Below are positions 1 through 64,000 of a stretch of DNA of 64,000 bases, piece by piece; within the stretch, counting starts at the first letter, position 1; each line of letters opens with the position of its first letter. Under the pieces are notes generated by a model. The model searched no databases, was not told the DNA's origin, and saw only the letters and a program-made list of their open reading frames with translations. The position numbers and the translations under genes were made by a program. Source of the stretch: Protonemura montana (lineage: Eukaryota > Arthropoda > Insecta > Plecoptera > Nemouridae); contig OX387607.1 in NCBI GenBank assembly GCA_947568835.1, forward strand, positions 18,875,277-18,939,276, written 5' to 3'.

Positions 1-75
1 CGAACAGAACTGGTCATGTGTATGATGGTCACCTATCCAATACCTGACCCAGCGCAGTGTTGGTTATGCCAAGAA
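1..75 (-). repeat. 5S-rRNA-derived SINE fragment, cut by window edge
   Basis: On the minus strand this carries the 5S-like stretch (GTCAGGTATTGGATaGGTGACC) followed by the body sequence ACATGACCAGTTCTGTTCG that also occurs at 9.8-10.2 kb, 24.1 kb and 47.0-47.3 kb. It is the edge of a SINE whose head resembles the internal control region of a 5S rRNA gene. It lies just downstream of exon 5 of CRAL-TRIO gene A, in that gene's next intron. Confidence 0.7.
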
Positions 76-98
76 ATCTTGAACACCAATCAACGTAC

Positions 99-3000
99 CC
101 GTTATGTCCGCGATGGAGCCAGCTTCACCTCCGTACTCTTTCGGCAAGATTTGTCTTGGAACTTCTTTGTAGAGAGCCGCCATGTTGTCACCGTGGACCT
201 TGACCTTGAAAAGAAGGCCAACCTTTAAATTGCAAACCGGGGCGTTACAAACAACGGCCAAGACAAATGTATTATATTTTTATATTTATAAAAATATTCT
301 GTATTAGATCTTGAAACGTTCCCTCCACCGGGGTAGGTAGGTAAATAGGTACAGAGACGATCCGAAATGGCTGCGACCCCAAGGAGAGGCAGTTGACTTT
401 AATCCTCCGAGTATATCAACGGTCCGCCAGAATAACTTTCCAATTAATAAATCATTGTTTTCATCCTATCTTTTGGCTTCGTTATTTATTGTGATAAGTA
501 AAACCTTACAATTTCTAAAAACTTTCTTAATTAATGAAATTTTATTTTTTTGCAAGCGCTTGCAATGCGTGGGTTGCATACTTTCTTGGAACACTACTAC
601 CTTAGAGAAAATAATACCTTCTCAAAAACAGATGCTCAAACTGGGACTCGAACCCCAATCTCCACCTGTCGCGGGTGTTGCTCTAGCCAATTGAGCTACT
701 TGGACCCCGATCTCCACCTGTCGCGGGTGTTGCTCTAACCAATTGAGCTATTTGGACCCCGATCTCCACCTGTCGCGGGTGTTGCTCTAACCAATTGAGC
801 TACTTGGACCCCGATCTCCACCTGCCGCGGGTGTTGCTCTAGCCAATTGAGCTACTTGGACCCCGATCTCCACCTGTCGCGGGTGTTGCTCTAACCAATT
901 GAGCTATTTGGACCCCGATCTCCACCTGTCGCGGGTGTTGCTCTAACCAATTGAGCTACTTGGACCCCGATCTCCACCTGTCGCGGGTGTTGCTCTAACC
1001 AATTGAGCTACTTGGACCCCGATCTCCACCTGTCGCGGGTGATGCTCTAACCAATTGAGCTACTTGGACCCCGATCTCCACCTGTCGCGGGTGTTGCTCT
1101 AACCAATTGAGCTACTTGGACCCTGATCTCCACCAGTCGTGGGTGTTGCTCTAACCAATTGAGCTACTTGGACCCCGATCTCCACCTGTCGCGGGTGTTG
1201 CTCTAACCAATTGAGCTACTTGGACCCCGATCTCCACCTGTCGCGGGTGTTGCTCTAACCAATTGAGCTACTTGGACCCCGATCTCCACCTGTCGCGGGT
1301 GTTGCTCTAACCAATTGAGCTACTTGGACCCCGATCTCCACCTGTCTCGGGTGTTGCTCTAACTTATTGAGCTACTTGGACACTGGCTTTTTGAGACGAT
1401 TTCAGTGTATTTGATGAGAATGACAGTTTTCCAAGGAGTAGAACCAAAAGGCTGTGAATACTCACAGTCACTCTGATTCTAGTTTGAGGGCATCAATGCA
1501 CGACAGGTTGCTTGCACGACTGGGTTTTTGCACGACTGACTGTTTGCACGACTGACTGTTTGCAGGAATGGTTGTTTGCACGACAGGTTATTTGCACGAC
1601 TGACTGTTTGCACGACTGACTGTTTGCACGACTGACTGTTTGCACGACTGACTGTTTGCACGACTGGTTGTTTGCACAACAGGTTATTTGCACGACTGAC
1701 TGTTTGCACGACTGACTGTTTGCACGACAGGTTATTTGCACGACTGGTTATTTGCACGACTGACTGTTTGCACGACTGACTGTTTGCACGACTGGTTGTT
1801 TGCACGACAGGTTATTTGCACGACTGGTTTAATTTACGAACCCTTTTTCGCAGTTTCTCTTTCATGACGACCTTGAAAAGACTGAAGACAGTGTCGAACA
1901 TCGGCGGAGTGTTGACGTAGTTGACAGCTTTTGGTCGCAGCGGGAACCCATCCTGGAACACATTCATTGATTTTTTGACAAACAATATCAAAATTATAAG
2001 AAATATTAAGAAAATAATAATATATGACATAATATATATGGAACACTGTAATGTAATAGTGTTGATAATAATAAAATACCCCGCGCATTGCAAGCGTTTG
2101 TAATTTAAATATAATTTCTTTTAAATACAACGAATCCAACGTCAAATTGGAGTTACTAGAGATTGACAGGTTGTGACGTGATATAGCGTCACTTGAATCA
2201 GAGTGACTGTGAGTATTCACAGCCACTTGGTTCTACTCCTTGGAGATCCGTCATTCTCATCAAATACACTAAAATCATCTCAAAAAGCCAGTGTCCAGGT
2301 AGCTCAATGGTTCAGAGCAACACTTGCAACAGGTGGAGATCGGGGTTCGAGTCCGCGTTTGGGCATCAATTTTTGAGACGGTTTTAGTGTTGTTAATAAT
2401 AAAATACCCCACGCATTGCAAGCGTTTGCAATTTAAAGAAGATTTCATTCTAATACGTCATGGAAAGGTTTGAAGCAATCATGAAAGGCAATCTTTTAAC
2501 AGCTAACGTCATTTGTTTTTCGTAATTGTGATCTTGGCCATCTTGGAATTCACAGAGTTCCTGTGAGCGCCAAGTTTCAAAAAACAGAAAAGAGGTTTTT
2601 CAAGAATTCGAAGCACAAGACAATAAAAATTACAGTGGAGGCATGTTATTTGTGAGCACGGCCTAACGTAACGTTTATACGGCGATTTTATTGGGTTTTA
2701 TTAAATAATTGTATCTTAAATCGTTTGGCTAGGAAAGGTTTTGACACATTTCAAACAAGATCACACATCTCAATTCAAGTAGGAAATAACTTTTTTTCCA
2801 TATAAAGTCTGTCTTGCATGTGTTTTTTTCTATTTTTCGTCACTTTAAGTTGAGAATTACACTTATTCAATAAGTTTTGCTTTCAAAAAGGATTTATAAT
2901 TTTTTGACAGCAATTTCATGACATGTCTTCATGACATTTATTTTCTAATAAAATATCTTGCTTGAATTTAAATTCACAGAGTGTCCCCGATGCAGTAACC

Positions 3001-6000
3001 CTCAGTGACACTTGCGGCAAATTTCAAATCAAATACAAGAACAATAAATTCACAGTGAAGACGGATGAAAATGATATTTATTTCAATAATATTTGTGGGC
3101 ACGACCAAACTTGATATTCATACAGAGATTCGATCGGGTTTTTAATTCATCATTTCATCTTAATTAGGTTGGCAAGGAGATTTGAATCCAATTGAAACGA
3201 GATCTCACAACTTCAATGGTGGAAGCTTCCTTTTTGTGAATTCAAAGTTTCCAGAACTGTGTTAAATCAGTTTTAAGTAATATTTAGTGCAGATTTAAAC
3301 CCGAACTTAATTATTTTATAACTCAAAAAAAAGATAGTTAGAATTTTTGACAGCTACTGTCATTTGTTTTCGAATAAATTATCTATCCCGCCATGGAATT
3401 CAAACAGTTTTAAAGGCGCCAAATTTCAAATACAGATAATAGTTTTCAAAGAATAAAACTGGCAATACTTAAAAAAAATTCCAGCGCAGCCGGCAATTCT
3501 GATTAATTGCGAAGCATTGGGTTTTTTGGGGAGAACTAATTGGACTTCGTTAGCGTTTCGACAAGCGAAGGCCGGAACAAAAAGAACAACTGACCGGAAG
3601 TAATGCGTTAGATCCGTAGGTAACTTCAGAGAACCAGCGCTCAAGCTATAAATACATTTCATTGTGAGATGGAGAATCATATTCAGCACATATTTCTTCG
3701 TTTTAATCGTTGCCAGATTTATCAGGTTTTGCTGATATATCTCTTAAATATTTATCTCTTATAAATCTCATTTATATCTCCTAGAGATCTCCATTATCAA
3801 GTTACCAAAAATATCCAAGAATCTCCAACTCTTGCTCCCACCACACGATTAGATTATCTTTCTGATAGAAAATATTGACTTTAAATCGCAACAAAACAGC
3901 TGACTGCAGCTGAGTGCATTGTTTCGTCTGTCAAAGATCTTGACATCAATTCAAACCATCTTCACGTACTTGACACAGCACTTCACTATCAAACGGTTCA
4001 ATCTAACATCTGATTTAAATTGCAAACGCTTGCAATGCGCGGGGTATTTTATTATTAGGAACACTTTAAACGTCTTAAAAATTGTTGCCTAAACGGGGAC
4101 ACGAACCCCGATCTCCACCTGTCACGGGTGTTGCTCTAACCAATTGAGCTACTTGGACCCCGATCTCCACCTGTCGCGGGTGTTGCTCTAACCAATTGAG
4201 CTACTTGGACCCCGATCTCCACCTGTCACGGGTGTTGCTCTAACCAATTGAGATACTTGGACCCCGATCTCTACCTGTCGCGGGTGTTGCTCTGAACCAA
4301 TTGAGATAATTGGACCCCGATCTCCACCTGTCGCGGGTGTTGCTCTAACCAATTGAGCTACTTGGACCCCGATCTCCACCTGTCGCGGGTGTTGCTCTAA
4401 CCAATTGAGCTACTTGGACCCCGATCTCCACCTGTCGCGGGTGTTGCTCTAACCTATTGAGCTACTTGGACCCCGATCTCCACCTGTCGCGGGTGTTGCT
4501 CTAACCAATTGAGCTACTTGAACCCCGATCTCCACCTGTCGCGGGTGTTGCTCTAACCAATTGAGCTACTTGGACATTTCATTTTTGACAGGATTTTAGT
4601 GCATTTGATGAGAATGACGGATCTCCAAGGAGAGTAATCAGAGTGACAGTTCGATTTGGACATAGATTTTTAAGAATTTAGTGGAAAAGGCATTAGTGTC
4701 CTTAAGAAGGTCTAATGTTCATACATTTCTGCCGCTCATCAACAAGCCACGATCGAATGAGAATGAGTTGAACCAAAATGGCCGATTTCAACCAAAACCA
4801 GGCAAAAATTGCTTCAAGATTTCTAGATTTTGTGAATCAAAAACCTTTTGCAAACGTCGGGTAACAAAAGGTGAAACAAATTAAATGAAGATTTAATACC
4901 AGAATTACAATGAAAGTGTAATTTTATATCAAGTAGAAATACGTTACTCGATAGCGGTTTAAATTTGAAACGTAGATTAGAACAATGGAAAAATATTGAC
5001 AGCTAGAAATGGATTTTTGTTTGCTGTGACAGAACAGCGCCGTCTAGAATTTATACCATATTTAAATGTATATTTTAATATTTGTCGTATAGGGGAAATC
5101 TCCTTAATATTATTATTTAATTATTATCATTGTGTTCAAATACGCATTCAAAATAAAATCTGATGCTTTTTTTTGACGTGACTACGTCTTAAAGCGCATT
5201 ATAAAGGGAGGCATGTACGGATTTGCTCTCCAAAATAGCCAATGTGTAACAAGCTCTACAGCCTACAGGAAACAAAGTACAGAATGCGATTTATTATCAT
5301 TCAATAGTTCAGATAATTCTCTAGAAGTACTTTTTTTTTATTTTCGATAAAATAAATATTGGAGGCGTTAGAGGGGTTGGCGTTTTTAATGCTCTCCATA
5401 AGACCAATGTTAAATTACGCAAAATGGCAAATGTGTAACAACCCCTACAGCCTACAGGAAACAAAGGACAGAATGCGACTTATTATCATTCAATAGTTCA
5501 GATAATTCTCTAGAAGTACTTTTTTTTTATTTTCGATAAACTAAATATTGGAGGCGTGAGAGGAGGCGGCGTTTTTAGCACTCGTCATTAGACTAATGCA
5601 AAATAAAATATATATGTCGCAAGATGACACTTCCATCCTAATCTGTAAAATCCTTCAGCTTGTAAATAAGATATGAAAACACAACCCAAACAAAGAGAGA
5701 TGTAAAACTTGCACGTGAAGTATGGTCAGTACTGTAGTTGACCTACGTGGCTACGCGGTAGTTGAACGTAGTCACGCTTAAATATCGGCCGTATCAATAA
5801 GATACAGCTACACCCGGGTTTTTTTAAGTCAACAGGGAAATCTCATTAAGATTATTATTTAATTATTATCATTGTGTTCAAATACGCGTTTAAATTAAAA
5901 TCTGATGTATTTTTTCTTTTTATAATCCGATCATAACTTTTCTATTTCTATTTGTTTTAAGAATGGCTAAAATATGAATTCTCGTGGCGGGATTAAAACG

Positions 6001-8721
6001 GGCTGTGATTAACTACACGTAGTTCTGACGTCATTTTCTTGTATTCTTTGCGTTCGCTTCTGTTTCTTGACGTCATACTGACGTCAGATTTCACTTCATG
6101 TCATAAAAAATGGCGACCCTCGTTTTCGTACGAGATTCAAACGCAAACATTTTAAACAGAGATATTTTATTCAAAATTGGATTTAGAAGAAAATAAAAAA
6201 ATATGTGTTCATTATTTTCTCACAAATAAAGAAATATTAAAAAAATATTATGGTTTTTAGACTCATGTCTACTTGATTTATCCTTAGCATTAGTTTTAAC
6301 AAAAACTATTTGAACTGGATTTTGAATGCTAAGTAAAGGGCTACTAAATTTCCCATACAATTTTATTATTATTATTATTATTATTGATTAATAGCCATAA
6401 AATTTCCATCGTCGGAAATTAAAAAAATAAATAATAAATTAGAAAAAAATTAAAAAAATTAAATTAAAAATAAAAAAAAAAAAAAAAAAAAAATTGTAAG
6501 AGATTTCCCTATTATCTTTTGTTAAGCTTTTGAAAATAGAAGAAAATCAGTAAAACTAAACTAAAACTTTAAACCCAGTTTAACAAAGTTCAGCTGGGTT
6601 TTTGGCCGTCCATATTTCAAATGGGCGTCCAGACCAAAGCTTACCTGAAAACACGTGACGGTTTTCTTTGCAAATGCTGGAGTCACCTGACCAGCATGTC
6701 CCAGAGTCACCTTGGCCATGTCCATGACGTCAACATTACCAGCGACCACCATATGATCATCCTCGACAAGCACAATGTCAATAATCAACATAAAGGTTTT
6801 CATGACGTCGGCCATTTTGACTTTACTGGGATCCGTGATTCCAACTCGGTTCAGAAACACACGGCGGCCTTGAGGGTCGGGGGTCGGTAGCGGCAGCCAA
6901 ACTCTGCAGAGTCAACAATTAAACATTATCATTCACTTGCTGACCTTTTTCACAACACAGAAGTAGTAAACATTGGTTTATTATTAGGTTATTTGAGATC
7001 AACTGGCTGGATCCTATGCTCTATCCAGGTTATTTGAGATCAGCTGGCTGGATCCTATGCTCTATCCAGGTTATTTGAGATCAGCTGGCTGGATCCTATG
7101 CTCTATCCAGGTTATTTGAGATCAGCTGGCTGGATCCTATGCTCTATCCAGGTTATTTGAGATCAGCTGGCTGGATCCTATGCTCTATCCAGGTTATTTG
7201 AGATCAGCTGGCTGGATCCTATGCTCTATCCAGGTTATTTGAGATCAGCTGGCTGGATCCTATGCTCTATCCAGGTTATTTGAGATCAGCTGGCTGGATC
7301 ACATGCTCTATCCAGGTTATTTGAGATCAGCTGGCTGGATCCTATGCTCTATCCAGGTTATTTGAGATCAGCTGGCTGGATCCTATGCTCTATCCAGGTT
7401 ATTTGAGATACCTGAACCTACCCGAGTCGCAGCACCTCCTGGATCTCTGGCAACATGGGGTCGCGTCTTGTGGAGTATTCTGGCAACAAGGTCCTCATCG
7501 TGTAGTAGGTGTCCAGCTTCTCTTTGGTTCGCTCCAGACTGAACTTGCATCCGCGGAGAAACGTGATCAGGAACTGGTCATCTGCAAGGCAACTGATTGC
7601 GTCACTAGCTCCCTCTGGGATCACCGGCAGGTACTTGCAACCCGAGCACCCTTGCACCCTTGCATCAACTCTGGTGTCTAGAAACCCTGGGTTTTTGGAA
7701 GCTTTGATTCCGGAAGCCTTGGATTTAGGAAGCTTTGGATATAGGAAGCCTTGGATTAAAAAACTCTGAAATTTAGAAACTCTGGTATCTAGAAACCCTG
7801 GGATTTAGGAAGCCTTGAATTTAGGAAGCCTTGAGTTTAGGAAGCCTTGGATTTAGGAAGCCTTGAGTTTAGGAAGCCTTGGATTTAGGAAGCCTTGGAT
7901 ATAGGAAGCCTTGGGTTTAGGAAGCCTTGGGTTTAGGAAGCCTTGGGTTTAGGAAGCCTTGGGTTTAGGAAGCCTTGGATTTAGGAAGCCTTGGATTTAG
8001 GAAGCCTTGGATTTAGGAAGCCTTGGGTTTAGGAAGCCTTGGGTTTAGGAAGCCTTGGGTTGAGGAAGCCTTGGGTTTAGGAATCCTTGGATTTAGGAAG
8101 CCTTGGATTTAAGAAGCCTTGGATTTAGGAAGCCTTGGGTTTAGGAAGCCTTGAATTTAGGAAGCCTTGGATTTAGGAAGCCTTGGATTTAGGAAGCCTT
8201 GGATTTAGGAAGCCTTGGGTTTAGGAAGCCTTGGATTTAGGAAGCCTTGGATTTAGGAAGCCTTGGATTTAGGAAGCCTTGGATTTAGGAAGCCCTGGAT
8301 TTAGGAAGCCTTGGATTTAGAAAGCTGGATTAAGGAAGCCTTGGATTTAGGAAGCCTTGGATTTAGGAAGCCTTGGATTTAGGAAGCCTTGGATTAAGGA
8401 AGCCTTGGATTTAGGAAGCCTTGGATTTAGGAAGCCTTGGATTTAGGAAGCCTTGGATTTAGAAAGCCTTGGATTTAGGAAGCTAGATTTAGGAGGCCCT
8501 GGATTTAGGAAGCTTTGGATTTAGGAAGCCTTGGATTTAGAAAGCCTTGGATTTAGGAAGCTAGATTTAGGAGGCCCACCTGTCCTGGTTTTGAGATGTG
8601 GCTGTTTTTTAAGCCAATCCTTGATGTGGGCCAAGTCCTGATCACGACGCTTCGGCTCCTCACTGAGTTCCTTGCGAGCGATCTCGGCCAGCTCGGGACT
8701 CAAACCACGGACCGTAGACAT
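99..8721 (-). CDS. CRAL-TRIO / alpha-tocopherol transfer protein-like, gene A (5 exons, 3' end outside window)
   Basis: Probable cytosolic carrier of a small lipid, of the SEC14/CRAL-TRIO family. The ligand cannot be told from sequence. Exons on the minus strand: 8721-8580, 7581-7422, 6903-6645, 1952-1842 and 204-99, giving 259 complete codons. All junctions are GT-AG and phases match gene B exactly (1, 2, 0, 0, 1). Exons 1-2 code the helical CRAL-TRIO-N part, joining as TRTDDQF before FLRGCKFSLERTKEKL. Exons 3-4 code the lipid-binding core (RVGITDPSKVK, IDIVLVEDDH, QVTPAFAKK, VNYVNTPPMFDTVFSLF, KEKLRKR). Exon 5 has VHGDN, LPKEYGGEAGSI. The start is the first ATG of the conserved N-terminus, just after a possible 5'UTR acceptor. 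The last exon (W..KI...FRxLxxD in gene B) is outside the window. Exon 4 has a weak donor (GGGTTCGT), so splicing there is the least certain. The reading frame is otherwise open. Confidence 0.88.
311..510 (+). mobile_element. Diverged solo LTR of the gypsy-like element seen at 63.7 kb
   Basis: The stretch matches the LTR at 63727-63950 in order and orientation: ACGTTCCCTCCACC, a GTAGGTAGG run, ACAGAGACGATCC, GCTGCGACCCCAAGGAGAGG, TCATCCTATCTTTTGGCTTC and the 3' end ACCTTACA. About 25-30 bases near its 5' end are missing. No internal element sequence is attached on either side, so it is a solo LTR or remnant. It sits in intron 4 of CRAL-TRIO gene A. Confidence 0.8.
535..1480 (-). repeat. tRNA-derived SINE-like element, copy 1, with expanded 52-bp array
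   Basis: Read on the minus strand the element has a lead of about 100 bp (GAGTGACTGTGAGTATTCAC onward), then tRNA-like sequence (TAGCTCAATTGGTTAGAGC, A-box-like), a terminal GGTTCGAGTCCC B-box-like stretch, and an end rich in ATTGCAAGCGYTTGCAAT. Copies 2 (2195-2440, plus) and 3 (4650-4015, minus) share this layout. In this copy the tRNA-like part is repeated 14 times at 52-bp spacing. The whole element lies in intron 4 of CRAL-TRIO gene A. Confidence 0.8.
648..1383 (-). repeat. 52-bp tandem array derived from the 5' two-thirds of a tRNA-like unit (14 copies)
   Basis: The shared start of the repeat falls at 648, 700, 752 and so on to 1376, exactly 52 bp apart. Each unit on the minus strand contains an acceptor-like start (GTCCAAG), a D-arm with A-box-like TAGCTCAATTGG and an anticodon-arm-like segment ending GGTGGAGATCGGGG. 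Only the end unit continues into a T-arm with a B-box. The repeated units therefore keep an A-box but lack a B-box. Units are nearly identical, which points to recent expansion. Confidence 0.88.
1496..1830. repeat. 16-bp minisatellite (TTGCACGACTGACTGT)
   Basis: About 20 units of a 16-bp repeat, with GACTGACT/GACTGGTT/GACAGGTT variants. It fills the start of gene A intron 4 and ends about 10 bases from the exon 4 splice donor (1841). Short open frames inside it are an effect of the repeat. Confidence 0.92.
2030..2107 (+). repeat. 3'-end fragment of the tRNA-derived SINE-like element
   Basis: Contains AATAATAAAATACCCCGCGC followed by ATTGCAAGCGTTTGTAATT, the same 3' end as copies at 535-590, 2390-2440 and 4015-4070. 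It lies about 80 bp upstream of the exon 4 acceptor of CRAL-TRIO gene A, within intron 3. Confidence 0.7.
2195..2440 (+). repeat. tRNA-derived SINE-like element, copy 2, single tRNA unit
   Basis: A 73-nt tRNA-like head at 2296-2368 can be folded: acceptor arms GTCCAGG and TTTGGGC pair along their length (with G-U pairs), the D-arm GCTC/GAGC pairs, and the T-arm CGGGG/CCGCG pairs with one mismatch around TTCGAGT. The anticodon stem is poor. Flanks equal those of copies 1 and 3, with the 3' end ATTGCAAGCGTTTGCAATTT. This is the un-expanded form of the element and shows that the 52-bp arrays arose inside it. Confidence 0.78.
2460..3420 (+). repeat. Diverged repeats of about 400 bp, family shared with 47.4-48.9 kb
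   Basis: Blocks recur in the same order: TTGACAGC..TGTCATTTGTTTT, CTTGCC-like, a CTCAGTGACAyTTGCGGCAA block, TTTGTGGGCACGAC/TTTGTGAGCACGGC, ATACGGCGATTT..TGGGTTTT, GGCAAGGA..TTTGA, and CAAAGTC/CAAAGTTTCC. Starts near 2500, 2920 and 3350 suggest a head-to-tail arrangement of about 400 bp. The same order is seen at 47390-47760 and twice in 48180-48900. No protein-coding signal is visible. It lies in gene A intron 3. Confidence 0.6.
3421..4014. other. Intron 3 sequence of gene A, nothing recognised
   Basis: I see no exon with a supported frame, no RNA gene and no clear repeat here. A short open frame on the minus strand (3426-3689) has no recognisable motif. Confidence 0.5.
4015..4650 (-). repeat. 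tRNA-derived SINE-like element, copy 3, with nine 52-bp units
   Basis: Same organisation as copy 1. The minus-strand 3' end GCATTGCAAGCGTTTGCAAT is at 4015-4040, a B-box-like GGTTCGTGTCCCCG at about 4093-4106, and nine 52-bp tRNA-like units at 4101-4577 (one with a single-base insertion near 4290). The lead ends near 4650. It lies in intron 3 of gene A. Confidence 0.8.
4651..5088. other. Intron 3 of gene A, AT-rich, nothing recognised
   Basis: An open frame at 4681-4884 (plus) has no recognisable domain. Some words recall the 400-bp repeat family (TTGACAGC at about 4997). No supported feature. Confidence 0.4.
5089..5920 (+). repeat. Nested direct duplications (189-bp tandem pair inside a longer duplicated frame)
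   Basis: A stretch starting at 5232 (ATGTGTAACAAG..CTACAGCCTACAGGAAAC, then TAGTTCAGATAATTCTCTAG) is repeated from 5421 with few changes. Outside the pair, a segment at 5094-5172 (ATTATTTAATTATTATCATT) recurs at 5836-5918. A duplication of the whole region with later divergence would explain this. It lies in intron 3 of gene A. Confidence 0.7.
6246..6356 (+). repeat. Interspersed repeat shared with 42236-42345
   Basis: ATGGTTTTTAGACTCATGTC, then TACTTGAT, TTAGCA, AAAAACTATTT, ACTGG, TTTTGAATGCTAAGTAAAG and TAAATTTCCCA occur in the same order and strand at both places. Identity unknown; probably a transposon fragment. Confidence 0.65.
6365..6493. repeat. Low-complexity (ATT)n and A-rich tract
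   Basis: (TTA)7-like run at about 6365-6386, then an A-rich stretch ending in an uninterrupted A run at about 6472-6493. It is 150 bp downstream of exon 3 of CRAL-TRIO gene A and could be the tail of a LINE or SINE insertion. Confidence 0.7.
6986..7409 (+). repeat. 41-bp satellite, array 1 (in gene A intron 2)
   Basis: About ten units of a 41-bp repeat (GATCAGCTGGCTGGATCC + TATGCTCTATCCAGGTTATTTGA). It ends 12 bases from the exon 2 splice donor (7421) and fills most of intron 2. The same unit in the same orientation fills intron 2 of paralogue B (15.7-16.6 kb) and in opposite orientation lies at 11489-12166. Confidence 0.95.
7680..8578 (+). repeat. 16-bp minisatellite (TTAGGAAGCCTTGGAT) filling gene A intron 1
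   Basis: About 55 units of TTAGGAAGCCTTGGAT with small variants. It runs up to the exon 1 donor (8579) and makes up nearly all of the 998-bp intron. Unrelated in sequence to the other 16-bp array at 1.5 kb. Confidence 0.95.
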
Positions 8722-8799
8722 CCTGCGTCAGACAAAACTTCACTCGATCGATTTCTTGCGTTGGCAACTTGCAAAGCCAGTGCTTATTTTGTGCGTACG

Positions 8800-9454
8800 C
8801 TCACGCATCTTTTCTTGCAATAGTGTACGTCGATCACTCATTCCGGGAAAAGTTTGGTCTGCTCTACATTTAAATTCAAGAAACACGCGTTAGTTTTACC
8901 TGTTGGTGAACATTTTATTTGGAAATGGTACTCAGCAGAACGTAGATATATTCACAAAATCTTATCATTCTGAAAAATAAATGCCGAATACACTAGCTCA
9001 TAATTATGACAACGCAAAGCGATAGCAAAGCTAAGCTTAGCTAAGCTCAGGCAACGCTAGCCTTTGTCAGGCAGCGCCGACAAAGCATAGCGAGAGTATA
9101 GAAATTGTTTCAATGTTTTTTGCCTTTTGGCACGGCTTCCTTGTTCCCCCCAAGAAAACACACGATCTAGAACAGCACCTGAATTCAATTGAGAGCGAAC
9201 CCAACTGTTTCATTACAAATTAACAATTGCTTGCACCTGCTTATTGGCAATACAGAGGAGAGCATCGACTTCAACTACTTTGGCAAGGTGATCATTAATA
9301 TAGCGTTCGTTCTTCTTTGACTTGGAAGACATTCGCTTCTGCAGACATTGGACACAATCATAAGATACGTTGACTCGCATCCCTTCTGCTGTCTCTCGTC
9401 TCAAGGGTGAAGACAACACTTGCTGAAGGTTCATTCACATTGTTTAATTGATTT
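8800..9454. other. 5' flank of gene A
   Basis: Upstream of the gene A start. An AAGCTTAGCTAAGCT-like motif cluster lies at 9015-9060. A minus-strand open frame of 73 codons (9434-9213) has no recognised domain; it could be part of a 5' exon but I cannot support it. Confidence 0.35.
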
Positions 9455-9530
9455 GTGGTGTTTAAAGACGCTCTGTTTTGACAACGTGCCATGTGGCACT
9501 GGTCTAATGGCGTCGGTGAATGAGCGGATG
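9450..9530 (-). promoter_or_regulatory. Conserved upstream block of gene A (shared with gene B)
   Basis: A stretch of 35 nt (plus strand CATGTGGCACTGGTCTAATG through GGCGTCGGTGAATGAG) is identical to one upstream of gene B at about 17611-17645. Similar but imperfect sequence (GGTGTTTA..ACGC, CTGyTTTGACA) extends it on one side. It lies about 770 bp 5' of the gene A start codon. Its position before both paralogues and its strong conservation suggest a core promoter or 5'UTR exon; CCAGTGCC on the sense strand could be an initiator. Confidence 0.5.
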
Positions 9531-9534
9531 ATGA

Positions 9535-10255
9535 TGAGGATGTTGATGAACCTAACCTAGCATAGAAGGGAGGAGGGGAAACCCGGTGCCAGCACGTAGC
9601 CTACTCCTATCGAAGACCAAGGGGACCACCGGCTTAACGTCCCTTCCGAAGGACGGTACAACGCGAAAAACAGGATTCCTCCACAAATCCATGCTGTCGA
9701 GAGGTTGATAAGCAAGGCGAGTGAAGTTGCTGTACTAACTTTCATCCCTCCAACCTCTCTACCGAACAGAACTGGTCATGTGTATGATGGTCACCCATCC
9801 AATACCTGACTCAGCGCAGTGTTGCTTAACTTTCATCCCTCCAACCTCTCTCCCGAACAGAACTGGTCATGTGTTTAATGGTCACCCATCCAATACCTGA
9901 CCCAGCGCAGTGTTGCCTAACTTTCATCCCTCCAACCTCTCTCCCAAACAGAACTGGCCATGTGTTTAATGGTCACCCAACCAATACCTTACCCAGCGCA
10001 GTGTTGCCTAACTTTCATCGCTCCAACCTCTCTCCCAAACAGAACTGGTCATGTGTATGATGGTCACTCATCCAATACCTGACCCAGCGCAGTGTTGCTT
10101 AACTTTCATCCCTCTAACCTCTCTCCCGAACAGAACTGGTCATGTGTATAATGGTCACCCATCCAATACGTAACCCAGCGCAGTGTTGCTTAACTTTGGT
10201 GATCTCACGAGGACCAGTGTTTCCAACACGCCAAACAATTCGGTTTTCATTCGCA
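9535..10255 (-). repeat. 5S-derived SINE with a tandemly repeated head
   Basis: On the minus strand, from 10255 down: a 5S-like unit (CTCGTGAGATCACC, GTTAAGCAACACTGCGCTGG, GGATGGGTGACC), then a spacer (ACACATGACCAGTTCTGTTC, GAGAGGTTGGAGGGATGAAA), with the 5S-like part plus spacer repeated about five times at roughly 92 bp. Then comes a unique body ending with GGGACGTTAAGCCGGTGGTC and GGCACCGGGTTTCCCC. The same body is at 46.85-47.05 kb and partly at 24.05 kb, so this is an interspersed family. The 5S internal control region probably serves as its pol III promoter. Confidence 0.82.
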
Positions 10256-11488
10256 ACGAACGGAAATATTGTTATCCGTCAGCTGGTTTCTGCGGCTTTG
10301 GCTGTGTAATGCTAAAACGGTGCGAGATATTTCCGTATCTACTCAATCAGATTCATTGAGACCGAGTCAAAAGAAACAAAATTGGTTATTTTCAGCACCG
10401 AAATTGTTTCAACTCGGAGCCTCTCTCCCTGCAAAATCTTGCAAAATCTCCGACCAGTTAACAACCCATGCAGGGTGAAGTGTTATAGCCTCTGCAGACC
10501 AACCTCTAACCTCACACTCTTGACACTACTGGAGGTCGGGTCCACCATATCCGGTAACAGAACTAACAAAAGGTTAATAGGTGAAGGTTAAGTATTTTAT
10601 TATTGTGACAGTGGACATGAGTCTAAATTGGAAGATAGTTACTTCGATAGTTACTGTAATGGTTACTGCGAGATTCATGTACAGTCAGGGACGGCTAAGA
10701 TACTTAACAAAAAGTATCTATCTGAGATATAGATTCAAGATAATTCGACAAAAATAATTTCAAGACACAAGATAATATCTTGCAGATCCTCAAGATATTT
10801 TATTTATGAAGTTGATCAGGGGGGGGGAACTGAGCTCCAGTCAAATTGGGCTCATTTGATTTCTGTGTACACTTTCAACTTCTTCAATATCATTAGAAAT
10901 AGCATCGATGCCTTCCTTATTTAAAGCGGTTCTACATGAACTGAACTGGCAATTGGAACCAGCAAAGCAATCATTGGACTGTCTCAGGTGCGGTCCATTC
11001 TCGTAACACCTATTCTTGTAACACCTACGGCTACCTGCTTACCCTTTCTGACCGCCGGTCGACCGTCGGTCGAGGGTCCCCCAACCTTTCGCGACGTCTA
11101 AAGACTGAATTTTTTTAAATCTCAAAATATTTTTGAGATATTTTGGTATTTTGGTACTCAGGTACTGGTGTAGTTCCTGCCAAGACTGAGCACATTTACA
11201 AGCAACCCGCCTAATAAGCGTGAAGTCGTTATTCTCGAACCAACCCCGTCAATCAGATGTAACTAACTCACCTATAATTTGTTCTCTTAACCTAGAAATA
11301 ATATCTCTGCGGGCGCCGCTTCTCGCCGGGACTCGGGACGGAATGAGGTAGACATTCAAATCACTTTACACGCTGTTTATTCACAGATAAGATACGCGTA
11401 ATCTCCCGACAGAAAGTGTTACATAATGCTGCGACATAATCAGTTATCACAACGCATCAAATGAATCATCTTGGCTGATCTAAGTCGG
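10256..11488. other. Intergenic stretch between genes A and B
   Basis: No coding exon, RNA gene or long repeat recognised. A run of nine G lies near 10819 and a GTCGACCGTCGGTCGA-like palindromic segment near 11056. Several short open frames lack motifs. Confidence 0.4.
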
Positions 11489-12166
11489 TCTCAAATAACC
11501 TGGATAGAGCATAGGATCCAGCCAGCTGATCTCAAATAACCTGGATAGAGCATAGGATCCAGCCAGCTGATCTCAAATAACATGGATAGAGCATAGGATC
11601 CAGCCAGCTGATCTCAAATAACATGGATAGAACATAGGATCCAGCCAGCTGATCTCAAATAACCTGGATAGAGCATAGGATCCAGCCAGCTGATCTCAAA
11701 TAACCTGGATAGAGCATAGGATCCAGCCAGCTGATCTCAAATAACCTGGATAGAGCATAGGATCCAGCCAGCTGATCTCAAATAACCTGGATAGAGCATA
11801 GGATCCAGCCAGCTGATCTCAAATAACCTGGATAGAGCATAGGATCCAGCCAGCTGATCTCTAATAACCTGGATAGAGCATTGGATCCAGCCAGCTGATC
11901 TCAAATAACCTGGATAGAGCATTGGATCCAGCCAGCTGATCTCAAATAACCTGGATAGAGCATAGGATCCAGCCAGCTGATCTCAAATAACCTGGATAGA
12001 GCATAGGATCCAGTCGGCTGATCTCTAATAACCTGGATAGAGCATAGGATCCAGTCGGCTGATCTCTAATAACCTGGATAGAGCATTGGGTCCAGCCAGC
12101 TGATCTCAAATAACCTGGATAGAGCATTGGATCCAGCCAGCTGATCTCAAATAACATGGCTAGAGC
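11489..12166 (-). repeat. 41-bp satellite, array 2 (inverted), downstream of gene B
   Basis: About 16 units of the same 41-bp repeat as in intron 2 of both CRAL-TRIO genes, but in the opposite orientation. It begins about 100 bp after the gene B stop codon. Variants include CAGTCGGCTGATCTC units at about 12010-12070. Confidence 0.95.
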
Positions 12167-12268
12167 AGGAACTCTCAAGATGGTGGACTTGGCTTCAAAG
12201 TATATCCATGACAACCGCTATCCAGATTATTTGAGTTGAGTTGTTTGTCTGTCGGTCTGTTGCTGGTT

Positions 12269-15200
12269 TCAGTCGACGTTCAGTTGTCTGAAAGATCCTT
12301 CAAGGCCAAAGAGGTCATCCTGTGTCTTTGGTTTTCCGATTCTCTTCTTCTCGTTCGACTTGTATTGTTCGTCCTCCAAGAACCAGTCCCTGTAGCTCTC
12401 GATCTTCGTCTTCCACGCGGCTGCAGACAGAGAGAGAAGTATGTATCGCTTGGCAGAGTAATCGGGAGTTCCCAGGTTCGTATCCCGGTTCGGTCGCACA
12501 TGTCAATAATCTAGTTCCGTCTCCATCCTGAGCTGAGAAGAATTGCTACAAAGATGGCTGACAAGACGTATGATGATCAAGTAATACCTATAATGTCTTC
12601 GATGGCTCCAGCCTCTCCCCCGTATTCTAGAGGAAGGTTCTTCTGAGGGATTTGCTTGTACATCGCCTCCATGTCGTCTCCATGAACGTGAAGCTGCAAC
12701 AGTGGCAGAAAGGAGTCAACAGCAGCCAACGTTACCCGATCTCAGCAACGTCAAGCTTAACTTGGAGCATCTTACTAATTTTCTGATAATTTCAAACGCT
12801 TAAAAGAAAATACTGGTAGATAAAAGAACAAATATCCAAGGTCCAAGATACAATTAAAGAAGGCACTGATCCGTCATATGAAACAATTTTTATTTGTGTC
12901 AAAACCGATTTCATCAAAATCTGACTAAACTTGGTTTTCACTCGGGTTAGATTTAAAATATGATATTCTCAACGACATTTCGCAAATTTAAAGCAAGTCA
13001 ATTTAGGTACTTCATAATTTAAACCAGAAAAAGATGTTCATTTAGCGCAGAGATGAAATCAAATGGAAATGTTTTGTAAAATTCGTAACGGTTTTAAGTC
13101 TGGTACTCTTTGCTATGAACTCGATGAGCGGTTTGAAATTTAAACGGAGATTATTGACAGCTACAAAAGACATTTCGTTTGATGTTCACGAACAGTGACT
13201 TCTTGAATTTAATTAACCTGAAAGTTTTTAGTAAGGATACTGCTATATATTGTAAAGTAGATTCTTTAATGTGCAGGTTTGGTTCCGGATCTCAGGACCT
13301 AGGTTATGTCCCAGGGCAATATTTGAGTCCTAATCTGGCCATCGGGTCTGCCCTCAGGGCATAGGGAACTGGCAAAAAGGCAAAAGACTTCAACAAGTCA
13401 TAAGGGCATTTAAATCACTTTACTTTCTTCGCATTTTCTAAGTACTCTTGGTTGTGGTCTCATTAGAGGCTTGTGGAAAGGGCATCTGACAAAATTCGAG
13501 AAACTTTTTTTAATATATACCTACTTATCTTAGACAAAAAGCAAAGTGGCCATCCCTCGAAACCAACAGCGGCCGTTAGGCAGCGGGTACTGCTAGTTAT
13601 CTTATTATATAAAAAAAAAAACAAGCCACATTTCAACAAAGTTTTGCTCGACGTTAGTTAAATCGGTTCCTGAAGAACTTGAGATGATTCTCCCACAGAA
13701 GTCTGAAAGTCTGTAAGCTGACCTAGTGTCATTCCTTAGACAAATCTGGATTTGTTACTGACGAGCGTCTGGATCGTGTTAAACTGGACTCACCCGTTTC
13801 CTGAGCTTTTCTTTGATGAAAGTCTGCATCAGGTTGAATATTGTGTAGAATGCACTGTTCACGTGCACGTAGTGAATTCCCTGGGGTCGAACCGGATACG
13901 CTTCCTGGAACACAAGAGTCACACAAATCAACAATGAGTCATCCCATGAGCGAATCATTCCGTTCTTGCGATGGATTGATGTCAGGAAGTTGATTCGCCT
14001 TCACCTTTTTTTCCTCAAGAATCCAAAGAACGACATAATATTTTATATTATTTAATCAGGGTTTTAATCGAGGTTTTAATCGGGGTTGGTATAAACTGTT
14101 TAATCAGATAAAAGAAGATTTTTTAGCGCAACTGAAAAACTGGAAAATGGACGTTTTTTTTTTTAAATGGTTGACTTTTAAACTTCGGTGATCTCACGAG
14201 GACCGGTGTTTCCAACACGCCAAACCGTTCAGTGGTCACCCATCCAATACCTGACCCAGCGCAGTGTTGTTTAACTTCAGTGATCTCACGAGGACCGGTG
14301 TTTCCAACACGCCAAACCATTCGGTGGTCACCCATCCAATACCTGACCCAGCACAGTGTTGCTTAACTTCGGTGATCTCACGAGGACCGGTGTTTCCAAC
14401 ACGCTAAACCGTTCGGTGGTCACCCATCCAATACCTGACCCAGCGCAGTGTTGCTTAACTTCAGTGATCGCACGAGGACCGGTGTTTCCAACACGCCAAA
14501 CCGTTCGGTGGTCATCCATCCAATACCTGACCCAGCGCAGTGTTGCTTAACTTCGGTGATCGCACGAGGACCGGTGTTTCCAACACGTCAAACCATTCGG
14601 TGGTCACCCATCCAATACCTGACCCAGCGCAGTGTTGCTTAACTTCGGCAATCGCACGAGGACCGGTGTTTCCAACAAGCTAAACCGTTCGGTGGTCATC
14701 CATCCAATACCTGACCCAGCGCAGTGTTGCTTAACTTCGGTGATCTCACGAGGACCGGTGTTTCCAACACGCCAAACCATTCGGTGGTCACCCATCCAAT
14801 ACCTGACCCAGCGCAGTGTTGCTTAACTTCGGTGATCTCACGAGGACCGGTGTTTCCAACACGTCAAACCGTTCGGTGGTCACCCATCCAATACCTGACC
14901 CAGCGCAGTGTTGCTTAACTTCGGTGATCTCACGAGGACCGGTGTTTCCAACACGCCAAACCGTTCGGGGGTCACCCATCCAATACCTGACTCAGCGCAG
15001 TGTTGCTTAACTTCGGTGATCTCACGAGGACCAGTGTTTTCAACACGCCAAACCATTCGGTGGTCACCCATCCAATACCTGACTCAGCGCAGTGTTGCTT
15101 AACTTCGGTGATCTCACGAGGACCAGTGTTTTCAACACGCCAAACCATTCGGTGGTCACCCATCCAATACCTGACTCAGCGCAGTGTTGCTTAACTTCGG

Positions 15201-17491
15201 TGATCTCACGAGGACCGGTGTTTCCAACACGCCAAACCATTCGGTGGTCACCCATCCAATACCTGACTCAGCGCAGTGTTGCTTAACTTCGGTGATCTCA
15301 CGAGGACCGGTGTTTCCAACACGCCAAACCGTTCGGTGGTCACCCATCCAATACCTGGCCCAACGCAGTGTTGCTTAACCTTAATGACCTCTTGACTTAT
15401 TAGAACTTCTCAGAGATGTACCTGGAAGATTGTCATCATCTTCTTCGCGAGAGACGGTGTCATCTGCATCATGTGTTGCAGAGTTGCACCCTTGAAATCC
15501 ATCAAATTCATGTCTCCCGAGATTATGTAGTCGTCATCCTCCAGCAGCATGATGTCTATCATCATGAAGTTAGCCTTCATCAGATTCTCGATCTTCATCT
15601 TGCTCGGGTCTCCTACCATTCTGCCGAGGATCACGCGTCGACCACCCTCGTCCAAGTTCGGGAGGGGCAAGTGGTTTCTGTGTAAGACAAACATATTTTT
15701 TTTCATTCTCGTTCTCACCAGAGACTGGCTGGCTGGCTGGTACCAGCTGGCTGGATCCTATGCTCTATCCAGGTTATTTGAGATCAGCTGGCTGGATCCT
15801 ATGCTCTATCCAGGTTATTTGAGATCAGCTGGCTGGATCCTATGCTCTATCCAGGTTATTTGAGATCAGCTGTCTGGATCCTATGCTCTATCCAGGTTAT
15901 TTGAGATCAGCTGGCTGGATCCTATGCTCTATCCAGATTATTTGAGATCAGCTGGCTGGATCCTATGCTCTATCCAGGTTATTTGAGATCAGCTGGCTGG
16001 ATCCCATGCTCTATCCAGGTTATTTGAAATAAGCTGGCTGGTACCTATGCTCTATCTAGTGTTTATTGAAATCAGCTGGCTGGATCCTATGCTCTATCCA
16101 GGTTATTTGAGATCAGCTGGCTGGATCCTATGCTCTATCCAGGTTATTTGAGATCAGCTGGCTGGATCCCATGCTCTTTCCAGGTTATTTGAGATCAGCT
16201 GGCTGGATCCTATGCTCTATCCAGGTTATTTGAGATCAGCTGGCTGGATCCTATGCTCTATCCAGGTTATTTGAGATCAGCTGGCTGGATCCTATGCTCT
16301 ATCCAGGTTATTTGAGATCAGCTTGCTGGATCCTATGCTCTATCCAGGTTATTTGAGATCAGCTGGCTGGATCCTATGCTCTATCCAGGTTATTTGAGAT
16401 CAGCTGGCTGGATCCTATGCTCTATCCAGGTTATTTGAGATCAGCTGGCTGGATCCTATGCTCTATCCAGGTTATTTGAGATCAGCTGGCTGGATCCTAT
16501 GCTCTATCCAGGTTATTTGAGATCAGCTGGCTGGATCTCATGCTCTATCCAGGTTATTTGAAATCAGCTGGCTGGTATTTATCTCTATCTAGTGTTTATT
16601 GAGATCAGAGGTCTCCACCAGTCGTTTGTCCAAAAAAGCAAATTTAAGATAACTGATATATTTTTTGTACAAGTTGCGTGATTCGGACCACCTAACCGAA
16701 CCTACGTAATGTGACCTTAAATCTGCAGTACTCACCCCAACTTCAGCACTTCCTGAATCTCGGGCAACATCGGGTCTCGGTTGGTGAAAAACTCAGGACA
16801 CAAGGTCCTCATCGTGTAGTACATTTCAAGCTTCTCCTTGGTTCGTTCCAGACTGAACTTGCATCCGCGGAGAAACGTCAGCAGCCACTGGTCATCTGCA
16901 AGGTAACGGACCGTTAGTATCATTGCCACCCTTCCCGTTGACCGCAGTGGCGCAACCTGGTAGTTTGCGCTGATGTCAATATTTCCATCATACCAGGTGC
17001 ACTTAATGCACAGATGACACTTTATGCACTTGATAAGTGTCTGAATCGATCATGAAAATAGGTGACTTGTAATTGGAATCTGCTGCCTTTGCTAACCAAC
17101 TAACCTAACCTAACCTAACCTAACCTAACCTAACCTAACATAACCTAACCTAACCTAACCTAACCTAACCTAACCTAACCTAACCTAACCTAACCTAACA
17201 TAACCTAACCTAACCTAACCTAACCTAACCTAACCTAACCTAACCTAACCTAACCTAACCTAACCTAACCTAACCTAACCTAACCTAACCTAACCTAACC
17301 TAACATAACCTAACCTAACCTAACCTAACCGAACCTAACCTACCTGTCCTGGCATGTAGATGAGGCTGCTTCTTGAGCCACTGTTTAATGTGGTCGATGT
17401 CCTGTGCTGTGCGCGTCGGGTCTTCTCCAAGCTCAGTCTTGGCTACCTCCTGTAGCCTGGCGGACAACGGTCGAACCTTCAACGAGCTCAT
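12269..17491 (-). CDS. CRAL-TRIO / alpha-tocopherol transfer protein-like, gene B (complete, 6 exons, 310 aa)
   Basis: Probable cytosolic lipid-transfer protein, tandem paralogue of gene A. Exons on the minus strand: 17491-17344, 16895-16736, 15677-15422, 13904-13794, 12693-12588 and 12420-12269. They sum to 933 nt, that is 310 residues plus TGA, normal for the family. All introns are GT-AG. CRAL-TRIO-N: residues about 25-95 (KKQPHLHARTDDQWLLTFLR, GCKFSLERTKEKLEMYY). Lipid-binding core: about 105-265 (DPSKMK, IDIMLLEDDDY, QMTPSLAKKMM, IHYVHVNSAFYTIFNLM, KEKLRKR, LHVHGDD, LPLEYGGEAGAIEDI). The C-terminus ends DDLFGLEGSFRQLNVD, typical of arthropod TTPA-like proteins. The start ATG follows a possible 5'UTR acceptor (CTCCTTGCAG, 8 nt before it). 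No stop or frameshift, so it looks functional. Which lipid it binds is unknown. Confidence 0.93.
12448..12512 (+). repeat. tRNA-like 3' half (SINE fragment) next to the gene B exon 6 acceptor
   Basis: Contains CCCAGGTTCGTATCCCGGTT followed by CGGTCGCACA, a T-arm and B-box plus acceptor-like end. A near copy is at 24545-24585. It lies about 25 bases upstream of the last splice acceptor of gene B (12421), so intron 5 (167 bp) is partly SINE-derived. Confidence 0.6.
12700..13790. other. Gene B intron 4, nothing recognised
   Basis: AT-rich intron sequence without supported features. A fragment with TTATTGACAGCTACAAAAGA (about 13151-13170) recalls the 400-bp repeat family at 2.5-3.4 kb and 48 kb. 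Confidence 0.45.
14181..15380 (-). repeat. 92-bp satellite derived from a 5S rRNA gene (13 units) in gene B intron 3
   Basis: Thirteen units of exactly 92 bp. Read on the minus strand each unit follows a 5S rRNA from about nt 26 to the 3' end: ACACCGGTCCTCGT, GATCACCGAAGTTAAGCA, then GGGTCAGGTATTGGATGGGT, GACC, and GGCGTGTTGG. These correspond to the A box, intermediate element and C box of the 5S internal promoter. Units join head to tail with no spacer and lack the first ~25 nt of 5S, so they are not ordinary 5S genes. The array starts about 40 bp after the exon 3 donor and shares the 5S strand with gene B. Confidence 0.9.
15735..16612 (+). repeat. 41-bp satellite, array 3 (in gene B intron 2)
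   Basis: About 21 units of the 41-bp repeat, same orientation as array 1 in the matching intron of gene A. It starts about 60 bp from the exon 3 acceptor (15678). Two degenerate units with TAGTGTTTATTGA occur near 16055 and 16590. Confidence 0.95.
17092..17343 (-). repeat. Interstitial arthropod telomere repeat (TTAGG)n
   Basis: About 49 copies of CCTAA (TTAGG on the minus strand) with four or five single-base variants (TAACATAACC, CCGAACC). Its minus-strand start is the gene B exon 1 donor itself: the intron begins GTAGGTTAGG. It makes up the first half of intron 1. Confidence 0.95.
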
Positions 17492-17573
17492 CGCTACTGC
17501 AAGGAGAAAACTATTTGAGCAGTTTGTCTCAAAAAGTTGACAACCACACAACTCAGAGATTCATACAGTGATT

Positions 17574-17645
17574 ATTGGTGTTTACCAACGCACTGCTTTG
17601 ACATCTAGGCATGTGGCACTGGTCTAATGGCGTCGGTGAATGAGA
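17574..17645 (-). promoter_or_regulatory. Conserved upstream block of gene B (shared with gene A)
   Basis: Identical over 35 nt (about 17611-17645) to the block upstream of gene A, and similar for another 35 nt. Here it is only about 120-155 bp upstream of the start codon. A core promoter or 5'UTR is the simplest reading; a possible 5'UTR splice acceptor lies between it and the ATG. Confidence 0.5.
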
Positions 17646-18267
17646 GATTGAAGGCTTAGAGAATTTTTGCTAAATCAGCCACTCTGCTAAATAGCAATAT
17701 GGCCGCCTAAAATTGTTGACCTAGCTTAAGTGTTTGTGAAAAATTTGTGTTTAAACGCCAAGCACATTGGAAGAAGGACATCCCTGTAGAGATTAGCGGG
17801 AAGGAATACAACTCCGTTACATTCGAACGTCAAAAGTTGAATGACGCACTGGATTTGTACCTACTTGTAATTGCTGTGACAAAAAGCACAGTAACACAGC
17901 GAACTAAATGGTCACCTCCCACTTTGAGTTTCACAACTGTACCGCTGTATAAAGAAGGCTTTGACTCAGCTGTCACTTCTGTTTTCAGAAGAGTCGTAAT
18001 GAGGTCCTCGGTAATTAGATAACCACGAAACCAATGTTTAATTTCACTCGTTGCTAATTCAACAAGGTGGCAGTGAAGTAGCGATGGTTGTTGACCACCT
18101 ACACGGGCTCATGATCTGAACACAGAGCACTCAACAAACGTCCTGCCTCGGCAGTTGGTCAAAACAGAACGTCCGCCATTATTTTTGAAATTATTATCCG
18201 TGATCGGATGACATGAGCACAGCGCACAAAAAAGTTGGAATAATTCAACATTGCTAAATGCTTCGCT
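17646..18267. other. Upstream of gene B, no gene supported
   Basis: A plus-strand open frame of 91 codons (17747-18022) reads through ordinary-looking sequence (HWKKDIPVEISGKEYNSV) but has no motif I recognise and no clear start context or partners. I leave it unassigned. Confidence 0.35.
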
Positions 18268-19064
18268 TTTGTGCTATGAACGTTATGTTAATGGTATGCA
18301 GTCCCATATGATAACCAAGTTTTATGATCCTTGTGTGCTATGCTTGTGCTTATTGCTATGTCAATTGTGTGCAGTCCCATATGATAACCAAGTTTTAAGA
18401 TCCTTGTGTGCTATGCTTGTGCTTATTGCTCTGTCAATTGTGTGCAGTCCCATATGATAACCAAGTTTTAAAATCCTTGTGTGCTATGCTTGTGCTTATT
18501 GCTATGTCAATTGTGTGCAGTCCTATATGATTACCAAGTTTTTAAAACCCTTGTGTGCTTTGCTTGTGCTTATTGCTATGTCAATTGTGTGCAGTCCCAT
18601 ATGATAACCAAGTTTTAAGATCCTTGTGTGCTATGTTTGTGCTTATTGCTATGTCAATTGTGTGAAGTCCCATATGATAACCAAGTTTTAAGATCCTTGT
18701 GTGCTATGCTTGTGCTTATTGCTATGTCAATTGTGTGCAGTCCCATATGATAACCAAGTTTTAAGATTCTTGTGTGCTGTGCTTATGCTTATTGCTATGT
18801 CAATTGTGTGCAGTCCCATATGATAACCAAGTTTTAAGATCCTTGTGTGCTATGCTTGTGCTTATTGCTATGTCAATTGTGTGCAGTCCCATATGATAAC
18901 CAAGTTTTAAGATCCTTGTGTGCTATGCTTGTGCTTATTGCTATGTCAATTGTGTGCAGTCCCATATGATAACCAAGTTTTAAGATCCTTGCGTGCTATG
19001 CTTGTGCTTATTGCTATGTCAATTGTGTGCAGTCCCATATGATAACCAATTTTTAAGATACTTG
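18268..19064 (+). repeat. 73-bp satellite, array 1
   Basis: About 11 units of a 73-bp repeat (TTGTGTGCAGTCCCATATGA, TAACCAAGTTTTAAGATCCT, TGTGTGCTATGCTTGTGC, TTATTGCTATGTCAA). The same repeat in opposite orientation is at 30785-31600. A degenerate (TTGTGC)n tract follows to 19112. Confidence 0.95.
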
Positions 19065-19112
19065 TGCTTGTGCTTGTGCTTGTGCTAGTGCTTATGTTTG
19101 TGCTTGTGCTAA
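19065..19112 (+). repeat. Degenerate hexamer tract (TTGTGC)n
   Basis: Repeats of TTGTGC, CTAGTGC and TTATGT at the end of the 73-bp array. The hexamer is also part of the 73-bp unit, so this is probably local slippage. Confidence 0.8.
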
Positions 19113-19789
19113 TAGCCATGTCAACAGTAAGTATTCCTGTAGTGGTACCTACGTTTCAGAGTTGATGCAGTAATGTCACTCAGAAGTATCGAAGTGTCAG
19201 CTGCAGCCGCTGTTGACCTGGTGTTAATTGAAATGTAATGCCAAAGATAAGATCGCTGTTATTAAAATGACTCGCTGTTTTAAATGCACTATCAGGTTTG
19301 CTATCAGTGCTTGGCTATCAGCAGATAGGTAAATCGAGGTAACCACGATATCTTGTTTTTAATTCAATCCACAAGCTACACTTCATTTGCTTCACGTGCT
19401 GAGCGCCAGGCTGCGTTGCGCCAAATTTATTCTTATTTCCCCTTTTGGGTTTTGTGCATGCGAATTTCTATTGATATTGAATTTAAAAAATTAAACTTTC
19501 TATTTAATTGCAATCTTCCCTAATTTTGACAAAAAGAAAAACTTAAGAAAAACCTTAAGAAAAACTTGCGATGATTGAAGCATGAGTGATCAGATGACAG
19601 TCATTCAGGATGCAAACGTTGTTGTTCAAACGTTTTCAGATACTTACACTAACTTATCTTCTAAATTAACTTCGGTTCTTGAGTGAAATTTCTTCTGTTC
19701 GAGGAGGATTTCCACGCTAAGTTCCATTTTAAGTTTAGTGAGGACGGACTTGACATGAGTCGAGGCACCATGGCGTGGCTAGATGGTTT
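19113..19789. other. No gene recognised
   Basis: Unique-looking AT-rich sequence. Nothing supported. Confidence 0.35.
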
Positions 19790-20001
19790 AGGTCTCTCTT
19801 CATTTGGCATGCCGACCTGATGGAGGGAGTAATCCACCCTTTGGATGACTTTCCGATAGAGTTTTCCTTGGGTTTCTTTGGATCGTAGGAAAGCTTCATA
19901 TTTTCCGTCTGCAGTGGAAGACGCAAGGACTGGACCCCTGTCAACTTCGGATAACTCGCTGTTAAATTATTGGATTTGAGCATCACTGTACCTTCTCGCA
20001 A
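19790..20001 (-). mobile_element. Non-LTR retrotransposon fragment (linker between endonuclease and RT)
   Basis: The minus-strand frame includes GWITPSIRSACQMKRDLNH, resembling the W(I/M)T..I motif that joins endonuclease and reverse transcriptase in jockey/CR1-type LINEs. It abuts a plus-strand RT fragment, so the region is rearranged. Confidence 0.5.
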
Positions 20002-20034
20002 ATCTGGTGGGGCGTTTGTTTGGATCCTTGGTAG

Positions 20035-20690
20035 TTGTTAGCCAGCTCCAAAGTAGTGCAATTTGCTGACGATGCCACTGCCATAATCCAACCATCCACG
20101 CTTCTAGCCCTGGAGGACGACCTCAACTATATGACACCAAATTTAACTAACTGGTTCACCCAGAACATGCTAGAACTGAATCACTCGAAAACCCAGTACG
20201 TTGTATTCTCACCAAGAGGTGAATGTTAACTACCATGCGAAAGTATACCGACAGTGCCGTCAACCAAATTCCTAGGGTTAACCATAGATAGTCAGCTGAA
20301 GTGGACCCCCCACATTACGGAGCTGGTAACCAAAATTGCAAGAGCCAGCTACGTCATCAGGACCCTCACCAGGATATGTGATGCAGGCACGGTCCGCGTA
20401 GCCTACTTTGCGCTGGTGCACACAAACTTAACAAACACAGAAGACTCTACGGCCTTATTTTTCTAAAAGCCACTACACAGAGCGATAATCATAAGGAATA
20501 GGAATAGGAATAATATATTTGCTAAGTCTTCTAAATTCAATACAGTATTAACTAAAGGAACTAGTGATTATAAGAAATTGTCAAAGGAAATTAGGAATAT
20601 AAAAACTGTAAATAACTTTAATACTAAATTGTACAAGAAATTTAAAGAGGATGAAGAAAAAAATGTAATGTAAAATTGTTATTTTATTTT
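20035..20690 (+). mobile_element. LINE reverse transcriptase 3' fragment, broken
   Basis: The frame holds VVQFADDATAII (RT catalytic FADD box), then NHSKTQYVVFS, a break, and STKFLGLTIDSQLKWTPHI. After a further break the C-terminal tail continues to a TAA near 20690. It is the same family as the minus-strand copy that follows (KIIQFADDTTAIV, YAIRTLARKFDAATVRTAYF). Truncated at its 5' end and carrying stops, so not active. Confidence 0.8.
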
Positions 20691-20829
20691 ATTTATTTTT
20701 ATTTTTGTTATTGCTTAGCACATTACATTTCTATAATATAATATTAACCTTGTCACAATTTTAATTCATTCAGCTAGATTAATGATGAACAATTAATTAC
20801 ATACATTAATTACCTAAATACTAGTTAAC

Positions 20830-22260
20830 ATTGTAAAACAATTTATCAAGAAGATATTCATCGAGATTGTCTTTAAAGACGTTACGTTGTGCCGTAGCTT
20901 TAACAAAAACAGGCAGTTTATTGAACATTTTTCGACCCTCGTTGAGATTTCTCCTCGAGGTAAGTTTGAGTCAGCAGCTGTTAGTGGATAGTGCAGTTGC
21001 CGTCCTGGTGTTGTGGCTGTGATTGCTGGTCGGGAACAGATGAACAGTCTCTAGTGAACAAAGCCACCTGTTCTAAGTAAATACAAGGTAGCGGGAGAAT
21101 CTTGAGGCGAGCGAAAGATGCCTTGCAGGACTCTCTGGGCCGTAGGTTTCTCATTATTCGAATTATCTTTTTCTGTGCCACAAAGACTCTATGACAGTAC
21201 GAAGTGGTTCCCCCGAAGACTATGCCGTACAGGAGAATAGAATGTACCAGGGTGAAGTAGGCTGTGCGCACTGTAGCAGCGTCAAATTTCCTGGCTAATG
21301 TCCGTATGGCATAGCCGGCTCGAGACACTCTGCTCACTAGCTCTGTAATTTGAGGGGTTCATTTCAGTTGATTGTCGATCGTTAGTCCTAGAAACTTTGT
21401 CAAATTTGTTGCAGTTATACTCGCGCAAGGTAAGCTACGCTCGCCCCTGGGGGAGAAAACAACGAACTGAGTCTTGGCTTGATTTAGGATAAGCACAGTT
21501 ATATCTGAACTAGTCTGTTAGATTCATTGTGGTTGCATTGAGATCGTCAGCTAGAGATAGGAGGCTATGCGATTCAACAATAGCAGTGGTGTCATCCGCA
21601 AACTGGATAATTTTCGAGTTGGTCCTATTGGTGGCTGCGTCAATGGATATCGCCATATCATTGACCATAACTGAGAATAGCAGTGGCCCTAGTATTGAGC
21701 CCTGAGACACGCCTCTTTTGATTACTTCCCATGAAGAAAATCCAGAAGCCCCTATCTTCACTCGTTGAGAGCGACCGTTGAGGTAGGATCGAAACCACTC
21801 GGCTCCAGTCCCCGATATGCCATAGCTCGACAACGTACATAACAAAAGCTCGTGGTCAAGGACGTCAAAAGCTTTTGACAAGTCGCAGAAAACTGCGCCG
21901 GCTTGATTGTTGTTTTCAAGAGCTGAGATGACTTTGCCAAGGAGTTGAAAGGTTGCTGATGTGGTTGATCTTACTGCTCTGAACCCAAGCTGGTCTTCCG
22001 AAAGTATGTTTGTTGATTCGAGATGTCTCAAGAGGCTGATATGCCTGACTTTTTTAATAATTTTAGAAAAAGAAGTCAGTAGCGCAATGGGCCGGTAGTT
22101 GGAGGCAAGAGATTTGTCGCCTTTCTTGTATATAGGTAAGATGTCTGCGTATTTCATTTTATCGGGGAAGATTCCGCTTTTGAAGGACTCATTGATGATG
22201 TGGGCGAGAGGGATTGCGAACCAGACACTGCACTTTTTCAGCAAGGTCATTCGGTCTTCT
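20830..22260 (-). mobile_element. LINE (jockey/CR1-like) reverse transcriptase copy, broken
   Basis: The minus strand encodes an RT domain in order: YADILPIYKKGDKSLASNYR, PIALL, LGFRAVRSTTSATF, CDLSKAFDVLDH (motif A), SYLNGRSQRV, KRGVSQGSILGPLLF (motif B), IIQFADDTTAI (motif C). A stop after NLTD at 21510 interrupts it. The rest of the RT (YAIRTLARKFDAATVRTAYF, LLYGIVFGG) lies at 21337-20981, and a C-terminal tail with FNKLPVFVKA follows to about 20830. Endonuclease and ORF1 are missing. It is inverted relative to the fragment at 20035. Confidence 0.9.
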
Positions 22261-23259
22261 TTTCAAGGCTGCGTATATTTAAGTGGAATGCGACATCTTG
22301 GGAATGACGCCTTGCTAAGGTTGGCGAGATATCTTCTCCCTTCCGTGAAAAAACCTTCTCACTACTACACCTTCAGGCCATGTCTCAGGGTCGGTCAGGT
22401 TGAATAAGCCTCCAAGATACCCCAGCTCACAGCAAGAATCCAAAAAGCAGAGGCGAATATCCTATAAGCTATGATCTGCCTATAAAGCAGAGGCGATGAA
22501 TTGCAAAACGATCGCCATGCTGCCAGGGTGGACTGCGGGGCCCTGGAATTTCAAAACAAAAACAAAAACATCAATCTCCTGAAGATGACGAGCCGTGCCT
22601 CGTCAAAACGTCAAGGCGTGAGACCCTTTCAAGGACCGCAAACCTCTCCAACACGGAGCAAAAGTGAAACATCAAACCACGGCTCTGAAAACAATCACGC
22701 AACCATCTTTGATAGTAGCACGAGTTTGACTTACATGTTGTCAGCATCAACTTGCATTTAGCTTTCTTTGAGTCGCTGGGAATACTCTAAGTTTCATAAT
22801 CATCAATAGAGGAAATAATATGGCGTTGAGAAATTGGACGATTGTAGGCTATAGCCAGATGGTGCGCTTGACCGCACAAATCACCGGCGAAGCATCCTTC
22901 GAAGCAGGCAAGATAAAACTAATTTTGCTTATCAGTAAATGTTTTGTCAAATCATAGCTAGGAAGCAAATGCTTGACAAAACGAATTGAATGGTGTCAAA
23001 CAAAACAAAATAATAGCTGATTGCATTTCAATATGATCATATTCGCGCAGAGTTATGCAGCCAATTAAGAGATTGAGATAGGATTGTAAATATTCACTTG
23101 AAGCAGGAAGTTACAGCTAAACTTGCGGAAGGTTCAAAATCGACATTACTGTAAATTCCCAAGATCGCCCCAATAGAGGAAATCAATAATTGTCAAATTT
23201 ACTCTTTCAAAAAAGAATTTAAATACCTATGTTATTCTTTTACACTTGCTTGCTATCAG
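22261..23259. other. No gene supported
   Basis: An 86-codon plus-strand frame (22501-22761) is hydrophilic and without motif. It could hold an upstream exon of the SGNH-like gene that starts at 23260, but I see no GDS motif to prove it. Confidence 0.3.
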
Positions 23260-24043
23260 CGGTCAAGACCTCCAGCCAGCTGATAAAAATTTGCGCACCC
23301 GAAGAAGACACAACACACTGTCAACCAGAAGGAATATTTTGCTTCTGATTGGCACAAATGACATTCTGGTACGTAAACCAATCGCCAATCAAATCAAAGT
23401 TTGCCTTGTGCGCTCTCTTGAACTTGGTAAAAATAGTGCAACTTTAGGAGTAAATTTTGGCAAAAGAAAAAATAATTTCGTAAAAAGAAATGTTTAATTA
23501 TTTGTCTATTACAAACTAACTTGAACGGTGCGGCCAGCAAACCTGTCGAAAAATCGGTCCGAAATCGGTAGGAATATCTATCTCCCCTTCTTTACTTCTA
23601 AACGAAGTCCATGGAGGGGATCTTGTTCGTTGCAGAAATCTTTGTAAAAAAGGCAGGTAAAAATTTCTCGTTTCTGATTAGATCTTTTGATCGTGCCGTA
23701 GTGCAAGTATTGCTATAATAAGTTATCCAATAATGCTTGGCAACACGGTTGTTGCAACTTGTTGTCAGCTGAGTTAAGTGCATTTTCCCCACAGAGACGT
23801 AAGACCGAGTCCGCGATTAAACAGCAGATTCGGTCCATCATCCACATTCTGTTGAGCAACCACGCGGATGGCCATCTGTTTGTTTTGACGATTCCTCCAA
23901 GCCTAAAAATATTTGATGACAAAAATTCAAAAGCAACACTAATGAAAGTAAATCGTTTCATAAGGAAGCAAAAGACCAGTAAGTTGATTGATTTAACAGA
24001 TAATAGAGTTCAAAAATATTGTGTTGATATTATTGTATTGTGA
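23260..24043 (+). CDS. SGNH-hydrolase-like (OSK-like) protein, 3' two exons
   Basis: Two exons splice in frame: 23260-23368 and 23795-24043, joined by a 426-bp GT-AG intron (ATTCTG|GTACGT ... CCCCACAG|AGACGT). The joined protein reads ILLLIGTNDILRRKTESAI across the junction, then HLFVLTIPPSLKIFD and KLIDLTDN. The GTND box and the LTIPP strand fit block III and the following strand of an SGNH/GDSL hydrolase fold, as also seen in the OSK domain and in some retrotransposon esterases. A first exon with the catalytic GDS and the usual end with a catalytic His are not visible; the C-terminus is short. The 5' exon acceptor (GCTATCAG|C) is a guess. Enzymatic activity is doubtful. It may be a domesticated or transposon-derived gene. 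Confidence 0.5.
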
Positions 24044-24054
24044 ATTTCTCCGCC

Positions 24055-24215
24055 AATGTATGCTGTCGAGAGGTTGATAAGCAAAGCGAGCTATCAAAAA
24101 AGTTGCAGAGCTAACTTTCATCCCTCCAACCTCTCTCCCGAACAGAACAGGTCATGTGTATGATGGTCACCCATCCATCATTGGGTATTGGATGGTCACC
24201 CACCATGTTTTAAAT
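24055..24215 (-). repeat. 5S-derived SINE, truncated copy
   Basis: On the minus strand it has GGATGGGTGACCATC, ACACATGACC, CGGGAGAGAGGTTGGAGGGA and the body GCTTATCAACCTCTCGACAG, matching the copies at 9.7 and 47 kb. A short GGTATTGGATGG duplication is present near 24185. Confidence 0.7.
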
Positions 24216-25345
24216 GTACCTATACAGATTCCAATATGTCCATCATCGATATATTCCCTCGCTTTTGCGGAATGGTGGACCGAATTGGGAACTTTTTGAA
24301 GAGTGACTACCCACCTACCCTTAGCAAAGCCCGGCATAACATGGCGGTATAATTATGTAGATTTATTAATTTGTTTTCTTCTTTTGTTCTTTTGTGTTTT
24401 CTTCTTTTTCTTCAGATTGATGGGCCGTGGCACAAATCGCCGTTTCGACGGCATCTATTGGAACACTGCTGGGATGGCAGTGTTTCAAAGTGAAAACAAT
24501 GTTTTCAAGTAAATCTAACAACAAGACTTGCAACAGGCAATTGGGAGGTCCCGGGTTCGTATCCCGGTTCGGTTGCACATTTTTCCAGTCTAGCTTCCTT
24601 TCCAAGAAGACTGATGTTTTCGTCTAAATATTCCGACTAAATCTCCTTCCTCTCGAAAAGTCTTGCTGCTTTAGCTGCTTACAATATTATTGCTCTAAGC
24701 AGTATATAAATGACCAACCGGAAATGCCACGGAAATGACCAACCGCACGCTTGTCTTGTGGGAAACCACCAGTTCCTGTTGTTGTTTTATTGTTGCAACC
24801 TTGGTGCTGTGCATGAACTGCCAAGAGTCTGGAATTACCCCCACTCCAGACAACGTCACAGCTCGGTCGCCGGCCATCCGACGAAGACAAAAGTCTGTTT
24901 GAATTCATCCCGCCTCACTTTTCAAGGGTTTTTTGAAGGACATGCCCGCGCATCCTAGCGACGTCTTCCTCAAAAGGTAAAGCTTTAACGCAGAGACCGT
25001 ACCAATAACGTTAGGCCTCTACCTTTAGGTACACTTGACGGTCCAATCAAGATTAAAGCAAAGAGTATGGACGGACACAAAACGGTCCAGAATAAGGGTG
25101 AGGTTTGTATGCTAAATTAGTGCATGCGGTTTGCCATCAATACCGGAAGCAAAGATATAATTGTGCACCTTTTCAACGTCGAACTTGTGACAGTTCCTTT
25201 CTCCCGTGACTTCCTTCAGCCTTCGATTGCGTCAGTCAAGGGACAATCACGGCTGTAAATCTAATATGACGCGAAGTTATCTCTTTTATCTGCATAACTT
25301 CATTCTCATTATACTTCATACGCAAAAGACGCACATTTTTGTGCG
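24216..25345. other. No gene supported; one tRNA-like fragment inside
   Basis: Only the T-arm-like sequence at 24540-24588 is recognised. The stretch 24690-25345 has short frames on both strands with no motif. Confidence 0.35.
24540..24588 (+). repeat. tRNA-like 3' half (SINE fragment)
   Basis: GGTCCCGGGTTCGTATCCCG followed by GTTCGGTTGCACA gives a T-arm with full 5-bp stem and B-box, as in 12.45-12.51 kb. No D-arm or anticodon arm precedes it, so it is not a tRNA gene. Confidence 0.6.
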
Positions 25346-25650
25346 TATACCCTGCTGAAAATTCTTAGCAAGATCTTGCAAGATCTTGCAAGATCTTGGC
25401 AAGATCTTGGTAAGATGCAAGATCTTGCCAATTTCTTGGCAATTTCTTGAAAACATTTAAGATTTTTCCCTTCAGACAAGATTTTTTCAAGATCTTGGTA
25501 AGAAATTGACAAGATCTTGACACGGTCCCGTGGGATCTTACATGGCTGCAAGATTTTTGGAATCTTGGCAAGGAAACGATATCTTGGCAAGTTCTTAGCA
25601 AGTTCTTGAAATAATTTTTTTGTGTTGCGATTCTTGAAAGATCTTGCACG
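25346..25650 (+). repeat. AAGATCTTG-rich array, left, with end ATACCCTGCTGAAAA
   Basis: Many copies of the palindrome CAAGATCTTG and degenerate forms (AATTTCTTGG, AGTTCTTAGC). It begins with ATACCCTGCTGAAAATTCTT, the reverse complement of the end of the right-hand array at about 29555-29571. Probably the subterminal region of a DNA transposon. Confidence 0.75.
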
Positions 25651-25939
25651 CAGAATTCTGCGTTTCCGACTTTAAAGTCTTCTAAAATAATAATTGATAA
25701 CTGCAAGATCTTGCTCGGTGCGAAAACGCACTCGTGAATGGAGAGCACACAAATGAGATTAATGTTTGTCTTGTTGAATGCTCTAGTTCTGGATCTGATC
25801 CCTCTGATTCTGAGTTTCTGGACAACTGGACCATGATCCAGTTGTAACTTTTTCTGCGGAAAGGTGTACAACGTCATTATACTTAGGGGTCGTTGTGACA
25901 ACAATACTTCGTAAAACTGTGATATTTAACGACGCATTG

Positions 25940-26070
25940 TTTCTATAACCTCTCTCCGGTACAGAACTGTGTGTGATGGTAACTCATATAATACCCAGCG
26001 CGTGTTGCTTGACTTCGGTGTTCTCACGAGGACCGGTGTTTCCAACATGCCAAATCGTTCGGTTATAAGC
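25940..26070 (-). repeat. 5S-derived repeat unit, isolated and diverged
   Basis: Minus-strand GGCATGTTGGAAACACCGGT, CCTCGTGAGA and AAGTCAAGCAACACGCGCTG are a mutated 5S-like unit, followed by the SINE spacer. It lies between the two AAGATCTTG arrays. Confidence 0.65.
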
Positions 26071-29000
26071 TGAATGTCGGTTTAATGTGAATGTATGATG
26101 CGATTCTCCATTCGGGCTCTATAGTATTGCGATATATATATTTTTCATTTTAAATGATAAATACTCATGCTAAGTTTTGTTTAGTAGGTATGTGGCAATT
26201 GTTGGACTGGGACCGAATTTTGGCCTTTCAACTGATATTTAATATTTCTACTAATAAATTTACATTTTATTATTTTCTCACAGAGTCGTACATTTTGTAC
26301 CACAAGATGCACATTATTGTAAATGTTTAATTATATTTATTTCAATCCGAGGTTTGCACGGAATTATTTGAAACCCCACAGGAATTTTGCATTGCATTCA
26401 GGAATGCACGACCTTTTCAATCCTAAGTTACAATAAACACTATCATCATCCACTGATTTACCGACGTCTTTAGACCGCTGACAACGATGGCTGTTAGCAA
26501 AATAGTGCGTCGTTGAACACATTGATCAATCAACTGTGTTATTATGCAACTATAGCAAATATCACGGAAGGTATTGTTCTCAAAAATGCCTCGTGTGCTT
26601 TTCTCTACGTGGATGAGAGCTTTATCAAACATTGGTGCTGGGCCCTAAGTGATTTCCGAAGAATTAAACTCCCAAATTCGAAGAATTGGCTTGATGTACA
26701 AGCGTACTTTCTTCTGTGTTTTCGACCAACGAAGACTTTCGAATTCACAAGTAAGTACGAAACAAACTTATAGTCAATACGGTACATACATTTACTTTGT
26801 AGAATTTGCACTCAAGATTTTCTTTTGGCGAACCTATACAATATTGGTTATTTTGTGTATACGTTTCGCTGTTATGCAAGTTGTTATTTTGGTAAGAACA
26901 AATACCCTCGATTATCTCTGAACACGCTCTTATAATCACAGTGAATTTACTGTGTTTTTTCATTCACAGTGAATCTCAGGTATAAACAAAACAAATGACT
27001 GGATTCCAATTTAACGCTCGGCTATAATAATTGTCATTTTATAATCATAATATGGTCATTGGTGATAGGTGACATGTGTGTGAAACATTCGGCTGACAAA
27101 GAGTGGTGCGATGGACCAATACCTTGTTATAGTTCTTTCATTTATCTCAACAGCAATTCTTTACTTTACTGTCAAGAGAAAAAATGTGCTGATGCTGAAA
27201 TGTAGTGCGTCTACTCAAGTTGAACTCATACTCGAGTTGCTGTTGCAGATAAGAAAACTAGACTCCAACGACTCATTCTTTATTATCCGGGCTATATATG
27301 CATTTTAGCAGACTTGCAAAATGATACTCGTAGCGAGCAGCGTTCCTCAGTATGAACTAGATTTCGACTTGTGGGGATGTGTCGCGTCGCGTCGCTTTGT
27401 TTAGTCTCTAATTGCACAAATTATTTGTCTTTTTCGGCAATGTGATTGTTAGAAATAGGAGTCATTTTTACCGTCTGCATTGTGGCATTTTTTGTCGTCG
27501 GGGTTTGAAGTTAATAGGGGAGACCTTTCAATTGATTTGTTTCGTGTAATTTGAAGGTACGCATCACTGTTACATTCAAACGCATCACTTCTTGAATATC
27601 GTTTGTCTAGAAGCAAATTGGAAACATCACCTTATCAACATGCTTCCTACTTTTTCAGTCTTGGAGCTCAAAACGTTGCTGCGTTCATCAGTACTGAATT
27701 GGAAGACAGATGCTCCACTTTATTCCCTGACAAGCTGCCCTTGTCCACAGTAGAAGCAGCTAGATAGCTTGAAGATAGCGTTGCGACCGACGTCAACGGA
27801 CAATTTCACAACTCTTGGTAAGTTTGCTAGGATGCAACTACAATGATCAATTAATTTTCAGTAACCTATGGTGGCATTTATTGATCAGGAGGTGCTAGTA
27901 CAAATGATGCTTGTTTCCATGTGTTTAAAACCGCACATTTTTTATTGCAGTGCTGTGAATCTCTCCTGGCTGGTGGCAACAACCTCTGAGATTCCATGCC
28001 CATGGAGTGATGTCCCAACTTATTTCTGCCCTCCATTCCAAGCTCCATTGGAAGAAAAATGATTATGGTAAGTTAATTTGAATTTTTCCTCCAAAATCTA
28101 TGTTCGTACTATCTATTTAAATAGCATTTGTTAACATATGCGATTTCTTAGACGCTAATTTTTTTAAAGTCTTTTAATGCAGTCTCATTGATTGATATTC
28201 CTCACGTAATATACAAGTACTCCAAAAAAACTACTTGGTGGGCCCCTTTAACTGCTTTACCAACATTTTGTAACCTGTGCTAGTTGCTTTCTCAAGGTAA
28301 AATGTTTGATGGATTTGACAGCATAAACAAAATATCAAGAAGAAATTATATTTTTGCCAAGGATTCCTAGAATCAAAATAGTTCTATAATTAATCCAGCT
28401 AAATGAGGCTTTTTGAATAAAAAATCCCAAAACCACAAACAATGGCATATCTAAATCCATTTACTTAACACCTCTGTTATTATTCTGTGATAGTACAACA
28501 AAAACAAATTTGTTTACTCTGTAAAATCAGTGATTCATTGAAAAAAAAAGTATATCACAGATTTAAAAAATTTAGAAAACAGATGCTCTTATTTATTTGT
28601 TTTGGCTGTTATTTGTCTGGCGACAAAGCTTTTACACATTTACTTTTTTTTTTAAGATACAGTAAGACATCCTAATTGACAGAGGGTGCACTGCACTTCC
28701 TGGCCGGCTGTTCCTCTCTTCTCTTCATGTTCATTAAGTACCTTGTTTGAATTTTGTGCTGATTTAGGTTATTATTTTTGCATACTTCTTATATTTCTCA
28801 ATCAGAGTTTCTTACAGGGTTCTTTTTTACCATTTTTATCTTAATATTGTTTAAAATATTTATTGTTATATGAGGCATTCATGATTTTTATTTGCCAAGT
28901 TTTAAAGTATTTTATTTTTATTTTTGGGAACACCTATATAGGTATACTGAATTGCATTCATAAAATTCTTATACTATATTTTTCAATTAATAGAGCTTTG

Positions 29001-29280
29001 ATTCTATTTGACAATTTTTTTCTTAATTTTGTTTCATGTTTACATCCTACAAAAGATAGGGCATTGATAGTTTGTATTTGCCAATTTTCAATTCTTATTT
29101 GATTTTTGTTTGTTTTGTTTTGAAGCTGTTTTGAAGTTGTTGGAAAGAAGAAAATATATCTAAACTGCAATTTCTGTAATTTGTTATACAGTGCATACAG
29201 CTTTGCAATTTTAAAATAAATTTGGTAGCATCTCTAATATGCATTCATTTTTTTGTAAACCTACTTTGCCTTTCCGTGCC
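26071..29280. other. No gene supported between the two AAGATCTTG arrays
   Basis: AT-rich. Small frames at 26513-26773 and 27111-27308 (plus) have no recognised motif; the second begins MDQYLVIVLSFISTAILYF, a possible membrane segment, but I see no support that it is a gene. A repeat shared with 46.6 kb lies at 27378-27597. No transposase motif was found. Confidence 0.35.
27378..27597 (+). repeat. Interspersed repeat shared with 46600-46825
   Basis: About 220 bp match in the same order: CGCGTCGC, TTTGTTTAGT, CTAATTGCACAAATTATTT, TACCGTCTGCATTGTGGCAT, TTTTTGTCGTCGGGGTTTGA, and CATCACTTCTTGAA. No coding signal. At 46.8 kb a 5S-derived SINE follows directly, here it does not. Confidence 0.75.
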
Positions 29281-29284
29281 ATTT

Positions 29285-29572
29285 TACAATGAATCTTAGG
29301 AAATCTTGCAAGATCTTCAAACAAGATCTTATCAGATCGTAGTAAGATTTCATGAGACCGTGGCAAGATCTTATAAGAACTTGGCAAGATCCTAAACAAT
29401 CGTGGCAAGTTCTTGGCAAGATCTCACAAGATCTTATAAGAACTTGGCAAGATCTTAATAATCGTGGCAAGTTCTTGGCAAGATCTTACAAGATCTTGAT
29501 TCAAGATCTTGCAAGTTTTTCTTGACAAGATCTTGGTAAGATCTTACAAGATCTTACGTAAGATTTTTCAGC
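29285..29572 (-). repeat. AAGATCTTG-rich array, right, with inverted end
   Basis: Same motif family as 25346-25650 (GGCAAGATCTTA, GGCAAGTTCTTGG) ending AAGATTTTTCAGCAGGGTAT. In reverse complement this equals the start of the left array (ATACCCTGCTGAAAA). The two could be terminal repeats of one 4.2-kb element or two separate copies. Confidence 0.75.
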
Positions 29573-30784
29573 AGGGTATTTCTTTCGCATGAATAAAAGT
29601 TCTTGCGATTGCGTTGAGTGGTCAATAGAGATATTGGATTTTACCGGATTAGAATGTGCGCAGGATTCTGGACTTTTTTACTAGCGGCATCTTACGAGGT
29701 TTTTTAAACCCTCGGTCAAAATTGACTCTGAAGTTCGTTCAAAAATCGATGTTCAGTTTACGAGTCGAGTCGATGCAGTTACGATAGTGATCACCAAAGA
29801 ATTGAAATCAAGAAATCAATCGATTTTAAATGTTTTAATTTTTATCTCCTTTAAGAATTTTGCTTGGTATTTTATTGCCTCGCTTCAAGCGCAGAGCAAT
29901 GAAAACATCAGTCCTGCGATATGAAGGCTTAGCGAATAGCGATGACTCATTTGCAAGGATACGAGATATCATTATTTTACAGCGCGCGAACGCACTTGGC
30001 GTCCTACATTTCTTGTGCTAGAAAATCGATTGAAATTAATTTGAAATCTGGATGCAATCACGAACTCGTTGATATCAGGAGAATAATGGAATTCCCGATT
30101 TAGTATGTACATATTTTTTGTCACAATGGTTTGGGAATCGCTTGATAAATAATAATTATTCAAGTGCGATAATAGCCCAAGAATAATAAGGTTTGAGGTA
30201 GACATGAATAGTGTCAAGCTGAATTTTGCAGGATATGTTTCTTACACCTCCCCAAACTTTGGCCAGAAAGTTGATAAAAATCAAACCATTATGTCATTGT
30301 TTTCCACCCCTATTTAGGGTTAACGTTTCTGAAATACGCCATTATTGGCGAAGATAAGGAGGGTATCAAAAAAGTTTCAACAGAAATGTTGTAGCTTATT
30401 AAATGACAAATCGAAAAGTATCAATCATATTGCAAATATATTCAGGGGTTACCAAGATATTGCAGTTTAAAGATTATGCATTTTTTTGCATTTGCTTTAT
30501 ATGGGCTATCTCTTGGGTTTTGACTATAATATCTTAAAATAAATGTACTTTAGTTGTAATAGACATATTAATGCCTAATCGAAATTACCAAGATAAGATA
30601 TCACCGTACCAAACGACACGCACTTAAAGTATGTTGATTCCACAGAAATAATCATAAATCAGACACTCAACTGCATACAACTGTATGCATTTCTAGTGTA
30701 CTACCCTAAACGTCAGCAGTTTTCCAACAGATCAAAGACCTCCTCCTTCTCACACTGTGCTCGAACCGGTGTTTAAATCCTACT
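29573..30784. other. No gene recognised
   Basis: Unique AT-rich DNA. Nothing supported. Confidence 0.35.
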
Positions 30785-31600
30785 TGGGACTACACACAAT
30801 TGACATAGCAATAAGAACAAGCATAGCACACAAGGATCTTAAAACTTGGTTATCATATGGGACTGCACACAATTGACATAGCAATAAGCACAAGCATAGC
30901 GCACAAGGATCTTAAAACTTGGTTATCATATGGGACTGCATACAATTGACATAGCAATAAGCACAAGCATAGCACACAAGGATCTTAAAACTTGGTCATC
31001 ATATGGGACTGCACACAATTGACATAGCAATAAGCACAAGCAAAGCACACAAGGATCTTAAAACTAGGTTATCATATGGGACTGCACACAATTGACATAG
31101 CAATAAGCACAAGCATAGCACACAAGGATCTTAAAACTTGGTTATCATATGGGACTGCACACAATTGACATAGCAATAAGCACAAGCATATCACACAAGG
31201 ATTTTAAAACTTGGTTAGAATATGGGACTGCACACAATTGACATAGCAATAAGCACAAGCATAGCGCACAAGGATTTTAAAACTTGGTTAGAATATGGGA
31301 CTGCACACAATTGACATAGCAATAAGCACAAGCATAACACACAAGGATTATAAAACTTGGTTATCATATGGGACTGCACACAATTGACATAGCAATAAGC
31401 ACAAGCATAACACACAAGGATTATAAAACTTGGTTATCATATGGGACTGCACACAATTGACATAGCTATAAGCACAAGTATAGTACACAAGGATCTTAAC
31501 ACTTGGTTATCATATGGGACTGCACACAATTGACATAGCAATAAGCACAAGTATAGTACACAAGGATCTACAAACTTGGTTATCATATGAGACTGCACAG
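30785..31600 (-). repeat. 73-bp satellite, array 2 (inverted)
   Basis: About 11 units of the 73-bp repeat in reverse complement to the array at 18.3-19.1 kb (ACTGCACACAATTGACATAG, CAATAAGCACAAGCATAG, TTGGTTATCATATGGG). Units differ by a few bases, with TTAGAATATGG variants near 31215-31290. Confidence 0.95.
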
Positions 31601-31740
31601 TGCACACAATTGACATTGTTATTTATTGACATAGTTATTAGACATAATTAAACATTACTTAATATTGTAAATCAAAATTATAACATTGCACTTATCTGTA
31701 AAATATACTATTTGACTGCATTGTTAACATAAAAGGGAAT

Positions 31741-31810
31741 GTGACCTATTCGTACGAAGTCTACATAAAAACATAAAGTTTAATTTCCTGTACGAATGAA
31801 AATAGGTCAC
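31741..31810. repeat. 70-bp hairpin-forming inverted repeat
   Basis: Ends GTGACCTATT and AATAGGTCAC are perfect inverted repeats, and TTCGTACG/TGTACGAA extend the pairing after a small offset. It could be a tiny MITE; no clear target-site duplication is seen. Confidence 0.5.
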
Positions 31811-32370
31811 TGAAATTACAAGAGAAAAATCGCCAAGCTGAGCTCATATCACCTAAGAAACGCTACTTCCGTCACTGCTGGCGAAACCTCGTGGGCAGGA
31901 AGCAATCCCACCGCAAAGACTTCCGCCACTGCGAGGTGGACACCGTAAACTGCAAACTGAATAATGTAACTTGTTCTGCGTTGACTTGAAGATAAGCAAG
32001 AACAAAATGTTGTTTCAACAAAAGCAACATTGGTCAAAGCAAGGTTGAGACTGCCGCTTACACAATGCTGAAGATGTTCAGTTCAAGGTAAGCATCGACA
32101 GTTACAGGGGCACAAAACACTTTTTAGTCACTTTGCAGTTTCAGATTGACTGATGTATTAAACAAATAAATTTTTTTTTTCAAATGTAAGCACGACGGGG
32201 AAATTTTATCGCGCAACGCTACATTCGTGATGACGCCATTGGCCCTAGAGCGGGTGCTCGCCAATGTATTTACATGGGTGGCATGCGGAAGTTTATGATG
32301 TATATTTGTCACCACATCTTGCTCAGTTTCATTCCATCCATCATTGAGGAAACCCGGGTGTAAAGAGTAC
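31811..32370. other. No gene recognised
   Basis: Nothing supported before the THAP-like fragment. Confidence 0.35.
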
Positions 32371-32404
32371 TTCTAGTCGATCGTGGAAAATCGATCGATT
32401 TTAC

Positions 32405-32925
32405 AATGCCTCGGTGCTCGTTACAGTACCATTAAATCAGTACCTCACCTAACATTTCACCGATACCCGAATAGAGATAAATCTCTGAAGCGATTTGCTG
32501 TATGGAAGGCTAGAGCGTTTAGGCACAACTTTGAACCTAACGTCGAGTCACGTGTTTGCACAAAACACTTTTTGCCAGGTGACTTTAATCAGTCGGACAT
32601 TTCTAAAAAACGAATATTAGGTGAAACCGGCCAGAAGCAAACGAAACATTTAAACCCGAGGACAGTGCCAACCCAATGTCTAAAGGGTGAAGATGAAAGT
32701 GACAGTTCGCAGGTGCCTGAGCAACCCTTACCTGCAGCTGCAAAATCCCATGAATCTCGATATAAAAAAAAACTTCAAAAACAAATGGTGGATGAGCTCT
32801 TGACCCCAAACCCACCTTCTCCTCAACCCGGCACTTCAACATCTCCGAGACAGTCTCCTACGGCTTCTTATTTAATATTTTTACAATATCACCAGGTGTC
32901 CAGCACAGAAATCTTATAATTATGA
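32405..32925 (+). pseudogene. THAP-domain fragment with frameshift (transposase-related)
   Basis: MPRCS at 32405 is a classic THAP start, but the frame is lost within about 10 codons. The adjacent frame continues with LTFHRYPNRDKSLKRFAVWK and ESRVCTKHFLPGDF, the zinc-coordinating C..H and F..P features of a C2CH THAP finger. A hydrophilic linker follows (QVPEQPLPAAAKSHESRY) until 32919. With the DUF4371/hAT-like piece downstream this fits a THAP-hAT (P52rIPK-like) transposase. The frameshift near 32420-32440 makes it non-functional as written, unless a sequencing error is involved. Confidence 0.7.
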
Positions 32926-33179
32926 CAACTTCATTAAAAATCTAAAGCACATAAAAAACGCAAACCAATTGAGAAAATAAAAACTGTGTGTTTTTTCGTC
33001 ACCCGTAGTAAACACACTGACTGCATTTTGTGTTTATTTAATGTGGTGGAGGCAGAATCATCAAAAATAGATATCTATGTGACATTTTAAAAGCATTATC
33101 GTTGAGCGTGGTGCGATCGGCCGTAAATCACGCACACACTGCGTATCGCCGAACCACGCTGTTCTATGTCAAGAGACAC

Positions 33180-33240
33180 CAGTGCCGGATACAGGGGGGG
33201 GCGGGGCGGGGGGGACGATCGCCCCCCCCCCCCCCCCATG
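33180..33240 (+). repeat. G/C homopolymer runs with hAT-like terminus
   Basis: Starts CAGTGCCGGATACAGGGGGG, close to a terminus seen in many hAT elements, then runs of G and a run of 17 C. A further G-rich block is at 33380-33412. Both may form G-quadruplexes. The terminus points toward the transposase fragment at 33.5-34.3 kb. Confidence 0.5.
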
Positions 33241-33479
33241 AATCAGGAGGGAAAGGAGCGAGCGAAGCGAGCGTTTTCTTCCATGTGCGTTCCATTTGAC
33301 GACACGGAGTAAGAATTGCGATAAATGTTTTAGAGAGGTCTGCGATGACCTTTGCCACACATGCGCCGTCTAAGGTTTTAGGTGGGGGGAGGGGGGAGGG
33401 GGGGGGCTTAAAAATCTGTTACATGGTGGTATGTTTGGAAACCTGGCTTGCACTGTGTGTATTGAACAGGGCATCGAAC

Positions 33480-34270
33480 CGAAATGAATATCGTCTAATA
33501 AAGTCTTGGGGCAAACGGCTTTATCAATGCTTGAGAGGCATTTGTTAGACAAGCTTCATTGCGTTGGGATCGGTACCGACGGCTGCAGTGTGATGGTTTC
33601 GAAGCAAAACGGAGCAGTCGCCGAAATTCAACGTCATGCTGTGCACGCGGTGCGATCACCATGCTTTAATCACGCGCTGAATCTGAGTATTGCCCGAAGT
33701 TCAGATGTTACCCAAATTCGCAACTCTGTTGGAGTAATAAAGAAAGTATGTGGCTTTTTTACGGGGTCTGCAAAACGAAACATCGTGCTCAAAAAAACAC
33801 CTCCCTGGTCAACTAAAAGGGTTATGCGAAACCCGATGGGTTAAACGCCACGATTCCGTTCTCATGTTTAAGCAAGAGCTGTCAGCCATAATTGACGCTC
33901 TCGAGGAAATTAGTGATTGGGATGAAACAGTCGAAATCACTTATATCGACACTCGCCACCTGCGAGTTCATTAAATCTCGCCACTGTTTAGCTACCGTAC
34001 TGAGCATATCGAAACCACTCAGTATTGTCCTGCAGAAGAAGAGCATGTGGACATGAACGCCGCGGCGGACTGTGTGGCCGACTTGGTCGATTCACTTGCG
34101 AGGATGAGGGACGACGCCACTGAAATCTTTGCGCAAATATTTTCAGACGTCACGTCTTTCTGTAAAAATTTGGGTGTGGACATAACTTTACCTCGCCTTG
34201 CTAAAAAACAGACCCACCGAGAGAACCATCCTGCGAATTCGCCCGAAGAGTACTTCAGACGCTAGATCTG
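33480..34270 (+). pseudogene. hAT-type (DUF4371 / ZMYM-like) transposase fragment, frameshifted
   Basis: Frame 1 (33506-33770) reads CVGIGTDGCSVMVSKQNGAV, AVRSPCFNHALNLSIARSSD, IRNSVGVIKKV, the conserved DUF4371 region with the D-G and C-x-x-H-x-L-N-L motifs around the RNase-H-like core. Frame 2 (33750-33974) continues with LCETRWVKRHDSVLMFKQ. A third short frame (34047-34265) reads on with DATEIFAQIF. Two frameshifts and a stop break it, and the hAT C-terminal dimerisation part is missing. It ends about 160 bp before the 5' exon region of the receptor gene. Confidence 0.8.
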
Positions 34271-34623
34271 CCCCTGAGACACACAAGACAGGGCTGATGA
34301 CGTCACGTTTGAGTGAGAGCTATCACGCATTCGAAATTTAAAAAATCATAGCTCGGCAAGGAATTTTTTTTTGCGGTTTTCACTAAACATCGTAGAAAAG
34401 AACACTGCATGTGCTAAAATCGGGTTGTGAATGCCTTTGATGTGCAAATTCTCGCATAGCATCCTGTCGACGCGAACTCCCAACCAAACCCGTTCTACGC
34501 ATTGCAGTGCATTTCATGCGACTCCTGACCTCGCCGTTGGGAAGCGCGATCCCCGAGCCTGTATCGTCAACCTCTCCCTTGGTGACGTGACAAGAGACCA
34601 CAAGCCGCGTCCAGCCATCAAAG
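34271..34623 (+). other. Probable 5'UTR exon and promoter region of the first multi-GPS receptor gene
   Basis: An exon end with a strong donor (ATCAAAG|GTAAGG) is at 34623/34624. It pairs with an acceptor 17 nt before the receptor ATG. The transcription start is unknown. An open frame here (34431-34784) is not needed for the receptor. Confidence 0.45.
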
Positions 34624-34699
34624 GTAAGGCCACTCCAAGGTCACTTCGAGAGGTGCAAAAACCCTGGGCAACATTTCACGTCACACTTTGTCGTTGCAG
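34624..34699 (+). other. Candidate 76-bp 5'UTR intron of the first receptor gene
   Basis: Starts GTAAGGCC and ends ACTTTGTCGTTGCAG. Size is normal for a short arthropod intron. The spliced leader would sit just before the ATG at 34717. Confidence 0.6.
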
Positions 34700-34716
34700 C
34701 ACCTGCCCGTCGAACG

Positions 34717-37700
34717 ATGAGGGACGTAACGCGCCTTTGCTGCGCACTAGTGCTGCTCGCGGTGGTCGCGGTGGTCAACACTAGTTCCCTCGAAGTACGC
34801 CAGGCAATGTCGCCGACGGTCGCCGCTCTGCAATTCGGCGCTCGAGAGCGGAAGTCACGATGCAAGTACAAAAGGGAGGCGCCAGGACGCGACGAGCATG
34901 CGCGGAGAGGGTCATTTGATGTCACTCGTTACAACGCCATGATAGACGAGTCAAAGAACTGGCCCCCAGCGCAAGTCTTGAGCGAGGCGGCCGAGTTGAT
35001 GCACTCGTTGACGCAGTCGCAGACAGACACATCGTTTGTCGAAGTGATCGGCGTGCTTTTGTATAAACCGTATACGAGAGTGACATTAAGTTTCATTGTC
35101 AGCAACCAAGGTATCTTTGATCGACTTGTGTTTCACGCCCGAGAAAACCTTCTGGCACTTCCACTTCCCATCGGTAACGATTCTGTGGTTTGGGGATATA
35201 AATTTCAACTCGCAGTACGGAGGACCGACGACACGATGCAGGACCCAGTCGTCGCTTTCTGCTCGCCACGAGGCAAGACGTCAGAGTTGCAAGTAATCAC
35301 TCACCTAATTTCTCAAGACACAGAAAAACTGTTCGACGATTGTAACTTTGCGTTGGTAATTTCGAACGCGGGACTTCAAAACACAAAAATAGCAATCATA
35401 GCATTTGGCTTCAATTCTGTCATCCGACCAATGCCTTCTATTGGACATCAGATCCACAACAGTCGCGTGGTGGACGTGGCCATCGAGTCTGGCACCAGAC
35501 GAGAGCCTTCGGAAGACCAGCTGCTATCCATCTTCTTCAAGCCCTCACTGAACGGCAACACCACGAAGGGCTGCTCCTATTGGAGCAAGTCGCAGACCAA
35601 TTGGACGACCGACGGCTGCTGGGTCGACCATGAGAAGTCCCCAGATGTCTGCAAGTGCAACATGTCGAAGCACCTCGAGGAGGAAGCGACTGGCGGCCAG
35701 TATATTGTCTACGAATACTCGGACGTCTTCTTCAACAAGATGAGCCTCAAGTACCTGAAAGACCCCTTTAATTATTTTGACCCAACCGATTTCTATTTCT
35801 CTGAAGCGAGTGCCCTGATGCGCAACCTTACTTTGTTACCAGCGGATCATAAAACATTATATCAACTAAATGTGGTGGTCACTGTGACAATGAAAGCTAC
35901 TTATTGGAAACCCTTCACAGCCAGATCAATATTAACAGGATATTACATAAGAAGGCTGTACGAGGATGCTAAGAGCCTCTTACAATTGCCACTTCCATCA
36001 AGTGATGATATCGTTTTAACATACACCGGCTTTGCACTAATATCAATCCCGATTTCAAATTCTTCTCATCCTTACAGTCTTTCCTTTGTTTTAACAGATT
36101 TTCCTTTGAAAGTGAACCTCCTTACCCCCTCCCAGGGAGACGCTCTCAGCACAATCCAGGGCGAAGAGTTTGCATTCGCTCTAACTACATCCAGGTCGGT
36201 TGCTGAACAGAACAGTCAAGTCACCTTCATGATATCACAGGTTAATAAATACTTATTCAAGAACATTGAGAAATACGGCCGCTTCCAGGTGCACAACTTC
36301 CAAGTGGTCGACGTCACGTTGGTCACTCGCGTTGGAGTAAACATCAACGAAGATCAGTTCATCGACATCTGGTACCGGCCTTCGGTCTTCGACGCCAAGG
36401 ACGTGCGTCTGGGCTGCATGTATTGGAGCGACAAAGAATACGACTGGATTGACAAGGGATGCATCGTCCACGACAACGCCACGCCTAGAGGATGCCGATG
36501 CAACCTGTCGACTCACTTTGAAGACAACAGAAAGGGTGGACAATACGCAGTCTTCGAATATTCGGACGTCTCTCTAGACTACAGAAGAATAAAAAGCATA
36601 CTGTATGACACACTCTTACAGAAAGCAGACAACAGCAAGCAGGATTCAGGACTTCTGGCAATGAGCGCTTTTCTGCAAAATATGACCCAAATCGGGCACA
36701 TCGATAGACACAGTGCTTTATTGACAACTAAGATCGCGCTGCTTGCGTTGACAAACGGTGAGGGCGCTATGAAACGCAACGCAACGCTTCTGAAAACGCT
36801 GATGGAGGACATGCACGTGATTGTTCAACGTTGGGCTCATGACAGCGCTTTAACCGCTTCATACCTATTGTCGACTCGTCAATTCTTGTCGACACTTGTT
36901 GCCCTCGAAGCTCACGAAATGTTGTCAAATAAAGCAATCCGATCACAGACCTCGTTGTTAAAAGAAGCGTCTCTCAATTCATTTACTCTAGGCGTGCCGG
37001 ATCAACATAATGGCTCAAAGATAACCAAACTTAAACAAATCTTGTGGAGTTACGAGAGTGACGTGTCTGTCGAGCCGCAGTTATCGTTCAGTTTTCTGGC
37101 GGACTCCAGGGACAAAGTGCGCTTTGCAGTCATCGTGTATCCCGAAAACAAGGCGTTCCTGTCGCTCTCCCAATCTCTGCCAGCAATCTTCAGCTACCAC
37201 GTCCTGGATGTAGCGATCGTTCGCGACTTCAACGAAGGCATCTTACCGTCCTCTGACAGACTGGTCACCCTGCTGTACGTCTCGGACGGAGCAGAACGTG
37301 CCGCGGCCTCGACGGGGTGCGCCGGGTGGACGGGCACTGATTGGTCCACGGAGAGTTGCTGGCTGGAGACAGACAACGAACACGCGTGCACGTGCAACCT
37401 GTCGGCGCTTTCTGTCGGCACATTCCTGCCGGTGCTCATCTACGAGGCGATCGAGGTGGAGAACTTTTCGCCTAAAGGCTCGTTAAGCGCCCTCGACGTC
37501 CTCTACGTGGTCTCTTCGACAGCCTCACTGGTCGGCCTCTCGCTCATTGCCCTCACGGCGGCCGTCTTCCCCGCGTGGCGCGACGATGTCGGCCACAAGA
37601 TCCTCCTCCACCTGTCGCTGGCGCTGTTCGTCTACCAGACGCTGCGGGTCTACCGCGAGACTTTCCACGTGTACACGGCGTTGAACCGTGACCAGATGGC

Positions 37701-38337
37701 GACGTTCATCTCCTTCGCCGTGGTCACGCACTACTCGCGCCTTGCGCAATACGCGTGGATGCTGACCATGGCCGTGCTGCAGCTGCGTCGTCTTCTGACG
37801 GTGGTCGGCGCAGTGGACGTCCCACACTTGCTGTTCAAGGTGAGCGTGCTTGCTTGGGGCGTTCCACTCGTACCACTCGTAGCGCTGCTCTCCTGGGACA
37901 TCGACGCACACTTCGCCAGGCCCGACAAATTGACTCACTACGTGCTCTATCTGGTGCCTGGCGGCGTCGTCACCGGCGTCGTCATCTTCCTCTTCGTGGT
38001 CATCGTGGCCAGGATCTTCGCGTGCTGCGGATGGGGCAAGGTCAACGACCTGGGTCGACATGGAATCTCTCGCGCTAAGTTGACCGGCTGACAGATGGCC
38101 ACGACGATTCTGCTCTTCTTCCTGTTCGGGACTCCGACAATATTTGAGATGTTCAACGACATCTGGGGCCACAGCCGCACCCTGGATGTGCTCTTCAAGG
38201 TGTTCGATCCGGTGCGTGGTACCATCGTGTTCATCTTCTTCATCTTGTTGGACGGGTCAACGTTTGACATGTGGCGCCAGAAGGTGCGATCGCTGGCCAC
38301 GAGAGGCGCCACCAGGCAGGACTTTGAAATGCGGTGA
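34717..38337 (+). CDS. Adhesion-GPCR-like receptor 1 with three GPS-like modules; one in-frame TGA
   Basis: Plasma-membrane receptor by its layout. A signal peptide (LCCALVLLAVVAVV) is followed by a long extracellular part of about 900 residues with three repeated modules. Each ends in a GPS-like motif C-x-YW...W...C...C-x-C-N-[LM]-S: Cys at about residues 286, 567 and 868 (for example GCSYWS, TTDGCW, CKCNMS). The modules also share a VVDVA..VVDVT..VLDVA strand. Seven TM helices lie at about 926-1190 with VYRETFHVY after TM2 and FGTPTIFEMFND in TM6, matching receptor 2. The gene is one 1206-codon frame with a single TGA (38089-38091) between TM5 and TM6, where receptor 2 has an Arg codon. Without read-through the product has five TMs. 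The coding part is intronless. It may be a recent pseudogene, a recoded gene or carry a sequence error. Confidence 0.8.
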
Positions 38338-38837
38338 GAATGCGTAGGTTGCCAAGCTTAACTTTGAGTCTGGAGATTTTCTGTCAGCTGAGTCTTCTAA
38401 TTACTGTCTTATTGTTGTTATCAAGATAAAACTCTAACCTAACTTTTATCATCTATTACAATGTAAGTTAAGCCATATTATTTTTTAAATACCTACACAA
38501 AACATTTCTCTTTTGTAATGCTCGATTATAAAACAGTTGCAAGTTTCTCAGCAGCACTTGCAAGTGTTACGCCTAGTTCACATCACATCGCCTTAACAAC
38601 TTTTTGTGATTTTGTGATTTAAAAAAATTAACTGTTGCTTTGCCTTTATTGCGCATGCGTGTAACTAGACAATGCCTTTTTGAGCATTTTGACGAGCGGG
38701 ATAAAATCTCCTCGATCCATTGTTTAGACCGAACGTCGAGAGAATACCAAGAGGCTTTGTTTCTGTAATTGTCATTTGTTTTACTGTCATTTGTGTTGTA
38801 ATTATTTAATTGTAGAGGTTTCTTAAAAAGTACGGCT
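38338..38837. other. 3' flank of receptor 1
   Basis: No gene recognised. A minus-strand frame (38573-38908) has no motif. Possible polyadenylation signals are not distinctive. Confidence 0.35.
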
Positions 38838-38960
38838 GCAAGCGCCATCTGGTGGCACCTACCGTTACCACGTGTTGCCGGCCTCGTTTGCTCAGCAGCA
38901 AGCGCCATCTGGTGGCACCAACCGTTACCTCGTGTTGCCGGCCTCGTTTGCTCAGCAGCA
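38838..38960 (+). repeat. 60-bp direct duplication
   Basis: GCAAGCGCCATCTGGTGGCA through GCCTCGTTTGCTCAGCA is present twice at 60-bp spacing with two base changes. It includes AGCGCCATCTGGTGGC, a CTCF-like core (CGCCATCTGGTGGC). Confidence 0.8.
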
Positions 38961-39060
38961 AGTTTAACATTAGCGCTGGATCTCTAATTGTAACTTATAA
39001 ACTCGATGATATCGGTTATTGGTCATTTCTTACTATCATGATTTTACATTGTTGTAAACA

Positions 39061-39190
39061 TTATCTATTATCTATTATCTATTTTATAATATACATTAAA
39101 TATTATTATATATAATCTTGTATTATCTATGATCTATCACATATTATCTATTATGTATTATCTTTTATCAATTATCTATTCGATCTATTA
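39061..39190 (+). repeat. Degenerate (ATCTATT)n microsatellite
   Basis: TTATCTATTATCTATTATCT and variants over about 130 bp. Confidence 0.75.
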
Positions 39191-39279
39191 ATAAAAAAGC
39201 GCATGAGTGTGACTTTACTTCCCACAAAAACTCGAGTCATTTTGCGTTTCTACGGATTTTGAGATTTTCATTCGAAACT

Positions 39280-40800
39280 TCTTGGAACTTGTTGAAATTG
39301 TCGTAATCTTAGACTACAAAATATCGACCATGACTGCTATTTTCGACTTCCTCACCACCATACATACATCACTCGACCTAGGCGACCAGACTCTTAGACT
39401 ATTCTATGACCTCAGTAAAGCATTCGACACCATAGACCACCAACTGCACCTATCCAAACTACACTACCTAGGAATCCGAGGCGTAGCCAACAATTGGATC
39501 TCCTCATTCCTATCTCTTCGATCACAATCAGTGCAACTCAACCCCCTCTCCCCTGACGCTACCCCCATCAAATCCAGCCCTCTACAACTAAAACGAGGCG
39601 TACCACAAGGCTCCACCCTCTCCCCACTCCTCTTCCTACTCTATGTCAATGATCTCCCTAGCATGATCATCAAAGGACATCTTTTCCAATTTGCTGTCGA
39701 CACCAACCACCTAATTACCACCCCAAAGACTAACCCCCCTGACACTATCTCCCAAATAGCCAACCATCAAGCCTCAATCTTCCTTAACTACTGCCTCAAT
39801 AATAAGCTAACGATCCAACCCTCCAAATCGTCCCACATCCTATTCTACTCTGGACACAAACCACCCCTGACATCTCCCCTCATCAGAGTCAATCAACAAA
39901 TAGTACCCAGTACACCAACCACCAAATTCCTAGGGCTTTACATAACCCCTAACCTAGACTAGACTCCACACATCCCACACGTCATAATGGGCAAAACTAA
40001 AAGTGCATGCTTCCTCATCCGTCGACTAAAACGAATAGTCAGCCCACATATCCTAAAATTAGTTTACCATGCCCACCTACATTCCCATATCTCATACGGC
40101 CTCCTCTTCTGGGGTACATCTCCACAGGCCAAGCGCATCTTCATTTCTCAAAAACAAGCCATCCGCATAATGGCAGGTATCTCAAGGAAAAAATCCTGCA
40201 AACCCCACTTCCCCGCACTCAAAATCCTAACCCTTGCATCCTCCCTCATCCAAATCGCCTGCACCTACGAAGCCACCCCCAACAATTCCCCCTAAACTCT
40301 TCAAAGCATCCATACGCCACTAGAAACAGACACGAAATCCGATCAACCACCCACTCCCACTCCCTCTTCGAACACAGCCCACACTACCTTTGCACCAAAA
40401 TTCATAACCATCTCCCGACATTCATTACCGATTCGCCAACTCGCCCCATTTTCGACGCAAAACTCAAAGCATTCCTAGCCCAGAAGCCCTACTATTCTCT
40501 AGAGGAATATTTCAACAAACACAACTAAAACCTAAGGAAGAATACAAGATTGACACTCAGATCTCAAGATGGGTACCTTACCTTAACCATCTATACCTTT
40601 ATTACCTTATATATTCACCATTATTATTATTATTATTGTTATCTACCACTATTAATATTATTATTATTATAACTTTTATTATTCTTATTATCATTTCTTT
40701 TATTATACTATTATTTTATTATTATCACTATTATTTCTTTTATTACTTTTATTCCCAGGTATAAATCATTGTTAAAAAATAAATTGTTCTTTAGTTGAAT
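39280..40800 (+). mobile_element. 5'-truncated LINE with mutated RT active site
   Basis: Plus-strand RT sequence from about 39330: FYDLSKAFDTIDH (motif A), SFLSLRSQSVQL, LKRGVPQGSTLSPLLF (motif B), FQFAVDTNHL (motif C, with Val in place of the first catalytic Asp), TKFLGLYITPNLD then TAG, HISYGLLFWG, IRIMAGISRKKSCKPHF. A frameshift near 40290 leads into YATRNRHEIRS and KAFLAQKPYYSLEEYF before TAA at 40526. An AT-rich tail with TTATTATTATTATT and an end near 40800 follow. The endonuclease is missing. It is dead by active-site change, stop and frameshift. A remnant of the same family is at 61.6 kb. Confidence 0.9.
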
Positions 40801-41069
40801 TATTAGAAGAGCTTTTATTTCCCTGACTACCCGTGATGAAAATTCTAGTTACCATTTCTAGTGCAAGATGAAGCTAGACCTTACTAGACTAGACCTTGCC
40901 AGAAAATCGGGTTTTATGGCGCCTTGTAGCTACAACTGGGGTTGACTAGATTTCACTGGAGTTGCATGGAGCGCCATGGAAACAGCCAGACTTAGCTAGA
41001 CGGCATATGTTACTAGGTATCGTTAGGGATTAGTGGTACTAGACAGACTTAGCTTGCCTTAGCTAGCCT
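40801..41069. other. Flank with TAGACTT/TAGACC variants leading into the 10-bp array
   Basis: Contains loosely repeated CTAGAC words that resemble the start of the minisatellite. No gene. Confidence 0.45.
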
Positions 41070-41850
41070 AGACGTTGCTAGACGTTGCTAGACGTTGCTA
41101 GACGTTGCTAGACGTTGCTAGACGATGCTAGACGTTGCTAGACGTTGCTAGACGTTGCTAGACGTTGCTAGACGTTGCTAGACGTTGCTAGACGTTGCTA
41201 GACGGTGCTAGACGTTGCTAGACGATGCTAGACGTTGCTAGACGTTGCTAGACGTTGCTAGACGTTGCTAGACGATGCTAGACGTTGCTAGACGATGCTA
41301 GACGTTGCTAGACGTTGCTAGACGATGCTAGACGTTGCTAGACGTTGCTAGACGATGCTAGACGATGCTAGACGTTGCTAGACGTTGCTAGACGTTGCTA
41401 GACGATGCTAGACGTTGCTAGACGATGCTAGACGTTGCTAGACGTTGCTAGACGATGCTAGACGTTGCTAGAAGTTGCTAGACGTTGCTAGACGATGCTA
41501 GACGTTGCTAGAAGTTGCTAGACGATGCTAGACGTTGCTTGACGATGCTAGACGTTGCTAGACGTTGCTAGACGTTGCTAGACGTTGCTAGACGTTGCTA
41601 GAAGTTGCTAGACGTTGCTAGACGTTGCTAGAAGTTGCTAGACGTTGCTAGACGTTGCTAGACGATGCTAGACGTTGCTAGACGTTGCTAGACGTTGCTA
41701 GACGATGCTAGACGTTGCTTGACGATGCTAGACGTTGCTAGACGTTGCTAGACGTTGCTAGACGTTGCTAGACGTTGCTAGACGTTGCTAGACGTTGCTA
41801 GACGTTGCTAGACGTTGCTAGACGTTGCTAGACGTTGCTAGACGTTGCTA
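41070..41850 (+). repeat. 10-bp minisatellite (GACGTTGCTA), 78 units
   Basis: An exact 10-bp period over 780 bp with GACGATGCTA and GAAGTTGCTA variants and a few TTGCTTGACG units. Ends GACGTTGCTAGGGAAGG at 41850. Variant patterns recur in blocks, which suggests higher-order duplication. Confidence 0.97.
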
Positions 41851-41859
41851 GGGAAGGAT

Positions 41860-43390
41860 GGGCGTTGCTAGCTCTAGCTCCAAGATAAAACTCAATTTTT
41901 TAAAGGTAAAATAGTTTTTAACTAAACATTTAATATACCAATAAAAATAGCAACAATGTGATTTGTGGTATATCTATGTCGTAATGGAAATTTTTATTAA
42001 ATACCGAAAACATTAAGAAAGCATGTACTGGACTTACACTTCAAACATACCTATCTATTCTGTCTAAATTGTCCATATCAATTTTAAAATCAATCACAAA
42101 GCGGCTGTATGTAGCATACGTGCGAGAACTAGTGCACTTAACAATTTTCCTTTTGAAATTAGTGTTAATAATCTTAGTTCATCTCATATTTCTGAGGTGA
42201 CGTAGTTTTAACTCACTCACATAACACATTACAAAATATGATGGTTTTTAGACTCATGTCTACTTGATGTAAACTTAGCACAAGTTTTTAGAAAAACTAT
42301 TTCAACTGGGTTTTGAATGCTAAGTAAAGAACAAACTAAATTTCCCAACGTTTCGTAACTTGTACCTGTTACTTCTTCAAGGGTAAGAGCAGTCCTGACA
42401 ATTTTCCAATAACAAAAGAACCACATAAAATTATAACAATTACCTAGTTCGCGCATCCTAAATACATCTTAATAAAATAATCAGGGTCAATAACTAAAAA
42501 ACTAATGTATTATGTATTATCTGAAATAAGAACTCGAACACATTGGCGTTTTTTAACTAACTAATTATGTGTATGGAAAAAACGCCAATTTTTCGAGGTT
42601 GTCCTTACGTTATGTGATATAATTCATTACGTTTAGTTCTTAATCTACCGTCCAAATATTTTCTTCTGGATTCTTTGTGCTGATTTCTTCACTTTGTTGT
42701 TCGGAGGCCTCCTTTGCAGCGGCTTTGTCAGAGGCTTTATCTTGTTTTAAAATGTCTTGTATTTTGATGTCAGGCGCTCATTTATCTTCGCCAATTGATA
42801 TTCAATGTCGCAAGCTTTATATTTATAGTTTTGGAGAAATTTTGAAAATTGATATCGACCTGGTATTTCGATAATGTGTACGAATCACGAGCAAAATGTT
42901 GAAACAAATGTCAGAGCATATCATTTATCTTCCCAATTGAAACAAAATATTATTTACAATTGAACAAGGACATGAAAAGAGGTAGTTTATGATCCGTAGT
43001 TGACAGCTTGGCCGCCAATGTGGAGGCATTTTGTGCGTTTATTTATACGGCAGTGATCTTCGTTAAAACACCCTAGGTTTTGTATTCTTTGTCAGCTGAT
43101 TTAGAATACAAAACTGTATTTGAAACGTTTAGCAAATAAAGTAAATTTTTTTTTAGCATTTCAGACCCGGTTTGTTCAGTTTTTTTACAAACTATTGCTA
43201 AAATTAAAATAACATTTAGACATAAGTCTAAGAAGTCCAACTAAAATACTATTTTTATTACTTTACCACAAAAACTAGGAAACAAATACATACAATATTG
43301 CATTCGTACATGGAAATACGTTAACCTTCAGTGGGGATCGACATGGCTTGGTCACCTTGTTTTCCCGGACTTTACCTTTAACAGATTTAA
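41860..43390. other. No gene recognised; one shared interspersed repeat
   Basis: AT-rich. The 42236-42345 repeat is shared with 6.25 kb. Other frames (42229-42456 minus, 42677-42874 plus) show no motif. Confidence 0.35.
42236..42345 (+). repeat. Interspersed repeat shared with 6246-6356
   Basis: Same order and strand as the 6.25-kb copy (TTTTTAGACTCATGTCTACT, TTTTGAATGCTAAGTAAAG, TAAATTTCCCA). Origin unknown. Confidence 0.65.
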
Positions 43391-43399
43391 GGGTCAGCG

Positions 43400-43417
43400 T
43401 CCCCCCCCCCCCCCCCC
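43400..43417. repeat. Poly-C run
   Basis: An uninterrupted run of about 17 C in GCGTC..CTCCC. Length may be unreliable in assembly. Confidence 0.8.
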
Positions 43418-43496
43418 TCCCTAAATTGCCGGAGCCAAATCTCGTACAAAGATGGATTCTGATGACGAGCCTTCAAGAGCATCCGCTTTCCCCTTC

Positions 43497-43530
<34 letters not shown>

Positions 43531-44285
43531 TTTCACAACTTTGACATGCTTTTATTTATAAATGCTATCGGATGTTGTTATTTTATTTGAATATTGCTAA
43601 GGTTAGCCTTAATTTCTTTGGAGGTTTTTGGCAATGGTATTACCGCTTGTCCCGGCAGATTATTCCATAGACCTACTCCCTCTGCGGCTAAACAGTACTT
43701 CCCGATGTCGGTTCTTGGTTTTAACTGTTTTATATTGTGAAGGTGATCTTGACGGGATAAATATGACGGCGGTTGAAGGAGCAGGTTGACGTCCTCTCAT
43801 CCAGGTTCATTTATATACGCTCGGAATATGGCTATGACTCGTGATCTATTTCGCCGTTCCCTCAGATTTTACCAGTTCATGTCACGAACTAGCTGTGTTG
43901 GTCCGGGGGTTCTAGCGAAGCTGTTGCACACATATCGAGCTGATCTCCGTTGTACCATGTCTAAGCGGTGGATGTTTGCAGCTGTGTGGGGGCTCCAGAC
44001 ACTTGTACAGTACTCTAGCTGGGGTCGTATTAGAGTAAGATATTATGCTATTTCTTTTGCTCTCTTTGTTGCGCCTTTCAAGTTTCTCATCACAAAGTGC
44101 ATTGTTTTACAGGATTTCTTTACTGTGGCATCTACATGCGTATTCCATAGGAGATTGTCTGATAATAGAATTCCCAAGTACTTTGTGTTGTTTACTGGTT
44201 TGATGTCCTTGGAGTTAAATGTGTAATTGTACTCAACTCTTCTTCTTCTTCTGCTTGTTTTGAGGAGAGAGTACGATGTTTCCAA
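43497..44285 (-). mobile_element. LINE 3' fragment, broken
   Basis: Minus strand reads NTKYLGILLSDNLLWNTHVD and NLKGATKRAKEIA, then stops, then RPQLEYCTSVWSPHTAANIH, RLDMVQRRSARYVCN and, near the end, LAAEGVGLWNNLPGQAV. This is the C-terminal part of a jockey-like RT ORF. It ends in a (TAAA)n-type tail (TTTATTTATTTATT on the plus strand at 43500-43528). At least two in-frame stops. Confidence 0.85.
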
Positions 44286-44873
44286 GAAAATTATCGCGAG
44301 TCCTTGACATTGTTTTCGACCTTGCTATCCAAACATTATACCCCAGATGGATCTAAAACATTAAAAACACCTGTCAGGTTTTGTTGAATGTGATAAAATA
44401 GTCGCTAGATTAACCTCGCTTCGTGGATTATGGAACACGGCAGTTAATCGTTTATTGTCCGGGAAATTACAATCGGTTCTCAGACGCATTATAAAATGCT
44501 ATACAAGGTGGAAAAAAAATGTCTGAGCAATGCATGTCACATCTTAGAATATATTCGGTTGTTTGGATGGTCTTTGTCGAAGTCTAAACATGTTTGCCAC
44601 TTTTCGGTCTTGAGCTTGGTGAAGCAAGCTCCTTGCTCTATAATATGCTCACCTTGTCGTCCAGCTCTTGTAAAAGGGGAGGGTAAGCAGACTCCGTTGT
44701 CCGGGTTTGCTGGGTAGCTGAGGTATTAGCGCCCAACGATATTGCTGGAAGAAATAAGTTTAATTACAAAAGCAATTTAAGTAGACAGATAAAATTTGAC
44801 AACAAGAAAAGTGAATTTTAAGAATGTCAGACGTATGGCTTGAACAACATTGAGGATTTCTTCAAGTGGCTGC
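44286..44873. other. No gene recognised
   Basis: Nothing supported. Frames here lack motifs. Confidence 0.35.
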
Positions 44874-45140
44874 TTAGTTGCTTGGTTGCTTGAATTTTGT
44901 TCCAATAGCTGAATTGTTGGCTCGTTCCAGCTCTGCCTCCAAAAATGATCTTTTTCTTTCTGCTTTGTGGCAGATCTGACAGGGTTCCGGTGGCAGTACG
45001 GGTACTGTAAGTTCTGAACCTTGTGTTTCGAAAGTAGCTGCCCCACTGGTGCTGGTGGCAGGGGCGGGTTGTTTCGTGGCGTTGTCAAGCTTACGCTTTT
45101 TAATGGTTTCGCTCATCACTTCACGGAGATGGTCTTCGGT
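44874..45140 (-). CDS. Unassigned hydrophilic exon-like ORF
   Basis: On the minus strand an acceptor-like TTAATTAAG is followed by an open frame KTNTEDHLREVMSETIKKRK, LDNATKQPAPATSTSGAA, then LPPEPCQICHKAERKRSF and a short charged helix LEAELERANNS before TAA. The frame is biased and hydrophilic, with one C-x-x-C pair. I do not recognise a family. It could be the last exon of a small gene or part of a transposon ORF. Nothing shows that it is expressed. Confidence 0.25.
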   Translation of the reverse strand, partial: TEDHLREVMSETIKKRKLDNATKQPAPATSTSGAATFETQGSELTVPVLPPEPCQICHKAERKRSFLEAELERANNSAIGTKFKQPSN

Positions 45141-45546
45141 GTTGGTCTTCTTAATTAATATAAAATTAAAATCGAATGACCATAACATACTCTCAAACTA
45201 ATACATGTTAGTAGAGACGAAAGTGTAAATGGAAATTATCTGACTACCATTCGCCATCTTTCCTCCGAGGGGGTGGTCCTAGCCTTGTTGCACAATGCCG
45301 ACAGTAAAACAGCTGATCGCGGGGTGCAGTCAAGTGGGCGACAACATGGCCGCTCATTCAAGCAAACGTCATGAAAGTCTGGCTCCGCATTCATTGGCTC
45401 TGCCGACGCTGCGCCAGGAGGGAAGTCACGCGTTGTTGCAACAATCGCATGTGGCATGGCATCAGGCATTGGCTCTGTGGGATCGAGTCACAATTAAAAG
45501 TTGGTTCCAAGTTTGAAGCTAGAAAATATTTCTTGTACTTTAACCT
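45141..45546. other. No gene supported
   Basis: Open frames at 45236-45469 (minus) and 45295-45516 (plus) overlap each other and have no motif. Confidence 0.3.
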
Positions 45547-46274
45547 TTGAGTGTGCAGGTTCTAGGTAGAGACAGAACGTTAATGTCAAACCGTTGAGTG
45601 TGCAGGTTCTAGGTAGAGACAGAACGTTAATGTTAAACCGTTGAGTGTGCAGGTTCTAGGTAGAGACAGAACTTTAATGTTAAACCGTTGAGTGTGCAGG
45701 TTCTAGGTAGAGACAGAACGTTAATGTTAAACCGTTGAGTGTGCAGGTTCTAGGTAGAGACAGAACGTTAATGTTAAACCGTTGAGTGTGCAGGTTCTAG
45801 GTAGAGACAGTACGTTAATGTTAAACCGTTGAGTGTGCAGGTTCTAGGTAGAGACAGAACGTTAATGTAAAACCGTTGAGTGTGCAGGTTCTAGGTAGAG
45901 ACAGAACATTAATGTTAAACTGTTGAGTGTGCAGGTTCTAGGTAGAGACAGAACGTTGATGTTAAACCGTTGAGTGTGCAGGTTCTAGGTAGAGACAGAA
46001 CGTTAATGTTAAACCGTTGAGTGTGCAGGTTCTAGGTAGAGACAGTACGTTAATGTTAAACCGTTGAGTGTGCAGGTTCTAGGTAGAGACAGTACGTTAA
46101 TGTTAAACCGTTGAGTGTGCAGGTTCTAGGTAGAGACAGAACGTTAATGTTAAACCGTTGAGTGTGCAGGTTCTAGGTAGAGGCAAAACGTTAATGTTAA
46201 ACCGTTGAGTGTGCAGGTTCTAGGTAGAGGCAAAACGTTAATGTTAAACCGTTGAGTGTGCAGGTTCTAGGTAA
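45547..46274 (+). repeat. 47-bp minisatellite (about 15.5 units)
   Basis: Unit: GTTGAGTGTGCAGGTTCTAG, GTAGAGACAGAACGTTAATG, TTAAACC. Units are almost identical, with AGAGGCAAAACG variants in the last two. Confidence 0.97.
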
Positions 46275-46599
46275 TTGATAGCTCCCTCGGACACCTACCA
46301 ATAATATACTCAATAGAGGTTGGTGTTGGCCAACACATGGATGGGATTACAAATTAACAAAATATATTTATGGATTTACTGTACTTTTCTTGAGGAAGAA
46401 AATGTGGTTGGCATTTGTTGAAGCCGTAAAAGTTGGAATGCGTTATGGAAAGACATAGGTCCCTCTGGAATTAATGCCGGTAAAGTAACTAACCTATTTC
46501 CACAGCGTTTTTATAAATAGCATGCATAAAATCAACGTTTAGTGAACCTACTGTAAAAGAGGTCACCAACGTGAATGAGTGGACGTTCTGTCCTATTTC

Positions 46600-46825
46600 C
46601 TGTATCGCGTCGCGTTGCTTTGTTTAGTTTCTAATTGCACAAATTATTTTTCTTTATCGGCAATGTGATTGCTAGAAATAGGGGGTCATTTTTACCGTCT
46701 GCATTGTGGCATTTTTTGTCGTCGGGGTTTGAAGTTCATTGGGGAGATCTTTCAATTGATTTGTTTCGTGTTATTTGTAGGTCCGCATCACTGTTACATT
46801 GAAAAGCATCACTTCTTGAACTTCG
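46600..46825 (+). repeat. Interspersed repeat shared with 27378-27597
   Basis: Second copy of the 220-bp block, same orientation. A 5S-derived SINE follows within about 15 bp. Confidence 0.75.
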
Positions 46826-46834
46826 CTTAGTTAG

Positions 46835-47375
46835 TGGATGACGATGAGGATAACGATTAACCTAATGTAGCCTAGAAAAGTGAAGGGGAAACCTGGTGCC
46901 GGCACGTAGCCTACTCCTGTCGAAGACCAAGGAGACCACCGGCTTAACGTCCCTTCCGAAGGACGGTACAATGCGAACAACAGGATTCCTCCACAAATCT
47001 ATGCTGTCGAGAGGTTGATAAGCAAGGCGAGTAAAGTTGCTGTACTAACTTTCATCCCTCCAACCTCTCTCCCGAACAGAACTGGTCATGTGTATGATCT
47101 TCACCCATCCAATACCTGACCCAGCGCAGTGTTGCTTAACTTTCATCCCTCCAACCTCTCTCCCGGACAGAACTGGTCATGTGTAAGTCGGTCACCCATC
47201 CAATACCTGACCCAGCGCAGTGTTGCTTAACTTTCATCCCTCCAACCTCTCTCCCGAACAGAACTGGTCATGTGTATGATGGTCACCCATCCAATACCTG
47301 ACCCAGAGCAGTGTTGCTCAACTTCTCTGATCTCACGAGAACCGGTGTTTCCAACACGCCAAACCATTCGGGCAA
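46835..47375 (-). repeat. 5S-derived SINE with three tandem heads
   Basis: Minus strand: 5S-like unit from 47375 (CGAATGGTTTGGCGTGTTGG, GTGAGATCA, AAGTTGAGCAACACTG), then two more 5S/spacer units, then the SINE body to about 46850 (CCTTCGGAAGGGACGTTAAG, CCGGTGGTCTCCTTGGTC). Near-identical in layout to 9535-10255 but with fewer heads. Confidence 0.82.
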
Positions 47376-47753
47376 TTTAATAGAAGTTTTTACAAAGTTT
47401 TAAGATGTAGGTGTTCATGTGAAGTTGAATTCACATGCGGCAAATTGCAAACACAGATAATGGGTTTTTAAGAATTAGAACAATAAGAAGAATAAAATAA
47501 GAATAACAGAACAGAATAAGAATTAGAATAAGACAATAATAATTTATTATTTAGGCTGGAAATTGTTTTAATTTGCACAGTATTTTTGATCAAGAGCAAA
47601 CCTAACATTTATTTACCGATTTAATTGGGTTTCAATGGATAATTATATCAGAAATAGGCTGGCAAGGAAAGGTTTTGACACTTTGGAATCACAAATCTGA
47701 ATTAAAGTAGAAAAAAAAACTTTTTGTCAGTGTAACGTATTTCAGGCGTGTGT
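47376..47753 (+). repeat. Copy of the 400-bp repeat family
   Basis: Shows GCGGCAAATTGCAAACACAG, GATTTAATTGGGTTT, GGCTGGCAAGGAAAGGTTTT, GACAC and AAATCTGAATTAAAGTAGAA in the order seen at 2.5-3.4 kb. The 46-bp array interrupts it. Confidence 0.6.
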
Positions 47754-48171
47754 TACAGTTGTGTTAGCCTAACCTTGCCACAACCTGGTGGACTCTGACT
47801 ACAGTTGTGTTAGCCTTACCTTGCCACAACCTGGTGGACTCTGACTACAGTTGTGTCAGCCTTACCTTGCCACAACCTGGTGGACTCTGACTACAGTTGT
47901 GTTAGCCTTACCTTGCCACAACCTGGTGGACTCTGACTACAGTTGTGTTAGCCTTACCTTGCCACAACCTGGTGGACTCTGACTACAGTTGTGTTAGCCT
48001 TACCTTGCCACAACCTGGTGGAACCTGACTACAGTTGTGTTAGCCTTACCTTGCCACAACCTGGTGGACTCTGACTACAGTTGTGTTAGCCTTACCTTGC
48101 CACAACCTGGTGGACTCTGACTACAGTTGTGTTAGCCTTACCTTGCCACAACCTGGTGGACTCTGACTACA
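47754..48171 (+). repeat. 46-bp minisatellite (about 9 units)
   Basis: Unit: TACAGTTGTGTTAGCCTTAC, CTTGCCACAACCTGGTGGAC, TCTGAC, near-identical across the array. It is inserted within the 400-bp repeat family. Confidence 0.96.
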
Positions 48172-48179
48172 CATTGCCA

Positions 48180-48900
48180 ACTTTAGAATGCAAAATAAAG
48201 CCAGTCTTCACCGGGAAGTTTGAAATTAACTAGAAAATTATGACCAAACAATGCATCATGCACTTAAATTCTTTGTGGATTTATCATTTAAAAGCATTTT
48301 GTTCATTTAGCATTTAAGTTCTAAGGAGGATTTTAAGAACTCAGCAATCTTTTGACAGTTATCGTTATTTGTTTTTTAATTAAAAATCTTGCCCACCTTG
48401 AAATTCACAAAGTTTTCACAATACAGTGACTCTCAGTGGCAGTTGCGGCAAATTTAAAATACATATCAAACATTAAATAGACACGAGTTCTACACAAGTT
48501 CACTGCGTAGTTGGCTAAAAATAGTTTTTATTTGCACATTATTTGTGAGCTCGACAAAACGTGACATTTATACGGCGATTTGTTTGGGTTTTTTAATTGA
48601 TCATTTCAACTTAAAGAGGCCGGCAAGAAATTATTTTGACACATATTAAACGGGATCACTCAACTGCATGCATAGGAACTTACTTTTTGTAAATTCAAAG
48701 TCTCTAGGCGTGCGTTTAATTAAGCTTAAAGTAATATTTATTGGAAATTCAACCTGTACTTAGTTACTTTATCACTCAAAGAAATATTTGAAACATTTTT
48801 GCCTGCAATATTTTGACAGCTGCTGTATTTTTTTTTTTTGAACGCATCATCTTGCCCACCATGAAATTGAAAAAGTTTCCACATTGCAGTGACATTAGTG
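48180..48900 (+). repeat. Two further copies of the 400-bp repeat family
   Basis: From 48340 and again from about 48815: TTTTGACAG, TTGCCCACC, CTTGAAATT/ATGAAATTG, TTTCCACA, AGTGACTCTCAGTGGCA. Between them ATACGGCGATTTGTTTGGGT and GGCCGGCAAGAAATTATTTT lie in the usual order. Confidence 0.6.
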
Positions 48901-48999
48901 ATTGACTAATTAAATGAAGTAATAATTTATAAATTGATTGGCGGTTGGATAACTGACACATAAAACACAGTTGGTACGACTGTTTAGTTCGCCATCTGA

Positions 49000-49259
49000 A
49001 GAGGTATTAACCTGGTGACAGTATCTTCACATGAGTGCAATCAATTGCAGCAATGACCCGAGGGGAACGGTTTTTCTGGTACATACCTCAGCCGGAGGCT
49101 TGCTACGACCAAGCGCACGCTGGGTAGGATTACGCTAGCAGTACTCGTCTGCACCACGATAAAGTCCCCAACAGATACGATCATGCACCCAGAGGAATAA
49201 CAAAGTATGGCCAACAGGAGCTGGTTGATGGGGAAGTCTGAGCAGTTCCTTCCTGTCAT
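49000..49259 (-). pseudogene. PIF/Harbinger (HARBI1-like) transposase fragment
   Basis: Minus strand: INQLLLAILCYSSGCMIVSV, GDFIVVQTSTASVILPSVRL and EKPFP resemble the helix-turn-helix part of HARBI1-like transposases. After a frameshift the next frame gives VIAAIDCTHVKILSPG, the first catalytic Asp motif (IDCTH). A stop follows, and the second D and E are missing. Flanked by the 400-bp repeats and the hAT element. Not active. Confidence 0.7.
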
Positions 49260-49398
49260 GGATTGATTAGAGATGGGTATTGGGTTGAATTATAGCAATA
49301 AGTTGAAAAATAGGGATGCAATGCACATGAGGATTTTGCCTCATAACTGAGGGGGAAAAAATAGCAAACTAACCTATCAGTAGCAAACTCCGAGTGGG

Positions 49399-49406
49399 GT
49401 TTAATC
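49399..49406. repeat. 8-bp target-site duplication, left (GTTTAATC)
   Basis: Immediately before the left TIR of the hAT element; perfect match to 51105-51112. Confidence 0.9.
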
Positions 49407-51104
49407 CAGGGACCCGAACCGAAATGATTAAAGGTTCTGGTTCCGGTTCCGGTTCCTAATTTTTTCAAATTAGGGTTCTGGTTCTGGTTCCGGTTTTACG
49501 TTTTTAAAGGTTCCGGTTTCGGTTCCGGTTCCATATTGTGAAGAGGGGTTCCGGTTCCGGTTCCGGTTCCTAATTTTCTCAAATAAGGGTTCTGATTCCG
49601 GCTTTAATTATAAAAAGGTTCCGGTTCCACTTGATAAATAAAGCGTTATTTTTTTAAATTTTGCTGTTGTACAGGTTCAAGTTTTAGTGGTTTTTAGTGA
49701 CACTTAGTTTTGTTTTTCCATCTGCCAGGGACAGGTCTTTTTCCTCACATTGGGTTTCAAAGCACACGAAGCCAGTTGCATAAAAGATAGGGGTGTAACG
49801 AAGTCGTAATAATTTTTTTGATTCAATTTCTCTGCACTAGTAGAGTTACAGAGTACTACTATGTACGGAGTAAAAAAGGCAGGCTAGTCCATCTCTATAA
49901 GACAAAGCATGCATGACAAGGGGTTAGTTTGTTTGAGGCTTTCAAGTAAAAAATGTAAAGATATGGATTTACGGTTACACTCTGATGGGGACAGGCAAAG
50001 GGTTATTTAACACTAGACATAAAATTAACTATAAACTGGATAAACCAGCTTTTCAAAATTATAAAAGGGGGCCCACCTATGCGGGTTGTGAGCTTTATAG
50101 GGCATTGCCGGCGGATCTTCAAATCAAAAAGGACAAGAAATTCAAAATTGTGCTCAAGAATTTTCTACTTGAAAAATGTTTTTATACTGTAAAAGATTTT
50201 TTATTGTAAAAGGTAGAGACAATGAAAAATTGTAGTGTAAATGTAAATATTATAGTACCTAAAAATGTTGCTAAAGATACATAAGACGTATATGTTGTTT
50301 AATTGTTGGTCACCTAAATGTAATACTTTGAACTTTCCAAATGGCACGATGTGTTTAAACGGAATAAAATTCATTATTATTATTATTATTATTGTAACCA
50401 CGATTTCGCCAACACTGAGCTAAAGTCTCAACGAGTATGATTTGCATCCCTCCTTTATGAGGTCTCTTATGAGTTAAGACACATCTTACGGACATTATGA
50501 AACAGGACAAATTCCAGAAATAGCGAAAACTCGACCAAACTGGCTGGTCGCTCGGATCTGTTCGTTATACAATCTAACATACGCTAGCATATTATGAAAC
50601 AAGCTATTACCCGCGCTGGCCCACGAGTGAGTCGAGTCGGCAGGATACGTGGATTATAGCTTATCAGATATAAAACAAAGTAGCTGGCTGCTAGGGCACC
50701 ACCAAAGAACGCTTCTCAGAGCGGTGTGATCATTTATAAAGAAATACTCTAGAAAATGCCTTGTGTTTTTCCCAAACAAAATCGTGGATACAAGATGAGT
50801 CAATGGATGTTTTCGGAACAAACCAGTGAAACATTTTTTTTTCGTGTGGAAAAATTAAAAACAAAAAAGTTTTAAACATAATGAGCAAATAATTTTATTC
50901 TGAATTTCTGAAATCTCAATATAACTTCGGAACCTTTATGGAACCTTTAAGGAACCGAAAAGAACCCATGATTTAATAAGGGTTCCGGTTCCGGTTCCGG
51001 TTCTTGGAAATTAATAATAACGGTTCTGGTTCCGGTTTCGGTTCCAAGAAAATACGGGTTTTTTCGGGTTCCGGTTCCGGTTTCGGTTCCGGTTCGGGTC
51101 CCTG
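49407..51104. mobile_element. Non-autonomous hAT element with GGTTCC subterminal repeats
   Basis: Terminal inverted repeats CAGGGACCCGAACCG and CGGTTCGGGTCCCTG are perfect over 15 bp. The element is 1698 bp and is flanked by identical 8-bp sequences GTTTAATC, the hAT-type target-site duplication. Both ends carry clusters of GGTTCC (49430-49620 and 50930-51095), all in one direction. No transposase is coded. The interior holds a LINE 3' piece that presumably inserted later or was carried along. The perfect TSD and TIRs suggest fairly recent movement. Confidence 0.92.
49985..50395 (+). mobile_element. LINE 3' fragment nested in the hAT element
   Basis: A frame of 74 codons (49985-50209) reads NTRHKINYKLDKPAFQNYKR, GPTYAGCELYRALPADLQI and KIVLKNFLLEKCFYT, the typical C-terminal end of jockey-like LINE ORF2. 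A (TTA)n tail at 50374-50395 follows. The RT core is missing. This shows nested insertion. Confidence 0.75.
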
Positions 51105-51112
51105 GTTTAATC
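51105..51112. repeat. 8-bp target-site duplication, right (GTTTAATC)
   Basis: Directly after the right TIR; identical to the left copy at 49399. Confidence 0.9.
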
Positions 51113-52430
51113 TCTTCAAGTAGGTGAAAGAATTTAGGCTAGGTCAAGCGAAATCACACATTGAACTCGTCGTCATTGCACACATCAAAATGGTTAATTC
51201 TAGGCCGTACATTTTTTTGCACGTCTGCCCAAATTCATAAATACTTCGTCTTCTGAATCCGAATTGGCAATTTCACGTCCAAAATCAGCCAAGTTTTCTA
51301 AATATTTTTGTTTATTTATGTATCAAGAGCCAATCAACCTTCGGTTGGATATTTAACTGCCATCCAGCCTTCCAGTTAAATCATTTTCCAGTTAGGCCAT
51401 AGTTCTCTGCCTCGCAAAGTTAACCAGACATTGTAAAAACCGGTCCTAAGAAGGACATGTATATATAAGTTTCCAGCGATGCCGGCGATCCTGTTTTAGA
51501 CGTGAAGCATCGGCTGATTACTAGTGAATTACTAGTAAACAAATTTACAAGGATAAGATAAACTCTGAATATTCTCTTTGTATCGTAGTCACCCAAAAAA
51601 TATCTACAGTTTCATGATTTTATGCTCTAATAATTAATTGATTTAAATTTGAATTGATAAGGATATAAGGACCTGGATTGTTATTCAATTTATTAAAAAT
51701 TTTTAAAGGAAGATGATTTCATTTTTATTAACATTAAATAAATAACATCTAAACAATGAGATACATCGAACTTCGCCGAGCTCGGTTGAAACCACTTCAT
51801 ATAGGAACACGTTTAAATTTTAATCACTAAACAATTCAAAGTAAAAAGTAAAACAAAACAAAACATTCCATTCAAACAAAATAAAACCAAACATTAAGTG
51901 AACGATCCTACATTTCTACGCCAGCTAGCAATGAAAGAAATTAAGTACAATTTCTAAAACCATTGTAGACGCCCTTTAATTAGCACATGTAGATTAAATT
52001 GTACCAAATGAATAGAAATTATTAAAACAGCAATTGAAGTATTGAAGTTTTAGCCACTGAGTGAAACCAGTGCATCAACCGCATTGCAAATGACATGAAA
52101 AAACGGGTTCAATTGGGAGAAACAATTCAAAAACATTAATTACACCAGAAATCAAAAAAACACACATGCTTGATTTTGATGAGGTTTTTACAGTATAAAC
52201 AGTATCTTAAATGTTTTCCTTGAGAAAGAAAGTTCGAAAGCAAAAGAAATTAACAAAAACAAGAAAGTTACCACATATATTTCATGAATGCTAGGAATAT
52301 TTGAAAAAGACGAGACCATAATGGTGTCTTTAAGACAACGGTGTATGCAATTCTATCAAACAAAGTTGTAAAATAATCACAAATCAAAGTTTAAATTTAT
52401 TGATACTTATTAAGCAAGTTCGGCTTCATT
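51113..52430. other. 3' flank of receptor 2, no gene recognised
   Basis: AT-rich. Possible 3'UTR of the minus-strand receptor gene. An 91-codon minus-strand frame at 52433-52708 overlaps the receptor C-terminus in another frame and is hydrophilic; I treat it as a shadow or a frameshifted tail. Confidence 0.35.
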
Positions 52431-52667
52431 GCTCAGGCAGGTGCATGCTCTTCTAAACAAACTGACTTGTCTTCTTCAGGAAGTGAATTATATCCATGAT
52501 GGTGCTGGGTACGCTCATCTTCCTGGTGGTAGGGTTCGTGATGAAACGAATCACCTTCGCCAGCTAATTTGCCACACCTAAGTAGGCAAGACTTATCTTC
52601 TATTTTAAGTAAATTCCCGTTTTGGTTACAATTGTCTAAAGTGCATGCTGCCAAATCACCTAGAAAT

Positions 52668-55600
52668 CTAGCATAGCTCGAATTCATCACAGAGTCTGTT
52701 AAGATCACTCCGATTCAGACGTTTTCGAACTGTTTTCATATCCTTCCTCGGTGCAAACCTTTCAGACTTTAAAACGGCGTAACTTTTCAGTCCTTTGGTT
52801 TGCTTATCCCAGTTCTGTCGGGAATTGTCGTCAAAAACAATGAAAAACAGAAACAACACGAAGCCTTGGATTGGATCCAGCACTTTGGTGATGTAGCCCA
52901 ATGCCTCGTTGTGTCCGCCGAAGTCGTTAAACATCTCAAACACGGTCGGAATTCCGAACAAAAAGAACATTAGTATCACAGTTTTTAATCGCCGCATAAT
53001 CAAATCTTTGTCAGATACGTTGTGCCTCTGTAAATCTTTCTCTTTGCCACAGCCGAAGTTGTTAGTAATTTTACCCAGTATAGCAACGAGCAAGCCAATA
53101 TTTAAAACAGTAATAACAGTACCGGGCACCAAATAAAATACAAGGTGGGTGAGTTTGTTCGGGCCGCAGAAGTGATCCTTCTGATCCCACAGGAGCAAAA
53201 CAATCAGTGGAACAAACGGGAGGCCCCAAGTTATAAGACTAACCTTAAGCAATAAGTGTGAGACAACTTTAGCTCCGACCACTCCAGAAAATCGCTTGTA
53301 TTGCAGGACTGACATGGCAAGTCCCCAGCTAAAATGCGCCAGTCGGGTGTATTGAACGCACACGGTGAAAATAATTAACGGTATGTTCGTGTGATTGTTG
53401 TCGGCATAGATTAGGTGGGTTTCACGATACATTGTTAACGTGAGGTAAAGAAACGATGAGGCCGCTAGGTTCATCAAAATCCTGTTACTGAGATCTTTGC
53501 GCCATTTTGAAAACATTACTGTTGTCAGAAAAATGATAATGAAGCCAAACTGTGACAAACAACCTCCAATCAGATACAAAATGGACGGCGTGCTGTATTC
53601 GGTGACAAACGTGAAGTTAGGAAGGTCTGTGTATTCGTACATCACGACGCGAGTGAGAGTCCGGTTGATCAGCTCGCAGCGACAGAAGTCGACTCCGTCC
53701 AACGTGACCATCCAGCAGACGTCGGTGGTCCAACCGTTCTGTGAGTCATCCCATGATGCGCACGATATTTCCACGTAGCTAGAAGGATTCTCCGATGGTC
53801 GAAAGTATAGGTCCATCAGGGTACTGTTAATCTTCTCGTAATCACGTGAGACTCCATACTCTAGTCTGTCTGAACTTTTGTACACTTCAATTTGTCGGAA
53901 GTTGAATACGGAACTGGAGGTCATAGTTGTTGGAAAAGGTGATGCGTTCAGGGGATACAATATAAATATCAAGCGGTGGTTGCAAAGAACTTCCGGCGTA
54001 AGTTTTGTGCAGGCAAATGTTAGATTTTTATTCATAACATTTTTGGAATTTCTGCTGTTTATTATTGTTTTTAAGGTCTCCTTTTTGTAACCATGAATTT
54101 GAAAACCCGTGGGCATGTCATGAGAATTTACTACAGTCTTGTAGTAACCAATTGCCATCACCGTAATGTATGATACAATTGAAACATCGTCTGTCCCTTT
54201 GGAGGTGAGAACAGCGTTGGAGAATAAATATTTAGCCACTGCGGTGCTCTTTGCACTCCACGACCCTGGTATACCGTAGTTTACGCTAACCATATTTAAA
54301 TTGTTAATAAGATACTTGTCAAAAATAGTCTAAAGGTCATTTAAAATGTCATTAATCTGTAAATGGTGTTTAACTAAATGATTTTTATCAACCGCTATTA
54401 TGCGCAAGTAAACGCCTAGCGTCTTGCAGACCAAACTTTCGTTGGTCGACATCAGGGAGGCGTTGTGTATGAGGGCCGCACCTTGGCTGAAGATGCTGCT
54501 ACCATCTGAAAGTGACTGTGAGCCCAGACGAAGAAATATTTCGTTGTCGAAGACCACCGTGGAGTAGGTGTAAGCAAGGTACAGTCCCCCCGTCCTAGAC
54601 TGATTGAAATTTACTGACAAACTACAATTACATACGTACAAGCCGTTGACTAAAAAACTACTACAGCCAGTGGTCGTCCATGCATTTTGTGTTGGACTCC
54701 AATAGGCACATTCGTGCTTGCAAGGGAATGCCGTTTGGTCAAGGTAGATTTCTACGAACTGTTCGGCTTCTTTGCCAGTCGTTTTAGGCACGAAGACGAG
54801 GTCGACCATGCGACTGGCTATTATATCGTAGCCCACATTAGGAAGTGGTCGTAAGAAGTTGTTATTCAGTGGATAGACAACAAACACACACTTTTCATTC
54901 TGGGCTGTCACCGAATCTGAGATGTGGACAGCGAACAATGCTTTCGGAGTGAAAAATTTCGTCGGGTCGAAGACATCTTTAAGGAATTGCACGGCTGGGT
55001 TCAGATTAATGTCGTACCAAAAGTTACTGGCGTGGTCAAGTGTGTTTTCCTCGTAGCACACGGCGTCGCAGCCGTCGTTGATGTTGCCTGCTGTTCTGCT
55101 GGTCTCGCACGGAAAATTGGTAACAATATATCTGATGTCATCCAAGATTTGTTTCTTTATTGTCTCATTTAGTCGAACAGTGTTTTCGAAATCGCTTAAC
55201 ACAATTTTACCTAACTCCATGATAGCGTTTTGAACAACTGTTGGCCTTCCAATGTAAGTTCGCCACTTATTCAGGTTGAATATTGATTGATATAAATATC
55301 CAAAGTTCACTATCGCAGTAGTATGTTTATCAACAATGCGCACAACCAGATGCTCGTATTTGTACACAACGTATTGTCCTCTTGTTCTTGACTCGTTGAA
55401 ATGAGCTGACATGTTGCAAGTGCAAACGCCGCGGTAGAGGCTGGGGTTGGGAGCGCAGCCGACACTCGTCCATTTGTCGAGAACTTCGCTCCAGTAAGCG
55501 CATCCATATTCTAGACCTTTCAAATCTAACAAATCTTGCATGGAATACAGGTGCACTAGTTGGTCTTGTGGTTGACGTTCACTCTGTTTCGGACCAAGCA

Positions 55601-57161
55601 CGATATCTAGCACTCGGAATCTTTTTATTTCATGACCATCTACTTCTCCGGTTGGTTTAAAGAACTTGTCTGGAGGATAAAGAAGAAATGCGTACCGGTC
55701 GTTTTGAGCTAACACTGACCGTGAAAACATAAAAGAGTAATTTACCATGAAGTGAAAAAGAATGTTGAAATCGATAATTTCTGAAGACCTGAAGTATTCA
55801 ATCGAATTCGTTGCCGAAGAGAAGGCGTATGCTATTAACGGGTCTCCAGTGTAGTTTTTCAGGTTTAATATGAACGAAGCCATCAGATTGGTGCTGCGAC
55901 CGATTATGTTTTCCTGTCCTTTCGGCTCTACTGACGCTAATATCTTCCCAACATTCCCCAAAAGAGACGCGGCTGTTTCTTCCTGAAGCAAACCCGAGTC
56001 AAATTGCAACAAGTTGTATAAATATTTCGAAATAAAAGTGTCCAATGACGGCAAGCTTTCTTGGGCAAGTTCTTCGATCAACCCTTCATAACGTTTTAGC
56101 TGGACCAGGTCGGACACGTCATGGACATCGATAACTCCATCAATGAACTCAGAAGCTTGATAAACATCATCGACATAATCAAACACAATAAAAGTTTCAA
56201 ATTCCTGGAAGTTTCTCTTGTCGCAGTGGCAAATGATTCTATTTCTTTCGAATAATTCTTTATACACGAGGCAATCTTTATCTGTCCAGTTGCCATCGAC
56301 TTCGCTCCAATACGCACAGCCATATTTCACAGTAAACTTGTTTGGCGAGGGAAATCTTTTCAAAGACAGTGAGTCGATTAAATTAGGATACGAACAGTGA
56401 ACTACAGTTTCTTTGTTGAAGTGATCGCTTCTAGGCACCCGAACCACATCAACTACGTTGAAGCCTCTCAGGGGATAGCCGACAACAGGCAACGGTCTTA
56501 GCGGCGAAATGTTGTCGGAGTAAATAAGAAACAGAACACGGTCTTCTCCGTTGACGAAACAATGCGCAATTATTCTTAATGTGTTCGACTCGAATACACC
56601 TAGCTCTTTGAAGGTTGTGAAGTCGTTATTAAAATCAAACATGCCATAATCATCAAACTCATCGTCAATGGTGTACTGTACTAATGTTACGGATGGTAAT
56701 GATTTGACCACGAAAAGATCGACTGTGTCCAACCTGGAGGTTTTATCAAGATAATCAATGGTTACCTGAGCTACTGCGTTCACAGCTTCCGTTTCTGCTG
56801 CACTTACCGGAAACTGACTCGCTGGGATATGGGTGAGTGACTCGTAAACTGCACATAATGTATTTAGTACTTTATGACCTGTTTCCTGTCCAAGTAGCTG
56901 CTGTATTTCAGTCAAAGATTGTGAAAGTGCTGCTATTTTGTTTCGGGTGCGTTCATCTCCAGTTACCAAATGATGTTCTTGTTCCTGGGAGTTGGTATCC
57001 GACCTCTTCTCTCTTACGGTTTTGTTGGTGCTGATATAATCTTGAGTCACACTATCTTCTTCGAGACCTTCTACGGATGAAGACATATTAGCCGGAGGCA
57101 GTATAATATGTGCTTGTAGCAGAAACATGATCAAGATGCCCCTGTAAAACATCTTGATCAT
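52668..57161 (-). CDS. Adhesion-GPCR-like receptor 2 with four GPS-like modules; one in-frame TAG
   Basis: Plasma-membrane receptor by layout, paralogue of receptor 1, converging on it. Start at 57161 with a signal peptide (GILIMFLLQAHIILPPA). The frame runs 1497 codons to 52668 with one TAG (54332-54330, codon 944); the 12 codons after it and the next ATG stay in frame. Four GPS-like modules: Cys at about residues 282, 554, 818 (YGCAYWS, YGCAYWS, HECAYWS) and, after the TAG, 1134 (SCASWDD). Module ends read CHCDKR, CTCNMS, CNCSLS and CRCELI; the usual His-Leu-Ser/Thr cleavage site is absent. Seven TM helices at about 1185-1420 with MYRETHLIYA, KLTHLVFYLVP and FFLFGIPTVFEMFND. If the TAG is read, a secreted 943-residue ectodomain results. 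A possible 5'UTR acceptor (TTTCTTGTCAG) lies about 43 nt before the ATG. Intronless otherwise. Confidence 0.82.
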
Positions 57162-58112
57162 GCTTTATGCCGCTGTCACTTGTTTTAGCGTATAGGGAAC
57201 ACTGACAAGAAACGGACTCAGCACTTGAAGGAAACTTTTTTAATTGATATTCCTTATCTTTAAAATAATTGCTTTCATGTGAGGCGGGCGTGTGTCACTT
57301 ATATCGCCAGACAATAGTTTTTTTTTTTGAAAGAAACATTTGCATGTGAATTTACGCCTGGAATCATTTATGCCAATGAAATGATTCTTATAAACAAATC
57401 ATATTTTAAATTATATTATTCTTAAAACATTATACAAAAAACCAAATACCAAATCGGACTTTTTATCCTCTCTCATTAAGACACGAGGTTAAAAAATTAA
57501 TTTTGTAATAAAATTCGATACACACCGACTGGCGGTAATAATTTATTAATAAAAAACTTCTTCCAGTTCCTACTAAATTGCTGAAAACATATTTTCTAGA
57601 TTGTTTGCCTGTTATTTTAAGCGAAATTATAAAGCATTCCAACCTACCAAAAAAGACAGTTTGCCTATAGAACCTTATCTCTTTGAAAACACCAGCAATA
57701 TTCAGGGTTATGTGGCCGAGTTATTATAACGATAACATTTTTCAACACTTAACAACCCTCGAGCACGTCAGCACTGCACATAATTATACAGCCTAATTAG
57801 CGTACTTGATTTACTCCAACAGGCCTCAAATACAACTGTCAAAATAATAACAAGCTTTTTAGCAATCCAGGAAAAAAACTCTGGGTAGATATTGAAAAAA
57901 TGACTGTCGGGTGTTTTATATTATACTTTTATATAGCTATGCATCCACAGATAAAGTGACTTTACTTACATAAATTCTTCAGTCACGGTTCTGTCTCATT
58001 CTGAATGCGTGGTCCAATCCATAACTCACAACGTTGGTCCAAGCAATCGAATCTCTCTACTTGAATCATCAAGCTGAAGCCAGTCTTCCGGCGCATTTAA
58101 TTAGGTACTCAC
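57162..58112. other. Upstream region of receptor 2
   Basis: No gene recognised. It may hold the 5'UTR intron of receptor 2 if the exon at 58113-58228 belongs to it. Confidence 0.35.
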
Positions 58113-58228
58113 CGAGAGAAGTGTCGTACGCACAGATGTACTCGGAAGTGGTGTACTGACACGTGACCGCCATTTTGTCGACCCTTGACGAACCCCGCAT
58201 GGCGTCTCCAGAGTTCCACGGCATGATG
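58113..58228 (-). CDS. Candidate exon, function unknown
   Basis: 116 bp on the minus strand between a good acceptor (CATCTTCCCACTGCAG|C) and a strong donor (CTCTCG|GTGAGT). It is more GC-rich than its surroundings. One frame is open: MPWNSGDAMRGSSRVDKMAV, TCQYTTSEYICAYDTSL. The inner ATG has a strong Kozak-like context (CAAAATGGC). It could be the first exon of receptor 2; joined to the receptor acceptor, that frame would stop after a few codons, so it would be mostly leader. It could also belong to an unrelated gene. I do not recognise the peptide. Confidence 0.4.
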
Positions 58229-59527
58229 CTGCAGTGGGAAGATGTCCTGCAACAGTGCAAATTGGGGAGAAGAGGAGTTATATGATATGTAGCTTCTGAT
58301 GGGAGTGATAATGAAGATGATCCTTAATGTATTATGCATTTCGTATATAACCTGCCACCCTGATTATCTAATAGGCTTTTTGGAAAAATTAATGAATGCT
58401 GTCGTGTAGCCGTGACCTCTTAACAAACCGTTTAGAGCTACATTCAAAGCAGTAATTACCTCACAACGTACGACCTATGTTCGGTATCTACTTAATTCGC
58501 ATGTTCTGTCCTCGCATGTAAATAAATACGAAAGTAAAACATGTTACGGCTCGAATTGATAATGAATTTGAAATAAATGTGCCTATCAAAAAGTGGAGGA
58601 GAGACAAATTCTCTGAATTCTCTATAAGTCTGTAGATGGTGTTAAGGAAGGAAATAGAAACGCTTCCACTATTAAGAAGTTTTTTTTTTTATCTGTGAGA
58701 GCGATGGTGGCCGTCGAAAATCGAAATCCTGGATTAGCAAGCTTCTTCTAGCTTGACAGTTCCAATGGTTCCATGGAATTCCCATTCCAGCACTTCTAAT
58801 AATTTGTTGAATAATGAAGACTCCGGTTGTGTCGAGTAACTTAGCATTACAATGCGATAGACGATACGTGCTGTGCAATCAGAGGTACCTATCGCTAATC
58901 GGGCCTTGGACTTGAAGAAGGTAGATACTCATTGGTAATTAGGTCATTTCTCGTTATGTCTTTTTCCCACTTTTTGTCTTTTTCTGATAAACAAAGATAC
59001 TCATTTTTACAGGAGAATATGCCAGTTAATTTAAGTGGCGAATGTTCCCATATCTTATACTGAAAACAACAGTTTCGGTAAAGTCAGGTCTGCTGGTATC
59101 CTTCTGAATGATAATTTATATGGTCAATGCATTGCTAAAGCTCGATGGATCACGGAGCGTTTAACAACATAATCTTATATTAATTATCTAATAACAACAA
59201 GCAACTAGTCGGGCTAACTCTACTTGCACACATTCTTAACCCATTAAGGTCCTCATGATCATAGCCAATTACAATTGATATACACCGGGTTTATCTTTTA
59301 GGCTAAACTAGGCCCGGACCGACTACACTGAAATGAAGTCATCACCAAATAACATCAATGTATTACTCGTCTATATCTTCAATATCTCAATATCTCATTT
59401 GGACTTGACCTGAACATTCTTGGAAACATCTGGCAGGATGGGATGACCTAATTCCATTGATTCTATTCGATTCCAAAACGTTTGGTTTGTGTTGGATACA
59501 TTTTCGAAGTTTAAACAACGGTCCGGT
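58229..59527. other. No gene recognised
   Basis: Unique AT-rich sequence; nothing supported. Confidence 0.35.
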
Positions 59528-59548
59528 GGGGGGGGGGGGGGGGGGGGG
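59528..59548 (+). repeat. Poly-G run (21 G)
   Basis: Uninterrupted run of about 21 G after GTCCGGT. Likely to form a G-quadruplex; exact length may be an assembly estimate. Confidence 0.85.
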
Positions 59549-60069
59549 TCAATGCTCTAAAGAATTAAAATAATATTTTCAACCGAATGCGGATTGTATT
59601 GGAAATTGCTCATTGAAGAACCCCTTTTTATAAGCTAATAAACTTTTATTACTGAAAGCAATATTCTAAAATATCCTCAGACAACTTTATCCTCAGGAAA
59701 ACAACTTTACCCTCGTTGTCGTGCGCATACTCACCACAACATTCACCCTCGGCTCTGGACCACTTCAATAAACTTTACCCTTGTTTCTTAAAGAGCTAGA
59801 GATGAACAATTATTATTATTATTGTGGGATTTTACGGCACTTCAGCAACTGGGCTATTTGTGCCGAATACATGGTGAGGGGTTAAGATATTTCAAGATAG
59901 ACATGAAGTCTTTCTAAGTCAATGTGTTAAAATAAAATTCGTTCTTGTGGTGGACACTGACATGGACGCACGAAAGACTCACATGGACTCACGTGTGTCG
60001 TAAGTTTTTAAGTTTTTGGTTTGCCCGATCGGCTTCCGGAAGGGAAGAATGTTGCCTAGGTCGAGAGAG
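59549..60069. other. No gene recognised
   Basis: Contains a short (ATT)n run near 59810. Otherwise nothing supported. Confidence 0.35.
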
Positions 60070-61125
60070 TTACTGAGAATCTATTGGTGTCTTTGCCCGA
60101 GGCGTTGGCTCGCGTAGTTTCCTTGATGTCCATCCACAATCTTTCCTAATTTTCACTAAAATTAAGTGACGGAAAGCGAATTGTCGATGTGAAAGACAAG
60201 GACCGTCCGAGAGCCAGTCGGGGTAAAAACATTCAACCTCGTGAGTCTCTGCGTCCAGTATCCTTTCCATCAGTCGTGGTTCATGAAATTTTCGTTGCGT
60301 CACATTAACGTAGGTTTGAAGTGCAAGTCTTGAAACGTCAGTCATCATGTCAGTCGGGGGGCATAATCCACCCAAGTCGTCTTTGTCTTTGTAAAATAGA
60401 ATTTAGAATTTTAGAATAAATTCCAGATCTTGATTTGGTTGGATCATGTTGATTTGGCATTGATCACATTTTAACTTTTTGATGCAAATCCTTGCGACAT
60501 AGCCAGAAAAATACCTAATTGCATTTGCCTCGAGAGACGCGGCAGGATCAGATTCAATGACTGGCAAGTCAACAGAGCTGTAATTTTTGTCAAAAACTGA
60601 CTGATGGGCCAAGTAATCCTCCTCACTTAACTCGGTCTCGTCTATCAACTCGTCAGTCTCTAGCCGAGATACCCGAGAGCTATTGGACAGCCAGTTTCAC
60701 AGACATTCTGTTAAATTTAATACGTGCAATGTGTCGAGTGCCTTAACATTGCCCCTAGCCAAGTTTGATCCCTGGTCTATGACATAAACATCTCGCACAT
60801 CGCGCCAAGACACTTGCTGGACAACACCGTCTAGCGCGACTAAGAAATCTTTGCTGATCAAATTGTTTCTGATGCTTTTGAACAAATGTGGCACGTCGTA
60901 AAGAGCATATATTTTACGACCAATTGGGTGTTTGAAAAATTGTTCGCCAGGCTCCAGATTCAACTTGTTCATTAGAGATTGGTTGTTCGGCCCCTGGTCA
61001 CATGTGCAAGCACGAACGACCGCACCCGCTTCAAATAGGGCTATGATATTTTGTTTCACTAATTTCAACATATCATCCCCAGACACATTTGTGCCAGCCA
61101 CATAAAATGCCTAAAGCATCTTGTA
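60070..61125 (-). pseudogene. P-element (THAP9-like) transposase fragment, frameshifted
   Basis: Minus strand frame 1 (61101-60697) reads VVRACTCDQGPNNQSLMNKL, YALYDVPHLFKSIRNNLISK and VSWRDVRDVYVID, the RNase-H-like core and GTP-binding insert region of P-type transposases (CDQG..NN, D-x-PHLFK-x-IRNNL). Frame 2 (60648-60403) reads IRYFSGYVARICIKKLKCDQ C, the C-terminal YVAG-like motif and Cys pair. Frame 3 (60375-60070) continues the tail. The THAP domain and first catalytic part are missing and there are stops between frames. It is a fossil. Confidence 0.85.
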
Positions 61126-61439
61126 ACCAAGATTAAGGCCTTAACAAATCGCATATTCAGTTAACAGAATTCATCAAATGTTGGGAATAAGATTGACTCC
61201 ACAAATAAGTAAATATATCTGTTTTATGAATAATATGTGTGGAGTAAGTTTTGACGCATTGTGAGTAAAGGTCGCTTTTACCGAAACCACTCTCAGCTAG
61301 TATTTGAAAACGCAGGTAAAACGGGGGCCTTATATTTCGCTAGCCTGCTAAGCAAAAAGATTACAATTGTTTGTGATTCTGAGTTTCTAAAAATAGTAAA
61401 CCTTTCGAGCCCACCAGATGTACCTGGCTCGACCCAAAG
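61126..61439. other. No gene supported
   Basis: A 126-codon plus frame (61261-61641) partly overlaps the LINE remnant in another frame. No motif. Confidence 0.3.
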
Positions 61440-61860
61440 AATTTATTTCTTAGTTAGCCTCAGGCACGTCGATAAAGTAGTCAAAAAGTTACTAGCAATC
61501 ACCGTTTGGCGCTACCGTCGAATACTACGCCCTAGCGTCATACCAGAACACCAGCCTCAATCGGGCAGAAACTCGCCCTATCCTTATACAGCTCTACCCT
61601 ACCGTATTATTTTCTCTAAGCCTCTGCACAACAATTTATAACCATCTCCCAACATCCATCACTAATTTGCCAACCCGTACCATCTTTAACACTACTCTCA
61701 AAGCTTTCTTAATCCAAAATCCGTACTATTCAATAGAAGAATATTTAAATACAATTAAAAGTTAAATATGGAACTAAATTGATGATATAAGTTCCTTAAC
61801 AATTAGGCTCACACAAATACTCTGTAATTGTACGTAGCATTAAATAAATAAATAAACCCG
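61440..61860 (+). mobile_element. LINE 3'-end remnant, same family as 39.3-40.8 kb
   Basis: The frame near 61640-61765 reads NHLPTSITNLPTRTIFNTTL, KAFLIQNPYYSIEEYLNT before TAA; the intact-like copy at 40.4-40.5 kb has NHLPTFITDSPTRPIFDAKL, KAFLAQKPYYSLEEYFNK. Upstream sequence is too mutated to read. A (AAATAAAT) tail is at 61840-61857. Confidence 0.75.
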
Positions 61861-61999
61861 ATCGAACATGTGACGACGTGTCAATAAAATAATAAAGTCA
61901 TGTTTATTTATTTACACATATTTTATGTTCATTTACTGGTTGTATCAAATTAGACATTCACTGTTCATACAGTTTGAAACTGAAAATGCAAAATATATA

Positions 62000-62095
62000 C
62001 GTGCTCTGCGATACGAACCGGGCATCACGTTATTTGCGAAGCATCTGAGCTACCTGGCTTCGTACGCTATCCACTAGACTACCCGTCATCCGTGA
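62000..62095 (-). repeat. tRNA-like SINE head
   Basis: Minus strand: GTAGTCTAGTGGATAGCG (A-box-like) and GCCCGGTTCGTATCGCAG (B-box-like) about 60 nt apart. The arms do not form a full cloverleaf; a second A-box-like TAGCTCAGATG lies between. Not a tRNA gene. Confidence 0.55.
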
Positions 62096-62390
62096 ACTGC
62101 CAACGGAAATAATTGATCAAATACTAGCATGAACCTAAGCTATCACTGAATACTGGCCACTGGCTACTGAGGGTGAATGCATCCCTTATAAAAGTGTATT
62201 AATTTATTACACGCTACATATATATTTCCAATTTTGGCTTCATCCAACTTTCAAAAAGCTCCAATAAATTGATATTAAATGTTAAATACTCGAGTTGAGG
62301 AATTCCACGCAGCGAGCATGCGCAGTCAGGACTTGTGGCGAAGAACAACGACAAGAACAAAATGTTGAAATGTTACGATTTGGTATTTTT

Positions 62391-62434
62391 CGGAGCTATA
62401 GCTCCGAGCTATATAGCCAATATATATATTGGCT
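62391..62434. repeat. Three adjoining perfect palindromes
   Basis: CGGAGCTATAGCTCCG (62391-62406), GCTATATAGC (62408-62417) and AGCCAATATATATATTGGCT (62415-62434). They could extrude as cruciforms or form RNA hairpins. No gene next to them. Confidence 0.7.
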
Positions 62435-62879
62435 TTTAAACGGGGAAATACGATAGTTAGGCGAATGTCACCGTCTACATCTTTCGATTGGTTTTTTCCA
62501 AAAAATCGATTGGAAGAGGTTTCAAAGCTCTCCGACATACAGAAGCTATAGTTTTAAGATCGTGCTGTGACGTCACGAAGTTCGTTTTTGTAATCCTAAG
62601 AGAGTCCATACAGCCGTTAATGAAGACGTCTGAGTGATGGCCATCACTTAGAATACAAGTGAAAACACATCACACATAGAGGCCGTGATCAATGAAGTCC
62701 AGATACGAGCCAGTCACGAAAGTGCGAATCACACGACATTACACATCGCCGAATTACAGCCGTGCGTGAAAGAGCCAAACGAGAATATTTCACAGTTGGT
62801 AAAATCTTTAGCGGCAGAACAGAAAACTGACGAACAATTGAAAGTTATTTAAAGCAAACGAATTCAGATTCGACGGCGA

Positions 62880-63726
62880 CAGAGCAGAAGTTGAAAAGTG
62901 AAAACATCGTTCACGAAAACACGCTGTTTCATCGCGTGAGATACAAGCTTGTATGGAAAGCATGTGTTCCCCATTCACTGATAAATCAATTAGTGATTAA
63001 CTATCATGAGGCGTATGGATATTGCGGGGCATACAAAATATTTTGCAAAATGCGAGAGTATTTTCACTGGCAAAGAATGCGACGACATGTCGTTAAAATA
63101 GTAAGATCGTGTGAAATTGGCCAGAAAGCCAAAATTCTTACCCACACACTAGCTGGAGAAATGTCATCCCTATTAGGTACCTGACCGACCAAATCAGCTC
63201 GCGGCAACAGACCTTTTCGGCCCGTCTCGAAGGTCTCGAGGAGGATTGATTTTAGGCGTGTTTTCCAAACATGTGAAACTTAATGCATTGAAGAAGGCAA
63301 CGACGCAGGCGATTTTTAACCGTCTTGACAGGGACTACCTGGTCAACGTAGGTAGGCGCGAGAAGCTGTTGTGTGACAACGGAAACCAATTTTGTTCGCG
63401 TCAGTGGTCTACCGCCTTAGTGAAAGAAAACATTCAGGTAGTCCACTCGTTGGTACGGCATCCTGCCAGTAATCCTAGTGAAAAAGTGATGAGTGAGCTA
63501 GGTAGGATGATTAGGAATCATGGATCAACGTGACCATGGAGAAACAACACAGAAGAATTAGCATTGTTTAGTTTGTTTAGCATTGTTTAGTCGTTTTAAG
63601 TAATTGCCCATGAGGGACTGTAAAATATATTCATTTTAATATTTAATTTATATTCTCTATTCGTCTGTTTTAGATTAAAGCATGCACACTGTTCATTTTC
63701 CCCCTGCTTTAAATCTGGCGGGGGTA
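62880..63726 (+). pseudogene. Gypsy-like LTR retrotransposon, integrase end with PPT, broken
   Basis: First frame (62891-63184): VINYHEAYGYCGAYKIFCKM, REYFHWQRMRRHVVKIVRSC, EIGQKAK, an H2C2 integrase zinc finger in which the second His and the last Cys are changed. Second frame (63246-63533): KLLCDNGNQFCSRQW, VHSLVRHPASNPSEKV, the central Asp and Glu of the DDE core. A stop and frame change lie between the two. A purine-rich tract (GGCGGGGGTA) ends at the LTR. Gag, protease and RT are not in the window on this side. Non-functional. Confidence 0.8.
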
Positions 63727-63950
63727 TGTAACGTTCCCGTCACTTTGTGCGGTTAGTAACCTGTCCCTCCACCAGGGCAGGTAGGTAGGGACAGAGACGA
63801 TCCCAAAGGGCTGCGACCCCAAGGAGAGGCAGTTGACTTCGGTCCTCCGAATGTATCACCGGTCCGCTGGATTAACATCTCTTTGAATGAATCATTGTTT
63901 TCATCCTATCTTTTGGCTTCGTTCTTTATTGTGATAAGCGAAACCTTACA
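63727..63950 (+). mobile_element. 3' LTR of the gypsy-like element (224 bp, TG...CA)
   Basis: Begins TGTAACGTTCCCGTCACTTT directly after the PPT and ends AACCTTACA. Matches the solo LTR at 311-510. Contains CTATCTTTTGGCTTCGTTCT near its 3' end. The 5' LTR is not seen, so a TSD cannot be checked. Confidence 0.85.
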
Positions 63951-64000
63951 CCCTCAATCCTGTTCCCACATCCACACTCTTATTTTTTGGGGAGCTCTGT

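Follow-up and report, generated by a model that had tools for sequence, protein, structure and literature searches.

Adhesion-type receptors with three or four serial GAIN/GPS modules in Protonemura montana

In adhesion GPCRs the GAIN domain is regarded as a latch that is present once, in most cases cuts itself, and keeps a tethered agonist concealed. BAI2, BAI3 and E5, unlike the receptors A and B described below, have one GAIN each. According to excerpts of a 2026 consortium review (PMC13197933), these adhesion GPCRs, E5 being a cleavage-deficient one, have been seen uncleaved, i.e. with an uncut GAIN as proposed here; the same excerpts present the GAIN domain as an extracellular element of nearly all adhesion GPCRs and do not mention several of them per receptor. 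Fly CIRL is a known case of an adhesion GPCR that functions without being cut (passages of PMC5548486); the "two GPS" of those passages are two GPS mutants and do not describe a serial layout. GAIN/GPS regions also occur outside adhesion GPCRs, in Polycystin-1/REJ proteins (excerpts of PMC13197933), but Polycystin-1 has 11 transmembrane segments (excerpts of PMC9672506), whereas A and B possess one 7tm_2-type domain, after which the frame ends, and no 11-TM channel-like part. Lineage-specific expansions of class-B receptors are known as well: the passages available from PMC6408891 report octopus-specific adhesion and methuselah-like GPCRs, some of them expressed in suckers and skin, yet these passages mention GPS together with extra LRR or Death domains and no serial GPS. 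The literature that we surveyed showed no receptor with serial GPS/GAIN modules, although proteins of this kind may have been annotated automatically.

The closest comparison is offered by ADGRG-like adhesion GPCRs (ADGRG6, ADGRG2, ADGRG1), which share with A and B a class-B 7TM domain (best PDB matches: ADGRG6/G2 for B, ADGRG1/G2 for A) and a GAIN-like module that has the Cys/Trp frame of the GPS and immediately precedes TM1. The A/B family differs from them in its three or four modules, where they have one, in its single frame, and in having no H-L-S/T in the copies read. The two genes lie in a 64,000-nucleotide stretch of contig OX387607.1 of P. montana (hereafter the window), are convergent, and are separated by about 14 kb. 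The outer coordinates given in the preliminary description are their start codons, at 34717 (+) for A and 57161 (-) for B, and both open with a hydrophobic, signal-peptide-like stretch, as judged from the sequence rather than by formal prediction. Gene A comprises 1206 codons before its last stop and gene B 1497 codons. The features are as follows:

34717..38337, plus strand: gene A; single frame, signal-peptide-like start, three GAIN/GPS modules, 7TM, one in-frame stop (Pfam GPS and 7tm_2)
34786..35751, plus strand: A module 1; GPS 35572-35658, CKC-NMS
35752..36594, plus strand: A module 2; GPS 36415-36501, CRC-NLS; Pfam GPS 24.3 bits; GAIN fold modelled
36595..37479, plus strand: A module 3, membrane-proximal; GPS 37318-37395, CTC-NLS, then TFLPVLIYEA
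37480..38286, plus strand: A 7TM domain, class B/adhesion type; 7tm_2, ADGRG1/G2/D1 by phmmer
38089-38091, plus strand: in-frame TGA in gene A; alignment to B puts it in ICL3, between TM5 and TM6
52668..57161, minus strand: gene B; single frame, signal-peptide-like start, four GAIN/GPS modules, 7TM, one in-frame stop
56154..57074, minus strand: B module 1; GPS 56223-56318, CHC-DKR
55326..56153, minus strand: B module 2; GPS 55416-55502, CTC-NMS
54534..55325, minus strand: B module 3; GPS 54624-54710, CNC-SLS
53592..54533, minus strand: B module 4, membrane-proximal; GPS 53676-53762, CRC-ELI, then TLTRVVMYEY
52782..53591, minus strand: B 7TM domain, adhesion type; ADGRG6/G2/F1 by phmmer
54330-54332, minus strand: in-frame TAG in gene B, between modules 3 and 4; with the module limits used here it falls in the N-terminal part of module 4

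The ectodomain of both proteins is a chain of three (A) or four (B) related GAIN-type modules, followed by one class-B 7TM domain. The Pfam GPS profile (cut-off 22.5 bits) detects A with 31.3 bits and the first part of B with 35.4 bits. When the modules are scanned singly, only A2 exceeds the cut-off; A1, B1, B2 and B3 obtain E-values of 0.00085–0.034, B4 0.065, and A3 yields no GPS match. Pairwise BLASTP of the seven module cores, which are 15–32% identical among themselves, gives E-values below 0.001 for 19 of 21 pairs (strongest: A1/A2 3e-27 and B2/B3 6e-25; weakest: A3/B3 0.003 and A3/B1 0.016), and A can be aligned with B over 763 columns at 29% identity (E-value 1e-87), which excludes a chance likeness. 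A GAIN domain adjoins TM1, the distal modules are likewise predicted to adopt the GAIN-B beta-sandwich with the GPS at its end, and the GAIN domains of BAI2/BAI3 are among the best structural matches. Apart from a weak match to DUF7291, Pfam searches of A and B with E-values up to 1 revealed no other ectodomain type.

The preliminary description had proposed, from the letters alone, a GPS motif repeated three or four times per protein, and this number was recovered exactly. It had also noted that in most copies the last Cys is directly followed by the sequon N-[LM]-S, which holds for four of the seven (A1, A2, A3 and B2), the others reading C-DKR (B1), C-SLS (B3) and C-ELI (B4). The H-L-S/T cleavage triad, which it had described as replaced in most copies, is missing from all seven. 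Two of the checks that it suggested agree with it: the GPS (PF01825) profile passes its cut-off in A and in the first part of B, as 7tm_2 does in A, and module 2 of A was modelled with a GAIN fold. Its central proposal of serial non-cleaving GAIN/GPS modules on a 7TM receptor is supported. It had not noted the in-frame stop that each gene contains.

The 7TM domain of A is recognized by 7tm_2 with 31 bits in the whole gene and 36.2 bits in the part before the stop (Pfam cut-off 20.6), and its nearest solved structures according to phmmer are ADGRG1 (E-value 3e-4) and ADGRG2 (0.005). The 7TM domain of B, scanned alone, has no 7tm_2 match of its own; phmmer relates it to ADGRG6 (2.7e-10 over 320 residues) and ADGRG2 (3.9e-10). 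The structure-match list for a model of B module 4 plus 7TM consists mostly of pentameric channels, matched at residues ~247–352, and was not used for the 7TM domain.

A search of the source assembly (258.5 Mb, 34 contigs) with the 7TM domain of B returned at least 123 matches. Of the 51 best matches, which include A and B and have E-values no higher than 5.4e-58, 33 fall in unbroken frames of 1200 codons or more, with no stop in the match; many of these 33 frames have 1450–1600 codons, and some have 1797–2266, in which more than four modules per protein are possible. Complete reading of four of these intact relatives shows four modules in L009, L010 and L059 and three in L060, of which the second ends in CRF rather than CxC (the L060 slice begins inside the signal peptide). 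The usual adhesion GPCR layout of one GAIN/GPS per receptor is found neither in A and L060 nor in B, L009, L010 and L059. The copies are clustered, with four within about 100 kb (7.57–7.67 Mb) on the contig that holds the window, and others are spread over many contigs; several contain stops of differing kinds, and in some a TAG, TGA or TAA interrupts the part matched by the 7TM domain. An alignment scan of viral and prokaryotic contig collections found no relatives of the A/B 7TM domain, as expected for an animal gene.

The same genome also encodes class-B receptors with a single GPS, which resemble A and B in their single open frames and many copies, and in that 16 of the 22 copies that were read lack the triad; their GPS mostly ends in CRCSGK-YF and their 7TM domains are mostly 29–37% identical to that of B. 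In the tree they lie apart from the multi-module clade, which forms one side of a branch with 100/100 support (30 rows versus 20, with long branches flagged; L032, L040, L041, L054, L058, L011, L012 and L028 were left out), but they do not form one clade themselves, as s_L024 falls outside. They also differ at three 7TM residues, whose positions were set by alignment of B to ADGRG6. W6.53, C3.29 and the ECL2 Cys are retained in 22 of 23 single-GPS rows, the exception being L011, which is not aligned as a receptor. C3.29 pairs with the ECL2 Cys in a disulfide. Among the 35 multi-module rows, C3.29 is found in none of the 34 with a residue there and the toggle W6.53 in none of 33, while the ECL2 Cys is retained in 26 of 33 (the 7TM alignment omits only L029, counts L032, L054, L012 and L028 twice, and has the fragments L040, L041 and L058 among these 35 rows). 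The tethered agonist, TxFxxLM, whose role is described together with that of the W6.53 toggle in excerpts of PMC13197933, fares no better: in the strand after the last GPS, 0 of the 26 rows that fit the search pattern, out of 31 (L032, L041, L054 and L058 left out), have Phe at its position 3, and visual inspection of two of the five unmatched rows, L043 and L060, gives T and Q at this position. Instead, 25 of the 26 last-GAIN strands share [RK]-[VIM]-x-x-Y-E, with A having its own form. As far as the aligned residues tell, the clade lacks the tethered-agonist (TIA) Phe, W6.53 and C3.29, which sets it apart from ADGRG-like receptors.

Judged by codon substitutions, purifying selection acts on the proteins of the clade overall: dN/dS is 0.17–0.55 in fourteen family pairs, not all of them independent. 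Between B and L059 it amounts to 0.51, 0.33, 0.46 and 0.26 in modules 1–4 and 0.19 in the 7TM domain, the outermost module changing fastest. Of eight further pairs, two lacked a usable value for one of the regions; in the remaining six the proximal module exceeds the 7TM domain in five and equals it in one. A and L060 exhibit no such gradient (modules 0.33, 0.33 and 0.26; 7TM 0.32).

We consider it probable that A and B belong to a single-exon family that arose from adhesion GPCRs and expanded in this lineage, that has a large number of members in P. montana, and whose serial uncut GAINs signal without Stachel release. The receptor would be made as one uncut chain, in which the distal modules would act as ligand- or partner-binding and spacer units. 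Binding could reach the 7TM domain by mechanical or allosteric transmission through the proximal GAIN, which would stay intact, with no Stachel peptide released, and the last strand of that GAIN, shared by most members, may be part of the relay. In copy number, single frames, clusters and breakage the family resembles chemoreceptor or recognition families, and its many copies and birth-and-death would fit recognition of varied ligands, such as environmental chemicals, prey, mates or self. It is possible, and we suggest it only tentatively, that this is a new animal superfamily of recognition or chemoreceptors that arose from adhesion GPCRs, in which tandem, permanently uncut GAINs would be the variable ligand-binding repeats and the 7TM domain would be driven through the intact GAIN without tethered agonist, W6.53 toggle or TM3-ECL2 disulfide.

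The stacked uncut GAINs could instead be a force-bearing spacer, as in latrophilin-type mechanosensing, rather than a variable recognition surface. Known mechanosensory adhesion GPCRs are few in number, whereas dozens of copies exist here, with recent duplicates and several broken ones. The rapid change of the outermost B/L059 module also speaks against such a role, while the even selection over the modules of A/L060 would suit it, as would the excerpts of PMC13197933 and PMC5548486 in which adhesion GPCRs are known as mechanosensors and fly CIRL acts in mechanosensory neurons with a proteolysis-resistant GPS. On balance we regard mechanosensing as unlikely.

The triad, which many but not all adhesion GPCRs have, is found in 0 of 71 GPS copies of the family members read, and N-x-S/T directly follows the last Cys in 26 of them (this count omits L029, L032 and L054, which are the loci of B, L059 and L010, and L012 and L028, which are L008 and L004). 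CxCxHL-T is present in L002–L005, canonical receptors of the same genome, and hence the loss of the triad is a property of the clade. One could argue that other residues replace His-Leu-Ser/Thr, since the GPS Cys/Trp frame is kept in nearly all copies and several carry H-[FL] four to five residues past the last Cys. However, H-[FL] is missing from many copies and, where the residue behind it can be read, this is Glu, Asp, Asn or Leu and never Ser/Thr; with canonical relatives retaining the intact motif, hidden cleavage appears very unlikely.

Each gene is interrupted by one in-frame stop in more than 1200 otherwise continuous codons (TGA in A, TAG in B), and translation would get to the 3' ends at 38337 and 52668 only by passing these codons. 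The frame continues past both stops and stays conserved. Short introns were considered and rejected: there are 32 in-frame GT-AG spans over the stop in A and 23 in B, none of them with a GTAA or GTGA donor, and L059 and L060 are open through the same regions. The stops might be read through on purpose, which in B would yield a soluble three-module ectodomain and less of the full receptor; the single stop per gene in a frame otherwise unbroken would agree with this, as would the constraint in B, which behind the stop is at least that before it (dN/dS versus L059 of 0.26 and 0.44, respectively). Nonetheless, L059 and L060, which are full-length relatives, contain no internal stop, and the TAG, TGA and TAA inside the 7TM matches of other members look like random nonsense in a birth-and-death family, which makes programmed readthrough highly improbable. 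A and B appear to be two broken copies of a living family, whether through an error in the assembly, an allele that still segregates or a loss of recent date. That they merely represent pseudogenized leftovers of an ordinary adhesion GPCR, with duplications introduced by the assembly, is scarcely credible despite the stop in both, because module cores just 15–32% identical are far from assembly duplicates and stop-free relatives of the same layout occur at four other loci (L009, L010, L059 and L060).

If A and B are members of a lineage-expanded family of uncut receptors, the GAIN fold would be shown as a possible repeat unit, like Ig or cadherin domains. A clade that has serial GAINs but neither the triad, the agonist Phe nor the toggle, and whose 7TM domain is under purifying selection in many copies, would constitute a natural experiment on signalling by uncut adhesion GPCRs.

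The window carries several tandem repeats besides the receptor genes:
6986-7409, 11489-12167 and 15744-16608, three separate arrays of a common 41-bp unit, one of them inverted
18284-19081 and 30785-31599, two arrays of a common 73-bp unit, in opposite orientation
9736-10197, 14181-15379 and 47046-47324, 91-92 bp satellite arrays
652-1381 and 4105-4575, a 52-bp unit shared by both arrays

All eight matches to the 5S rRNA family in the window lie inside or adjoin the 91-92 bp satellite arrays. Matches to tRNA families sit at the edges of both arrays of the 52-bp unit, which are perhaps a tRNA-derived satellite. An arthropod-type telomere repeat, TTAGG (unit CTAAC), is present in some 50 copies at 17092-17342, approximately 2 Mb from the end of the 20.9-Mb contig. 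Around the receptor genes lie pieces of reverse transcriptase, a THAP domain and pieces of integrase (21513-22262, 39213-39959, 32377-32916 and 62831-63530), among which the rve match scores under its cut-off.

The P. montana genome also encodes a second large family of class-B receptors, single-frame and with a single GPS (e.g. loci L008, L013-L023 and L025-L027); those frames that were read span about 370-740 codons. In most of them the GPS ends in CRCSGK-YF, and most GPS copies read (16 of 22) likewise lack the H-L-S/T cleavage triad; the 7TM toggle W6.53 and the TM3 cysteine C3.29 are retained.

Within the multi-module family, the following members have open frames of 1797-2266 codons:
C4:5631013, contig C4
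C4:2372798, contig C4
C5:19234787, contig C5, which also holds the window
C2:5623791, contig C2

Frames of this length could accommodate five or more modules.
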